Positions 1-64,000 of a DNA stretch of 64,000 nucleotides are shown one piece after another; positions within the stretch are counted from its first letter, which is position 1, and each line of letters begins with the position of its first letter. The notes beneath the pieces were generated by a model, which saw only the letters and a list, made by a program, of their open reading frames with translations, did no database searches and was not told the origin of the DNA. A program made the translations under genes and the position numbers. Source of the DNA: Buxus sempervirens (Eukaryota; Streptophyta; Magnoliopsida; Buxales; Buxaceae); assembly GCA_947561395.2 (NCBI GenBank), contig OX387193.1:27398276-27462275 (forward strand). Direction: 5' to 3'.

Positions 1-2304
1 TCAACAGAGTTGGCATGTACCACCAGCATGCAGCACCCGGAATCAATACATGGAGATGGTTGCTTATCCACATGTACAGGGAATCACCAGCAGAGCACCG
101 GGGTGTTCCTCCAAACATAGGACCTTCCAGAGCAAACTAACTTGCAAAGGAAGTGCGCTCACACATAGGAATAACTCAACCCAAACAAAATACCACTTAG
201 CTAACCAGCCAAACTATGGATCCATATACAACTAAGCCCACTGACACAAACCACGATAAAACCACATACGAGAGGACACGCTACTGTAGGAGGCATACAC
301 ACTTTTACCCGTAAAGGATTACACATCTCTACACAGAGGATTGCCCATCTCTGTCGTAAAAGCTAGTATCAACTCAACCACAGAAGCCGTATCACCCAAC
401 CGTAAAAGAAAAACGAATAACATCATACCACATACCAATCCATACCAAAGTATTCAATTTCAAAAGGAAACCATGATTCAATCCATAAAAATCCAAATAA
501 AGCCTTTTTCAGAATAACATATGCAATTTCCTAATTATATTCAAAATAAAACTCATGTATCATAAATTCGATAGAAATTAGAGTTTATGCAATTCCATAA
601 ACCAATATTCATATTTAAAGTACAACCCAAAAGTAATTCAAGTCTTGCTTAGAGTTTTCCTTATTAATCCCTTTATTAGAATCAAATTTCCCATCATAAT
701 ACTTTAGATAATTTCTATTTAAGTTTTCTGTATTTTTATTCTCTAGCATATCTTCCAAACCTAAAATAAAGTTTAGAAGATGTTTTTACCCTATAAATTC
801 CAGTAGTATTATTCCTATCAATATCCCATACCATTTAGACCCTTTCATGCACCAACCTTACATTATAACCTTCAATTAATTGGTTAATTTTTCCAATTTA
901 ATTTTATAAATTTTTATATTTTAATTAGGTCTTTATAAAGATGCTAGTATACTTAACTAATCAGAAATTTATTGGATATTTATTCATATTACGAAAATCC
1001 CCAAAATCTGCAAATTCTGCTTAGAGCGCCTACCTCTATAGGGCTAGGCGGTCTTGGGCGGTCCTTCGCGCTAGTTCAATTTTTTAGTTAAAAATTCCAG
1101 ATTTTCCAATTTCGGATTTTTAGGCTTTTGCTATATGTTTAACCAGTCTAAATTAATCTACTAATATTCTAAATCATAACTAAAGCCCTCTAGATTAATT
1201 CTTATCAATTAAATACCATCCTACGATTATTTGCATGATCAAACCAAGTTTCTTCATTACTTTAACAAATCCTTCAAGAATATCAATCACTAAAATATAA
1301 ACACTTTGATTCCATGTAAATACAGTTCTGACTAATCCATTCAAACCATATTAAATCACAGAAAATGAAATCATGCAGTTCCTCTAGTTTTCAAGGGTTA
1401 CTACTTGGCTCATACGCTAAAAATCCATCGTCCATTGAAGTTTCTAATTCTGGACCCAACTTCTGCTATCAAACGTACCAACCTAGAGTTCTCCAATTCA
1501 CATCTCCACCGTTCACATTGTAGTTCTATTATGAAGATCAAAACCTCCAAATTTGAAGTCGATCCACCGTACGGATTTTTCCCTATCGTGGTTTGATGGA
1601 GACTGGTCGGACAACTCCATCAACAGCCTTCTTCCTTTCTCTCACTCTTTTCTCTCAATATTTAACCCATGAAAATTCTTTATTTTCTCCTCTTTCTTTT
1701 CTATTTATACTAGGCTATAAGAGTCCTAAACCAACCCTAATAGGTTCCTTTAATTGGCTAACCCAACCCCATAATGGTTTAGTTAAAGTCTAACACCTTC
1801 TAATTAATTCCTACTTTTTCTCCACCTTCTATTTTGTTACTTAAACTATACTAATCAAATCTCTTATTACCTAAACACTCCTTTCAGCCTAATTTCGTGC
1901 CTAACACACTCTTAAATCCTAAATATTACCTAAACCCAAATTAATTACTTTTTCTCCCAATTAAGACTTAAAATCTCCTAATTATCCTTTTTCCTTATTT
2001 AGGCTTTTATTACTTCCTTTTAATTTCTAACTTGTATAAATAAATTATTTTCTTCTATTTTCTAATCCTAGTTATTATTTAATGATTTATTTATTAATTA
2101 CCCTTTTCTGAAAATTACCAAAATACCCTTTTTACCCTTTTAGGCAAATTTCCTTAAAATTCCTTCTTTATTTACAACTTACTACTTATTTGAATTACTT
2201 GTCCTCTAAATCTTCACTTTTTATTTTACTAGGACTTAAACTCATATTTTCTTTTATTTATTATTTATTTATTTATTTATTATGTGAAAATTCGAGGTTT
2301 TACA
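1..2304 (-). mobile_element. LTR fragment, TGTAAAACC family (window-truncated)
   Basis: Read on the minus strand this begins TGTAAAACCTCGAATTTTC at 2304 and is collinear, at roughly 85-90% identity by eye, with the plus-strand solo LTR that starts at 43649 (matching it to about 45905). The rest of the LTR lies left of the window. It abuts CACTA transposase coding sequence directly at 2305, so it inserted into the CACTA element; the adjacent ATACT (2305-2309) would be one copy of the target duplication. No coding sequence is recognisable. Short open frames here are on the wrong strand for the LTR and are not conserved. Confidence 0.85.
1702..1709 (-). promoter_or_regulatory. Putative LTR TATA box
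   Basis: TATAAATA on the minus strand. It aligns with the TATAAATA at 44209-44216 of the related plus-strand LTR. Confidence 0.5.
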
Positions 2305-2309
2305 ATACT

Positions 2310-4025
2310 CCTTAACCAAGGATGAGAGGAAATCATTTTGTCAGTGGATGAAATCTATGAAGTTCCCAGATGGCTATGCATCCAATATTTCTCGATGAAT
2401 GTATCACCATAGTTGAGTTACAGCGGGTACTACCTATTGCTATTCGTCGATATTTCCCAAATAAGATATATGTCACCATAGTTGAGTTATGTATATTTTT
2501 CAAAGAACTTTGCTCACGCACCTTGAGTGTAGATGTACTGGACCGTTTAGCAAAAGATATTCCTGTTATTTTGTGCAAATTAGAGATGATATTTCCTCCA
2601 GCATTCTTTGACATAATGGTTCATCTAGCTGTTCATTTACCTTGTGAAGTCGAGGTTGCTGGTCCAGTTCAGTACCGTTGGATGTATCCTGTTGAACGAT
2701 ATCTGGGTAAGCTTAAGAAGTATGTACGGAATAAAGCACATCCCGAGGGATCGATAGCCAAAGCATATATTGCCGATGAATGTATCACTTTTTGCTCAAT
2801 GTATCTAAGTGGGATTGAGACCAGATTTAATTGTGCGGAAAGGAATGATGATGGTGGCCATGGGAAAAACAGTGATGGTTTGTCTGTGTTCTCACAAAAT
2901 GTTTGCAAATTGGGCGCATCAAGAGTTCATAGACTAGGGCATAAGGAATTGGCAATGGTTCATTGGTATATCTTAAATAATTGTCATGAGATTGCATTCT
3001 ACCGAGAGTAAGTACTTATAAAAATGTATTGGTAATATGTTTTATTGACATTTATAATTTGCTCTAATTAGCCAATCAATATGACCTTTGTTGCAGAGCA
3101 CACAAAAAGTCCATCATAGAACGTGAAGGTGGTTCTCATGATGACCTTGAACGTAAACATGAGGCTGGATTTACTAAATGGTTCAAAGAACATGTATGTG
3201 ATTAGGAGATTTTATGTTTTTGTATATTTACATTTTAGATTTCTAAATCAATATTCCTTTTTCATTTAACCTTTATTTTTTTGCATTGGCATTATCTTAT
3301 AGATCATGGCGGATTTATTAGTATCAAAAGAGGTGTCTTCATTGGCATGTGGACCAAATCCACACGTTGAGTTGTACAATGCATGTATTGTGAGTGTTAC
3401 AAGATGGCACACAGTCAATGGAGGAAAGTCTCATTGTACACAGAATAGTGGAGTTGTTGTTTCGACAGATGGTGGAGAATTTTATGGAGTTCTCAAGGAT
3501 ATCGTAGCAGTACACTATCAAGGGGGACTTGTTGTGTATCTTTTCAAGTGTGACTGGTGGGAGCAAGGGAAGAGAGCAAGATTACCAAAGGATCCCCACT
3601 TTGTTGTCTTGAATACTGAATTGACATGGTACAAGGATGATTCGTTTATTTTGGCAAGCCAAGCTTCACAAGTTTTTTATTTGGAAGACCCAAAATACGG
3701 GCATCCTTGGCATGTTGTTCAAAATATTACAACGAGAAACATTTACGATGTTCCACCAATCGAAGGGGAACAACAACAAGACTTTGATGTACATGCGACG
3801 AGATCGGATGACGCATACCAAGAAGAGTGCACCACTGGTATGACTTTAAATAGAGAAGATGTGGGTGACTTGGTACCTATAAGTGATCTATATATTCATT
3901 TTGACCAAGCAATGCTTGATAATGACTGTGATATCACCATTGAAGAGGATTCGAATGCGATGATGATGAAGAAGGTGCTTGAGATGATGGGATCTTCATG
4001 TGCTCATGGGTTGTGGATTTACTGA
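2310..4025 (+). pseudogene. CACTA TNP2-type transposase, C-terminal part
   Basis: A remnant of the En/Spm TNP2 transposase, a DDE enzyme that cuts CACTA ends. The N-terminal and catalytic parts are missing. Exon A (to 3007) carries the DUF4218-type region, including FPPAFFDIMVHLAVHLPCE and GPVQYRWMYPVERYLGKLKK. Exon B is 3097-3193 (AHKKSIIEREGG...WFKEH). Exon C is 3303-4025 and carries the DUF4216-type region (TQNSGVVVSTDGGEFYGVLKD; LFKCDWWEQG; ASQVFYLEDP). Introns have GT...AG borders (acceptors TTGCAG at 3096 and TTATAG at 3302). Near 2395 the frame reading PDGYASNISR hits a stop and the homologous reading resumes in another frame, with residues lost. CACCATAGTTGAGTTA is duplicated around the break (about 2403 and 2474). 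Confidence 0.85.
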
Positions 4026-4226
4026 ATGTGTGCGTCACTTGATTTTTTTTCCCATTTATTCTATTTGAAGTTATATTTACTCAATGTGCTTTGTGTATCT
4101 TTTTTTCCTGTTTAGTCCATATGAAGTTATATTTACTCAATATGTGATTCAAATCTTTATTTATAGTATATTATCTTTTCAATTTGATGCCTTTTTCAAT
4201 TTGATTGCTGCGTATTTGTTTATAAG

Positions 4227-5018
4227 ATGGCATCTTCACATGGTCGAGTATCAACCCTGAATGGTACCGAAGAGGGATCGAGTGTTCAATGTAAGTGTTA
4301 TAAGAATTTTTCATTTTGTATCTTCTAACTTTCTTTAAAGAACATATTCAAATTGAATGTATCAATTATTTTCCCCAGCTGCTCTTCACATAGTTAAAAA
4401 TGGTCATAGCAAAGCAAATCCAACGAAACGGTATAATGTTTTTTGTGCTCAGGGTAAAATCCCTGTAAATATCCCGCAGTCAAGTAAAGGGGTTATTGGG
4501 GAGCACGCCAATTTATTCATATCCATGGTTACTTATACCGTAGAGAACTTTTCTTCATTGGAGTGTACATGGAAATCTGTGCCGAAGGATAAAAAACAAG
4601 CCATATATGAACGAATTTTGGTAAGTTTTGCACTAATTATTAGAACATAAATTTTGACTTTGTAGTAACCATAACTCTATTCTTTTTTTTTATCACTTTT
4701 TCTTTTGGTTTTACAGAGTGGGTTCAACCTTGATATGAATTGGCTGGAGGACTACTTATGCTTAGAAAAGCAGGTAAGTGAAGCACATAGGAGGGTTCAC
4801 CACAAATTGTTCAAGAAATACTTGAAGTATGGCAGTAAAGCAGAGGCCCTCCGCCATCGCCCAAAGGAGGTAGAGGAAGTGGCTTGGAGCCAATTGTGCG
4901 ATGTATTTTCAAGTGAGGAATTCCAGGTATAAATTAGTGCATCTATCAATGTCTTTACACTTGTTTGGATCTTTTTGATGAAATATTTTTGTTCTTTTAT
5001 TTTCTTCTAGGTATTGAG
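4227..5018 (+). pseudogene. CACTA TNPA-type gene, 5' exons
   Basis: First three exons of the second CACTA gene (Ptta/En/Spm plant transposase family, a DNA-binding accessory protein). Exon 1 is 4227-4290 (ATG at 4227), exon 2 is 4379-4620 and exon 3 is 4717-4926, all with GT...AG introns and compatible phases. Exon 3 carries the family signature HKLFKKYLKYGSKAEALRHRP followed by SEEFQ. A fourth acceptor (TTCTAG, 5010) leads into GTATTGAGC, which reads V-L-S and then diverges. The true continuation, also starting V-L-S, is found at 33276. The gene is therefore split at about 5018 by foreign DNA. Confidence 0.8.
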
Positions 5019-5478
5019 CGCTAGTCATGGCATGTCTAATTATTGTTTGTCATTTTTTATTTTATAATCTACATGCAATAGTCGACCACCTAGATGTTGA
5101 ATCAACTCATGTTAGGTGAATTATTATAAATAAAAAAATCAAACATTTGATCGAGTTCTTGCTTAAAGCTTATTAATATGACTAGTTGTCTTACAGTTCT
5201 GTTTCTAACACATGAAATCAATTGTTAGTTTACACCATGCTTACATAACACTCTACTCTAACTACATCCCACTGAGTCACCCTTTAGAAAAATCTCATAT
5301 CTTTAATTTATTCTTTCAAAAAAATATTTACTTCAATCAAAAGTCATTAAGTCATTAAGTCCCATTATCTTTTGAAAACTTTGTTTGCATGCAAGATTTA
5401 AGCCAATATATATGCATATTTTTTTCCTCATCACATATTTATGTCTGAATACTTCCCTTCATTCATTGTGATCATAGC
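5019..5478. other. AT-rich noncoding stretch inside the split CACTA gene
   Basis: No coding signal, tRNA or repeat that I can identify. It lies between the break in the TNPA exon and the E3 insertion, and is presumably continuous with 31046 onward once E3 is removed. Confidence 0.5.
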
Positions 5479-5680
5479 TGTTAGCACCTCCTTTTTGCAC
5501 CCCCGGAAGTGCCGGAAATGCAAACCCTAACTAAAAAGTCAAACCCTGAGGGGACAAAAAGTTGACTTTTTGATCAAGTGATAATTGGTGTAGACACCCC
5601 AAATTGCACAAACAGTCATCAAAAATCATTATCTCCTGGAAAGCCAGCACAGAATTTGAAGAAAATACACTTTTACCTGT

Positions 5681-5805
5681 ATCCGGATACAAGTACCCTT
5701 TCCCGTATCCGGATAGTCATACCGGATACGTGTGAGCCTTAGCGTATCCGGTACCATGTACCGGATACCTTAAGACCCTTTGTTATCCGGTCTGATGTAC
5801 CGGAT
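5681..5805 (+). promoter_or_regulatory. RT1 LTR dyad array (39-bp period)
   Basis: Four dyads of form ATCCGG-N9-CCGGAT, left arms starting at 5681 (shortened), 5707, 5746 and 5785. The intact copy in the 3' LTR starts at 25784, 25823, 25862 and 25901, exactly 39 bp apart. In the 5' LTR the first dyad lost 13 bp and became the compact palindrome GTATCCGGATAC. The array ends about 160 bp upstream of the TATA box. Confidence 0.85.
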
Positions 5806-5963
5806 ACCTTAAGTTTGCTCAAAATTAGGGTTTTCCGAGAGCTTTTCACTTTTACCATCATGTCCCTCATTAAATGAGGGGAAATCGCGGAAATAACCTT
5901 AGGGTTTAGGTTGGAGTGGTTCTAGACATTAAGTTGTGTCTACCAATGACCTTAGCCCTTGCC

Positions 5964-5971
5964 TATAAATA
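5964..5971 (+). promoter_or_regulatory. RT1 LTR TATA box
   Basis: TATAAATA in the context GCCTATAAATAGGAGCC, repeated at 26080-26087 in the 3' LTR. RT2 LTRs have the same box at the corresponding place (47652 and 57390). Confidence 0.75.
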
Positions 5972-7848
5972 GGAGCCTCCTCCTTGAGCAAATGGCACAC
6001 AACTCTTGTTTTGAATTCTCGCAAAGAAGAACTCCAAGAGAAGAAGAAAACCGCTGTGGAATCGCCTCCAGCACTCAGGTAAGCCTCAACTTTTCTTTTT
6101 ATTTTTTGTCTTTACATTCCTAGATCTAGATCTCTTCTTCTACCTTTCTGTAGTGTAAAGCCTTGTTTGTATGTGTGGAAATCCTTCCCCGGCTCAAAGT
6201 ATCTCAAGACTCCCCTAGCCGTAAAACGTGAAGGCGGATCTAGGAGAAACGAGACTGGGGATTGACCCTAGTGCTAGAACCCATGTAGCGTAAGGCCTTT
6301 TTGATTGATTGTAAACCGTTCCATATTCAAAGTACCCTTGATTATCTTAAAGAGAACAGAGGGAAACGATAATGGAACGGAACCCTAGGCTATGCTAGAA
6401 CCTATTTTGTTGAATCTATATGCATGTGTATGGATCTTGCTTGGTTTTTTTCACTTTTGCACACATATCACTATTTTGGCGGGATAGGCTCATATTTGGG
6501 GTTTATTGCATTTATTGTGATAAAACTCAAATAAATGACCTCAATCAATTCTGGAATGCCTTTCGGATGATTTTAAAGTATTTGTGTTCATCTTGCACGA
6601 ATTTCATTTTTATCAATTTTCGGACTTCGTTTTCTTCAAAAGTGGCTTAACTTGACAGCACCTGTACCCTTACTTCGGACGCCCATAACTTCATCATCCG
6701 GATGAATTTTGGGGTGATTCCAGAACCATGGGAAAGGTGAGGCTGTCTAGTTTATGTCCACCAAATTTCATGAATTTTCATATAGCCGATTTTTGACACC
6801 TCTCTGTCGAAGTTGAGTGGACAGTTCAGGTCCAAGTACAGAACTTGTCACTTCGACGGACCGCCATGTGTTCGTCTTAAGTCCGATTCGAGTGATTTTT
6901 TCTTCTGAGTACTCCTTTTTGAGTCTATTTTTAAATCCAGTTGGTTTCATATTTTTTGGATTCCATTTGAATTATTGGTAGCCGATTTACTCAGAACTGC
7001 TCATTTGCATTTTTCTGGGTAAATCTGTGATTTTCAGGGCCTGTTCGGGAGACCACCCAAGGCACGTCCGAAGGGATTTTTGTATGAGGCTAGTTTCTCT
7101 GGAAATATGGCCATACAGAATTCAATCACACCTAGTTTCACGGATTTCTATGTAGTGGATTTTTCTAGACAATTTTCCAAAGTTGCCCACTTACTACTTT
7201 TAAAAATCCCCAACAGCAACTTCAAAGGAGCATAACTCCTAGATTTTTCATTGGAATGAAATGAAATTTTGCATGAGACTCTTATTCACCCTAATCTTTC
7301 AAATGGATTTGGTTTGGTTCAATTCAAAATTGGATTTGAATGATTTTAAGGCAAATGGCATACTTTTTACCGAATTTTCCGGATTTGATTTAACTTGGTT
7401 TTATGCAACCTCTACTTTGATTTCCATCTTTTGAAATACTCCAGAAGTGATATTGACATAAGAGAAGATCTAAAATCCATTTGGATCTTCATGTGAAAAT
7501 ATCATACATTGTTCCTTTTTCAAGGTTTCTTATGATTTTTAGCAAGTTTTCTTACTTTGTTTTTTGCATGAATATACACTTGGCAACCACTTCGTGTGGA
7601 TGAATGGGGGTGCCTAACACCTTCCCCCGTTCATAATCTAATCCCCTTACCCATCTCTGGATTTGATTTTCAAGTAGGGTTATTTTTACCCTAGAATTTG
7701 TCTTTTGGCTATTTTTGCCTACTTTTGAATCTTTGGTGTCCATTCTCACCCCAAAATCATGAATGGTGGCGACTCTCCCAATTTTTGCGTTGAGCCCGTG
7801 TGCAGACGGAGGGAAGATCACCCCGGTGATTTTTTCCCATGTCTCACA

Positions 7849-7869
7849 ACTGGCGACTCTGCTGGGGAC
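7849..7869 (+). other. RT1 primer binding site
   Basis: TGGCGACTCTGCTGGGGAC begins two bases after the LTR end (7851). RT2 has TGGCGACTCTGCTGGAGAC at the same place. From memory this matches the tRNA-Arg-type primer site of Ogre/Tat elements; I did not check it against tRNA sequences. Confidence 0.8.
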
Positions 7870-9348
7870 CTGTGGATTTAAGCCTATTTGTGTATATTCA
7901 TGCTTTTTCATCACTTTTGAATGCTTGCTATTTTGCTTTTTTGTGAATATTTTTGTATCTTAAATCTGAATGGGATGCTTAAAATTTTTTCATGGATAAG
8001 GGCATGGTTAGGTTGCTTGATTTGGTTTAAGGGAAAAACCCACATATTTATATGACTTTTGCTATATTATGTGTTAGCATGGGTTTTGGGGTTAGAATGC
8101 CATGAAAAATATACAAAGTTGGAAATCTGGAAATTTCAGGTTTGTCTTGGGTATTCAAGCATGTTTCCCATGAATGAAGTTTTTGTTATGCTTAATGTTT
8201 GCTTTATGCCATGCTTGGGGTTTTGGGGTATAGGATGACATGATGTGAGCATGAAAACCATGAGCATGAAATCTGAAATTCAGTAGCCATCATATGAGTT
8301 TTCAAGCATGTTTTTACCATCAAAACTCTCTTTATACCATGTCAAGTAGTGGCTAGAATTTTTGGGCATTAATTTGGAGTATAAGTGATGCACTTTTGAG
8401 CATGAGAAATCTGAAAATTTTAGTGCATATTTCTGGAGATTTTAAGCATGTTTTACCTCATTGAAACACTTTGAACCATGTCAAGTAGTGCAAAAATTTT
8501 AGGCTCCAATTTGGGGTAGAAATGGTACACTTTGAGCATGAAAAAGAGCATGAAATCTGGGATTTTAGGGAATGCTTTTGGGTTTCAAGCATGCTTACAT
8601 GAGTTGATTGTTGTTTGCACAAATAACATGTTTTGTATAACACTTTTTGGGCATGTAATATTTTGTGCATATTTGGTGCTTGCTTGCTTGTATTTAGCTT
8701 CATTATTTTGTCATATATGCCTTGGCTTGAAATTGAATGCATGGCTACGAAAAAGAGTGGCAAGGGGCTGGGACGTTGTGAATGTTACCACAATTTAAAA
8801 TTGCACTTGAGCACTTGAAACAATTTGCACAGCCTACCCTTTACCTATTAAGAAGTTGAACCATGAATGTGTGTAGCTTGGCGCACCGAGGTCGTGACTT
8901 CGGAAAGCGAAAGTGAAAACATTTACCTTAGAATTTGAGTCAATGATGTGATGACAATGGGATCTGTGATTCGATTCCGGGCATCACTAGACTTGAGTTC
9001 TAAGTTGCCAATTAAGCCAAAACCCAAAAAACCATACGCTTGAAGGTGAAGAAACACGTTTTCAACTAAAAGCACACAATTGCGTTTGGGGAATTGGGTG
9101 TAAATGTGGGAAGGCCGTTTGCATGTTTTACAGGCCAAGGTATAATGTGAATACCATATTGAATGAAGGTAATACAAGGTGGCAAGGTAAAACCATGTTC
9201 TTTTCATGAATTTGGGGATTTTGCAAATATAATGTCCAAGCCCAATTTGGGGCAAGTTTTGAAGGTCAAATTCAGGTGAACATCAATTGGGAATGAAAAA
9301 AAAACTAATCGGGTGAAAAAATGAGTCAAAAAAGGCCATTTCGGCAAT

Positions 9349-9486
9349 AACCGGTAACTCAGGCCGGTTAATAACAACCCTGTTCATATCCGGTATATAT
9401 TTCCGGATAAAAAGGCATATGCGTGAATCCGGTTATGGTAACCGGATACAATAAGGCATATTATTATCCGGAATGTTATACCGGAT
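9349..9486 (+). promoter_or_regulatory. RT1 leader dyad array
   Basis: Four dyads with 6-bp arms and 9-nt spacers start at 9349 (AACCGG...CCGGTT), 9388, 9427 and 9466 (ATCCGG...CCGGAT), exactly 39 bp apart. The linkers are unrelated to those in the LTR array, so only the geometry and the arms are kept. Confidence 0.85.
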
Positions 9487-9784
9487 ACATTCAAAAAATG
9501 CACAAATTGGCTTTTCAGCCCAAATTTTCAGAATAAAATGCCTAAAACACTGTGGATAATCCTTAGGCACCCCGAAAAGAGCATAAAAAATGTTCCAAAA
9601 TACAGAAAGAAAAACAAAAAAAAAAGAATAAAATAAAATATTCTTTCAGGATTTAACCTAAGTTTGAAAATCAAAGAGGAAACCAAGGTGTCATATTTTT
9701 TGACACCAACTCAACTCAAACATGTGTCAGTCAAACTCTGGAACTTGAAAACTGAGAAAATTCAGCAAATTTGAAGAAGAAAAA

Positions 9785-10480
9785 AAACCTTTGGTTGGTT
9801 ATTTTTATCAATCAAATCAAAAGAAAAAAGTGGGACACTTGGAAGCCCTAGAATATTCCATGAAAACCTTGGTTGGTTATTTTTATCAATCAAATCAAAA
9901 AAAAAATTGAAAACCTTTGGTTGGTTATTTTTATCAATCAAATCAAAGCATTTGTGGGATACTTGGATAGAGTAGTCCAAGACACCTTTGGTTGGTTATT
10001 TTTATCAATCAAATCAAAACATTTGTGGGATACTTGGATAGAGTAGTCCAAGACACCTTTGGTTGGTTATTTTTATCAATCAAATCAAAACATTTGTGGG
10101 ATACTTGGATAGAGTAGTCCAAGACACCTTTGGTTGGTTATTTTTATCAATCAAATCAAAACATTTGTGGGATACTTGGATAGAGTAGTCCAAGACACCT
10201 TTGGTTGGTTATTTTTATCAATCAAATCAAAACATTTGTGGGATACTTGGATAGAGTAGTCCAAGACACCTTTGGTTGGTTATTTTTATCAATCAAATCA
10301 AAACATTTGTGGAATACTTGGATAGAGTAGTCCAAGACACCTTTGGTTGGTTATTTTTATCAATCAAATAAAAAATTTTGGGACCCTTGGAAGCCCTAGA
10401 ATATTCCATGAAAACCTTGGTTGGTTATTTTTATCAATCAAATCAAAAAAAAAAAATTTTTGGGACCCTTGGAAGCCCTA
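9785..10480 (+). repeat. RT1 leader tandem repeats (71-bp unit)
   Basis: The core unit contains GGTTGGTTATTTTTATCAAT and ACTTGGATAGAGTAGTCCAAG. Successive units start at 9985, 10056 and 10127, a 71-bp period, with near-identical copies to about 10370 and degenerate units on both sides. GGAAGCCCTAGAATATTCCA occurs at 9841, 10389 and 10471, and once after the unrelated RT2 array (51408). The unit contains imperfect dyads such as TTGGTT-N9-AATCAA. Confidence 0.9.
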
Positions 10481-10690
10481 GAATATTCCAACTCAAAACA
10501 AAAAAAAATAAAAAAAAATAAAAAAAAAAATCTGGATTGGTGTTCACCTAACCCACTGGTTTACATATATAGGGGTGTGACTCAAGTTAAATGAAAGCTA
10601 ACATGTTCTATTCATTTTTTGTCGCCAGGTACATTCAACCCAGGTACACTTGCAATCATTGCTCCAGTAACTAGATCCAAAGCCAGAACA

Positions 10691-11578
10691 ATGAATACTG
10701 AAGAGAACCAAGCCCAAGCTACCGTCCCTGCTCAGGACTTTAATCAACTGCAGGAGCAAGTGGCCGGTCTGGCCAAAATGCTGGGGGACCTATTGGCGGC
10801 TCAGGCCCAACAGGCCCAAGCCCCGAACCAGGCATCTACTTCCCATCAGGCACCACCACCTCAGGCCTACATTCCGCCTCCGGTTCAGCCCATGCCTGAG
10901 CCCATTTCTGAACCAGTCCCTGAACCCATTCTGATCAGGGAAAATATGGCGGAGTCTGAGAAAGAGCTGGAGAAAGAAAAGGCCCGAGATGAGATGGAAA
11001 GGAAAATGCTGCTGAGGATAGAAAGAATCCAGGCAGAGCTGAAAGAGGTGAAGGGGGGAGGCAGCCATGCAGGCACCACCTTTGAAGACCTGTGCATGTA
11101 CCCGGACGTCTGTCTACCGGCTAAGTTCAGGTGCCCAGACTTCGATAAATTTGATGGCACGGGCTGCCCATTGAGCCATCTGAAATTATACTGCGGGGCC
11201 CTGTGCCAGTTTGGCCGGGACGATGGAATACTGATCCAGCTCTTCCAGAGGAGTCTGACCGGGTCAGCCCTTCGGTGGTTCGCTACAGTGGACCATGGAA
11301 GAATCAGGAGGTGGAAGGACCTAGCCGACGCTTTCCTGGACCAATATAAGTTCAACTCGGAGATCGTGCCAAACCGGTACGACATGATGAGGATGACCAA
11401 GGGGAAAGATGAACCGGTACGGCAGTACGCCAAGAGATGGAGAGAGGCCGCCTCCCAGGTCAGGCCACCTATGCAAGAGCCGGAGATGATCTCCACATTT
11501 ATGGGCACACTGGGGCAACCCTTTTACAACCATCTGGTGGGCCAGATCACCACCAACTTTGCAGCCTGGTACAGGTAG
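10691..11578 (+). pseudogene. gag: RT1 Gag, N-terminal part (frameshifted)
   Basis: Capsid precursor that assembles virus-like particles around the element RNA. The frame is open upstream, but the first ATG is 10691. Residues about 20-40 are a Gln/Ala-rich coil (LQEQVAGLAKMLGDLLAAQA), then a Pro/Glu-rich stretch, then a charged helix (about 95-130). The retrotransposon Gag core runs from about residue 145 to 240, with LKLYCGALCQFGRDD, LTGSALRWFATVDHGRIRRW and YAKRWREAASQVRPP. Reading is correct to 11566. There GCCTGGTAC has lost one T relative to RT2 (GCCTTGGTAC), and the frame stops at 11578. Homology continues without a gap in the next frame, so this is a single-base deletion or a base-call error. 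Confidence 0.9.
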
Positions 11579-14400
11579 CGGACCGGATCGAGGAGGGGGT
11601 CAGGTCAGGACGGCTGATAGACTACTCTACTCTGACTGGGCAGTCTGATTCCTCGGCCTCCATGGCCCAAAAGAAAGGGGCCGGATTTAAAAAGACAGGG
11701 GCCCGAAAAGAAGGGGAGGTGAACCTAGTCCAGGCTCCTCCAGCCAAGAAGCCACTGCACGTCAACATCTCTGCACCCCAACAGGCCCAGCAGGCCCAGC
11801 AGTCGTACCAGACCCCGCTGAATGTCAACTTCCCTCCCTCTGTGCCAGCTAACACAAGGAGGACTTTTTCTAAGGAGGAGCGGGATGCCTGGTTCGCAGC
11901 GAGAAAGAACCGGGTTTTCACCCCTCTACCCATATCTCTGTCCCAACTACTGCCAACCCTGCTGAAAGGGGAATACTTGACTCTGAAGGAGCCTAACCCG
12001 AATGCCACCAGGGGAAGAAATTTTGACACATCGGTCACCTGTGATTTCCACATGGGTGCACCGGGGCACTCTACTGATACCTGCTGGGTATTGAAGCATG
12101 CAGTCCAGGATTTGTTGGACCAGAAGGCCTTGGTGTTCAACACTGCTGCACCCGCCCCGTCGGGAAATGATATTGGGCAGAACCCTCTGCCGTACCACAA
12201 TGGGGCAGGCCCATCCAACTCCATCACGGCCATATCCACCACCAGAAGGGCCTTTGACCCATCACAGCTCATAGCCCCTGTGGGGACCACAGTCCAGGTC
12301 CGATTTTTCCCAGAAGAGGAAGAGGAGGAGATCAACATGGTCTCTCAAAAAAATAATAATCTTGCTGCTGAGGACATAAGTTCCTCTCTAAACCGGGTCT
12401 CTTCACTCATGGCCCAGATGAATACTGCAAGGCCCGCATTGGTCTTCAATTGCAGTCCACCCACTTATTCTCCATCCAAGCCGTCTAAGGCTCCACTGGT
12501 CATCAATCTTGACCCCACCACTGCTTCCATCACTTCTTCTGTCCCCACCAAATCCAAACTTCAACCCCTGGTTGTAAATGTGCAGCCAGCCCATACTATC
12601 CCTAAACCGGCCCATACATCCCGATCCAAACTCCAGCCACTAGTGGTTGACATCCCTAAATTAGCCTATTCAGAGGCCGCTGTACCATGGAACTACAGCG
12701 AGGGAATCACGGCTACGGTTCCAATGATCAGGAACCAGAACCAGGAGGAGGTGAACCTCATGACGAGGTCAGGGAGATGTGCAGGGGGTGAAGAGAAAGA
12801 AAAAGAGACAGAAGTGGAAAAAGAAAAAATAGAAAAAGAAAATGAAAAAAGAAAACAGAAGGGAAAAAATAAAGTGGGAGAAGACACCCCCCAGGGTGCA
12901 GAAAATGAGGCAGCCGACCTCATAAAAATAATCAAGAAAAGTGAATTCAATCTTGTGGATCAGCTGAACAAGGTCCCGGCCCAGATTTCAATACTGGGCC
13001 TTTTGCTGAATTCCGAAAAGCATAGGGATGCATTGTTAAGGGTGCTACAGAGTGCACACGTATCCCAGACAATTGATCCAGACCAGCTTGGTAAAATGGT
13101 TGGTCAAATCTTGTCACATAATGTGATAAGTTTCTCAGAGGGTGAGATCAGCCCAGGTGGGTGTTATCATGTGGACCCTTTGCACATCACTGTGCTTTGT
13201 AAGGGCTGCATGGTTGCACGGGTTTTAATCGACAACGGGTCAGCGTTAAACGTTTGCCCGTTAATCACTTTTACCAAACTGGGTCTGGACCAGTCAAGGA
13301 TCAAAAGGAATGGGCGGATAGTGAGGGCTTTTGATAGCTCCAAGACCCACTCCCTAGGGGAGATTGAACTGCCGGTCACAATTGGGCCGAATATCTTTAA
13401 CATCACATTTGAAGTGATGGATATACCCGCAGCCTTCAATCTGCTCCTAGGAAGGCCGTGGATACATTCGGCTAGGGCAATACCATCCACGCTCCACCAA
13501 AGGGTGAAATATATAAGAGAGCAAAGGGTGATAACAGTCCTAGCTGAAAACTTGGTGCCGCCCATCGTGTCACCTGATGTACCATTAATCAATGTGGACT
13601 TGACTGTCGACAAGATTGCATTCCACTCATTTCAATTTGAGGCGGTAAATTACATACCTGGGGGGTGTGAGAAAAAGAAAGAAAAGGGGACCACTGCAGA
13701 AAGAATGGTCAAGAAAGTGATGGAAAAATACCACTTTCACCCAGGGAAAGGCCTGGGGATCAATCTGCAGGGGATGGTGGAGCCAATCACGGCTAAGAAA
13801 CTGATCCCCAAGGTAGGGTTGGGCTTCAAGCCCAGAGGCTGGAGAAGAATGAAGCACGAAGAAGGGGAGAGCAGAAGCAAAGGAAAACTCCCTCATTTAA
13901 GGGAAAGCTTCCCAAAACCCTCCTACATAATCCAAATTTCTCCTCCTATGGACCAATCAAAACCTCCCTACTACAATGTCAACCCATTTCAAAAGCCTTC
14001 TGTTTCGGCCTTACAACCCTATAACCCATCTCCAATACTGGGAGCAGTGGATGGGCCTGGACCACAGCCCGAGCAGCAGGTGGACTTTTCTGAGGATGTT
14101 GGTGCATTCTTCGCCATGACTGAAGGCGAAAAGACAGGGGCAGACATGGACCTGCCGTTCATTGACTGGGCCGCAGTCAAGATTCCAGAGGAGGTCATTT
14201 CTGGATTGGGCCCCGCAGCAGAAAAGGGCAGTACCCACCCGGTGATGATGGCATCGGATGCTGGGCTTGAGGAGCAGGCTTTCCCTATTTCCCCTGCTCC
14301 CCAAAATTTTGTACTGAACAATTGGGAGGAAACTCCCCTTACTTTTGAAGCAACGTTAGTTCGGCAAACTGACGTGGCTTCCAAAAAAAAACTCCAATAG
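11566..14400 (+). CDS. gag-pro: RT1 Gag C-terminus, protease and G-patch-like domain
   Basis: Continues Gag after the single-base deletion (codons in frame from CTG at 11566) and runs open for about 944 codons to TAG 14398-14400. A zinc-knuckle-like motif C-X2-H-X5-H-X4-C (CDFHMGAPGHSTDTC) lies near 12046. A long low-complexity Pro/Lys/Glu-rich linker follows. The aspartic protease has IDNGSALNVCPL (Asp codon 13231) and LLLGRPWIHSARAIPS. Downstream (about 13710-13840) is a G-patch-like segment, HPGKGLGINLQG...GLGFKPRG, an RNA-binding motif also found beside proteases of some retroelements. The frame ends immediately after the A9 run and pol begins in the -1 frame, so this part can be made alone or as a Gag-Pol fusion. 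Confidence 0.88.
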   Translation: MVQVADRIEEGVRSGRLIDYSTLTGQSDSSASMAQKKGAGFKKTGARKEGEVNLVQAPPAKKPLHVNISAPQQAQQAQQSYQTPLNVNFPPSVPANTRRTFSKEERDAWFAARKNRVFTPLPISLSQLLPTLLKGEYLTLKEPNPNATRGRNFDTSVTCDFHMGAPGHSTDTCWVLKHAVQDLLDQKALVFNTAAPAPSGNDIGQNPLPYHNGAGPSNSITAISTTRRAFDPSQLIAPVGTTVQVRFFPEEEEEEINMVSQKNNNLAAEDISSSLNRVSSLMAQMNTARPALVFNCSPPTYSPSKPSKAPLVINLDPTTASITSSVPTKSKLQPLVVNVQPAHTIPKPAHTSRSKLQPLVVDIPKLAYSEAAVPWNYSEGITATVPMIRNQNQEEVNLMTRSGRCAGGEEKEKETEVEKEKIEKENEKRKQKGKNKVGEDTPQGAENEAADLIKIIKKSEFNLVDQLNKVPAQISILGLLLNSEKHRDALLRVLQSAHVSQTIDPDQLGKMVGQILSHNVISFSEGEISPGGCYHVDPLHITVLCKGCMVARVLIDNGSALNVCPLITFTKLGLDQSRIKRNGRIVRAFDSSKTHSLGEIELPVTIGPNIFNITFEVMDIPAAFNLLLGRPWIHSARAIPSTLHQRVKYIREQRVITVLAENLVPPIVSPDVPLINVDLTVDKIAFHSFQFEAVNYIPGGCEKKKEKGTTAERMVKKVMEKYHFHPGKGLGINLQGMVEPITAKKLIPKVGLGFKPRGWRRMKHEEGESRSKGKLPHLRESFPKPSYIIQISPPMDQSKPPYYNVNPFQKPSVSALQPYNPSPILGAVDGPGPQPEQQVDFSEDVGAFFAMTEGEKTGADMDLPFIDWAAVKIPEEVISGLGPAAEKGSTHPVMMASDAGLEEQAFPISPAPQNFVLNNWEETPLTFEATLVRQTDVASKKKLQ

Positions 14401-14450
14401 TGGAATGCCATTTCCCTGAAGGTTCTAATGGGCCTTCGTCTTCAGGGGAA
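14383..14450 (+). promoter_or_regulatory. Candidate -1 frameshift signal between protease and pol
   Basis: Nine A (14383-14391) are read AAA AAA AAA just before CTC CAA TAG. A slip of -1 enters the pol frame. A hairpin with 11-bp arms 14411-14421 and 14440-14450 and an 18-nt loop follows after a 19-nt spacer. RT2 has the same A9, stop and 11-bp stem (55226-55293), with one C-G to U-A and one U-G to U-A change that keep pairing. The spacer is longer than the usual 5-9 nt. Confidence 0.65.
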
Positions 14451-17400
14451 TTATGTTTAGAAGGCCCACAAAAAACCCAAAAAGATTTTTCTATTTTTTC
14501 TAGAAAAGTTAAATTTTTCAAAAAGGTCCAAACCACTTATGAACCATATAATCAGACCGAATTGGACCAGGTTGAATATGACTTCGACCTTGAGCTCGAC
14601 TTTGATCTCATGGGGGTCGAAGAAGAGACCGAGGTCGAAGAAGAAGACGTTCCAAAAGAAATTGAATACCAATTGGAACGTCATGAAAAGGGGGTCCAAC
14701 CTAATATTGAGGAGACCATAGCCATAAATCTTGGGACCGAAGAGGACCCAAAAATTGTGAAAATCGGGTCATGCTTGTCTGATGTGCAGAAAAATGAAAT
14801 GTCACAGTTCTTGGCAGATTACAAGGATGTGTTTGCTTGGTCGTATCGGGACATGCCGGGGTTGGACACTGACATGGTGGTGCATAAGTTGCCGATTTTA
14901 CCAGGGGTTAAGCCGATCAAGCAGAAGCTGAGAAGATTGAAGCCTGAATGGACCTTGAAGGTCAAGGACGAAGTGGTCAAACAATTCCAAGCTGGATTTT
15001 TGGCAGTCTCTACATACCCAGAGTGGCTCGCAAACATAGTGCCGGTACCAAAGAAGGACGGGAAGGTCCGAATGTGCGTGGATTATAGAGACTTGAACAG
15101 GGCAAGCCCAAAGGATGATTTTCCGCTTCCACACATCGACATTCTGGTCGATAATACTGCGGTACATAGCCTGTTTTCTTTCATGGATGGGTTCTCTGGA
15201 TATAATCAGATCAAGATGGCTAAGGAGGATCAAGAAAAAACAGCATTTATCACACCTTGGGGCACATTCCACTATACAGTCATGCCGTTTGGACTTAAGA
15301 ACGCTGGGGCAACATACCAGCGGGCCATGACTGCACTATTTCATGACATGATCCATAAGGAGATGGAGGTCTACGTGGACGATATGATTGCCAAATCATG
15401 CAAAGAGGAGGACCACTTGATCAATCTGAAGAAAGTGTTTGATCGGCTCAGGAAGTACAGTCTACGGCTTAACCCGGCTAAGTGCGTCTTTGGGGCTACA
15501 TCAGGGAAATTACTGGGGTTTATAGTGAGCCGAAGAGGAATTGAAATTGACCCGGCTAAAGCCAAGGCCATAATTGAAATGCCAGCACCCAGAACTGAGA
15601 AGGAGGTCAGGGGTTTTCTTGGAAGGATTCAATACATAAGCCGGTTCATAGCACAGCTAACTGCTATCTGTGAACCCATTTTCAAACTTCTAAGGAAAGA
15701 TAACCCGACAGTCTGGAATGAGGATTGCCAGCAGGCATTTGATACAATAAAGAGGTATTTACTGAACCCACCTGTGCTAGTGCCACCAACTCCAGGAAGA
15801 CCACTGATCCTGTACTTGTCAGTGTTGGAAACGTCGATGGGATGTGTCTTGGGACAACATGATGAGACTGGTAGAAAAGAAAGGGCAATTTACTATCTGA
15901 GTAAAAAATTCACAGAATATGAAGCTAAGTATTCATCATTGGAAAAGACTTGTTGTGCTGTAGTGTGGGCCACTCAGAGGCTAAGGCATTATTTCCTTAG
16001 TCACTCCACACTATTGATATCCCGGATGGACCCGCTGAAATATTTATTTGAGAAACCGGCACTGACTGGCAGGACGGCAAAGTGGCAACTACTACTGTCT
16101 GAGTTTGACCTCACGTACATCACTCAGAAGGCGATCAAAGGTCAAGCCATAGCTGATCACCTGGTTGCACATCCTCTGCCAGAATATCAACCCTTGAAGA
16201 CCAACTTTCCCGATGAGGCGATTCTGTACACTGAAGAGGAGGAAAATGAGAGTTCTTGGCAGATGTTCTTTGATGGGGCCGCCAATATGAATGGGAACGG
16301 AATAGGGGCAGTCTTGATCAAACCAGATGGTTCACACATCCCGATTGCAGTAAAGCTGAGATTCCAGTGCACCAATAACATAGCAGAATATGAAGCATGC
16401 ATAATTGGATTGCAAGCAGCCATGGATCACGGAGTAGAGGAACTTGACGTATACGGGGATTCGAGTCTTATCATCTTCCAAACAACTGGTGAGTGGAAAA
16501 CCAAGGATCACAAATTGATCCCCTATCACCAGTATTTGGAAGAAATAAGCACAAATTTCACTCGAATTTCCTTCAACTATATGCCAAGGGCCAAGAATCA
16601 GTTTGCGGATGCTCTAGCAACATTAGCTTCAATGGTCAGCATACCAGAAGGAGTAGACATCAGACCACTGGAAATTGAGGTCCGAGATGAACCGGCTTAC
16701 TGTCTCGTTCTAGAGGGAGCACCAGAAGAAGAAGCACCATGGTTTCAAGATATCAAGAATTTCTTGAATAATCGGAGTTTGCCAGAAAATGCCACTGCTA
16801 CTGAGAAGAGGACAATACAGAGATTGGCTGGTCAATTTCTGCTAAGTGGTGGACATGTGTACAAGAGGTCAAATAATGACATTCTGCTAAGATGTGTTGC
16901 CAAGGCTGAATCAGAAAGATTGATTGAGACCGTACATGGAGGAGTCTGTGGGCCCCATATGAGTGGGCACATGCTAGCTAAGAAGATCTTGAGGCTGGGA
17001 TACTACTGGACAACCATGGAGCATGATTGCTGTATACATGTCAGGAGGTGCCACCAATGTCAGATATATGCAGATAATAAGCATGCATCCCCAGGTGAGC
17101 TGCACAACATGACATCGCCCTGGCCCTTCTCTATGTGGGGCATAGATGTCATTGGCATGATCTCCCCTAAGGCATCGAACGGGCACAGATTCATCTTGGT
17201 GGCGATTGATTACTTCACTAAGTGGGTGGAAGCAGCATCATATGCAAATATCACAAGCAACCATGTGATCAAATTTTTGAAGCACAATATCATTTGTCGC
17301 TATGGACTGCCAAGTGCCATAGTATCAGACAACGCTTCAAATATTAAGAACAAAGACATGAAGAAAATGTGTGAGCAGTTTCAGATCACCCACCACAAGT

Positions 17401-17987
17401 CAGCTTCATATAGGCCAAAGATGAATGGGGCAGTAGAAGCAGCAAACAAGAATATAAAGAAAATCATTCAGAAGATGGTAGTAAGTTACAAAGATTGGCA
17501 TGAAATGCTACCACTTGCTCTACATGCCTACAGAACCTCGATCCGGACTTCAACTGGGGCAACCCCGTACTCCCTAGTCTATGGGATGGAAGCAGTCTTG
17601 CCCGTGGAAGTAGAGATCCCATCACTCCGAGTGCTCATGGAAGCAGAATTAGAAGAAGCCGAATGGGTCCAGTCGAGACATGATCAACTTAACCTGATAG
17701 AAGAAAAGCGGTTGAAAGCGCTTTGCCATGGACAGTTGTACCAGAAGAGAATGGCCCGGGCCTACAATAAGAAGGTGAGGCCCAGAACTTTCCAAGAAGG
17801 AAACTTAGTGCTAAAGAAAATTCTACCATTTTTGGAAGATCCTCGTGGTAAGTTCAAGCCCAATTGGGAAGGCCCATATGTCGTCAAGAAAGTCCTATCA
17901 GGGGGAGCACTCATCTTAGCAGAAATGGATGGGTCAGATTTTCCTGAGCCCATTAACTCTGATGCGGTAAAAAGGTATTTCCCTTGA
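14400..17987 (+). CDS. pol: RT1 Pol: reverse transcriptase, RNase H, archaeal-type RNase H, integrase
   Basis: The frame opens at 14400 with no nearby ATG and is open for 1195 codons. Order by approximate residue: an acidic linker; reverse transcriptase (about 190-400) with VPKKDGKVRMCVDYRDLN, MPFGLKNAGATYQRAM and catalytic YVDD at 325-328; a native RNase H fold (about 465-590), where LYLSV replaces the usual catalytic Asp of LYxDA; a second RNase H of archaeal type starting FFDGAANMNGNG (about 622), with NNIAEYEA and YGDSSL carrying its acidic residues; and integrase with zinc-finger residues HGGVCGPH and CHQC, then D916, D977 and E1013 (DD35E). It ends with GPYVVKKVL and AVKRYFP. The second RNase H is diagnostic of the Tat lineage. 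No internal stop is seen, so pol looks functional. Confidence 0.95.
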   Translation: MECHFPEGSNGPSSSGELCLEGPQKTQKDFSIFSRKVKFFKKVQTTYEPYNQTELDQVEYDFDLELDFDLMGVEEETEVEEEDVPKEIEYQLERHEKGVQPNIEETIAINLGTEEDPKIVKIGSCLSDVQKNEMSQFLADYKDVFAWSYRDMPGLDTDMVVHKLPILPGVKPIKQKLRRLKPEWTLKVKDEVVKQFQAGFLAVSTYPEWLANIVPVPKKDGKVRMCVDYRDLNRASPKDDFPLPHIDILVDNTAVHSLFSFMDGFSGYNQIKMAKEDQEKTAFITPWGTFHYTVMPFGLKNAGATYQRAMTALFHDMIHKEMEVYVDDMIAKSCKEEDHLINLKKVFDRLRKYSLRLNPAKCVFGATSGKLLGFIVSRRGIEIDPAKAKAIIEMPAPRTEKEVRGFLGRIQYISRFIAQLTAICEPIFKLLRKDNPTVWNEDCQQAFDTIKRYLLNPPVLVPPTPGRPLILYLSVLETSMGCVLGQHDETGRKERAIYYLSKKFTEYEAKYSSLEKTCCAVVWATQRLRHYFLSHSTLLISRMDPLKYLFEKPALTGRTAKWQLLLSEFDLTYITQKAIKGQAIADHLVAHPLPEYQPLKTNFPDEAILYTEEEENESSWQMFFDGAANMNGNGIGAVLIKPDGSHIPIAVKLRFQCTNNIAEYEACIIGLQAAMDHGVEELDVYGDSSLIIFQTTGEWKTKDHKLIPYHQYLEEISTNFTRISFNYMPRAKNQFADALATLASMVSIPEGVDIRPLEIEVRDEPAYCLVLEGAPEEEAPWFQDIKNFLNNRSLPENATATEKRTIQRLAGQFLLSGGHVYKRSNNDILLRCVAKAESERLIETVHGGVCGPHMSGHMLAKKILRLGYYWTTMEHDCCIHVRRCHQCQIYADNKHASPGELHNMTSPWPFSMWGIDVIGMISPKASNGHRFILVAIDYFTKWVEAASYANITSNHVIKFLKHNIICRYGLPSAIVSDNASNIKNKDMKKMCEQFQITHHKSASYRPKMNGAVEAANKNIKKIIQKMVVSYKDWHEMLPLALHAYRTSIRTSTGATPYSLVYGMEAVLPVEVEIPSLRVLMEAELEEAEWVQSRHDQLNLIEEKRLKALCHGQLYQKRMARAYNKKVRPRTFQEGNLVLKKILPFLEDPRGKFKPNWEGPYVVKKVLSGGALILAEMDGSDFPEPINSDAVKRYFP

Positions 17988-18904
17988 GTGAATATTTCTA
18001 GGAAATGATCCGAGGCCATTTTTCTTTATTTCCTTCAAAAATTTTAATCCCTAGTCTAGCCAAGTTGAGCCGGTTCGTTTCTTTGATCAACCTAAACCGG
18101 ATTTACAGTCAAATTGGGGCAAAAGTGAGGAAAGAAAAAGAAAAAGAGAGGAAAAGCAATGGAAATGGCAAATGAAAGCCAAGTGTGAAAAATGCAAAAA
18201 ATGCAATTTGGGGAAAAAGGATTAAATTTATCACGACTGTAAATCCGGTTGACCTATTTCCACACTTGAAAATTTTGGGCCTTTAATACCCTTTCTTTCA
18301 TAAACTGAGCCTAGCCTTTATTTCGTCCTATTTTTAAGCCCTCGGTGATCTTAGCTTGTTCATTCAAATATCAGAGTAAGATGGGTGATGACGGAATTCA
18401 GAAGCCGGCCCTAGTGAAAACCGTAACTGGCGCTAGGGGCAATATTGGCAAAAAGGCAAAAAGAAAAAAAATAAGAAAAATGAAAGAAAATCAGAGGTTG
18501 AGTTGATCATGGGGATCTGAGCTTCAAGCAAAGTTGGCATGAGCAGAATGGGGCAGTTTTGGCATTTGGGAATGACTCTAAAGGTCCTAAGATGGACGGT
18601 TCTGATCCCTCAGTATTTTGTGGACTACCCTTTTCATTATTTAACCTGGTTTTAATTCCCTTAATTATAGGTGATTAAGTGCATGGACCAAATTTCAAAA
18701 AATACAAAAAAATATAAAAAGGAAAAATTATACTTTGGCCAGTGATGAGAAATCAAATACTTTTCATAAAACCTTTGTTTTTACAAGCATCTGAGCATTC
18801 TGAGGCCAATAATATAAAAACTTTATTTTGAATTAAAACCTTTGTATTTCCACTATTGGAGTTCAATTTTGTACAAAGGTATGAAAAATGTGCAGGAAAT
18901 AAAG
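17988..18904. other. RT1 region between convergent pol and antisense gene 1
   Basis: No coding signal. It contains a perfect 16-bp inverted repeat, AACCGGATTTACAGTC (18095-18110) and GACTGTAAATCCGGTT (18235-18250), enclosing 124 nt. RT2 keeps both arms with a compensatory T-A to C-G change (56480-56495 and 56615-56630). Further on, CCGGCCCTAGTGAAAACCGT (about 18403) is also conserved in RT2. Pol ends on one side and the antisense gene on the other, so both transcripts should end around here. Confidence 0.65.
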
Positions 18905-20622
18905 CTAATCTCCTAGCCGCTCCTCAAGCTCCCGAATCCGAGCTGCCTGAGCTGCAATAACTCCTGAAGCCCCCTCTGCAGTGGGATCACTCAGGAAGGA
19001 AATGACCTCATCTGAAAGGGCCTGCTGGATCCTCATACTCCTAAGGCTGGCCAAAGTATCCTGGTACTTCTGCCGGATCATACGGACCTCGAAGCAACGG
19101 GCCTGCCTCTGCTCCTCCAGCTTCTCTTCCACGGCAATACGGCGTGAGGTCTGCTCATCAAGCTGCCTCTCCAGATAAGCACTCTGTATCCTGAGCTCCT
19201 GGGCCTCCCGTACCCATATCTGCTGAAGCCGCTTATGAGAAGCCCGCTCAGACTCTAGAATGTCCTCATAGATGGGAGCCAAGACTACAGGAGGATCTTC
19301 GGGTACTGGGGCCTGAGTCTGTATCTGTTCCTTGATCCAGAAGAGATAATCCTTCACATGGGTTTCCGAGAAGACAGGACCATGCATAAAGTGGACATAA
19401 GACCACTCCTTCATCAACCAGGCATTCAGCTTCATAGAAAGAGGCCCAAGACGATCCTCGTATCCATATGGGATGATAATCCCCTGGGTCGCTCGGAACT
19501 GACGAAGGACCCGCAGAGGAAGATAAAGCACTGCATGCTTTAGGCCTGCTAGGATCAGAAAGTTGCGGTCACGGAAGCTAATCACTGTCTCCGCATTGGG
19601 CTGATAAGTACCAGGCCATCTCACCTGGTCATCCTGAAGCGAGCCCAAGAAGGTGAACCAGCCCTGTTTGCCCCCTGAAATATCGGGGCACCCCCTGTTG
19701 CTCATCAACAAAGGGACTTTCAGACTCGGGAAGAAGTGTCGATTGATCTCTTCAATCTGGCTCAAATGATCAAGTAGCCAAAGCTGCAAAGGAAGAGAGA
19801 GGTGTCAGCACATGAGAGAAAAAAAAAAAAAAAAAAAAAAAAAGAGGCAAAAAGAAGGCCAAAAAGCAAGAAAAAAGAAAAAGAGAAAAAGAAAGAAAAA
19901 AAAAACTTGTTTACCTGCAGGATCTGGGCACATGCTAAGAAGCGTTTCGACTTCCTGTTGTAGCAGTCGGTCAAGGCCTGATACATCCCTGCTAAAATCA
20001 TAGGGGCCAACCTCTCCCTCTCCCGAACCTGGCATATCACGGAAATCAAGGCCAAGTCCACCTCGTCATCCTCCCGTGGGAAAAGTAATTGGTTGACCAC
20101 AATCAAGGTCAAGGCATTGAATCGGGCCTCCTTATCTTCTCCCCTCAAAAGTTTCTCAGTCAAAAAAGCCTTAGATAGGGTCAAAAGGGTGTCAGAATCC
20201 CCCAAGTCCTTCTTCCCTATGCCCAAAAAAGTAGAAGCTTCCTTCTTATAACTGGGCCTAAGAGGTGGATTCACCACCTTCTCATCAAACCTCAGGCCCA
20301 GGATGGTTTCCACCTCTTCAATGGTTGGGGACATCTCATGGGTCCCAAAACGGAACAAGTTGAGATCAGGAACCCAATGACCAATCATGGCCTCTATAAT
20401 CTCCCACTTAAAGGTAACCTTGGGAATGAGCAGGGTATGGCCTAGGTTAGTAGTACCCCATCTCCTCTCCTCATCTAGGGTCATAGAGTTAACCAACCTG
20501 GTGTAAAAGGAATCCACAGGGTTGTACCTAGTGAGATTTGGGGGTTTTGATCTAAAAGGCTGTTTTGCAGGGGAGGCAGTGTGGACAGACAATAATGAGG
20601 CAGAAGATGATCCGGATTCCAT
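18905..20622 (-). CDS. RT1 antisense gene 1: PMD-like protein, two exons
   Basis: Exon 1 is 20622-19915 (236 codons, ATG at 20622). Exon 2 is 19783-18905 (about 292 codons plus stop). The intron has GTAAAC at the donor and TTTGCAG at the acceptor and is a long A/G-rich run on the plus strand. The N-terminus is Ser-rich. Residues about 75-130 (KWEIIEAMIGHWVPDLNLF; MSPTIEEVETILGLRF) match the plant mobile domain pattern. A region with GTYQPNAETVISFRDRNFL follows, then a long charged coiled coil to the C-terminus (RIRELEERLGD). I do not know its biochemical role. Host PMD proteins are linked to TE silencing, and antisense extra genes of this kind are known in Tat elements. A TATA box and dyad array lie directly upstream on the minus strand. 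RT2 has a decayed orthologue, so it is a long-term part of the lineage. Confidence 0.82.
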
Positions 20623-20732
20623 TGGATTTGACGGGAGCAAGCTAGAACTCAAGAGGAGGAAGAAAAAGGCGGAAAAGGGGGTTTCTAAACTCAAAAACTC
20701 GTAAAAAATGCCCAAATCCCGAGACTGGTTGC

Positions 20733-20739
20733 ATTTATA
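20733..20739 (-). promoter_or_regulatory. TATA box of RT1 antisense gene 1
   Basis: TATAAAT on the minus strand, about 110 bp upstream of the ATG and about 14 bp downstream of the dyad array. RT2 has TATATAAA at the equivalent place (60941-60934). Confidence 0.65.
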
Positions 20740-20753
20740 GCATCTTTTAACAT

Positions 20754-20891
20754 ATCCGGTAACTCAGACCGGATACAAAGGCTTTGGTAATATCCGGATA
20801 AGTATACCGGATACAAGGATCTCATGAATATCCGGTATAACATACCGGATACAAAGACCAATCCATGTATCCGGTATGTCAGACCGGATAC
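20754..20891 (-). promoter_or_regulatory. Dyad array upstream of RT1 antisense gene 1
   Basis: Four dyads ATCCGG-N9-CCGGAT with left arms at 20754, 20792, 20830 and 20869 (steps 38, 38, 39). Arms are the same as in the LTR and leader arrays, with different linkers. The array abuts the minus-strand TATA box. Confidence 0.85.
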
Positions 20892-21099
20892 CGAGAAAAA
20901 ATGCAAAAAAGGAGCTAAGGATGAAAAAATCCGAATTTTTTTACCTGTTTTACCTGCTTTCAAGTCACAATTGCATAGAATGGAGAGCAAAAGATGTGCA
21001 AGACATGATAGAATGAATAAAAAGTTTTTCATATATATATCTGAAAGTTTTTGTACAGGGATGATAAAAATACATGAAAATGAAAAATATAATCCTAAT

Positions 21100-23787
21100 C
21101 TACTCCTGTGCAGGATCATCCCCGCGTCCTCGGCCGCGTCCACCTCTACGGCGTCTCCCCCAAAGGGCTCGGCCTCTAAAGTATGCAAGAATCCGCTCGG
21201 CCGCATGGCGAGGATGCCGACCTACCACCTGCTGAAGATGATACTCCAAGCAATAATCCTCGAGATCCGGGGGAGGAGCAGGAGTAGAATCTGGAGAAGA
21301 AGTCTCGGGCTCAGCAGCAACCGGCCCAACTGGGCCCTCATCCAAAGCATCCTCTACTCCCGCAGCTCCAGAAGGCCCAGCATCCGCAGCAGAGGGGCCA
21401 GGATCAGAAGTAGCTGAGTCCACAGAAAAGAGAAAAATCAGAAGATTCAGATATAAGGAAGAATAAAAGAAGAGAATAAAAAGAAGATCATACCAGGAAT
21501 GTCTGCAGAAGGAGCAGGAGGATCCGGCTCGTCAAGACCAGCCACTGGGGCATCCTCGGGATCAGAGGCCCGGGCAGGAGATGGGTCAGGAATCAGGAAA
21601 TCATGCCCAAAGAAGGCATCCTGATCATGGACCGGGCCCTGCACAAGTCAAACAAGCATATCAGAATAGCAGAAACAGAAAAATAATGAAAGAAATGAAC
21701 ATATAAGAAGGCCAAGTACCTGTCTAGCCTGGAGCTCAGCAACCAAGGCCTCCAGCTCCCTGATCCGGGCATCCCGCTGGGCCACGACCGCATCGTGCTC
21801 CGCGATCATATCATCGATCGCAGCCCGCTGGCTCTCGAACCGGTCCCGAATGGAGTTCAGCTCGTGTACCTGCCAGCAAGAACGGAAGCATGGTCAAAAA
21901 GGCATAAGGAAGGAAAAGAGGATAAAAATGGGAAGAATACAAGGCTTACCGTGTCCTCATGGATCCGGATACGGATCCCGCCAATCTCAGTCACCCCAGC
22001 ACGAGTGGGTCGATCCATCAAGCATCCAATAGACACCCGCTGGAACCACTCGTCATAATCTCCAGCTACTGTAAGCCCCTCCGCATCCAAGAAGTGATCG
22101 AACTGATCAACATCAAAGCCCGGGAGGAGTGTGTCGGGACCCACAGCAGGAGGAGGGACGGGGATGCGAAGTGCGCCAGTGTGCTGGTAGTACAGGCGCT
22201 CTCCCAAGTACATCACCCTACCAAGCCTCCCAAGGAAGCACTGGTAAGGCTGACGTCGGAGATCTCTCTCAAAAGCATCCTGTACTGCCATCTCACGGGC
22301 AACTCCGACATCCACGTCATCTGGACGGGATAGAATGAGCTGCAAAGAAGCAAAGTGGTCAGATACAGTCAAAATACAGGAAAGGAAATAAAATAAAAAA
22401 ATAGAGGACTTACATCAGATCGGCGTGCACGGTCTAAGTGCACCCGAGCGGTACGAGGCTGGCTCCTATCGGCATCTCGAACCTGGGCCGACCATCGCAG
22501 GGCCACAGGAAAATCCGCAACCTCAGGAACCGGGGAGGGACGGAAGAAGGTCATATAGGTGTACATGAACACCTAGCAAAGGAAAAATCAGTCAAGAAAA
22601 GATAAAGCTTAAAGAATTAAGCCAGACAGATGAATGCAATACCTGTAAAATCTGCCAGAAGAACCGGCTGCTGACTCCATCACCTCTCGGAGATGCTAAG
22701 CCTCGAACCGCTCGGCACAGCCCGGCCAAGATGGTCCCATAGATCAGCCGACCCCATGCTAGCTGGCGGGTCTGATAGAAATCTCTCAAGGCGTCCAAAA
22801 AGAGCGGACTGACACCGGTAGTATCCTCCGGGAAGAAGCAGCTCCCCAACATCAGCAGGAATACATGTCGGAAAATCGGCGCAAAGGCTGCATCCTCCAC
22901 AGAAACGGTCTCGTGCCTCCTCTCAAAATGGCGAGCCAGACTCTCCCGCAGCCAGCTAATGGAGAGCCGGCCACTCCTCCCATCCCAGGCAGTAGGTGGC
23001 AGGGCCTGATACCCCAAAAGGAGGCCAATATCCTCCGAAGAAGGCCGCTCCAAGACAATGGTCCGCCCCGTCAGAGGAATGCCCGTAATCATCACAAAAT
23101 CAGAGGGGCGGATCCCCAGCTCCACGTCTGGCAGATGGAATGACTGAGTCTCTGGGAAGTATCTCTCCATCATGGCAAAGATGAGTGGACGATCGGCTCG
23201 GAATGATGGAATGCTGAGGAAGTGATCCAGATGGCATCTCCCAAACTCCCGCCTGAGTGCCGGAGAAAGTGACTGTGCCAACTCGCTGAATCTCCCCCAG
23301 CTGCCGCGCAAGTGAGAAGAGTAGTAGGGAAGCGGCACATCGGCCCTGATGCACATGGAGGGGTGGCTATCCAAGCCATGGAGGAGCTCTGTATCATGCA
23401 CAGAAGCCCTCAACTCCTCAGAGACCCCTGCCAAAGCTACAGCAACCCCCTCCGGAGCCATATCTCTGGCTCTGCCTCGGCCTCTACCACGGCCTCTCTC
23501 GCCCTCAGGGGCCTGATCCTAAACCCGGCCTCTGCCTCGGCCTCGACCACGAGCGGGTACAACCACGGGCTGAATTGCAAAGGAACAGCGTGAATATTTG
23601 TGTACAAGGGAGAATGAAGAGAGAAAGAAATTTTTTTTTGAAAACCTACCTCGGCAGAACTCTCTCTGGAGTCACCTAATGGCTCAGACAAAGTGGCGCT
23701 GGAGCTCGCCTCTGTCCGAGCCCGCGAACTGGAGGGCTGATCAGCTGGGTCAACCTCCTCTCTAACTCGGGAACGACTCCTAGCCAT
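21100..23787 (-). CDS. RT1 antisense gene 2: PMD-like protein, seven exons
   Basis: Seven exons with GT...AG borders and compatible phases: 23787-23650, 23518-22643, 22572-22414, 22339-21950, 21869-21720, 21638-21494 and 21413-21100, totalling about 723 codons. The ATG follows the 5'-UTR intron acceptor directly. Exon 1 is Ser/Arg-rich. Exon 2 begins with Arg-Gly repeats and carries the PMD-like core (MMERYFPETQSFHLPDVELG; PSDFVMITGIPLTG; SCFFPEDTTGVSPLF). Exon 4 has FLGRLGRVMYLGERLYYQH. Exon 5 is a coiled coil, exon 6 is acidic and Pro-rich, and exon 7 ends in an RRGGRGRGRG-type tail that may bind nucleic acid. An alternative acceptor (exon from 23569) would include an in-frame TAG that is itself the AG of the acceptor at 23519. 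The function is unknown. RT2 has a decayed copy. With splicing and a separate promoter this behaves as a gene of its own rather than chance antisense reading. Confidence 0.8.
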
Positions 23788-25056
23788 CTACACAGGGAAG
23801 TACTTTATGAATTGTGAAGTTGGCTTTAATTACAGTTCATATCCAATTTTACATGATTATTCTTCAAAATTATCGTGAATTATGAATTTTGCTGGGATAT
23901 CTACAAAGTTGGGAAATGAGGAATACTTCTGTTTCTAATCCTGAAACATTTCCTAAAAGATTCCTACATTACTTAACATTTCCTATATATTATGTTTCCA
24001 GGATATGAGAAGAAGGAAGGCCCAGGTATCAAAGGCAAGCCGAATTACAGAAATCCATATTGGACAGTCAATTAAGGAAAATTCACAGCAAAATGGAAAG
24101 GGAGCAGAAGCTTTTAATCCCGGAAATCAGGATTCAAGCCAAATTTTTGTAAGCATGGTATCATCATTTGCAAGCATCTCAAAGAAATGCAGAAACTCAG
24201 AATAGCAAATGGGCAGCCAATCAAGAAGTTGACAGGCTAAATTGAAAAAAAAACAGTATGGCATTTGCATTTCAAAAGTAGTCTGAGGCATGGCAAGTCA
24301 GAATTCATCACCAATCAAAAACAGAAAAATCCCAACAGGAAATCAACAATTCAACATCCAAAAAGCATGCAAGCAGCAGCTCTATCAGCAGTCGACCCAA
24401 GGTCTTGAAACCATCCAATAAACAATGCAGCAAATTGCAGCCTATCCAAAATTAGAGCATGGCAATAGCATGGAACAGCAATTACAAATTCAGGCTCGAA
24501 ATCAGCAATGAATGGAAACAAATTTGCCATTTTCGGCAAGACCAGTGGGGTGATTGGCAATGGTTTACCAGTGGACTAAATTCCACCAACAGTCAAAGTA
24601 AAATTCGGCAATCAAGATAAACAGTAAATTTTTCGTGGGAGGATGCCATGCAATAGTTACAGTTTGATTAAACAAGAAAGAAAAAACCTGTCTGCAGGTA
24701 GAGGAGTCGGATTGCTTGACTGGAATTCAGGTGGAACAGTCGAATCACCAGGAAGCTAGGGCTCGGCCACCACAGGATATGAGCAAGATGTATTCGATCC
24801 TTGCCGAGGAATCGCCGGAGCTCAAACTGTCAAGCAGAATCGAGCAAATCCCGAAAATGGCGAGCTAGGGCTTGGTCGCGCAACCAGGTTGGGTCGCCGG
24901 CAGCAATAGGAGTCGCCGGAGTTGCCGGAGGGCGCCGGAGAAGCAGGACGAGTCGTCGGGTGAAGAAGAAGAAGGAGATGGCCGGTCTGAGTTGTCGGAG
25001 ACTGAAGAAAAGAAATGGAAAGTCGCGGTCGCGCGCGACTTAAGTAAACATGCGGG
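23788..25056 (-). promoter_or_regulatory. 5' UTR, intron and promoter region of RT1 antisense gene 2
   Basis: Read on the minus strand, a GC-rich segment (about 25040-24690, many CCGGCGA motifs) ends in GCAGACAG|GTTTTTT, a donor. An AT-rich stretch then ends in CTGTGTAG|ATGGC at 23788, an acceptor directly before the start codon. This suggests a noncoding first exon with a roughly 0.9-kb intron. No TATA box is obvious. Open frames on either strand are low-complexity and not convincing. Confidence 0.5.
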
Positions 25057-25117
25057 ATCCGGATACTCAGGCCGGATACCCGCAGAGCCTTCATTATCCG
25101 GATACACCTACCGGATA
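25057..25117 (-). promoter_or_regulatory. Dyads upstream of RT1 antisense gene 2
   Basis: Two dyads ATCCGG-N9-CCGGAT with left arms at 25057 and 25096, 39 bp apart, immediately upstream (minus strand) of the inferred first exon of antisense gene 2. Confidence 0.8.
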
Positions 25118-25673
25118 CCAAAGAAAAAAAAAGAAGAAAAAAAAATAGAAAAAAAGCAGAAAAAATAGAAAAAATAGAGAAAAAACAGGGAAAAATAGAA
25201 AAAAAAAAAAGAAAAGAAAAAAGAAAAGAAAAAGAAAAAAGAGAAAAAGAAAAAAAAAGAAAAAAGAAAAAAGAAAAGAAAAAGCAAACTTGTGCTACAA
25301 CTTCTATTTTCTCTCAAAATCCTATTTTTGTCTTGAAATCCACCTCACAGCCACGAGAGCTCTGTGGAATTTAGGACAACCTTGGGAAATGTGCCTGGTC
25401 AAAAGGATGATATCCACTCAATTTTCAACTTGGTTTGATAAAAAATCAGTTTTTCAAAAATCCTATTTTTGGGCTTAAAATCCACTTCACAGCCACAAAG
25501 GGCTCAGTGGAATTTAAGAACTCTTGGAGAGATGCCCCCTTAAAGTGAGGGCCTTTTGGCAAATCTCCACTCAAAAATGGTTTTCTACAGAAATTGAATT
25601 AAACCGAGCAAATCATGCTCAAGGGAATGCAATTTGGGCTTGTCTACTCTTTGCAGCTCACTGCTTCGCAGCT
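25118..25673. repeat. A/G-rich tract and diverged duplication before the 3' LTR
   Basis: 25118-25290 is almost pure A/G. From 25318 to 25520 two diverged copies of a unit of about 130 bp contain AATCCACCTCACAGCCAC and AATCCACTTCACAGCCAC followed by CTCxGTGGAATTTA. No gene is seen. Confidence 0.7.
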
Positions 25674-25691
25674 CCCACAAAGAGGGGCAGT
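25674..25691 (+). other. RT1 polypurine tract
   Basis: CACAAAGAGGGGCAGT precedes the 3' LTR start TGTAGACACC at 25692, the expected place of the plus-strand primer. Confidence 0.8.
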
Positions 25692-27964
25692 TGTAGACAC
25701 CCCAAATTGCACAAACAGTCATCAAAAATCATTATCTCCTGGAAAGCCAGCACAGAATTTGAAGAAAATACACTTTTACCTGTATCCGGATTGAGTATCC
25801 GGATACAAGTACCCTTTCCCGTATCCGGATAGTCATACCGGATACGTGTGAGCCTTAGCGTATCCGGTACCATGTACCGGATACCTTAAGACCCTTTGTT
25901 ATCCGGTCTGATGTACCGGATACCTTAAGTTTGCTCAAAATTAGGGTTTTCCGAGAGCTTTTCACTTTTACCATCATGTCCCTCATTAAATGAGGGGAAA
26001 TCGCGGAAATAACCTTAGGGTTTAGGTTGGAGTGGTTCTAGACATTAAGTTGTGTCTACCAATGACCTTAGCCCTTGCCTATAAATAGGAGCCTCCTCCT
26101 TGAGCAAATGGCACACAACTCTTGTTTTGAATTCTCGCAAAGAAGAACTCCAAGAGAAGAAGAAAACCGCTGTGGAATCGCCTCCAGCACTCAGGTAAGC
26201 CTCAACTTTTCTTTTTATTTTTTGTCTTTACATTCCTAGATCTAGATCTCTTCTTCTACCTTTCTGTAGTGTAAAGCCTTGTTTGTATGTGTGGAAATCC
26301 TTCCCCGGCTCAAAGTATCTCAAGACTCCCCTAGCCGTAAAACGTGAAGGCGGATCTAGGAGAAACGAGACTGGGGATTGACCCTAGTGCTAGAACCCAT
26401 GTAGCGTAAGGCCTTTTTGATTGATTGTAAACCGTTCCATATTCAAAGTACCCTTGATTATCTTAAAGAGAACAGAGGGAAACGATAATGGAACGGAACC
26501 CTAGGCTATGCTAGAACCTATTTTGTTGAATCTATATGCATGTGTATGGATCTTGCTTGGTTTTTTTCACTTTTGCACACATATCACTATTTTGGCGGGA
26601 TAGGCTCATATTTGGGGTTTATTGCATTTATTGTGATAAAACTCAAATAAATGACCTCAATCAATTCTGGAATGCCTTTCGGATGATTTTAAAGTATTTG
26701 TGTTCATCTTGCACGAATTTCATTTTTATCAATTTTCGGACTTCGTTTTCTTCAAAAGTGGCTTAACTTGACAGCACCTGTACCCTTACTTCGGACGCCC
26801 ATAACTTCATCATCAGGATGAATTTTGGGGTGATTCCAGAACCATGGGAAAGGTGAGGCTGTCTAGTTTATGTCCACCAAATTTCATGAATTTTCATATA
26901 GCCGATTTTTGACACCTCTCTGTCGAAGTTGAGTGGACAGTTCAGGTCCAAGTACAGAACTTGTCACTTCGACGGACCGCCATGTGTTCGTCTTAAGTCC
27001 GATTCGAGTGATGTTTTCTTCTGAGTACTCCTTTTTGAGTCTATTTTTAAATCCAGTTGGTTTCATATTTTTTGGATTCCATTTGAATTATTGGTAGCCG
27101 ATTTACTCAGAACTGCTCATTTGCATTTTTCTGGGTAAATCTGTGATTTTCGGGGCCTGTTCGGGAGACCACCCAAGGCACGTCCGAAGGGATTTTTGTA
27201 TGAGGCTAGTTTCTCTGGAAATATGGCCATACAGAATTCAATCACACCAAGTTTCACGGATTTCTATGTAGTGGATTTTTCTAGACAATTTTCCAAAGTT
27301 GCCCACTTACTACTTTTAAAAATCCCCAACAGCAACTTCAAAGGAGCATAACTCCTAGATTTTTCATTGGAATGAAATGAAATTTTGCATGAGACTCTTA
27401 TTCACCCTAATCTTTCAAATGGATTTGGTTTGGTTCAATTCAAAATTGGATTTGAATGATTTTAAGGCAAATGGCATACTTTTTACCGAATTTTCCGGAT
27501 TTGATTTAACTTGGTTTTATGCAACCTCTACTTTGATTTCCATCTTTTGAAATACTCCAGAAGTGATATTGACATAAGAGAAGATCTAAAATCCATTTGG
27601 ATCTTCATGTGAAAATATCATACATTGTTCCTTTTTCAAGGTTTCTTATGATTTTTAGCAAGTTTTCTTACTTTGTTTTTTGCATGAATATACACTTGGC
27701 AACCACTTCGTGTGGATGAATGGGGGTGCCTAACACCTTCCCCCGTTCATAATCTAATCCCCTTACCCATCTCTGGATTTGATTTTCAAGTAGGGTTATT
27801 TTTACCCTAGAATTTGTCTTTTGGCTATTTTTGCCTACTTTTGAATCTTTGGTGTCCATTCTCACCCCAAAATCATGAATGGTGGCGACTCTCCCAATTT
27901 TTGCGTTGAGCCCGTGTGTTGACGGAGGGACGATCACTCCGGTGATTTTTTCCCATGTCTCACA
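25692..27964 (+). repeat. RT1 3' LTR
   Basis: 2,273 bp, 13 bp longer than the 5' LTR because it keeps the first dyad intact. The dyad array is at 25784-25921, the TATA box at 26080-26087, and the decoy primer-site sequence TGGCGACTCT at 27883-27892. By eye it differs from the 5' LTR at about eight positions, four of them in the last 70 bp (for example GTGTTGACGG against GTGCAGACGG). Confidence 0.95.
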
Positions 27965-28240
27965 ATTGGCCACCTTGCTTTATCTCAATGGATAGAGGAT
28001 CCCGACACGGTTCCAACGCAACTGAGTTTGCTGGAATTGGAGTCCGGATGAAGGATTTACAAGCTGGTCAAACTTGAGGGCGAGCCGAAAGTTGACTTTC
28101 TGCTAAACCCCAAACCAGGTACTTAGCCCTATTCCAATAGATAGAGGGCTCCGATACGGTTCTAACACAACTGAGTTTGCTCGAATCGGAGTCCGGATGA
28201 AGGAGATATGATCAGTTGAAGTTTCCGGCCAGAAGCTGCA

Positions 28241-28269
28241 CACGTGGCAAAGGAACTGCACACGTGGCG
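28241..28269 (+). promoter_or_regulatory. Two G-box/ABRE-like sites in E3
   Basis: ACACGTGGC occurs at 28241-28249 and 28261-28269, each preceded by CTGC, exactly 20 bp apart and about 420 bp upstream of the E3 TATA box. ACGTGGC is the core bound by plant bZIP factors. Confidence 0.55.
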
Positions 28270-28442
28270 AGAAAAGCAGGAAAATATCTCGGGGGGGGGG
28301 GGCAATCCATAAATATCCAAAATCTGCAAAATATCTCAGGGATTAAACCAAAATTGCGCAAGGGGCAATCTGCAGTTATCTCAAGTGTCAAATCGGTCAA
28401 ATCCAGGGGGCAATCTGTAAATATCAAAAATATTGTCAGAAT

Positions 28443-28643
28443 AACAGGAATTAAATTTCGGTTATAAACAAATTGTGTATAACCGGAATTCAATTCCGGT
28501 TCATAAAATTGAAATAAAAAATCGCCCGACAGATTCTCTGATTCCGTACCTAACAGAAATTAATTGCTAATCGAGTGCAAAAGTAACCGAAATTCAATTT
28601 CGGTTACAAATAAAAATAGTATAACCGAAATTGAATTTCGGTT
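28443..28643 (+). promoter_or_regulatory. E3 dyad array upstream of its TATA box
   Basis: Dyads AACCGN-N9-NCGGTT with left arms at 28443 (AACAGG), 28481, 28585 and 28623, as two pairs 38 bp apart separated by a longer gap. The last has 14-bp arms around a single base (28619-28647). Its edge is about 40 bp from TATAAATA at 28686. Confidence 0.85.
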
Positions 28644-28685
28644 ATACTAAAAAATCAATGTAATTTCGGTTACCTTTTTTCTGGC

Positions 28686-28693
28686 TATAAATA
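28686..28693 (+). promoter_or_regulatory. E3 LTR TATA box
   Basis: TATAAATA in the context GGCTATAAATAGGGACC, the same context as in the RT1 and RT2 LTRs. Confidence 0.7.
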
Positions 28694-29841
28694 GGGACCC
28701 CAGCCATTTGGCTTGGGGTTGGCTGCTTCCCGAATTTTTCCCCCACTCCACCCTGTTTGTGGCCTTCCTCTCCACCCTTCTCAAGCACCCAAAACCCTAT
28801 CCTAACCATTCTAAACCCCTTTTCCCTCCATCTTTCTTCACTCCCACTACTTGGAGGAGGCCTTGGAGATCTTGCTGGAACTTGGAGGAGGTGCCAAAGT
28901 GCGATTGCGCCCCAAGAGGACTCAAGCACACCTTCAAGGAGAGTTTGCACTTCAAGGTAAGCTTCCCCCGTATCTTTTATGTAACATATCTTAAAATGAG
29001 CATGATTAAAGCAAGTTGGTTTTCTTTTTACTGTGTACGTGCTGTTCCCATGGATCCAAGCATGCATTCTTCCTCCTATAGTCTCTTTTAGGTTCTTTTA
29101 AGAGTGCTTCTTCCCAAATGGCAAGAAAGGTAAGGTATTTGGTAGTATAAAGAAAGGATGGGAAGTGGTTTGGGTGATTTAAAGGTGGTCATACACCCCC
29201 ATGCGGCCACTGTTTTGCCGGTTGTTATTGTGTTTTCTGGTCATCAAAGAGAGGAGCATGTTCCTCTTGTGTGTGCAAGTCTAATGTAACCCTTGTATAA
29301 GCCCCCTTCCTTTTCCCTTCCTTATATGTTTTTTAGGATTAGTGAAGGGATATGATCATGATCACACACATGAAATGCACGTATGGTCTCTTTTAGCATC
29401 TTTTAGTCCCTATTTGTGGTCATGAGTAGATAATCCCTCTTGCATGTATATCCCATGTGTCTATGTGTGTTCTTTCTGGTGGAGAGCATGTTTAGGAAGC
29501 TTAATGTTAACATGATTGAGGTGTTTATTTGTGCTTTAATTTGAAGCATGCCCATTGTAATCTTTGGTTTGATTTTCGGCTATGTGTAAGTAGGATGTTT
29601 GTTCGTGGAATAAAAGGAACCAAACCAGGGATAGCTAGATCCCTGGTTGTTCTTCATGCTGGTTTGTGAAAGGGGGATAAACCCTTGAATTCCCCCTTGG
29701 TGTTTGGATTCAAAACACCCAAAAAGAAGAGCTTAAGGCTCCATTCGAGCCACTGTGGGCCCACATAGACCTCATACATGTCCACAAGCACCATGGTTTG
29801 CTTTTCTGTTGAAAAATTGAAAAAGTGGTTTTCTGCAGGTT

Positions 29842-29979
29842 AACCTGAAACTCAGACCGGTTAAGAGGGTTTTCTAGCATAACCGAAATCCAATTTCGGT
29901 TAAGCTAGAATTACAGTATAACCGAAATCCATTTTCGGTTGTACTGTGTATTGTGTTTAACTGAAATCAATTTTCGGTT
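29842..29979 (+). promoter_or_regulatory. E3 second dyad array
   Basis: Left arms AACCTG, AACCGA, AACCGA and AACTGA at 29842, 29881, 29920 and 29959, exactly 39 bp apart, each with a 9-nt spacer and a CGGTT right arm. It lies about 1.1 kb downstream of the TATA box inside the LTR. Confidence 0.85.
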
Positions 29980-31045
29980 ACTTTAAAATTTTGATGAAAA
30001 CTTGATTTTTTTTATACTTGCTGATTTGTTGTGTTGTTTAAACCAAACAGATGAACCAGCAGGGTTTCCGGGTCAACCGGAAACCCAAAATGGTGCATGG
30101 GCTTCCAAGCCCAATTTGATTCCTTAGTGGGCCTTCCAACAGGTCCCACACCATCCAAGATCATTTTAGAAAATAAACAAGATAATTAAAATGAATCAAA
30201 TGGGCCAAACCCTCGAAGGCCCACCAAAGCCGATCTGAAAGCCTGCAGGCTTAGTTTAGGACTGGTTTGGCCGAGACCGGGGGTACGGGCCTATCGGCCC
30301 CACAAAGCCCATTGAATCAAGCACGGGTAGGGCTCCAACACCCTAACCTAGAAAGTCTTGGGCTTTTCAAGCCCAAGCCTAGGCTATGGGCCCCAAGCCC
30401 ATTCCTAGCCCAAATTGGACAAGTTAATCAAGATAATTCAGAAATCACTTGGCATCCCTTGTGAGGCCCACCCAGGGGCCCACAAACAAATCTAGGCCTA
30501 CTTTGGCATGAAAATCACTTAATGTTTCAACTTTAATCTTAAATAAAATCAAATTCATTGAACCAAAGCCCACAGGGCCTCTCAGGCTAGACCGAGGTCC
30601 ACAAGGGGCATGTAGGCTGGACTTAGCCCACCAGGGAATCCGCAGGCCTCCAACGGGGCCCGCCCAACTAGACTCATCTCACTTTAAGCTAAAAAGATAA
30701 AATCAAGTAAAGGGACCCACCCCACTTTGGCGGCCCTGCAAGACTCAATAAACTGTGCTTATTGGAATATGAATCGGGTGAGATAACCAAAATTTACTCA
30801 AACCAGGAAAACCTATGGGACCCGTCATCTGACGGGGTGGACTGGGGTGTCTACGGACTTCCCCAGACCGCAACCGAGACCTTGCTTAGAATCTCTAGCC
30901 ACAGACCGCCTAAATAAACAAACCTAAGCACCCAGGTGTCTGCCTGCACCCCATCAAGCAGTAGCGACTCCAAATTTCCTAATTTACCCATCCGGAGGCA
31001 TGCACGATTCGCGTGCGCCCCGCCGTGCGTTTCCATGTGCGCACA

Positions 31046-32383
31046 ACAGCTTCTACTCTCTTTTTAAGTCCCCATGCAAGAAAATCTTTCCCTGTCTGAA
31101 ATTTCTTGAATAAAAATCTGTTTCGTTCCATAACCTTAAATGCTTACTTCTAATTCTAGTTGGAGCTCATAGGCAATAATGGCGTATGGGAGCTTTTGTG
31201 CTTTGCTATGTGTGGAAGTTGAGCTAATTGTGCGTGATATTGCATGAACTACTGATTGGTTAAATGCTTGATGGCATAAAATGTTTTATGCTGCTATGGA
31301 CCTCATGACAACAGGAAAATTGTTAGGGGCCGTGAGGGTTTGTAGGACACAAAAGTACTTATTGATTGGATAAATATTCTTAGGATCAGTGAATAATTGT
31401 TCAAGATGTTTGATAACCATAGACCCCACAGGTCAATCAACATGTTCATATTGAGATATTGGATCTCATAGCTATTTCACCCAAGAACCATGAACAATAT
31501 ATTTTGGTGGGTGACTCCTTACCACTTATGAAGGAACAATAATATTTTCCTTAGCAGTACTGTACTATCCTGATTTGATTCCATTTGGTGGTTTTTCAAC
31601 ATTGATGACATGCTCATAAGAGCCTTGTGACTACCATTCACTCTATCTCTCTCTCTCACAACCTTTTTTCCAACTTGAGTGGTGGATGAACTTCAAAAGC
31701 ACCATTATTATTTTTCTTATTCAAGTGGAAAGGTGGGTCAGTTTGACTGGCTCAATAGACATATTTTAAGATAGAGAAGGAGACAGAGAGAAAAAGGTAT
31801 ACTTTATTCTAGCAATTATTCTATCTTATTTGTTATCATCTCTTAATATCACCCAGATAAGGCCCTATCATGGCTATCTCTACTGTTTGTAAGTTAGTAT
31901 TTCTCAGCTGATTCCTGGAACTGAGATTTCACTTTCTTATTCTCCTTGTCCAGTTTCTCGCCCATCTCCCCACCCTGCAATCCCTTATTAGCATAGTCAT
32001 AGGCTCACTCTCTTATCTACTGTCTGTATGAACTAGCACTGGAAGTCCAACCCGAAGCACTCCCACAAGTTCTTCTCTTTGTTTGCATTTCTATGGTAAT
32101 ATCTCATTTCAACTTCTTCTAATGCTCCCCAGTTTTAGTAATGCTCTAGAATCTGAAGCTGAAGACTAGTTTCATTACTAATATTATGGTCTACTTATTC
32201 TGAGATCTTGCATTGAAGAGCTACATCCTGCATTTGGATATTTTCAAGTTTCTCAATCTGTACTTTCTATGCTGTTATTTGTATTTCTTCATTACCAATA
32301 TCTTAGATTTAAGATAGAGAAGGAGACAGAGAGAAAAAGGTATACTTTTTTCCATTTTGTTCTTGGATCTTTGGAAGTTTCTC
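31046..32383. other. Noncoding stretch between E3 and the U-box pseudogene
   Basis: No gene recognised. A 40-bp sequence containing AGATAGAGAAGGAGACAGAG at 31767-31806 recurs at about 32309-32348, just before the pseudogene start, so part of the region is a direct duplication with a spacing of about 540 bp. Confidence 0.5.
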
Positions 32384-32985
32384 ATGAAGGAAGACCAGAT
32401 GGTCATCCCCCACTTATTTAGATGCCCCATCGGTCTAGACTTGTTCACAGATCCAGTCACTCTATACAAGTCAAACCTATGACAGATCTTACATACAAAA
32501 ACCGCACAGGTCCTGTTACAATGCAAAGGCTTCATGACCTATCTCTTGTTCCAAATCACACTCTTATTCATTTGATTGACCAATGGCTTCACATTAACAA
32601 GTTTGACCTAGATTCCTTAAAATCTTTTGATCCTGATCTCTCCTTGGCTTCATTGAAGCACAACCTTGAATCAAAAGAAGCCACCCTGGATACAAGACTT
32701 GAAACACTGAGAAAAGTAAGAATCTTGTCCGAAGAACTAGTCTCAAAATCTAGCTTGATTCAGTTAGGTTTCTTTCCAATACTGTTGCAGCTGTTATTCA
32801 AAAAACCCAGTAAAGTAAAACACCAACTCTCTCCAGAAACTCTGAATTTTACAGAACAAGCTCTCTGTTGTGTTCTCAACTTGTTGCCTTCCAGTGACTT
32901 GGGTTCATTAAATATCCTCTGCAAGGCATGCTCTACTTGTTGTCAGTTGTGTTCTCAACTTGTTGCCACAATAAATACCATCTAG
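32384..32985 (+). pseudogene. U-box E3 ubiquitin-ligase pseudogene
   Basis: The ATG at 32384 opens MKEDQMVIPHLFRCPIGLDL and FTDPVT, the start of a plant U-box domain that recruits E2 enzymes. Homology then moves through three frames: the second reads QTYDRSYIQK and the third reads GPVTMQRLHDLSLVPNHTL. So there are at least two frameshifts, a short deletion, and Cys to Gly in the motif normally reading CPVT. Downstream is the start of an Armadillo-like region (ILSEELVSKSSLIQLGFFPI; LSPETLNFTEQALCCVLNLL), which ends at 32985, well short of a full PUB protein. It sits between the halves of the CACTA TNPA gene, which suggests gene capture or a separate insertion. The exact PUB subfamily is uncertain. 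Confidence 0.75.
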
Positions 32986-34745
32986 CTTTGATATTTTCAT
33001 CTTGTTTATATTATGCTTGACATGTTAACTGAATAAATAATTTCAGCAAAACAAGATGCAAGTGTCCCTTTCTTTTTTAAATTTTAAATTTAATTTAGAC
33101 TTCACTTTCAAAGAGGAAAAAACTCACTTGAGAAAAAGGAAAAGGAAATGATAATGGGAAAAGGAAACTACAAGAGAGAAGACAAAAAGGTTATGAGACT
33201 CGATCCAAAAGTAGTTTCATGTTTTGTTATATTGACTTTATGTTTTTCTTCTTGTTTTTTTTTTTTTTTGGTTAGGTATTATCAAAGAAAAATGCTACTA
33301 ACAAAGGAAAAATGCAAGTCAATCATACTACAGGCTCGCAATCTTTTCTTGCTGCTTATGATAAGCTGGTAAGTAATTTTTATACTTGATCTTTATTAGT
33401 TCGTATTATTACTATACCATTGTCTTTATTTATTTTTTATGTATAAATTTTCATTTTTGTAGATAAAAGAAACACAAGAGAAGGAGCCTTCCTCTATAGA
33501 TTTTCACTTGGCCAACCATGTAAAAAAGAATAGAGATTTTGTTACGCCCAAGACAAAAGAGTATTATGTAAGTCATGTTTATAACAAAAGTATTAATGCG
33601 AACACTTTTTTTTTCTCTTACCTTATAATGACTAATGTTAAATGTCTAAAATTTTTATTCATTTCTCTTTGTGTATTGTAAATTAATATTTTTATGAATA
33701 TTGTATCTACAAGCATATACTTTTCTTTTTCTTTTGGGTTAATAATGCTTTTAATTGGTAGAGTAAGATGCAAGAAAAGCTATCTGAGGCATCAGAGAGT
33801 GCTTCCTCCATACCAGAAGAGGACATTGTTCGAGAGGTTTTGGGGCATAAGCCTAACTATGTCAAGGGGATGGGTAACTCATTCATTGCACCTAGATCTG
33901 AAAACTCTTCAGTACAATTTTATAAAACATCGTGGGAGGAATCACAAACTCAACTCCATGATGCACAAGAAAAGTTGGCTGAACAGGGTGAAAAGTTGGA
34001 ATCAACATGTGCGCACCTAAAAACACCTAGATCGCACACGGGGCGCACGTGGGTTCGTGTGTGCCTCGGGACATTTCGGAGTCGCCACTGCCTGAGAGGT
34101 GCAGGCAGACACGGGAATTGCCTATCCGGGTCTAAGTCTAATCTGCGGCTTATTAGAGATATAGCTAAGTCCTCAGTTACGTTCGAGGAAGTCCGAAGAC
34201 ACCCCGGCCCGCCCCGTCAGCTTGACGAGTCCCTCGGGTCTCCCTGATTTTTGAGTCAAATTCACCCTTCCTAAACCAACATGCTTTCTTTTGGGTCTGG
34301 CGGGGCCCTCTGGAGGTATGGGCCCCTTTTATTCCATTTTTTTATCTTTTTACTTAAGCCGTCTGGGTCGGATACAGGCCCCGTTGGAAGGCCTGTGGGT
34401 TGCCAAGTTTGTGGTTGGGCCCAGTAGAGTTATTGGGTAACCCAGTTTTGGTTTAGGTTATTTAAGCAATTATGTATCTTAATGGCTTAGTGGGCTTGGA
34501 TTTGGCCCAATAGCATTTAAGCAAAGGCCTTGGGCCCATTTGTTGAAAATGGTCTTGGTTTTGGGTCGGTTGATATGTGGGCCCCATAGACGGGCCCAGG
34601 AGGCCTTGGTGGGCCCATATAGGCCCACAGTCCACAATGGGCTCAGGATAGCCCAAAAAACCTTATAGGGTTGGGTCAGGCCAGCTCGGGTCGGAGCAGA
34701 TCCAACTGGGTCCAAAAATTCTATTTTTCAAGTTATTTCAAAACT

Positions 34746-34846
34746 GCCCGTATTTGCTATACGGGCTAGCCTAGCCCATAAATGTCGGTTCAGGCCTGCC
34801 CGTATAGTAAATACGGGCACGCCCAGACCGTACTGTAAATACGGGC
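34746..34846 (-). promoter_or_regulatory. E4 dyad array, 3' part of LTR
   Basis: Left arms GCCCGT 34746, GCCCAT 34774, GCCCGT 34798 and GACCGT 34826, each with a 9-nt spacer. Right arms are ACGGGC except at the second, which is degenerate. Steps are 28, 24 and 28. Confidence 0.8.
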
Positions 34847-35684
34847 TCCATCCGATTTTATGTTTTTGCACCGATTTCAGCCGGGATCAATTTAGTTGGC
34901 TTCTTGGGGTGTTCTGCAGCTTTTGTTGTGGTTTTTCGGTTATCTCACAGTGATGAAATGCCTTGTTTTTAGTTTTACATCTTCACTTTTTCTTTTCGAT
35001 ATTTTGCCAAAAGGAGTGATCCTATCTTTTCCCTGTCAATTTACGCCGCTTGCAAACCTGCATGGGTAAAGACCTAAGAATGGAGAGAGGGGAAGAATCA
35101 AGGGATACAACATGAATATTAAGGAGGACAGACCCCTCCATAAAAAAGTATCAAATAAAGACAACTAAACATAGCTTATTCATGAAATCCCTTAGCTATT
35201 TTACCAACGTAGCTCTCCTCCCATTCTTGTGTAGAGATCTCCACCTTCCATGGGGTCTCTCGTGGTGTGCAAGCAAAGATATAACAAAATAAATGCTAAG
35301 AAGAACTTAAAAGCAAAGTGGCCGGAATAGCCTGATTCTTATATATGTTAAATACAAAGTTGTGGGGAGGCTTACAGTGCTATTACTACCTTGTTCTGAG
35401 GTGTGGAGGTTCTCCGAGAGATTTTGGCAGCACTTCTGCACTCTCGTTGATTTCCCAAAATGGAGTTGAAGAGGGTTTGGTTGCCTTTAGTTAGACAGGA
35501 TGGAAGAAAGGAGACACTAGTAGGGTATAAGGGCAAAATGGGTATTTTTCTGGGTTGGCGGGGTTTTAGCAGAGCCTGGGCAGAGGTTGGACGTGGAAAA
35601 GGTAGAAGAAAAGGGGGAGAGAGCTTGGGGGGCCAGCTTACACAAATGAGGGGGGTGGCCCCCTATTTATAGGCATTTTTTTAT

Positions 35685-35833
35685 GCCCGTAATTCAAATG
35701 TGGGCGAAAAACTCACGTTTTCAAATCTCGCCGAATCGGCTGGCTGTCACCGTACGGGAAGCGTGTCCCCCTTCTAGAAGGCTTGCCCGTATTTGAAGTG
35801 CAAGCATGCCTCGCCCATACTTCAAATACAGGC
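35685..35833 (-). promoter_or_regulatory. E4 dyad array upstream of its TATA box
   Basis: Clear dyads start at 35685 (GCCCGT-N9-GTGGGC), 35785 and 35813 (28 bp apart), with degenerate ones between. The first lies 14 bp from the minus-strand TATAAATA (35664-35671). Confidence 0.65.
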
Positions 35834-36659
35834 GAGCACGTTTTTTAAATGCTGGATTTCAAACCACTATTCAATTTGGTTTTGAGCAAAGATTTCATCC
35901 GATTTTTTCTTTTCTTTTTGATTTATTTTAATTCCAAAAATAAGATATTTTAATGAATATCATTATTTTAATCAAGATTTTTATTTTTGTTGTCTTTTTC
36001 TGCTTTTGCACCACATGGGCAGTTTTTTTGAAATTTCAACTGACCATAACTTTTCCATCTGGTGTCCGATTTTGGTAAACTTAGTGTTGTTGGAATCATC
36101 TCGGAACCACCTATCCATTGGAATCAATTTGGGCAGCTGAATTGGGGTTGAGCAAAAAGTCAACTTTTTGCTCTCCAAAAGTTTGACCGGCTCATAACTT
36201 TCTCATCCTGACCCCGATTCCAGCAAACTCAGTTGCATTAGAACCGTGTTGAAATGTTTTTTTCAATGAGATGAAGTTTGATGGCCAATTCTCCTTAGAT
36301 TAAAAAGTTAATTTTTGATCCCCTCAGGGTTTGAGTTTTTGGTTTGACTTTTTATTTTCTTTCTTTTGGGGGTGCAAAAATCAGGTGTCTACACAACAGT
36401 GGAACGAGTTGCATAACTTGAGAGCCAGATAGCAATCTTGATAGCTCGGGGATCTTCTTCTTGATTTTTTTTTATCTTTTGTGGACATATTTAAACTTTG
36501 TAAACACTTTATTATGTGTTGCTAACATTTTGATAAACTACAATATATGGTTCTTTTTTCTTTTGCTGTTAATGAATGATGTCATTAATTTGTTTGATGG
36601 CAATATGATTTTAGTTATTACAGGTTGATAAAGAACAATTAATAAGAGTAATGACGATA

Positions 36660-37101
36660 TAAAAACGTTGCTATAAAAAGGGTAAGCTATCTAATATGAT
36701 TGCACTAGCGACAACTAGAAAGTTGTGGCTAATAAGTTTACTATCTGCAATGGCATTTGCAATGAAAATATTGTCATTGCAAAATAAATTTACTATTGCA
36801 ACGAGATACAGTCGTTGCAAATAAATTTACTATTGCAACAAGATGTAGTCGTTGCAATTACAATTACAAGTGCGACGACTATAAAGTCGTTGCTATTAAT
36901 TTTACTATTAGCAACGACCTCTTGTTGTTGCAATTACAAATACATTAGCAACAAAACAAAATTTCGTTGCAAATAAGTATCCGTGACCACTTTTTTGCCA
37001 CGCTTTTGCAACGATTGTTTCCTTGCAATTACATTTTGCGACGATATATAGAGTATTAGCAATGACTATAGTCGTTGCAGAAAGGCATATTTCCTGTAGT
37101 G
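36660..37101 (+). repeat. CACTA right subterminal repeats and terminus
   Basis: Many copies, in both orientations, of GTCGTTGCA / TGCAACGAC, the expected binding sites of a TNPA-type protein, including a palindrome GCGACGACTATAAAGTCGTTGC-like unit at about 36872. The end GGCATATTTCCTGTAGTG (to 37101) is the CACTA terminal repeat. Confidence 0.85.
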
Positions 37102-38573
37102 ATATACTCTTCAGCATGCAAAGCTCCAAGGAGGTTACAAGGAAATGAGCAAATATGGAAAAGAAACCAAGAAGCAATCCCACTATAAAGAAAATCAAGC
37201 CACTAAATGTGAGGATGATCAAGTAGAGCAGAAGGGGACGATCAAAAAGAATAATGATCCCATGTGAGCACCCATAAACATCAATATGCCACACACACAA
37301 AAAAAGAAGCAAAACTGCTCTTCTCAGTAGGTGGAAGCATGGCTCGTAAAAAGAGAGAGCGCAGTAGAGAGGGCTTCTGTAAAGAGAGGAGAAAAAGGGG
37401 GTTCTACATAGAGAGAAACCGGAGGAGAATGGTAGAAAAAAAGGGAGCGACTGAGAAGGGGTTGCGCAAGGAGAGAAGAGAAGGGGAAGAGGGAATTAGA
37501 GGAAAAAGGGAGCAAAGGGGGAGTCTACGCAAGAAGAAAGGGAGAGAAAGAGACAGGGCGAGAGAGAAGAGGGAAGGAGAAAAAGAGAGGAGGGAGGCAA
37601 GAGAAGGAGAGAGCGGATGAGAGAGAAAAGGTGAAAAGAGGATTTGGGTTTCACCTTTGTTGCTTTGGTGATCCTGTTTAGCTGCAACAGCGATCGTCGG
37701 AAGTGGTCGTCGGCAACCGGTCCGGTCGGAACTCTCACAGAGCAGTCGGCGGTCGTTTCCTTGGGAGGCAAAAACATTGAGCTAGTTTGGGAAATGGAGA
37801 TGAAGAATTTGGGGTTGTTTGGGACGACTTAAGGGAGGGTTTAATTGTAATATTTTAAAATTTTAAAGTTATTTATCTATTGTTTAATGTATATTAAAAT
37901 ACTTATTTTTCGGTTTGGTTCAGTTCAGTTTAGTTTAGAGAAATGTATAAATTCGGTTCAGTTTAATCCATCATCCAACCTAAAATCAAACCGATCTAAT
38001 TCGGGTTAAAGATTTTAAGACTAAAACCAAACCAAACATATAAAAAACCGAACCAAGTTGGACCCCTGATATAAACCCCTCAAAATTGCTACTCATGGTA
38101 TTTCATTTTAGTGTAAAACAAACGAGGAACCTGATTTTCCAAACAACCATCTCATTTAGGGGTTTAAACTTGAAATCTTCAAACCCATTTTTATATATCA
38201 TGCTAGGGCAGGTTTAGACTTTAGAGAGCATAAACAATTTTTTTGGAATTTTTGATTGGGCGAAAAGCCCTCATTTGGGCAAAAAAACGAACTCTCGAAT
38301 AGAAATGTTCATTTCCTCAGTCCAAAAATCCACATTTGATGCTCAAATTCACATTGAAAAGAACCACAATCAAATTACTATCAACTATGTGGGCAGCACA
38401 AAACAGGAAATTTGATGTTCCAAGACATTTTAATGAATGAAAAATTAACAAACCTGAAGTTGCTGTTTGGGTTTGGATTTGGAGCTCCTGCGGTGCGAGC
38501 AGCGAGTTCTCTCTCTTGAGAATTTATTTCTCTTTCCAAAGCAATTCGCCACACTCCAATAAGGTAGAGGAAG
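37102..38573. other. Region right of CACTA: A/G-rich tract and noncoding sequence
   Basis: 37330-37625 is A/G-rich with many GAGAG runs; its open frame is Arg/Glu-rich low complexity and I do not accept it as a gene. 37912-38067 begins CGGTTTGGTTCAGTTC and ends AACCGAACCAAG followed by GGACCCCTGA, an imperfect inverted structure that may be an old miniature element. The rest has no recognisable feature. Confidence 0.4.
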
Positions 38574-39300
38574 ATGAGGTTTTACGGAAAAAATTTTACT
38601 CTCAAGGAAGAAGAAAAAATCAAATTCCGAGCCCTCTTCTTCTTCCTACATTTCTGCCTTTTTGATTCTTTTTTTCTTCTGTTCTCTTCTAAACTCCCAA
38701 ACCTCTCTAATGTGCAACCTCCTCTTCACTCACTCACTCACTCTCTCTCTCTCTCTCTCTCACACTACCTTCTTCTTCTTCTCTGGCCTGCCTCTCTCTC
38801 TTGCCAACATCCTCTCTCTCACCTCTTTTTCCTCTTCTCCCCTCTTTCTCATGCTCCCCTCTTTGTTCTCGCCTAAGCTTCTTCTCCTTCGTTCACCCCT
38901 GTTCTTTTTTTTTCTGCTGGGTTCCTCCATTTTCTCTCTTGCCTACGCACTCTCTATTCTCTCTCCCTCACTCACTACTTTCTTATTCTCTCCTGCGCTA
39001 TCTCACTCTTTTTCCTCTTCTCTCTCTCTTCTCCCTCTTTCTCACGCTCCCCTCTCTCCCTTCTTCGCGGACCCCCTTTTTCTCTCTCTCTTCTCCCTTC
39101 CCAAGTTGCTTCTCCTTTCACACCCCCTTTTTTTTTGCTGGGCTCCACCCTTTTCTCTCTTACACGCGCCCTCTCTATTCTCTCTCCTCCCCCATTGTGC
39201 GCAACCCCCTTTCTCTAATTTTATTTCCCCTCCTGAAGCACAAGAAGAGCTGACAGGGTGGGTGACCGTAGAGGTCACCCCCTCCCTCTCACATTAATTT
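38574..39300. repeat. C/T-rich low-complexity block with internal duplication
   Basis: Dominated by CTCTCT and TTCTCC runs. Segments around 38876-39000 and 39105-39215 are diverged copies (TTCTxxCTGGGxTCC then CATTTTCTCTCTT / CCTTTTCTCTCTT then CTCTCTATTCTCTCTCC). It ends with a perfect hairpin GGGTGACC-GTAGA-GGTCACCC (39260-39280). Long open frames on both strands are Leu/Ser/Phe- or Arg/Glu-rich and are by-products of composition. Confidence 0.7.
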
Positions 39301-41272
39301 GATTTTTTTTATACTAGCAATTGAGGCATATGCGTTGCACTTAGTACATGATATCTTAATTTATAAGAACTAATTATATGCCGTCTCATTTCTCCTCAAT
39401 AATACAATAATTGTTAATAATGAAACCAAACTATATATTATTTTTAAAAACAATGATAAGAAATACTAAATATAAAATATTTATACACTAACAATTTCAA
39501 CTAGTAATGAGAATGACCTCAAATGATAATAGTTAATTAAAACTAAACATTTATTATTAAGGTAAAACCAAGCAACTTACAATAAAAGAAAATTAATAAA
39601 TTAATAATTAGTTGCATGTTAAGATTGATTCTAAAATTTTTTGATTCTATCAATTGATTTTTGTTAAACAGAATGTTAAGATTATACAAATTATTTTTGT
39701 CATATTTAAAACACACTTTACCTTTTGCATTTAACTGAATTTATATTTCTTGCTTTACAATTGTGGCTTTTTTTAATTTTTAATTAATAATTTGAAATTA
39801 CCATATTCAATTATTTTATTAGGATTCATCTTTGAACTATTAAAACAACTTTTGTAGGTTAAAAAATTTAAATGACATTATTTAAAAATTTAACATAATA
39901 TTTTTAACAGTTTAAAATTTCCTAATGATTTAGAATCTTAAATAAGAAGGGGAATTTTAAAAATGCACTAGAACTATAGATAAAACAAAAATCTAAAAAT
40001 AACTTTATATAAGAAATACTTGGGTTATTTAAAATTAGATACTTAGTTTTATATTTTATGCTTTAGTATGATATAAAGGAAGAACTAACATGTAACTAGA
40101 AGTTTAATGTCATTAATATTTCAATTAGGTTTGGTTTATGCAATCAGTTCCATTCAGTTTGGATTAGTATTAAAACCGAAACCGAATCGGTTTTATATAG
40201 CATAGACCAAGACCTAATTGAAACCATTTAAGGATAACTCAATATGATTGTAATAGGTTTGGTTTGGTTTGGTTCAGTTTATCGGTTTTAACCGAACTAC
40301 TGCCACCCCTAATAGTATCCCAAGTGCACCTTCCTACCCTATAATAAAGCACAAGCACAAAATATAATTTTTTTTTCTTTTTGGGATGTTTAGTATTTTT
40401 TTTCTAATAATTATCTTAATAAGTTAGTCATTTAATGAAAGTTAAAATCCTTTAAGTGATAAACTTTAAAAGAAGATAGAAGTCTAAAAAAGGTAACGTA
40501 GGGATGATCACCAAAATAATTTCCTTTTTCCTTACGATACAAAATTATTTGCAAAATTAAAAAATAAATTTCCTTTTTTATTCTTGACGAATTGTTCCCC
40601 TCTCTAAAATAAAATAGAAGTCTTCTTTCTCTTTAAGAATGAGGATATGTCTTAATTGGGACCCTAAATAATTAGATAAAGATTGATTTTTCCTTCTTCT
40701 TTTTTTCTAAAAATGCGGGAGTCTAGAAAGGATTAATATTCTTAATTATATATTTACAAACAATGGATATAAGCCATACTAATGTTTTCATACATATCTT
40801 TTTGAAAAGAGCCTAATGAAAATATAGGATATGCATACTAATTACTTTCATGAATTTTTTGAAGTTTATATGTGATGTGAGAAATTATTTCACACATTTT
40901 CTTAATCATATTTTCTGATTTTACAATGTTTTGTAGGTTTCTTAGGTCATTTAATTAGAATTTTACGTGTCTTTTACATTTATTTAATTTCTAGGAATTC
41001 TTGGCATTTTACAGGTTTTTAACGAATGATTCAAGTTGAATTTGGGTTAAGGAAAGATGTTGAATTCGAGCTAGGCTTATGAGCAAAAACTTAGTTGGGC
41101 TGACCCAGTAAATACAAAGTACTGCTTGGTATTTGAGCTATAATGGAAGCTAAGACCTCGGTTTCAAATGTTCTTTAGCTTGTTGGAAAGGTAAGACAAA
41201 GACCTACAACTTCCGTAAAGAACCCAAGACCCAATTATGCCATTTTGAACGCCGAACTTTAGCAAGATCATA
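39301..41272. other. AT-rich noncoding sequence
   Basis: No gene. About 40125-40313 contains repeated GGTTTGGTTTGG and ends CTGCCACCCCTAA, which looks like the end of an hAT-type nonautonomous element (GGGGTGGCAG on the other strand). I could not define the other end. Confidence 0.4.
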
Positions 41273-43648
41273 TGTAAAACCCTAGAATTTCCTAATATAA
41301 TATAAATAATTAATTAATAAGTAGACTAGAGAGATTTGGAAGTATAAATAAATTTAAAAAGGAAAAATAGGAATTAAGTATAGGAATTTAATTTATATCA
41401 TAAGTGAGAATTTGTAGAATTAATATTGGGATTTAAATTTCAAATTGTGATAAGAAATAATAAGAAGAATAGAATCTAGAGAATTGTGGAGAAATTCAAT
41501 GATTAAGTGTGGAAATTAAATAAAGGCATTTTGATCATTCCTAATTAGTCAAATCCATGAAAAGAATAAAATAATTAATTATTAAGTTAAGAAACTTAAT
41601 TAGACCAAATATGAGTTTAGATGGATTTAAATAATGAATTTAAAGTTTAAAATAAGGAAAAAGGGCTTAATTGTAATTATGCTTATTTAGGAACTTTAAT
41701 TTTAGTACTATGGGAGAAAATCAAGTGTTTAGCTAATATTTAAAAATAAAGATCATAAATAGCGCGAAATTAATTAAATTAGAAGTTTCTTATGAGTTAA
41801 GATTAAGGGAAAATAATTAGAAGGAAAGATAAGATAAGAAAGGTTTCCAAATAGAATTGGGAATCCTAGTTGGAAAGTTTCCTAAACCAATTAAGACTTC
41901 TAATTAGGTGAGCCTATAAAAAGAAGGCATTAGGGAATTTTTTGATTTCCATTAAGTCAATCATAAGGAGAAAAGAAGAGAGAAATTCGTGCATAGAGCT
42001 GGAGAAAAATAGAAAGAGAGATAGAGAGAAGAAAAAGGTGTTTTATGAAGAAGAAAGAGTGTTGCAGAATTCCGACAAGCCATATTCGAATTAGGATATG
42101 GAGAGATCCAACCGTTGGATCGAGCTCAAGTTTGGAGGTTATGTTCCTAACTTGTAGGACTTTAATCTGAACGGCGGAGATTTGATTTGGAGAAGTCTAG
42201 AATGGTGCTTAAATCTCAGAAAGTTGGAGAACATTCGGGTTTCTTGGAAGAATGATTTCATATGTTGAGGCAAGTAGCAAACACTTTGAAAACTAGAGAA
42301 ATTGCATGATTTCTGTATGGTTTAGATGTTTTATAATAGTTTGTTTTGATTTAAATCTTGGTTTGAAGAATTGAGAGTTTTATAAAATGGCTTTGCTTTC
42401 ATATATTTTAAAGAAATCAAGAAAAGGGTTGATCATAGGGGATTTAATTTAAGTAGGAAACTTTACATTAAAATGTGATTGATGAGAATAATTTAGGGTT
42501 GTTTTAAGAGTGATTCATAATGAAAATATGAAGATTGGAAACAATTAAAATTATACAAAGTATTTTATAATTCAGAAAATCAGAAAAAACCAGAAATTGG
42601 CTTAGCGCTCCTCAATGCTCGAGCACAATTGTAGGCACCTCGCATATGTATTTTAAAAGTAGAAATAACAAAATCTTGAACTCAATGCCTAGGAGGACAC
42701 TCGAGCACGATCTCAAGCATCTAAGCAAAATTTCACCCAGTAATGGACGCCTAGCAGGCCGCTTGAGCACGATGTCGAGCGACCTCTGTTAGAATTTTCC
42801 AGATTTTGGATTTTGTGCCCAACTCTATTTTTAATGATTTTCCATGAAATTCTAAAGTTGTAACATCTATAATTAGGTTAATTTGAGATGTAGGAAGTAA
42901 CGGAATTAAATTTGGATAAAAGAATATTAATTTGGAACGATGAATGTAAAGATGGATTTTATAGAAGTGTTTTGAGGAATATGTGGACTTAACCTATTTA
43001 GATATGATTTTGGGTAACTTCACCCATTCCTAAACTTCATTACAGACCTAAAATACCCTCTGGAATGATTAAATATCAACGTTAATAAGTGTTGATCCCT
43101 TAGGCTCTTAAAAGAAGAAATTTGGATATTGTTGAGTAAATTATTGAGAATAACAACCAATTAGGAGATGAATTTAAGTAAGACTTAATATACTGATTTA
43201 GTAAGTTATCTAATACTTAAATATGAGTATATTAAGAGTGTTCACATTAATAAATTACTGTTTAGGCAATTAATCAAGAAGTTGGACATATTTTGGTAAA
43301 GATGACATGGTTTTTAAAGCTTGGATGTGTTTTCTATTTATTTTCAGATTTGAGCAATTTCTTACTTTCAATATTTTATTTCCAGATATTTGCATATGGT
43401 TTCATCGATAAATTGGCAGAATCATTGTTTTCCTCCATGTATCTCGGAGTGGTTGAATTCCTCTCTCATGTATCTTGGGATGAGATGTTTATAGTAGAAT
43501 GAGAGTTTATTTTATTTTTAACTGTACCTTACTTTTGAGACAAGTTATTATTAAATGTTTTTGGTTGTGAGTTTTGTCTAGTGGACAATGCTTAGTATGG
43601 ATCCATAGCATAGCCAGGAAGTGAAATGGAATTATCTTTAGTAAGTTA
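41273..43648 (+). mobile_element. LTR, TGTAAAACC family, diverged partial copy
   Basis: Begins TGTAAAACCCTAGAATTTCC at 41273 and follows the order of the LTR at 43649: AT-rich U3, a TATA-like CCTATAAAAAGAAGG (about 41905), a GAGA-rich segment, CCAACCGTTGGATCG, GGCAAGTAGxAA and GAATTGCATGATTTC. Identity is low apart from these blocks, so it is older. It is interrupted at 43649 by the next LTR and may resume at 46630-46700. No coding sequence. Confidence 0.65.
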
Positions 43649-46624
43649 TGTAAAACCCCGAATTTTCACCTAATAAATAAATAAATAATAAAGAAAAGAA
43701 AATATGAGTTAAGTGAAGATTTAGAGGGTAAGTAATTCAAATAAGTCATAAGTTGAAAATAAAGAAAGAATTTTAATGGAATTAGCCTAAAAGAATAAAA
43801 AGGGTATTTTGGTAATTTTCAGAAAATGGTAATTAATAATTAGATCATTAAATAAAACTAGAATTAGAAAATAGAAAGAAATAATTTATTTTGACAATTT
43901 AGAAATTAAAAGAAATTAATAAAAGCCTAAAAGTAGGAAAAAGGGTAATTAGGAGATTTCACGTATTAATTTGGAGAAAATAAGGTTTTAGGTGATGTTT
44001 AATGTTTAAGTAATTATTAGGCATGAAAATAGCTTGTAAAGAGTGTTTAGATAATAAGAGAATTGATTAGTATTGTTTTAGTAGAAAAATAGAAGGTGGA
44101 GAAAAGTAGGAATTAAATTAGAAGGTGTTAGACATTAATTAGACCATGGTTGGGTTAGCCCAAATTAAAGTAGCCAATTAGGGTTGTTTTAGGACTTATA
44201 AAGCCTAATATAAATAGGAGACTAAGGTTAGACAAGAGGAAATTTTCATGGGTTTATTTATTGAGAGAAAAGAGAGAGAGAGAGAAAGGAAGAAGGTGGC
44301 TAATGGAGGTGTCTGACCAGCCATCATCAAAACATGATCGGGGAAGATCCGTGCGGTGGATCGCCTTCAAATTTGGAGGTTTTGGTCTTCACTGATGGAA
44401 ATACATTGTGTACGGTGGAGATTTGAATTGGGAGAGTCTAACTTGGTGCGTTTGGGAGCAAAAGTAAGGTCCAGAATTAGAAGTTTCAATGGAAGAAAGA
44501 TTTAGCATATAAGGCAAGTAGTAACTCTTGGAAAACGTGAGGAATTGCATGATTTCGTTTTCTGTGATTTAATATTGATTGAACGGATTAGTCGGAACAT
44601 TATTTACATGGAATCAAATTGGTTATATGTTAGTGATTGGTATTCTTGAGGGATTTGTTGAATTAAAGAAGAAAACTTGGTTTAATCATGAAATTAATTA
44701 TAGGATGGTATTTAATTAAGAAAAATTAATCTAAAAGGCTTTAGGAATGTTTTAGAATGTTATTAGATTAATTTAGACCAAAGAAACATATGGCAAAGGC
44801 ATAAAAATCCGAACTTTAAAAATCTGGAAAATTCTGTTTAATTTTGCACGAGCGCCTAGGATCGCCTAGCCCTGTAGAGGTCGACGCTCTATGTAAATAT
44901 TGCAGATTTTGGGAATTTTGTAATAGGAATAATCATCCAATAAATTTTTGATTAGTTAAGCATATTAGCATCTTTATAAGGACCTAATTAAAGTATAAAA
45001 ATTATAAAATTAATTTGGAAATATTAAGCAATAAATTGAAGGTTATAATGAAAGGTTTGTCTATAAAAGGGGCAAAGGGTATGGATATTGCTAGAAATAA
45101 TACCACTGGTGCTTATAGCTTATAAACATCTTCTAAACTTTATTTTAGGTCTGTAGAATATGCTGGGGAAATAAAATACAGAAAATTTAAATAGAAACTA
45201 ACTTAGGTGTTAAGATAGGAAATTGGATTCTAATAAAAGGGATTAATTAAAGGAAACTTTAAGATTTGTTTTACTTTATTTGAGCTTTCAATATGAATGT
45301 TGGATTTTGGAATTGCATAAACTCTGGTTTCTATCGAATTTATGATGCATGAGCTTTATTCGAATATAATTAAGAAATTGCATATGTTATTCTGAAAAAG
45401 CCTTTAATGGAATTAGTAAGGATTGAATCATGGATTTCACATGGAATGGAATACTTGGGTATGGTTTGGTATGTGGTGTGAAGTTATTAGCTTTTCTTTT
45501 ACGGTTGAGTGGTACGGCTTCTGTGGTAGAGTTTGATATTAACTTTTACGGCAGAGATGGGTAATCCTCTGTGTAGAGATGTGTAATCCTTTACAGGTAA
45601 AAGTGTGTATGCCTCCTACATTAGCGTGTCCTCCCGTATGTGGTTTTATCGTGGTTTGTGTCAGTGGGCTTAGCTATATATGGATCCATAGTTTTTGCTG
45701 GTTAGCTAAGTGGTATTTAGTTTGGGTTGAGTTACTCCTATATGCGAGCGCGCTTCCCTTGTAAGTTAGTTTGCTTTGGGAAGGTCCTATGTCTGGAGGG
45801 ACACCCCAGTGCATCGCTGGTGATTCCCTGTACATGTGGATAAGCGGCCATTTCCATGTATTGATTCTGGTGCTGCATGCTGGTGGTATATGCCAACTCT
45901 GTTGAGTTCGTGCGCAATAAGTCGGTGACTACGACTCTTGTCTATAGTTGCGCTGCATGGGGCTTGAGTATCATCTAGTAGCACTGCCCCTAAGTTGCAC
46001 AGTGGTATAGCAGTTAGTTGAGTGTCCTCTCAAATACTTATCATCTTTGTGAGTCCTGCAATGGCACATGATTTTATCGCTTTTGTCAGTTTTACCTCAT
46101 TAACATCAAGTTATTGGTATTTATACATGTTCATCTGTTTTATCGCTTTATTTGGAATTGCCATGGATAACTTGGATTACTCGTCTTATCATTGGTTAAT
46201 CGAATACCTCATGACTATTTGCTTACATTGGACTGTTTCTAATTGCGTGCACCTGCTACTTGCTGAGATGTAAATCTCACTCCGTTTTCCCCTATTTTTC
46301 AGGTTACTTGGAGAAATCGCGAAGATGGGGTTTTAAATTGATGGGTAGAATTGTAATTGGTATTAAGGTCACATGTTGATTAAATAAACTTTATTGTAAA
46401 CTGAATAGATATTATTGAATAAAGAATTGTTTTTTTTATTGGCCACCATAACTCTGATATAATTCGTTAAAGTTTAAAATTATTGTGAATCTTGTTTTGT
46501 ATCTGACCCCAGCTTCGTGGTAACATCTCGAGTTTGGTTGTTGAATTAGACTTGGGTTGTTACAGTAGCGAACCGGGTTCGGGTTGAGTGCCGGTTTGCA
46601 CTGACCAGGGTTCGGGGCGTTACA
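43649..46624 (+). mobile_element. Solo LTR, TGTAAAACC...GGGGCGTTACA family
   Basis: 2,976 bp from TGTAAAACCCCGAATTTTC to GGTTCGGGGCGTTACA, flanked by AGTTA (43644-43648 and 46625-46629). TATAAATA is at 44209-44216. It is collinear with the minus-strand copy at 1-2304. The termini resemble those of plant chromovirus-type Ty3 LTRs, but no internal region exists here to confirm the lineage. Short open frames are not conserved between copies. Confidence 0.92.
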
Positions 46625-46700
46625 AGTTAAACCTGTCACCCACTTCAAGCAATCCTAACCCATCGTGTATCTCGACCTGGTCATTAGCTGTGTACCTCGA

Positions 46701-47241
46701 TGTAAAACCCCGAATTTTCCTTAAATAATAAAATAAATTAATAAATAATATTCTTGAGAGTTATAATTGATAGAAATATTTTATTAATGTAGGGAATGAT
46801 ATCATTAGTGAAGATCCAGAGTTGGACGCAAATCTGACCATCCGATCATGAGATATCGAGGTATGTATTCTAATTGGGCAGTGTGTATAGGAAATTTTGC
46901 ATGTGAGCTACGCGGGATCAAGAGATATAAATAATCAGCTTAATACCCTAATCGTATAATTCTTGTATTTTCGTTCGTATGCTTCAGCCGCAAGCGACAA
47001 ACCCAACCGTGAGCGACTGATTGAGGAGGAAGAGAAGAAGAAGAAGAAGGAAGGGTGTTGGCTTCGTTTTTCATCACCTAGGGAGTACTCGCAATCGTGA
47101 GTATCACTGTTTAGAGAAGAGAAGGAGAAGCAACCGTAGATAGAGGTAGGTGACATTGTTTTCGTTCGTTTTTGGTATTTACGTTCGTTTAATCGCAAAA
47201 GTATGTTTTTATATGATATATTGATGTATTTAGTTTGATAT
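46701..47241 (+). mobile_element. LTR, TGTAAAACC family, 5' part, cut by RT2
   Basis: Begins TGTAAAACCCCGAATTTTCC at 46701 and is interrupted by RT2 at 47242. A TATA-like GAGATATAAATAATC lies near 46925. The remainder would lie beyond RT2, outside the window. GATAT (47237-47241) should be one copy of the RT2 target duplication. Confidence 0.65.
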
Positions 47242-49052
47242 TGTAGACACCCCAAATTGCACTACAAAATGAGAAAATAATTGAAAACATGTAATTGGGG
47301 CTTAAAATAGGTCAAAAATGCATAAAATCTGATCAAGCATGCATTGCCCGTATTGAATCTGCGGGCTGGTCGCGCCCAAAATTGTTATACAGGCATGCCA
47401 CTCCCGTATTGAAAATACGGGCACCATTTGCCTGCAATATATATACGGGCGCGATGTTTTTGTGCGAATTTTATCCTTTCTCGATTTCTGAGCCTTATCT
47501 TCAGTCTAATATCTCTTTCAATGAGTGAATTATCTCTTTTATTCGTTCGAAATATCTTTGTTGGCCATGGATGGGCATTATCCTTATTTTTAACACAATC
47601 TAGTGGGATCCTGGTATATCCCTCTGGACCAGCCATACCCCTGGGTTTGCTTATAAATAGAGGTGAGATCCTTAAGCAAAAGGCCACGAAAATTTGAAGT
47701 CTAAGGAGCTCCAAGTGAAGAGAGGAATCCCTGCTGCTCTGCTTGCTCAATCCAGGTAAGTCCCTTTTTCCTTTTATTTTATGTCTTCAATTCTAGAAGT
47801 AATAGTATCTTCTCCATTGCTGTAGAATAAGGCCTCCTTTTGTCTTGTATTACTAAACTTGTCTCTAAGTACCTCAAGAGTCTCTCTAGCTGTAAAACGT
47901 GAAGAGAGAGCTAGGGGAAAGGGGAACAGGTGGATCCCTAGAATAGAACCCCGTATCTGTTTTTCTCTTTTTTTCTAGAATAAGGCCTTTGATTGTGTTT
48001 GTATCACCAAACCTATCTCCAAGTACCTCAAGAATCGTCTCTAGCCTTAAAACGTGAAGAGAGAGCTAGGGGAGAAGAGAACAGGTGGATTCGTAGGGTA
48101 GACCCCTCATGTGCTCTAATCTGTGAGATATTGCTGCTTTGAATATCCTGTTCATGTTTTAATGGTTTTTATGTTGAATCTGAATGAATCATATGAATCC
48201 ATGATGTTTATAGCATGAAATCCTCTTTTTCTCCTAAAATTGAGATTTTTACCACTTTTGCACCTACAGCACTGTTTTCGTGATTTTTGTGATATTAGGC
48301 TAAGATCATAGATCTATCATGATCAATATAATAGATCTGGATATTCAGAAGCCTTAAAGTAACTTCTAGGGTTTCATGATATGGTTTTTGAATTTTTTTT
48401 CACTTTTGAGAGAAGACCCTACGGTCTAAGTTCTCCCCTTTTGATGTTCTTCATCAACGTAGGTATTTTTTGGTTTTGATTTCTTGATTTAATGTGAAAT
48501 TTGGGCTATACCTGTATCCTGGACTGTTCAAGTTCAATTCTGCAATATTTTAAAAAAATAATATTTTTCCAGATTTCTAGAATTTAACTTGAAGCCAAAT
48601 TTTTTAAGTTTTCACTTTATTTTGGTTTTATTTGATTTTATCTCAATTTTGTTTTAATCATGAAACCCTAGGAATGGTATGATCATATTTGAAAGTTTTG
48701 AATCAATCAGGCTATTCGTATGAAAAAACCATACACTTTTGTCTTTTTTGTGATTTTTCATGATTTTTGTAGCAAGCCTTTTTTTCTTTGAAAAACATGA
48801 ACAATGCCTGGCAACCACCTTGTGTGGATGAATAGGGGTGCCTAACACCTTCCCCTGTTCATAACCTAATCCCCTTACCTATCTCTGGTTGTTTTTTTAG
48901 AGGGTGATTTTTACCCTAAATTTGCCTTTTGTGCTTATTTGATATTTTGGTGTCCATTCACACTTAAACAGAATGGTGGCGAATCTGTGTTTTTTTACCA
49001 ATCCCGTGTGATGATCAGGAAGTCATTGAATTGATTTTTCCCATGTCTCATA
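47242..49052 (+). repeat. RT2 5' LTR
   Basis: TGTAGACACCCC to CCATGTCTCATA, 1,811 bp. The same family is present as the solo LTR at 56983. TATAAATA is at 47652-47659. The U5 block GGGGTGCCTAACACCTTCCC (about 48834) is shared with RT1. The decoy primer sequence reads TGGCGAATCT here (about 48976) and TGGCGACTCT in the solo copy. Confidence 0.92.
47346..47450 (+). promoter_or_regulatory. RT2 LTR dyad array (28-bp period)
   Basis: Left arms GCCCGT 47346, GCCCAA 47374, TCCCGT 47402 and GCCTGC 47430, exactly 28 bp apart, each with a 9-nt spacer. Right arms are GCGGGC, ACAGGC, ACGGGC and ACGGGC. Confidence 0.85.
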
Positions 49053-49075
49053 ACTGGCGACTCTGCTGGAGACTT
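49053..49075 (+). other. RT2 primer binding site
   Basis: TGGCGACTCTGCTGGAGAC starts at 49055, two bases after the LTR, as in RT1, with one difference. Confidence 0.8.
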
Positions 49076-50323
49076 GTGGATTTGAGCCTTTTGGTGTTTT
49101 ACTTCATGTTTTTTTGATATTTTTGGATTTGCTTGCTATTTTGTGTTTTTAGCATGTCTTTGTGTTGTTTGCTATTTTGTGTTCTTAAGCATGCTTGGTA
49201 TGTTTTAAACCTGATTTATTGCTTAAGAGTTCATGGGGGTAGAAACATGTTTAATTTTGATTTATAGGATTGTTTCTAGAAACATGCGTAGCGGAGGTTC
49301 GTTTTGCTAAACCATGATGATTTCTTGCTGTATTTTTATAATAGCATGTTTTAATTTTCAGCATGATCTCCATGATGTGTTTTTGGGTTGTATAACATGA
49401 TCATATGTTTGCATGATTGGGTGATTCTTGTGAGCATGTTTAAGTGCTATAGGGATTGTTTTGTATATTTGTTTACTTTAAATATGCTTTTCTATTATGC
49501 CTTGGTTTGTTTATGCATGGCTACGAAAAGATTGGCAAGGATTTGGGACGTTGTGAATGCACCCAATTTTTACAATGCACTGTGCACATTTTATTTTTTT
49601 ACACAGCCTACCCATAACCTATAGGAAGTTGAACCCGAATGTGTGTAGCTTGGCGCAACAAGGTCAATACTTCGGAAAGCGAAAGTGAAAACATTCACCT
49701 TAGAACTTTGGGCTAATGATGTGATGATAACGTAGATCTGTGATTCGATCCTGGTCATCACTAAGCTTGAGTTCTAAGTTGCCATTAAGCCAAAACCCAA
49801 AACCCCTATGCTTGAAGGTGGAGTTACACGTTTTTGGCTAAAGTACACAATTACGTGGGGATATGGGTTTGTAATTGAGGGAAGGCCGTTTACATGGTTC
49901 ACAAGCCAAGGCATAATGCGGATGCCATATTGAAGGTAAACAAGGTAACAAGGTAACCCTAACTTTTGCATTATTTTCATGTCATAGGGGTGCCATGGTG
50001 TCCATTGGTTTGGGATAAAATTGGTCCCAAATAGGCATGTATCCTAAAATTGGTGTAGCCCATAGGAAGAGTTCTTAACTCTGTTCAGAATCAATCCTAC
50101 CCAATGTTCATACAAGAGGCAACCAAAGGGTACCATACCCCTGAATATGGTGTCAATTTGGAGGGAACATGTGCCCTCCTAAACATGTGTTTTTGCAAAT
50201 AGGTCAAAGTCCACTTTGGGACAGTTTAGAAGCCTTGCAATGGGTGAACCATATGTTTGGATGAGCAATCAAAGTGATCAAATCATGTAAAAACTGAAAA
50301 AAAAAACAGAAAAGAGCTCCATA

Positions 50324-50428
50324 AACCGCATTTATTACATGGGCTGGGCTCGTCTGTGTTGACTATACGGTCACGGCTCACTCGCAATTTAAATGCGGGC
50401 AAGGCCGGACCGTACTGTATATGCTGTT
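50324..50428 (+). promoter_or_regulatory. RT2 leader dyad array
   Basis: Positions 50324, 50352, 50380 and 50408 hold dyads with 9-nt spacers exactly 28 bp apart, some with degenerate arms (AACCGC, GTCTGT...ACGGTC, ACTCGC...GCGGGC, GACCGT). Confidence 0.7.
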
Positions 50429-50570
50429 TTCGTGGAAAATTCAATTTTAAACAGTTTTTCTCACTAAATCATGTTCCTTTAACCTTTAAATGATGATAAA
50501 GGGAGATGAGTTTGAATAAAATGTTTCAAAAAAAATTTTAATAAAAATGTGAAACAAAAAAAATCTTTTG

Positions 50571-51388
50571 GGCCTTTGAAAGCCTTTGAATTTCAGACTT
50601 TTTCTCAAAAATCCTTGGGCCCTGAAAGCCTTTGAATTTCAGACTTTTTCTCAAAAATCTTTGGGCCTCTGAAAGCCTTTGAATTTCAGACTTTATCCTT
50701 TGAGCCTCTGAAAGCCTTTGAATTTCAGATCTTTGGGCCTCTGAAAGCCTTTGAATTTCAGACTTTACCTTTGGGCCTCTGAAAGCCTTTGAATTTCAGA
50801 TCGTTTTCCTTGGGCCTCTGAAAGCCTTTGAATTTCAGACTTTTTCTCAAAAATCTTTGGGCCTCTGAAAGCCTTTGAATTTCAGACTTTACCTTTGGGC
50901 CTCTGAAAGCCTTTGAATTTCAGATCTTTGAGCCTTTGAATTTCAAAAAATCCTTGGGCCTCTAAAAGCCTTTGAATTTCAGACCTTTTTCAAAAATATC
51001 CTTGGGCCTCTGAAAGCCTTTGAATTTCAGACTTTTTTCTCAAAAACCTTTGGGCCTCTGAAAGTCTTTGAATTTCAGATTTTTGGGCCTCTGAAAGCCT
51101 TTGAATTTCAGACTTTACCTTTGGGCCTCTGAAAGCCTTTGAATTTCAGATCTTTTTCTTTAGGCCTCTGAAAGCCTTTGAATTTCAGACCTTTCTCAAA
51201 AATCTCTGGGCCTCTGAAAGCTTTTGAATTTCAGACTTTTTTCAAGAATACCCCTGGGCCTCTGAAAGCCTTTGAATTTCAGAACTTTTGCAAAAATATC
51301 TCTGGGCCTCTGAAAGCCTTTGAATTTCAGACCTTTTTCAAAAATACCCCTGGGCTTCTGAAAGCCTTTGAATTTCAGATCCTTTTCT
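50571..51388 (+). repeat. RT2 leader tandem array
   Basis: About 20 copies of a core GGGCCTCTGAAAGCCTTTGA continuing ATTTCAGA, with variable 4-20-bp spacers (for example TCTTTTTCTCAAAAATCTTT). Each core holds a perfect dyad CTGAAA-N9-TTTCAG. The sequence is unrelated to the RT1 71-bp array at the same place, but both are followed by GGAAGCCCTAGAATATTCCA. Confidence 0.9.
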
Positions 51389-51614
51389 CTTTTTTGTGGG
51401 ACCTGTTGGAAGCCCTAGAATATTCCAACAATTCTAAAAAAAAAGAGAAGCAAATAAAGAAACAAATCCAAACTCGTGTTCACCTAACTTGCACATAGGC
51501 CTTCATAAGTATGTGAATGAGATCAAATTGGTACTGATATTTTTCTTTATTTTTCACCAGGTACCAAGTACACTTGCAACCATAGCTCCTGTAACCAAAT
51601 CAAGAGCTCGCGCT

Positions 51615-53812
51615 ATGAATCCCATTGAGAATGAAGCGATGCTCCTCACCCAGATGTAGCCCTGCTTCAAGAGCAGGTGGCAGGACTAGCCCGAATGCTA
51701 GAGAACATACTATCGGTGCAGGCCCAACAAGTGCAAACCCAGAACCAAGCATCCACTTCCAACCCAGCACCTCCACCCCAAATCAATATTCCATCTCCGG
51801 TTCAACCTATTCCTGAACCCATTTATGAACCCACCCCTGAACCTATACTGATCAGGGATGAGACAGTGGAATCGGAAAAAGCAAAGGAAAAGGAAAAAAT
51901 GAGGGAAGAAATGGAAAAGAAATTCATGCACAGACTGGAGATGATCCAAGATGAACTGAGAGAGGTTAAAGGGGTGAACAACTTTGGGGGCACCAATTTT
52001 GAAGACTTGTGCCTATACCCCAACGTGAACCTACCGGCCAAGTTCAAGTGCCCAGACCTGGACAAATATGATGGCACTGGCTGCCCCATGAGTCATCTGA
52101 AGTTATACTGCGGTGCCCTATGCCAGTTCGGGCAGGATGAAAGCATACTGATTCAACTCTTTCAAAGGAGCTTGACTGGAACGGCTTTGAGGTGGTTTGC
52201 CACCTTGGACCATGGAAAGATCAAGAGATGGAAGGACCTAGCAGATGCCTTCCTAGCTCAATACATGTTCAATTCAGAGATCGTGCCAGATAGGTACGAC
52301 GTAATGAGAATGAGTAAGGGAATGGACAAATCTGTAAGGCAGTATGCCAAAAGATGGAGGGAGACTGCCTCTCAGGTCAGGCCACCCATGCTAGAGTAGG
52401 AGATGATTTCCACTTTCATCAGTACATTGGGTCAACCATTCTACAACCACCTGGTGGGTCAGACCACCACTAATTTTGCTGCCTTGGTACAAGTCGCTGA
52501 CCAAATCGAGAACGGGATTAGGTCAGGTAAAATAATTGACCACTCTGCTATGGTCAGTCAACAGGACCCCAATCTGAAGAAAGGAAGTGGGTTGAAAAAA
52601 AATGGGAACAAGAAAGAGGGGGAGGTGAACATGGTGCAGCCACCATCAGGCCCTAACAAGCCCATACAAATCAATATACCCACTCCTTTTCCTACTCCAT
52701 CTGCTCCATCTACCCAGGCCCTTATGAGGGTTAATGTTCCAGCAGCACCCTCAGACCAAAAGAGGGCTTTTACTAAGGAAGAAAGGGATGCCTATTTTGC
52801 AGCAAGGAGAAATAGGGTTTTCACCCCTATTCCAATGTCTCCGTCTCAATTGCTACCTACTTTATTGCAAGCAGGGTATATTACCTTAAGAGAACCAAAT
52901 CCGAATGCATCTAAGGAGAGAAATTTTGATCCCTCCACCACTTGTGATTTCCACATGGGTGCACTTGGACACCCTATTGACAAGTGTTGGCCGTTGAAAC
53001 ACTCCATTCAGGATTTGCTTGACCAGAATACCCTGTCTTTCAATACAGGGGCTCCCAATCCTCCCAAAACAGATATTGGACAAAACCCTTTGCCTTAGCA
53101 TCATGGGGCAGGTCCATCTAATGTTATAGGGGTCATCTCCTCTGATAAAATAACCTTTGACCCATCTCAGTTAATTGCTCCTATAGGGACAACAGTCAAA
53201 GTGTATTTTGACAGAAGAAATGATGACAAAGAAATAAATGTAATTTCAAGAAAGAATGAGAGTGTTGCTGAGAACATTAGCTCTGCTTTGGACCGGGCCT
53301 CCTCTCTTATGGCCCAACTGAATATTGCAAAACCACCTTTGGTAATCAATTGCAATCCATCCACCTTTGTTTCACCCATTCAGTCCAAACCACCACTGGT
53401 CATAAATTGTGACTATCTCAATGCATCAGTCACTTCTGCAACCCCTCAACCAAAACAGTGTCCACCATTGGTTGTAGATGTTCCTCCTACTCATACTTCC
53501 GCATCTAGGACCAAGCTTTCTCCCCTTGTGATAAATGTCCCAAAGCCTTCTTACTCTGAATCAGCTGTACCATGGAACTACAGTGAAGGCTACACCACCA
53601 CATTTCCTGCAGTTGAGGGAGAAAGCAAGAAAGAAGTAAACCTCATGATGAGGTCGGGAAAATGCACAGGTGAAGGAGAGAAACAGAAAGAAAATGGGAA
53701 GGAAGAAGCCGAGAAAGAGAAAAACAAGGGAAAGGCTAAGGTAGGGGAAGATGCCCCCCAGGTAATTGACAGTGAGGCTGCTGACCTCATTAAAATCATA
53801 AAAAAAGAGTAA
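51615..53812 (+). pseudogene. gag: RT2 Gag (broken)
   Basis: Aligns with RT1 Gag throughout. The ATG at 51615 reads 14 codons to a stop. After a frameshift near 51657 homology runs in one frame with nonsense codons at 52397-52399 (GAG in RT1) and 53096-53098 (TAC in RT1), then a frameshift near 53805 in an A run. The capsid core (LKLYCGALCQFGQDES; LTGTALRWFATLDHGKIKRW) and the zinc-knuckle-like CDFHMGALGHPIDKC are recognisable. The site of the RT1 single-base deletion is intact here (GCCTTGGTAC, about 52486), which shows which copy is mutated. Confidence 0.9.
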
Positions 53813-53831
53813 GTTCAATGTTGTCGAGCAG

Positions 53832-55243
53832 TTGAACAAGGTCCCTGCTCAGATCTCAATTCTGGGATTATTGTTGAATTCTGAAAAACATAGGGACTCT
53901 TTGTTAAGGGTACTTCAGGGGGCACATGTGCCTAAGAATATTGAACCAGACCAACTAGGCAAGATGGTTGGGCAGATTTTATCCCACAATGTCATAACTT
54001 TTTCTGAAACCGAGATCAGCCCAACAGGGTACCATCATGTTGATCATTTGCACATAGCTGTGCTCAGTAAGGGTTGCATGATAGCCTGGATTTTAATTGA
54101 TAATGGGTCAGCTCTGAATGTCTGCCCGTTAATTACATTTGTTAAGCTCGGTCTGGAGCAAAATAAAATCAAACAAAATGGAAGAATCATAAGAGCCTTT
54201 GATAGCTCTAAAACACACTCCCTAGGGGAGGTTGAACTGCCGGTCACTATTGGACCGTATATTTTTAACATCACATTTGAAGTGATGGATATACCTGCAG
54301 CCATCAACATACTCCTAGGAAGGCCGTGGATTCATACAACTAGGGCTATACCATCTACCCTCTACCAAAGAGTCAAATATATTAGAGGGCAAAAGGTGAT
54401 TACGGTCCTAGCCGAAAATTTGGTTCCTCCCATGTGGTCCCCTGATGTACCCTATATAAACATGGAAATGACTGCTGACAAGATGACATTTCACTCTTTC
54501 CAGTTAGAAACTGTCAATTTTATACCTGGGGGTATCAGGAAAAAGAAGAAAAGTTGACTTGTGCTGAGAAGATGGTCAAGAAAGTACTGAGAAAGTACAA
54601 TTTCCACTCGAGAAAAGGTCTAAGGATTAACCTGCAAGGAAGGATAGAACCGGTAAAGGTTAAGAAGATGGTCTATGGAGCAGGATTGGAGTCCAAGCCA
54701 AGGAATTGGAAACGACAGAGGCAGATGGAAGACATGAAATTCCCTCACATCAGGGAAACTTTTCCTAAACTTTCTCATATGATTCAACTGTCTCCACCCC
54801 AGGATCAGTCCAAACCCCCATATTATAACATCAACCCATTCCAGAAACCCAAGTCCCCAACCTTGCAACCATATGTTCTACCTTCACCCCCACAAGCATT
54901 GAGTAAGCCTGGGCCACGGGCAGAACAGGAGCATGATTTTTCTAAGGATGTTGGAGCCTTTTTTGCCATGACTGAAGGCAACCAAGAAAAAGGAGCAGAT
55001 GAGCTATCTTTCATTGATTGGGCTGCAGTAGAAGTTCCATCTGGGACAAGCCCTACAGCAGAAGCAGGCGATGCAACTCACCCAATACTAGTGATTTCGG
55101 ATGCGGACCCTGAGCTTGAGGAGCAGGCTTGTACCCCTGCCCCAGATTCTTTTATCTTGAACAATTGGGAGGAAACTCCCCTTACTTTTGAAGCCGCATT
55201 TGTTTGGCAAACAAACATGGATTCCAAAAAAAAACTTCATTAG
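53832..55243 (+). pseudogene. pro: RT2 protease and G-patch-like region (frameshifted)
   Basis: Protease with LIDNGSALNVCPL and ILLGRPWIH in the frame from 53832. A frameshift occurs near 54555 in an AAGAAGAAAAG run. The G-patch-like part (about 54600-54690) has SRKGLRINLQG, in which the second conserved Gly is Arg. It ends at TAG 55241-55243 directly after the A9 run, as in RT1. Confidence 0.85.
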
Positions 55244-55293
55244 TGGAATGCCCTTTTCCTGAAGGTTTTAATGAGTCTTCGTCTTCAGGAAAA
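55226..55293 (+). promoter_or_regulatory. RT2 copy of the frameshift signal
   Basis: A9 at 55226-55234, stop at 55241-55243, and a perfect 11-bp stem TTTTCCTGAAG (55254-55264) with CTTCAGGAAAA (55283-55293) around an 18-nt loop. Confidence 0.65.
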
Positions 55294-56371
55294 GATTTTT
55301 TAGAAAGCTCTCAAAAAACAACAAAAAAAGATTTTTCCATTTTTTCTAGAAAAATTAAATTTTTCAAAAAGTTCCAAACCATTTATGAACCTTATAAGCA
55401 AACAGAATTGGATTAGGTTGAATATGACTTCGACCTCAAGCTCGACTTTGACCTAGTGGGGGTCGAGGAAGAGACTGAGGACGAAGAAGACGACCCTCCA
55501 AAAGAAATCACATATCAATTGGAGCATCATGAAAAGGGAGTCCAACCCAATATTGAAGAGACCATATCAATAAATCTAGGGACTGAAGATGACCCAAAAA
55601 TAGTGAAGATTGGGGTATGCCTATCTGAGATACAGCGTGATGAAATGATACGATTCTTGGCTGATTATGAAGATGTATTTGCATGGTCGTATCGAGATAT
55701 GCCAGGGTTAGACACTGATATGGTTTTGCACAGGCTACCAATTCTACCAGATGTTAAGCCAGTTAAACAGAAATTGAGAAGGTTGAAACCTGAATGGACA
55801 TTGAAGGTCAAAGATGAAGTGGTTAAACAATTTCAAGCTGAGTTTTTGGCAGTAGAAGATGGTAGTGAGTTTCAAAGATTGGCATGAAATGCTGCCACTT
55901 GCTCTACATGCCTACAGAACTTCAATCCGGACTTCTGCTGGGGCAACCCCATATTCATTAGTCTATGGGATGGAAGTAGTTTTACCAGTGGAAGTAGAAA
56001 TCCTTTCACTAAGAGTGCTAATGGAAGCTAAATTAGAAGAAGTTGAATGGATACAATCAAGACATGATCAACTCAATCTGATAGAGGAAAAACGGTTGAA
56101 AGTGCTCTGTCATGGCCAATTGTATCAGAAGAGAATGGCCAGGGCTTACAATAAGAAGGTGAAGCCCAGAACTTTCCAAGAAGGAAATTTAGTGTTAAAG
56201 AAAATCTTACCCTTTTTGGAAGACCCTCGTGGAAAATTCAAACCAAATTGGGAAGGACCTTATGTTGTCAAAAAGGTCCTATCATGGGGTGCTCTCATCT
56301 TAACAGAAATGGATGGGAAAGATTTTCTTGAGCCAATTAACTCTGATGCAGTAAAGAGGTATTTTCCCTGA
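55244..56371 (+). pseudogene. pol: RT2 Pol with large internal deletion
   Basis: Starts in the -1 frame as in RT1. A nonsense TAG occurs at 55414-55416 (CAG in RT1). Homology to the pre-RT linker and RT start runs to about 55853, then jumps to the integrase C-terminus at RT1 17471. RT1 15007-17470, covering reverse transcriptase, both RNases H and the integrase catalytic core, is missing. The join has CAG shared by both sides, and the downstream part is in a different frame. The final segment ends AVKRYFP at 56371. Confidence 0.9.
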
Positions 56372-56982
56372 ATGAATATTACTAGGAAATGATCTGAGGC
56401 CATATTTCTATATTTCCAAAAATTTTCATCCCTATTCAAGCCAATTCGAGCCTGTTCGTTTTTTTTTTTTATAAACCTAAACTGGACTTACAGTCTTATA
56501 CTGGGGCAAGGCCAATAGGGGCAAAAAGAGAAAAAAAAAAAAAGAAAGAGAAGAAAAATAGTGGCAAATGAAACCCAAATAGAAAAGAGAGGAAAATCGG
56601 ATTAAATTCATCATGACTGTAAGTCCGGTTGACCTATTTTCACACTTAGAAAATTTTGAGCCTTTAATACCTTTTCTTTCATAAACCGAGCTTAGACTTT
56701 GTTTCGTCCTATTCTTAAGCCCTCGGTGATTTTAGTATATTCATTCAATTTTAAGAGTAAGATTAGTAATGACGGAATGCAGAAGCCGGCCCTAGTGAAA
56801 ACCGTAATTGGCGCTAAGGGCAATAGGGGCAGAAGGAAAAAAAAGAAGAAAAAAAAAGAATCAAAGGTTGAGTTGATCATGTGGTCCAAGTTTGAAGTTA
56901 GCATGAGCACTAGAAATTGAGCAAATTAGCAGGGTCAGTCATGGAGGAAAAGCCATTTGGGGATGATTCTAAAGGTCACAGG
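56372..56982. other. RT2 region after pol
   Basis: Noncoding. Contains the inverted repeat AACTGGACTTACAGTC (56480-56495) / GACTGTAAGTCCGGTT (56615-56630), equivalent to RT1 18095-18250, and CCGGCCCTAGTGAAAACCGT (about 56787). Interrupted at 56983 by a solo LTR; homology to RT1 resumes at about 58792. Confidence 0.65.
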
Positions 56983-58786
56983 TGTAGACACCCCAAATTG
57001 CACTACAGAATGAGAAAATAGTAAAAACATGTAATTAGAGCTTAAAACAGGTCAAAATGCATGAAAACTGACAAGGCATGCTTTGCCCGTATGTTATTCA
57101 CGGGCCGATCGCGCCCGAAATGTCTCTACGGTCAGGCGCGCCCGTATTGGAAATACGGGCACCATCGGACCGTAAATCATTTACGGTCACTAAAGACTCG
57201 TGCGAGTTTTATTCTTCTCTCAATTTCCGAGCTTTATCTTTAGTCCAATATCCCTTTAAATGAGCGAATTATGTCTTTTATTCGCTGAAGCCACCTTGGT
57301 TGGCTATGGATAGGCATTATCTCTGTTTTTCACTCTATCCTAAGGATCAGGATATATCCTTCTGGACCAGCCTTGCCCCTGTGCTTGCCTATAAATAGAG
57401 GGCCTTTCCTCAAGCAAAAGGCCACGAAAATTTGAAGTCCAAGGAGCTCCAAGAGAAGAAGAGGAACCCCTGCTGCTTTGCTTGCTCAATCCAGGTAAGT
57501 AACTTTTTCCTTTTATTTTCTGTCTTCAATTCTAGAAGTAATAGGATCATCTCTATTGCTGTAGAATAAGGTCATCTTTTGTATCTAGTATTCCTAAACT
57601 TGCCTCTAAGTACCTCAAGAGTCTCTCTAGCTGTAAAACGTGAAGAGAGAGCTAGGGGAAAGGGGAACAGGTGGATCCCTAGAATAGAACCCATATCTGT
57701 TTTTCTCTTTTTTTAGAATAAGGCCTTTGATTGTGTTTGTGTAACCAAACCTATCTCCAAGTACCTCAAGAATCCTCTCTAGCCGTAAAACGTGAAGAGA
57801 GAGCTAGGGGAAAAGAGAACAGGTGGATCCGTAGGGTAAACCCCCATGTGCTCTAATCTGTGAGATGTGGCTACTTTGAATATCCTGATCATGTTTTAAT
57901 GGTTTTTATGATGAATCTGAATGAATATATGAATCTATGATGTTTATAGCATGGGATCCCCACTTTTTTATAAAATTTGGATTTTTCACATATTTGCACC
58001 TACAGCACTGTTTTCGTGATTTTTGTGATTTTAGGCTATGATCCTGGATTTATCATGATCAATATGATAGATCTAGATCCAGAAGCCTGAAAATAAATTC
58101 TAGGGTTTCATGATGTGGTTTTTGAGTCCTTTTTCATTATTGAGAGAAGACCCTACGGTCTAAATTCTCCCCTTTTGATGTTTTTCATCAACGTGGGTAT
58201 TTTTGGTTTTTATTTTTAGATTTAATGTGAAATTTGGGCACTACCTATATCCTGGACTGTTCAAGTTCAATTTTGAAATATTTTATAAAAATCATATTTT
58301 TCTAGATTTCTAGAATTTAACTTGAAGCCAGATTTTTAGGTTTTTCACTTTAAATTGATTTTATTTGATTTTATCTCAATTTTATTTTGATCATGAAACC
58401 CTAGGAATGGTATGATCATATTTGAAATTTCTGGATCAATCAGACTATTCGTATGAAAAAAACCATATATTTTTGTCTTTTTTGTGATTTTTCATGAATT
58501 TTATAGCAAGCCTTTTTTCCTTTGAAAAACATGAACAATACCTGGCAACCACCTTGTGTGGATGAATAGGGGTACCTAACACCTTCCCCTGTTCATAACC
58601 TAATTCCCTTATCCATCTCTGGTTTTTTTTAGGAGGGTTATTTTTACCCTAAAATTGCCTTTTGTGCTTATTTAATATTTTGGTGTCCTTCACACCTAAA
58701 TTGAATGGTGGCGACTCTTTGTTTTGTTTAATCCTGTGTGATGATTGAGGAAGTCAACGGAAATTGATTTTTTCCCATGTCTCACA
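56983..58786 (+). mobile_element. Solo LTR of the RT2 family inside RT2
   Basis: 1,804 bp, TGTAGACACCCC to CCATGTCTCACA, flanked by ACAGG (56978-56982 and 58787-58791). RT2 sequence homologous to RT1 continues on both sides, so this is a later insertion and not the 3' LTR of RT2. The dyads start at 57085, 57113, 57140 and 57168. TATAAATA is at 57390-57397. Confidence 0.93.
57085..57188 (+). promoter_or_regulatory. Dyad array of the solo LTR
   Basis: Four dyads with 9-nt spacers: GCCCGT...ACGGGC (57085), GCCCGA...ACGGTC (57113), GCCCGT...ACGGGC (57140) and GACCGT...ACGGTC (57168). The last has perfect 10-bp arms around one base. Steps are 28, 27 and 28. Confidence 0.85.
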
Positions 58787-59106
58787 ACAGGATAGACAGA
58801 TTTGGTCTCTCCCTATTGCTTGGACTACCCTTTTTATTATTAAATTTGATTTTAATTCCTTTAATTATATGTGATTAAGTATTTTGGATCAGCGTTGAAA
58901 AAAAAACTATACTTTGGCCAGTGATGAGAAATCAAATACTTTTCATAAAACTTCTATTTTTACAAGCATCTGAGAATTCTAAGGCCAATAATATAAAACC
59001 TATTTTTGAACTAAATTCTATATCATTCCACTATTGGAGTTTGCTTTGTATAAAGGTAAGAAAAAGAGAAGAAAAAAAAAAAGGAAAGAAAAATAAAAAA
59101 AAGAAT
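58787..59106. other. RT2 region between solo LTR and antisense gene 1
   Basis: Noncoding. Homologous to RT1 about 18590-18900 (for example GGCCAGTGATGAGAAATCAA). It ends in an A/G-rich run. Confidence 0.5.
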
Positions 59107-60842
59107 CTAATCCCTACCCCCTAACTGCTCCTCAAGCTCCCTAATTCGAGCAGCCAGAGTTGCAATGATTCCAGAAGCTCCCTCTGCATCAGGATCGCTA
59201 AAAAAGGAGATAACCTCATCTGAAAGAGATTGCTTAATCTTCAATGCCCTAATGTCAGCCATGGAATCCTGATATTTCTTCCGCATGCTCGGACTTCAAA
59301 GCGACGAGCCTGTCTTTGTTCCCCAAGTTTCTTCTCCATGGCAATACGGCAAGACCTCTGCTCTTCAAGTTGCCTCTCCAGATCAATACCCTTTATCCTG
59401 AGCTCTTGTGCTTCTCGTACCCATATTTGTTGAAGCCGCTTGTGGGTTGCCCTTTCAAACTCTAGGATATCCTCATAAGTAGAGGGAAGAACTGCAGGAG
59501 GATCCTCTGGTACTGGGGCATAATTCTGCACCTGCTCTTTAATCCAGAAATGATAGTCCTTCACATGGGACTCAGAAAAGACCGGACCCCGTAGAACGCG
59601 AACATAGGACCACTCATTCATTAACCGAGCATTTAGCCCGATGGTGGCTCGTGTAAGTGGCCCTACAAAGCTCTCATAGCCAGTTGGGATCGTGATCCCC
59701 TGGGTCGCTCCAAACTACCGAAGAACCCTCAAAGGAAGATAGAGAACAGCAGATTTCAAGCCTTCTAGGACCAAAAAGTTCCTATCTCTAAAGCTGACCA
59801 CTGTCTTTGGATTGGGCTGATAAGTGCCAGTCCATCTCACCTGATCATCCTGGAGAGTACCCTAGAAAGTGAACCAGCCCTGCTTGCCGCCTTGGATGTT
59901 AGGACACCCCCTATTGCTCATCAAAACAGGAACTTTCAATCTTGGAAAGAAGCGGCGAGTTATCTCTTCAACCTGACTCAGATGGTCAAGCAACCAAAGC
60001 TACAGAAAATGGAGTATTTTAATTTATTTCAAAAGAAAAGAGAAAAAAAGGAAAAAAAAAGGGGGGGGAAAGAAAAAGAAAAAAGAAAGAAAAAAAAAAA
60101 AGAAATATATATATATATATATATTTTTTATTTATCTTTTTACCTGTAGGATAGGGGCGCATGCAAGGAAGCGTTTCTTCTTTCTAGAATAGCAGTCAGT
60201 CAGGGCTTGGTATATCTCTGCCAAGATCATAGGGGCCAATCTCTCACGTTCCCTAACCTGGCAAACAACTGAGATGAGAGCCAAGTCAACCTGGTCGTCA
60301 CCCCGTGGAAAGAGCAATTGGTTGACCACTATTAAAGTCAAAGCATTAAACCGGGCATCCTTGTCCTCACCCCTCAGAAGTTTTTCAGTCAAAAAGGTCT
60401 TGGACAAGGTCAGCAGTGTGTCAGAATTTCCTAGATCCTTCTTCCCTATACCCAAGAAGGTGGAGGCCTCCTTTTTGTAGCTAGGCTTTAGGGGCGAGTT
60501 CACAACTTTTTCCGAAAACCTTAGGCCAAGGATGGTTTCAATTTCTTCTATGGTAGGAGTCATCTCTTTGTCATCAAAACGGAAGAGATTTAATTCAGGT
60601 ACCCAATGTCCTATCAAAGCTTCAATGATTTCTCACTTAAAGGGAATTTTAGGGATGTGTAGGATATGGCCTAAGTGGATGGAATCCCAACGAATTTCCT
60701 CATCAAGGGTTATAGAGTTAACCCACCTATCATAGAAGGAATCCAAAACATTGTACCTAGTAAGATTATGAGGTTTTGATCTAACAGGTTGTCTTGCAGG
60801 AGGAGATTCATCGGCAGAAGAGAACGGGGTGAGGGAAGCCAT
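59107..60842 (-). pseudogene. RT2 antisense gene 1 (PMD-like), decayed
   Basis: Same two-exon layout as RT1 18905-20622. Exon 1 is 60842-60144 with donor CAG|GTAAAAAG, and exon 2 is 59999-59107 with acceptor CTGTAG. The ATG is at 60842. The codon for Trp before EIIEA is a stop (60630 area), and exon 2 contains a frameshift near 59280 and stops near 59715 and 59860. The PMD-like motif MTPTIEEIETILGLRFSEKV is well kept. TATATAAA and a five-dyad array lie upstream on the minus strand. Confidence 0.82.
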
Positions 60843-60933
60843 GGAAGCACCAAAGAAGCCAAGGAAAGCAAAAAACGGAAGGCTCAGGGAGTTTTCAAAC
60901 TATTAAAAATGTCACAATGACATTCCCCATGAG

Positions 60934-60941
60934 TTTATATA
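60934..60941 (-). promoter_or_regulatory. TATA box of RT2 antisense gene 1
   Basis: TATATAAA on the minus strand, about 95 bp upstream of the ATG and about 22 bp from the dyad array. Confidence 0.6.
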
Positions 60942-60963
60942 GAAAATTCGAAAAGGCAATAAA

Positions 60964-61096
60964 ATCCGCATTTATAATACGAGCGTGGCGTGTCCGTATA
61001 AAGAGTGCGGACACACTGTGACCGTTAAAATTTTACGGGCAGCATACACCCGCATTAACATTAGGGGCAGCGCTCGCTCGTAATATAAATACAGTT
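60964..61096 (-). promoter_or_regulatory. Dyad array upstream of RT2 antisense gene 1
   Basis: Five dyads at 60964, 60992, 61020, 61048 and 61076, exactly 28 bp apart, with 9-nt spacers. The best are GTCCGT...GCGGAC and GACCGT...ACGGGC; the outer ones are degenerate. Confidence 0.8.
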
Positions 61097-61310
61097 TTGT
61101 TGGAAAAATGCAAATAATGGGAAATTTCAATTTCATTGCTTCCCTAGGCTTCACCTCTCCCTGCTTTAACATATATCATGCAAGTAAAAGCTAGAAATGA
61201 AAAAGAAAGAGCACAAATGAAAAAAAATGAATCAAACTTCTTTTATATATATAAAATTGTACATCAGTTTGTCAAAATACAAATACATGTGATGTCCTAA
61301 TCTAATCTGT

Positions 61311-63934
61311 CTATACAGGTCCACCCCTACGGCCACGTCCTCTGCCTCGACCACGGCCTGAAGGTCGCCAGCGCTCAAAAACATGCTGCACAATGCGATG
61401 AGCTATACTACGGGTCATCCTGCTCAAAATAGACTGAATATCATACCACATATATAAAGGCACAAGGCCAGCAGTGGGATGATCAGGAGGAACGTACCCT
61501 GAAGTATCTACATATCCCGTAGACTCCGCATCAGAATCAGTAGAGACAGGCTCACTCACAAGCTCGGCAGCAGGCATCTCCTCTGTCACAGCAGGCTCCG
61601 TGGTGGGATCAGCAGGAATAGACGCCCCAGGCACATCAGCATCATGCATAGGCTCTGCAGGCTCAACATAAGCCTCATCTATCACCATAGCCTCATTAGT
61701 AGGCTCCACCACAGCAGCCTCCTCGGTAGGCTCCATATCCATATCAGCAGATGCATCAGGAGCGGTCTCAGGTGCTGGAGCAGACTCTGGCACATCCTCG
61801 GTAGTAAGAGCAGCAATAGGTACAACATCGGCCTTGATCTCAGGCTCTGCTGCAGGGGCCTCTACCGATCTAGGAGAGGTCACAAACTCCACCCATGCCA
61901 CGAGAAAACCTCGCCACGGAGATGCATAGGCAGCGATGAAGCAGGTGAAGAAGGGCCAGCTGTGTCATCCTGAAAATAAGAAAAGAAATTTTAGTCAGAA
62001 CAGGATAAACAGATATAAGAACAGGAATGGAAAGAGGTAAAGAATTAACCTGGGTATAAGATGGACCCGCCTGGTCCTGTGCACCATAAGGACCTGCCTG
62101 GCCCTGTGCCCTGGCAAGCTGTCCCCGGAGGTCTGAAATGGTAATAAAGAAGGCATCCCGCTTGGCAATAGCAGCATCCCGTTGGCACTCTATATCAGCG
62201 TTCCGAGACCGGATCTCTGCCAACTGAGCCTCCTGAAACAGAAGAGGAGGTGTCAGAAAATACCAAGTCAAATAGAATATCAGAATGGAAGATCAAAAAG
62301 GGGAAAGCATACTGTGGTATCGTAGGCCCTGATCACTACCCCTCCTATCTCCGTGACTCCGCCATGGACAGGCATGGGTGGCATGAGGCACCCAACTAAA
62401 GCCCGCCTGAACCAGGAATCATAGTCACCCTCATCCAACAATGTCTCTGCCTCAATCCAATCTAGGAACTGAGCAGGATCAACAGGAATAAGAGGAAAAG
62501 AAGGAGTAGTATCTAGAGGAATGGCAGGAATCCGAGGCACTCCAATATGCTGATAAAAGAAGCGCTCACCGCAGTACCAGATGCTGCCCATCTGACCAAT
62601 GAAGAACTGGTAGCGCTGACGTCTCTGGTCAAGGGCAAAGGCATCATCTCTAGCCGTAGGCAGGGCCAGCACCTCATGAATGTCCTCCATCCGGGGGACG
62701 AACAGCTAAAAAACAGAAAGAAGAATATTAGACATATGATTCAGGAAAGGGAAAAAGGAAGAATTAAAGAAGCTTACCGCAGACCGATACAGCCTGTCCA
62801 GATGAGCTCGGGCAGACCTAGGACGACTCTTTTCAAAGTTGTGCTTCACATGGCACCATCTACGAGCCATAGGATATGTCTCCTCTGACATCGTAGAGGT
62901 AGGGCGAAAATAGGGAATATAAACCGTAGCAAAAAATTGGAAAAGAAGAAAAAGTGTCATCAGAATAGAAAAGAGAGAAGAAGAGAAGGAAAGAGAGAGA
63001 AGAGAAATAGGTGTTTCACCTGCAAGAAGGGCCAGAAGAATCTGCACCCAACTCCAGCCCCTCGAGAGGTAGAGAGGCCGCTAACTGACCGATGCAAGCC
63101 AGCTAGAATGGTGCCAAAAATAAGCAGGCCCCAGGCATACCTCCTCGCTCGCTGCAAATCTCCCAATAAACCCAAGAAGTGAGGACTGACAGAAGTCGTG
63201 TCCTCTGGGAAGAAGCAGGAGCTCATCATGTATAGGAAAATGAAGCGGAAGGCAAATGGAAAAGCTGAATGACTGGTGGCAAGCTGGCCAAGTTGCCTCC
63301 TCCGAAAGGTCTTTCTCAACCAAGTCAGAGACAATCTAACTCTCCCTATATCCCATGCCTCCGGAGGTAACACAATATATCCAAGATAGGAGGCGATCTC
63401 CTCAGCATCTGGCATCACCATCTCGGGAATAATATCACCAGTCATCCTAAACCCAGTGATAAGTGTAAAGTCGGACGGCCGAATCCCAATCTCAATATCT
63501 GGAAAGTGAAAGCTCAAAGTCTCTGGGAAGAACCTCTCAAGCATCGCTGCAATAAGGGCTCAATCCAGGCGCATATCCGGAATGGTGATGAAGAGGCCAA
63601 AGCCAAACAAGCCCAACTCCCAGTGGAAAGCTGAACTGCAGTCTCCGATAAATCTGATGAAGCTGGCCCAGCTCCCTCGATAATGAGTCAAGGGATACTC
63701 TAAAGGGATATCCGCCCTGATACAAGCAGAGGGTTGCGTCTTGAAGCCATGTAGCAGGTCGGTATCCCTAATCTGTGATGCAACTGCCTCAGGAACCTCA
63801 ACCCTGGTCCGAGCCTCATCCCTACCACGGCCGCCTTTACGGCCTCCTCTGCAGCCCTCATCTTGGCCTCTGTCTCTGCCTCCACCTCGGCGCCTGCTAC
63901 AGCTCCTATCTCGGCTTGAAGCCTCAACTGTCGG
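61311..63934 (-). pseudogene. RT2 antisense gene 2 (PMD-like), decayed, 5' exon outside window
   Basis: Homologous to RT1 21100-23787. The exon 2 equivalent runs from 63934 (acceptor CCTTAG) to 63020 (CAG|GTGAAAC). It has an Arg/Gly-rich start, FETLSFHF-type PMD motifs (ERFFPETLSFHFPDIEIGIR; SCFFPEDTTSVSPHF), and a stop at about 63560. The next exon (about 62935-62778) seems to have lost its acceptor (GCTAC where RT1 has GCTAG). The exon at about 62705-62313 carries FIGQMGSIWYCGERFFYQH. Exons at 62233-62050 are coil-like. The last exon (to the stop at 61311) is longer and more acidic than in RT1 and ends in the same Arg-Gly tail, GRGRGRGRGRRGG. The RT1-type TAG in the Arg-Gly region is absent here. 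Confidence 0.78.
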
Positions 63935-64000
63935 CTAAGGAAATAATAGGAAGGAAGAAAGAATTAGGGTGATGAATTTTGGGAAGGAAATGAAATTTCA

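Follow-up and report, generated by a model that had tools for sequence, protein, structure and literature searches.

Arrays of everted CCG-N11-CGG dyads mark the transcription units of Tat-type LTR elements in Buxus sempervirens

LTR elements of Buxus sempervirens carry tandem arrays of short two-armed sites (dyads), and the question they raise is whether these dyads are binding sites kept by selection and, if so, what protein might read them. We analyzed a stretch of 64,000 nt, referred to here as the window (assembly GCA_947561395.2, contig OX387193.1, positions 27,398,276-27,462,275, forward strand), and made genome-wide counts in the same 676-Mb genome. A preliminary description of the window had proposed 6-bp arms set around a strict 9-nt spacer, and this geometry was confirmed. 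Counting of perfect CCG-core 6-bp dyads revealed 27 at spacer 9 compared with 0-1 at every other spacer from 3 to 19; when one mismatch was allowed, the numbers were 36 and 1-5, respectively. The density was far above chance, with 200 dinucleotide shuffles giving a mean of 0.02 perfect dyads at spacer 9 (maximum 1) and 1.5 dyads with one mismatch (maximum 7). The core CCG-N11-CGG itself occurred 37 times (0-13 times for each of the remaining spacings between 0 and 30), compared with 14 occurrences of the inverted form CGG-N11-CCG. The complete element RT1 holds 17 perfect dyads, all with a 9-nt spacer, and since removal of the second LTR copy leaves 14, the earlier count of 14 of 14 stands. 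Start-to-start steps of clustered dyads, counted with both RT1 LTR copies, were dominated by the two predicted periods of 39 bp (n = 35) and 28 bp (n = 8), with the remainder at 38 bp (n = 3), 27 bp (n = 2) and other distances (n = 3).

The same spacing rule was observed in other copies across the genome. Twelve random 10-kb stretches contained 22 perfect CCG-core dyads with a 9-nt spacer compared with 0-3 at other spacers, and ATCCGG-N9-CCGGAT was found 32,622 times genome-wide compared with 1,625 for spacers 10-30 summed. Exact sites for four arm sequences numbered 32,622, 9,544, 14,261 and 2,000 (36, 51, 8 and 60 for the reversed controls), which together exceeds 58,000. Persistence of the arms, as first described, was upheld, but spacers do not vary freely: they are AT-rich and have code-specific end bases, and the spacer AACTCAG recurs in the first dyad of many arrays, so the spacers too are constrained. 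The GAL4 UAS, bound by a Zn2Cys6 protein, likewise has CGG triplets 11 bp apart in several copies upstream of a TATA box; GAL4 sites, however, are inverted (CGG-N11-CCG) whereas the present dyads are everted, and no zinc-cluster (Zn2Cys6) domain was found among the ORFs scanned with Pfam.

Where in the elements do the arrays lie? RT1 (5589..27964, plus strand) is a complete Tat-type LTR element with gag-pol on the plus strand and two antisense PMD genes, aORF1 and aORF2. Its LTRs are 98.9% identical to each other, its target site duplication is ATTGG (called by eye), and its primer binding site TGGCGACTCTGCTGGGGA lies at 7851. A Pfam scan of gag-pol identified Retrotrans_gag, RVT_1, RT_RNaseH, RVT_3 and rve, as in a Ty3/gypsy element with two RNase H-like domains. 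The Tat label, taken from the first reading, is feature-based; it is consistent with these domains and with the antisense ORFs between pol and the 3' LTR, a feature that RT1 shares with RT2 and L018, each of which has two antisense PMD genes. L018, a relative 73-74% identical to RT1, was fetched because ATCCGA matches in the genome scan lay at the distances of the LTR, aORF1 and aORF2 arrays of RT1.

Arrays marked each transcription unit of RT1. The 5' LTR array (5681..5805; LTR TATA at 5964) has three perfect ATCCGG dyads (5707, 5746 and 5785) and a collapsed first dyad, found intact in the 3' LTR alone, the 5' LTR being 13 bp shorter at this point; the 3' LTR array (25784..25921) has four perfect ATCCGG dyads. 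A 5'UTR array between primer binding site and gag (9349..9486) consists of four dyads with a 39-bp period, the first AACCGG. The aORF1 promoter array (20754..20889) has four perfect ATCCGG dyads, the last 14 bp from a minus-strand TATAAAT box (20733..20739), and two perfect ATCCGG dyads lie upstream of aORF2 (25057..25116). The E3 LTR promoter array (28481..28671) comprises AACCGG/AACCGA dyads at 28481, 28585 and 28623, plus a decayed dyad spanning 28651-28671, followed after a 14-bp gap by TATAAATAG at 28686; a second E3 array (29842..29979) has four AACCGA-type dyads, two with one mismatch, and a 39-bp period. Three array assignments of the preliminary description were corrected. The GCCCGT array at 34746..34846 belongs to a further LTR, E5, which runs along the minus strand from 36393 to roughly 34080 and in which decayed GCCCGT dyads also form a promoter array (35685..35833, minus strand) with TATAAATAG 13 bp downstream. 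The array at 57085..57188 (four GCCCGT/GACCGT dyads; TATA at 57390) sits in a solo LTR inserted in RT2 (56983-58786; target site duplication ACAGG, by eye). The array near aORF1 of RT2 (60964..61096) comprises five dyads in 28-bp steps (60964, 60992, 61020, 61048 and 61076), which are mostly decayed, the outer ones included; those at 60964 and 61076 were called by eye. The 5' LTR array of RT2 (47346..47450; LTR TATA at 47652) has four decayed GCCCGT dyads (47346, 47374, 47402 and 47430) with a 28-bp period. The 3' LTR of RT2 and the array upstream of its aORF2 lie immediately to the right of the window, and this adjoining stretch (L019), fetched specifically to test the idea of a shared code, revealed three decayed GCCCGT-type dyads in 27-28-bp steps upstream of aORF2. 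A repeat in the RT2 5'UTR (50622-51358; 17 CTGAAA-N9-TTTCAG dyads) was read as an ordinary tandem repeat because its spacers are near-constant.

For part of the arrays, placement relative to TATA boxes was also narrow. At nine promoters, covering four codes, 13-15 bp separated the end of the last dyad from the TATA box. A TATA box lay within 40 bp in 8 of 24 arrays, two of which owe this to TATA-like strings within decayed dyads, compared with 1.2 expected (0 of 2000 permutations). RT1/RT2-type LTR arrays lie 158-201 bp from the TATA box, the aORF1 array of RT2 is an exception to the narrow distance, and in 9 of 24 arrays no TATA box was present within 260 bp, among them the RT1 5'UTR array, the RT1 array upstream of aORF2 and the second arrays of E3 and E5. 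The placement beside TATA boxes further supports selection on a protein-binding site. It also bears on the idea that the dyads act as stem-loops in transcripts: arms of 6 bp could pair around a 9-nt loop, and the 5'UTR and internal arrays lie within the genomic RNA, but many dyads are upstream of TATA boxes and so outside transcripts starting there. Moreover, the 27 single-mismatch clustered dyads showed no wobble bias on the plus strand (G.T 6, A.C 8, other 13), and we regard RNA hairpins as the least credible of the explanations considered.

The arm sequence, or code, was specific to the element: ATCCGG in RT1, ATCCGA in L018 (dyads of this type are present in its LTR, aORF1 and aORF2 arrays) and GCCCGT in RT2. 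The LTRs of E5 and RT2 have their code in common with no other similarity found between them, and those of E3 and E5 are related yet differ in code. Code changes hit both arms while the linkers remained alignable. In the RT1 5'UTR array compared with L011, arm positions 1-5 had changed at 2/40 sites, spacers at 14/36 and linkers at 16/54; in the RT1 LTR array compared with L010, the values were 2/40, 24/36 and 27/54. The three core arm positions had changed at 1/24 and 2/24 sites in L011 and L010, respectively. In contrast, position 6 was switched on 8/8 arms in L011 and on 7/8 in L010, so CpG decay as the sole cause was rejected. Both of these arrays were drawn from random stretches, and their arm sequences were therefore not pre-selected; a comparison of RT1 with L001 (arms 0/48, spacers 23/36) was discarded as evidence because L001 had itself been found by the ATCCGG pattern, its arms thus being matched by choice. 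Other arrays were less regular. The first dyad of L010, with the AACTCAG spacer, took no part in the switch; L016 mixes ATCCGA with ATCCGG/AGCCGG inside one LTR; and L007 compared with L016 showed no clear contrast (arms 8/48, spacers 10/36, linkers 45/157).

Switching of both arms between alignable linkers points to a DNA-binding protein that is dimeric and acts in trans. It argues against whole-array duplication, an origin we rejected in the RT1-L011 and RT1-L010 comparisons. The earlier proposal of selection on a protein-binding site over simple duplication is thus well supported, with arms kept while spacers and linkers drift, and the first interpretation as a whole is partly supported. 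Could a mutational process such as template switching or gene conversion maintain the palindromes with no selection? Conversion is possible through the 28/39-bp tandem arrays and LTR copying, and the arrays of L005 and L011 are near-identical along their whole length, with too few changes for a contrast to show. However, the RT1-L011 and RT1-L010 pairs keep or switch only their arms, not spacers and linkers, the same code recurs at arrays kilobases apart, and the TATA spacing is narrow at nine promoters; mutational upkeep is accordingly very improbable.

What protein, then, might read the code? An element-encoded regulator is plausible, and the antisense genes supply a candidate. In RT1, aORF1 (18905..20622, minus strand) has a DUF7745/PMD exon, an intron with conserved splice sites and a second exon with a coiled-coil-like C-terminus (coiled coil and start codon by eye), and aORF2 (21857..23790, minus strand; 5' end by eye) has a PMD exon at 23518-22592 and a further exon at 22414-21857. 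Their RT2 counterparts, a DUF7745/PMD aORF1 (59119..60818) and a PMD aORF2 (62295..63796), both on the minus strand, are broken. The antisense genes had low dN/dS values, 0.06-0.22 where computable (0.06-0.14 for aORF1 alone). Between RT1 and RT2, dN was 0.44-0.50 for aORF2 compared with 0.13 for aORF1; between RT1 and L018, it was 0.13-0.16 and about 0.10, respectively. Across these three elements, the aORF2 protein is thus most diverged where the code changes, which makes it the first candidate. A search with the spliced aORF1 protein identified a single relative. L017, retrieved as a possible source of the antisense genes belonging to the L011 element, had no similarity to RT1. Against PDB sequences, the PMD exon of aORF2 gave one match (E 1.5), nothing meaningful, and its AlphaFold model was uninformative (mean pLDDT 38). 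To our knowledge, no PMD protein has been shown to bind DNA directly.

The reader could instead be the aORF1 protein, or both PMD proteins jointly, with the same operator logic. The coiled-coil-like second exon of aORF1 could dimerize, its dN/dS is low, its promoter carries the clearest array of RT1, and L008, an element of the E3 type, carries a DUF7745 ORF in sense orientation, albeit a marginal one at 26.2 bits against a Pfam cut-off of 26. Nevertheless, aORF1 is 78-80% identical in amino acids between RT1 and RT2 despite fully different codes, which is not the case for aORF2 (45-52%), and we consider an aORF1 reader distinctly unlikely. A further alternative is that the Tat LTRs captured sites for one family of host transcription factors with several paralogues, and that the elements encode no reader. 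Host LBD/LOB and ARF proteins have palindromic sites with half-sites and spacings particular to each family, and a literature search on them returned no paper. Arrays are present in LTR families (E3, E5 and L005) whose available stretches revealed no PMD gene. L020, a derivative that has neither aORF2 nor most of aORF1, lies between perfect same-spacer dyads 13.9 kb apart, suggesting, if the far pair is the presumed other LTR, a recent insertion that lacked its own genes. On the other hand, different codes exist side by side in one genome, a switch on 15/16 arms at position 6 (L011 and L010) has no motive under a shared factor, and the dyads are located at promoters of the antisense genes themselves. 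A captured host site is therefore unlikely, though it deserves consideration.

The explanation we lean towards, by a modest measure, is that a dimeric sequence-specific protein uses the dyads as operator/UAS sites; this protein would most likely be encoded by the element, with aORF2 as the first candidate. The dimer would read two outward-facing half-sites separated by 9 bp, and such pairs recur every 28 or 39 bp along an array, each half-site being an invariant CGG core inside 8-9 bp of code-specific sequence. Because one code marks the LTR promoter, the 5'UTR and the antisense PMD genes, one trans-acting factor may wire all units of an element, with related elements having shifted to different 'addresses'. 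The aORF2 PMD protein would act on its own and kin promoters, most likely as an activator or anti-silencer, since many arrays adjoin TATA boxes on the upstream side; deletion derivatives that kept arrays and lost genes would use it in trans.

The closest analogue is VANC, described in two reports as a sequence-specific protein encoded by VANDAL elements (MULE DNA transposons of Arabidopsis) that binds family-specific tandem-repeat motifs and co-diverges with them (PMC5735166, PMC10398659). In both systems, short motifs are repeated in tandem outside coding sequence (here LTR, 5'UTR and aORF promoters), and the motifs vary between related elements (here ATCCGG, ATCCGA and GCCCGT). They differ in that the present hosts are LTR retrotransposons with PMD/DUF7745 proteins, in that VANC motifs are single and in the same orientation whereas ours are strict 6-9-6 dyads, and in the narrow TATA distance at nine promoters; the present system is known from sequence. 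When 30 ORF entries (one duplicated) were scanned with Pfam, PMD and DUF7745 were listed among other domains, but DUF1985, the VANC domain, was absent. By analogy, the bound protein might clear the element of DNA methylation instead of serving as a classical activator, and the CCG/CGG cores do contain CG and CHG methylation sites; the 13-15-bp TATA gap suits a direct promoter role better, and we view such anti-silencing as possible but on the doubtful side.

Antisense ORFs between pol and the 3' LTR have been described in Retand/Tat/Ogre elements, with a regulatory role proposed (Vicient 2025, PMC11963269), and PMD occurs in 57% of Ogre elements and Transposase_28 in 23% of Retand (PMC6317226). 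The portions of these reports available mention no target site, dyads or element-wide code, unlike the present case in which PMD genes and candidate sites occur together. Transposase_28 (PF04195), found in the Retand antisense ORF (PMC11963269), was absent from the RT1 antisense ORFs in Pfam scans, which carry PMD/DUF7745 instead. The PMD proteins MAIN and MAIL1 are required for expression of genes with a common promoter motif, 'DOWN' (PMC7156037); in contrast to the present system these are host genes, and the text available describes neither direct DNA binding nor dyad arrays. A search of open-licence papers, within the text it returned, found no comparable dyad arrays in LTR retrotransposons.

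A wider proposal, which we advance tentatively and with a chance somewhat short of even, is that the Tat/Ogre elements of this plant may run a self-encoded, address-coded transcription circuit. In it, the PMD protein would be a new dimeric DNA-binding class controlling the promoters of its own family through TATA-phased dyads, families would split as protein and address co-evolve, and deletion derivatives would depend on intact kin. Tat/Ogre elements widely carry antisense PMD genes and genes related to them (PMC6317226, PMC11963269), and an operator code beside such genes makes their function directly testable by binding. If the proposal is true, a system resembling VANC would have arisen in plant LTR retrotransposons, allowing selfish DNA to tell self from kin by address, PMD proteins would be a new DNA-binding class with several natural specificities, the mobility of gene-less elements would be explained, and the dyads would constitute a major class of regulatory site in the Buxus genome.

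Dyads, defined as two 6-bp arms with a CCG core (arm positions 3-5) flanking a spacer, were counted by script across the window. This analysis revealed 27 perfect dyads at the 9-nt spacer compared with 0 or 1 at every other length between 3 and 19; when one mismatch was allowed, 36 were found at spacer 9 and 1-5 at other spacers. In 200 dinucleotide shuffles of the window, spacer 9 yielded a mean of 0.02 perfect dyads and of 1.5 with one mismatch. The recount and the shuffles bore out the strict 9-nt spacer proposed in the preliminary description, and its figure of 14/14 dyads in the element RT1 holds once the second LTR copy is left uncounted. We also counted the arm sequences (codes) over the 676.5-Mb assembly containing the window, with reversed patterns as controls. 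ATCCGG-N9-CCGGAT, the RT1 code, occurred at 32,622 sites compared with 36 for its control; pooling all 21 spacers between 10 and 30 gave 1,625 sites (control 778), and most of the places listed for these spacers were steps from one dyad to its neighbour. The ATCCGA, GCCCGT and AACCGA codes gave 9,544, 14,261 and 2,000 sites (controls 51, 8 and 60, respectively). Twelve 10-kb stretches, sampled at random within the initial 24 Mb of 12 large contigs, contained 22 perfect CCG-core dyads at N9 versus 0-3 at other spacers, with code-type dyads in 7/12 stretches. By our reading, 21 of the 22 lay in or adjoining stretches resembling the Tat LTRs or 5'UTR of the window, and one (locus L007, 6645) appears stray.

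RT1 (5589-27964), a complete Tat-type element nested within the LTR of a second element, E3, possesses a TSD, a PBS, gag-pol and two antisense PMD genes: aORF1, which has a PMD/DUF7745 exon and an intron with splice sites that, judged by eye, the related element RT2 conserves, and aORF2, encoding a second PMD domain. Each of its LTRs carries an array, as do the 5'UTR and the regions upstream of aORF1 and aORF2. RT2 has arrays in its LTR and upstream of aORF1; an inserted solo LTR (56983-58786) carries the array at 57085. E5, an LTR on the minus strand, is related to the start of E3 (73.6% over 367 bp). DNA just right of the window was retrieved specifically as a test for an array upstream of RT2 aORF2. 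Here, three decayed GCCCGT-type dyads in 27-28-bp steps, followed by the 3' LTR, matched 9, 11 and 9 of 12 arm bases; as background, 5 scattered places in the 22 kb of RT1, which has another code, reach 9/12. Other repeats were also identified. In the RT1 5'UTR, 71-bp tandem repeats (9784-10448; 95% matches, TRF) lie between the dyad array and gag. The RT2 5'UTR repeat (50559-51389; steps of 33-48 bp and one of 107; one TRF period of 39) contains 17 CTGAAA-N9-TTTCAG dyads of the same 6-9-6 geometry, lacking the CCG core and with near-constant spacers. An inverted pair (1-2304 and 43649-45905; about 2.3 kb, 83% identical), with ORFs at 2361-4025 matching DUF4218 and DUF4216, is what we take to be probably a DNA transposon.

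The position of arrays relative to TATA boxes was analyzed for 24 arrays (≥2 dyads, one mismatch allowed) from the window and the 12 stretches, counting both RT1 LTR copies. TATAWAW was present on the outer side within 40 bp in 8/24 arrays (1.2 expected; reached by 0/2000 permutations), figures that include two arrays (47346 and 60992) with TATA-like strings inside decayed dyads. Within 100 bp the count was 9/24 (2.7 expected; 2/2000 permutations) and within 250 bp 15/24 (6.1 expected; 0/2000). At nine promoters (RT1 aORF1, L018 aORF1, E3, E5, L005, L011, L007, L008 and L016, the L-numbers being loci elsewhere in the genome), 13-15 bp separated the last arm from TATA, some last dyads being decayed and identified by right-arm match. 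Exceptions were RT2 aORF1, where 50 bp separate the last good dyad and TATATAA, and RT1/RT2/E4/L010-type LTRs, at 158-201 bp. No TATA was found within 260 bp of 9/24 arrays, including those of the RT1 5'UTR and RT1 aORF2 and the second array in each of E3 and E5. The two array steps, 28 and 39 bp, are 11 bp apart, close to one turn of the helix, and neighbouring dyads would therefore keep the same helix face.

Seven pairs of aligned arrays were scored for changes at arms, spacers and linkers. Between the RT1 5'UTR and L011, position 6 was changed on 8/8 arms (ATCCGG to ATCCGA) compared with 2/40 other arm positions, 14/36 spacer and 16/54 linker positions; for the RT1 LTR and L010 the values were 7/8, 2/40, 24/36 and 27/54. 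Both loci came from the random stretches. L007 and L008 differed at 3/48 arm, 15/36 spacer and 22/155 linker positions, and two weaker pairs gave 8/48, 10/36 and 45/157 (L007 and L016) and 1/36, 2/27 and 0/14 (L005 and L011). L001 was located by the pattern, so its pairs prove little on arms: 0/48 arms, 23/36 spacers and 19/54 linkers against RT1, and 7/8 at position 6, 2/40 other arms, 9/36 spacers and 17/54 linkers against L010. L018, whose DNA is 73-74% identical to RT1, has ATCCGA-type dyads in its LTR, aORF1 and aORF2 arrays; picked from ATCCGA hits, it shows the existence of such elements, not their frequency. RT2 and RT1 are 78-80% alike in aORF1 and 80 and 92% in pol pieces, yet differ in code and period. 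The code is thus largely a property of the element, both arms changing together without linker replacement, which favours selection over duplication of arrays; against this, L016 mixes codes and the first dyad of L010 is unswitched. That dyad carries AACTCAG in its spacer. This motif, a near form or its complement occupies the 9-nt spacer of the first dyad in many internal and LTR arrays across families and codes (window 9349, 20754, 25057 and 29842; L001, L007, L009, L010 and L011), and may be a second site.

The antisense genes look to be under selection, since dN/dS was 0.06-0.14 for aORF1 and 0.10-0.22 for aORF2 (by simple counting; synonymous sites were partly saturated and one comparison could not be computed). 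In the comparison of RT1 with RT2, aORF2 had a dN of 0.44-0.50, against 0.13 in aORF1, 0.21 in gag and 0.04-0.12 in pol pieces; RT1 and L018, with codes that differ at a single position in each arm, gave 0.13-0.16 in aORF2 and about 0.10 in aORF1. Across RT1, RT2 and L018, divergence of aORF2 follows that of the code, which is not so for aORF1, a pattern that would look the same if aORF2 had been exchanged by recombination. L008, an E3-type locus with the ATCCGG code, has a sense-strand DUF7745-like ORF after the 5' LTR (L008 3-512, minus strand) that is barely over the Pfam cut-off; no such ORF was found in the available stretches of E3, E5 and L005. L020, an RT2-type deletion derivative, lacks aORF2 and most of aORF1 and retains its arrays. 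At a distance of 13.9 kb there are perfect dyads with identical spacers, where its other LTR would be expected; if they belong to that LTR, L020 moved recently and the protein reading the dyads would act in trans. Dyads kept upstream of the L020 LTR array (7181-7785) probably represent what was once the promoter array of aORF2.

In VANDAL transposons, VANC proteins recognize short motifs located in tandem repeats, and these co-diverge with the protein (PMC5735166, PMC10398659). The dyad system may work alike but is not a member of that group, being carried by LTR elements with no DUF1985 among the ORFs scanned. Antisense Transposase_28 ORFs, termed possibly regulatory, and tandem arrays were reported in Retand elements (Vicient 2025, PMC11963269), with no dyads or target sites in the parts of that paper considered here. 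PMD was present in 57% of Ogre elements (Neumann 2019, PMC6317226), and the PMD proteins MAIN/MAIL1 are required for genes bearing the promoter 'DOWN' motif (PMC7156037). Taken together, the dyads are real, very far above chance and promoter-linked, and are most likely under selection. They are best read, and with high probability, as protein-binding sites with an element-specific address, for which an element-encoded PMD protein, with aORF2 as first candidate, is the likely but unproven reader.
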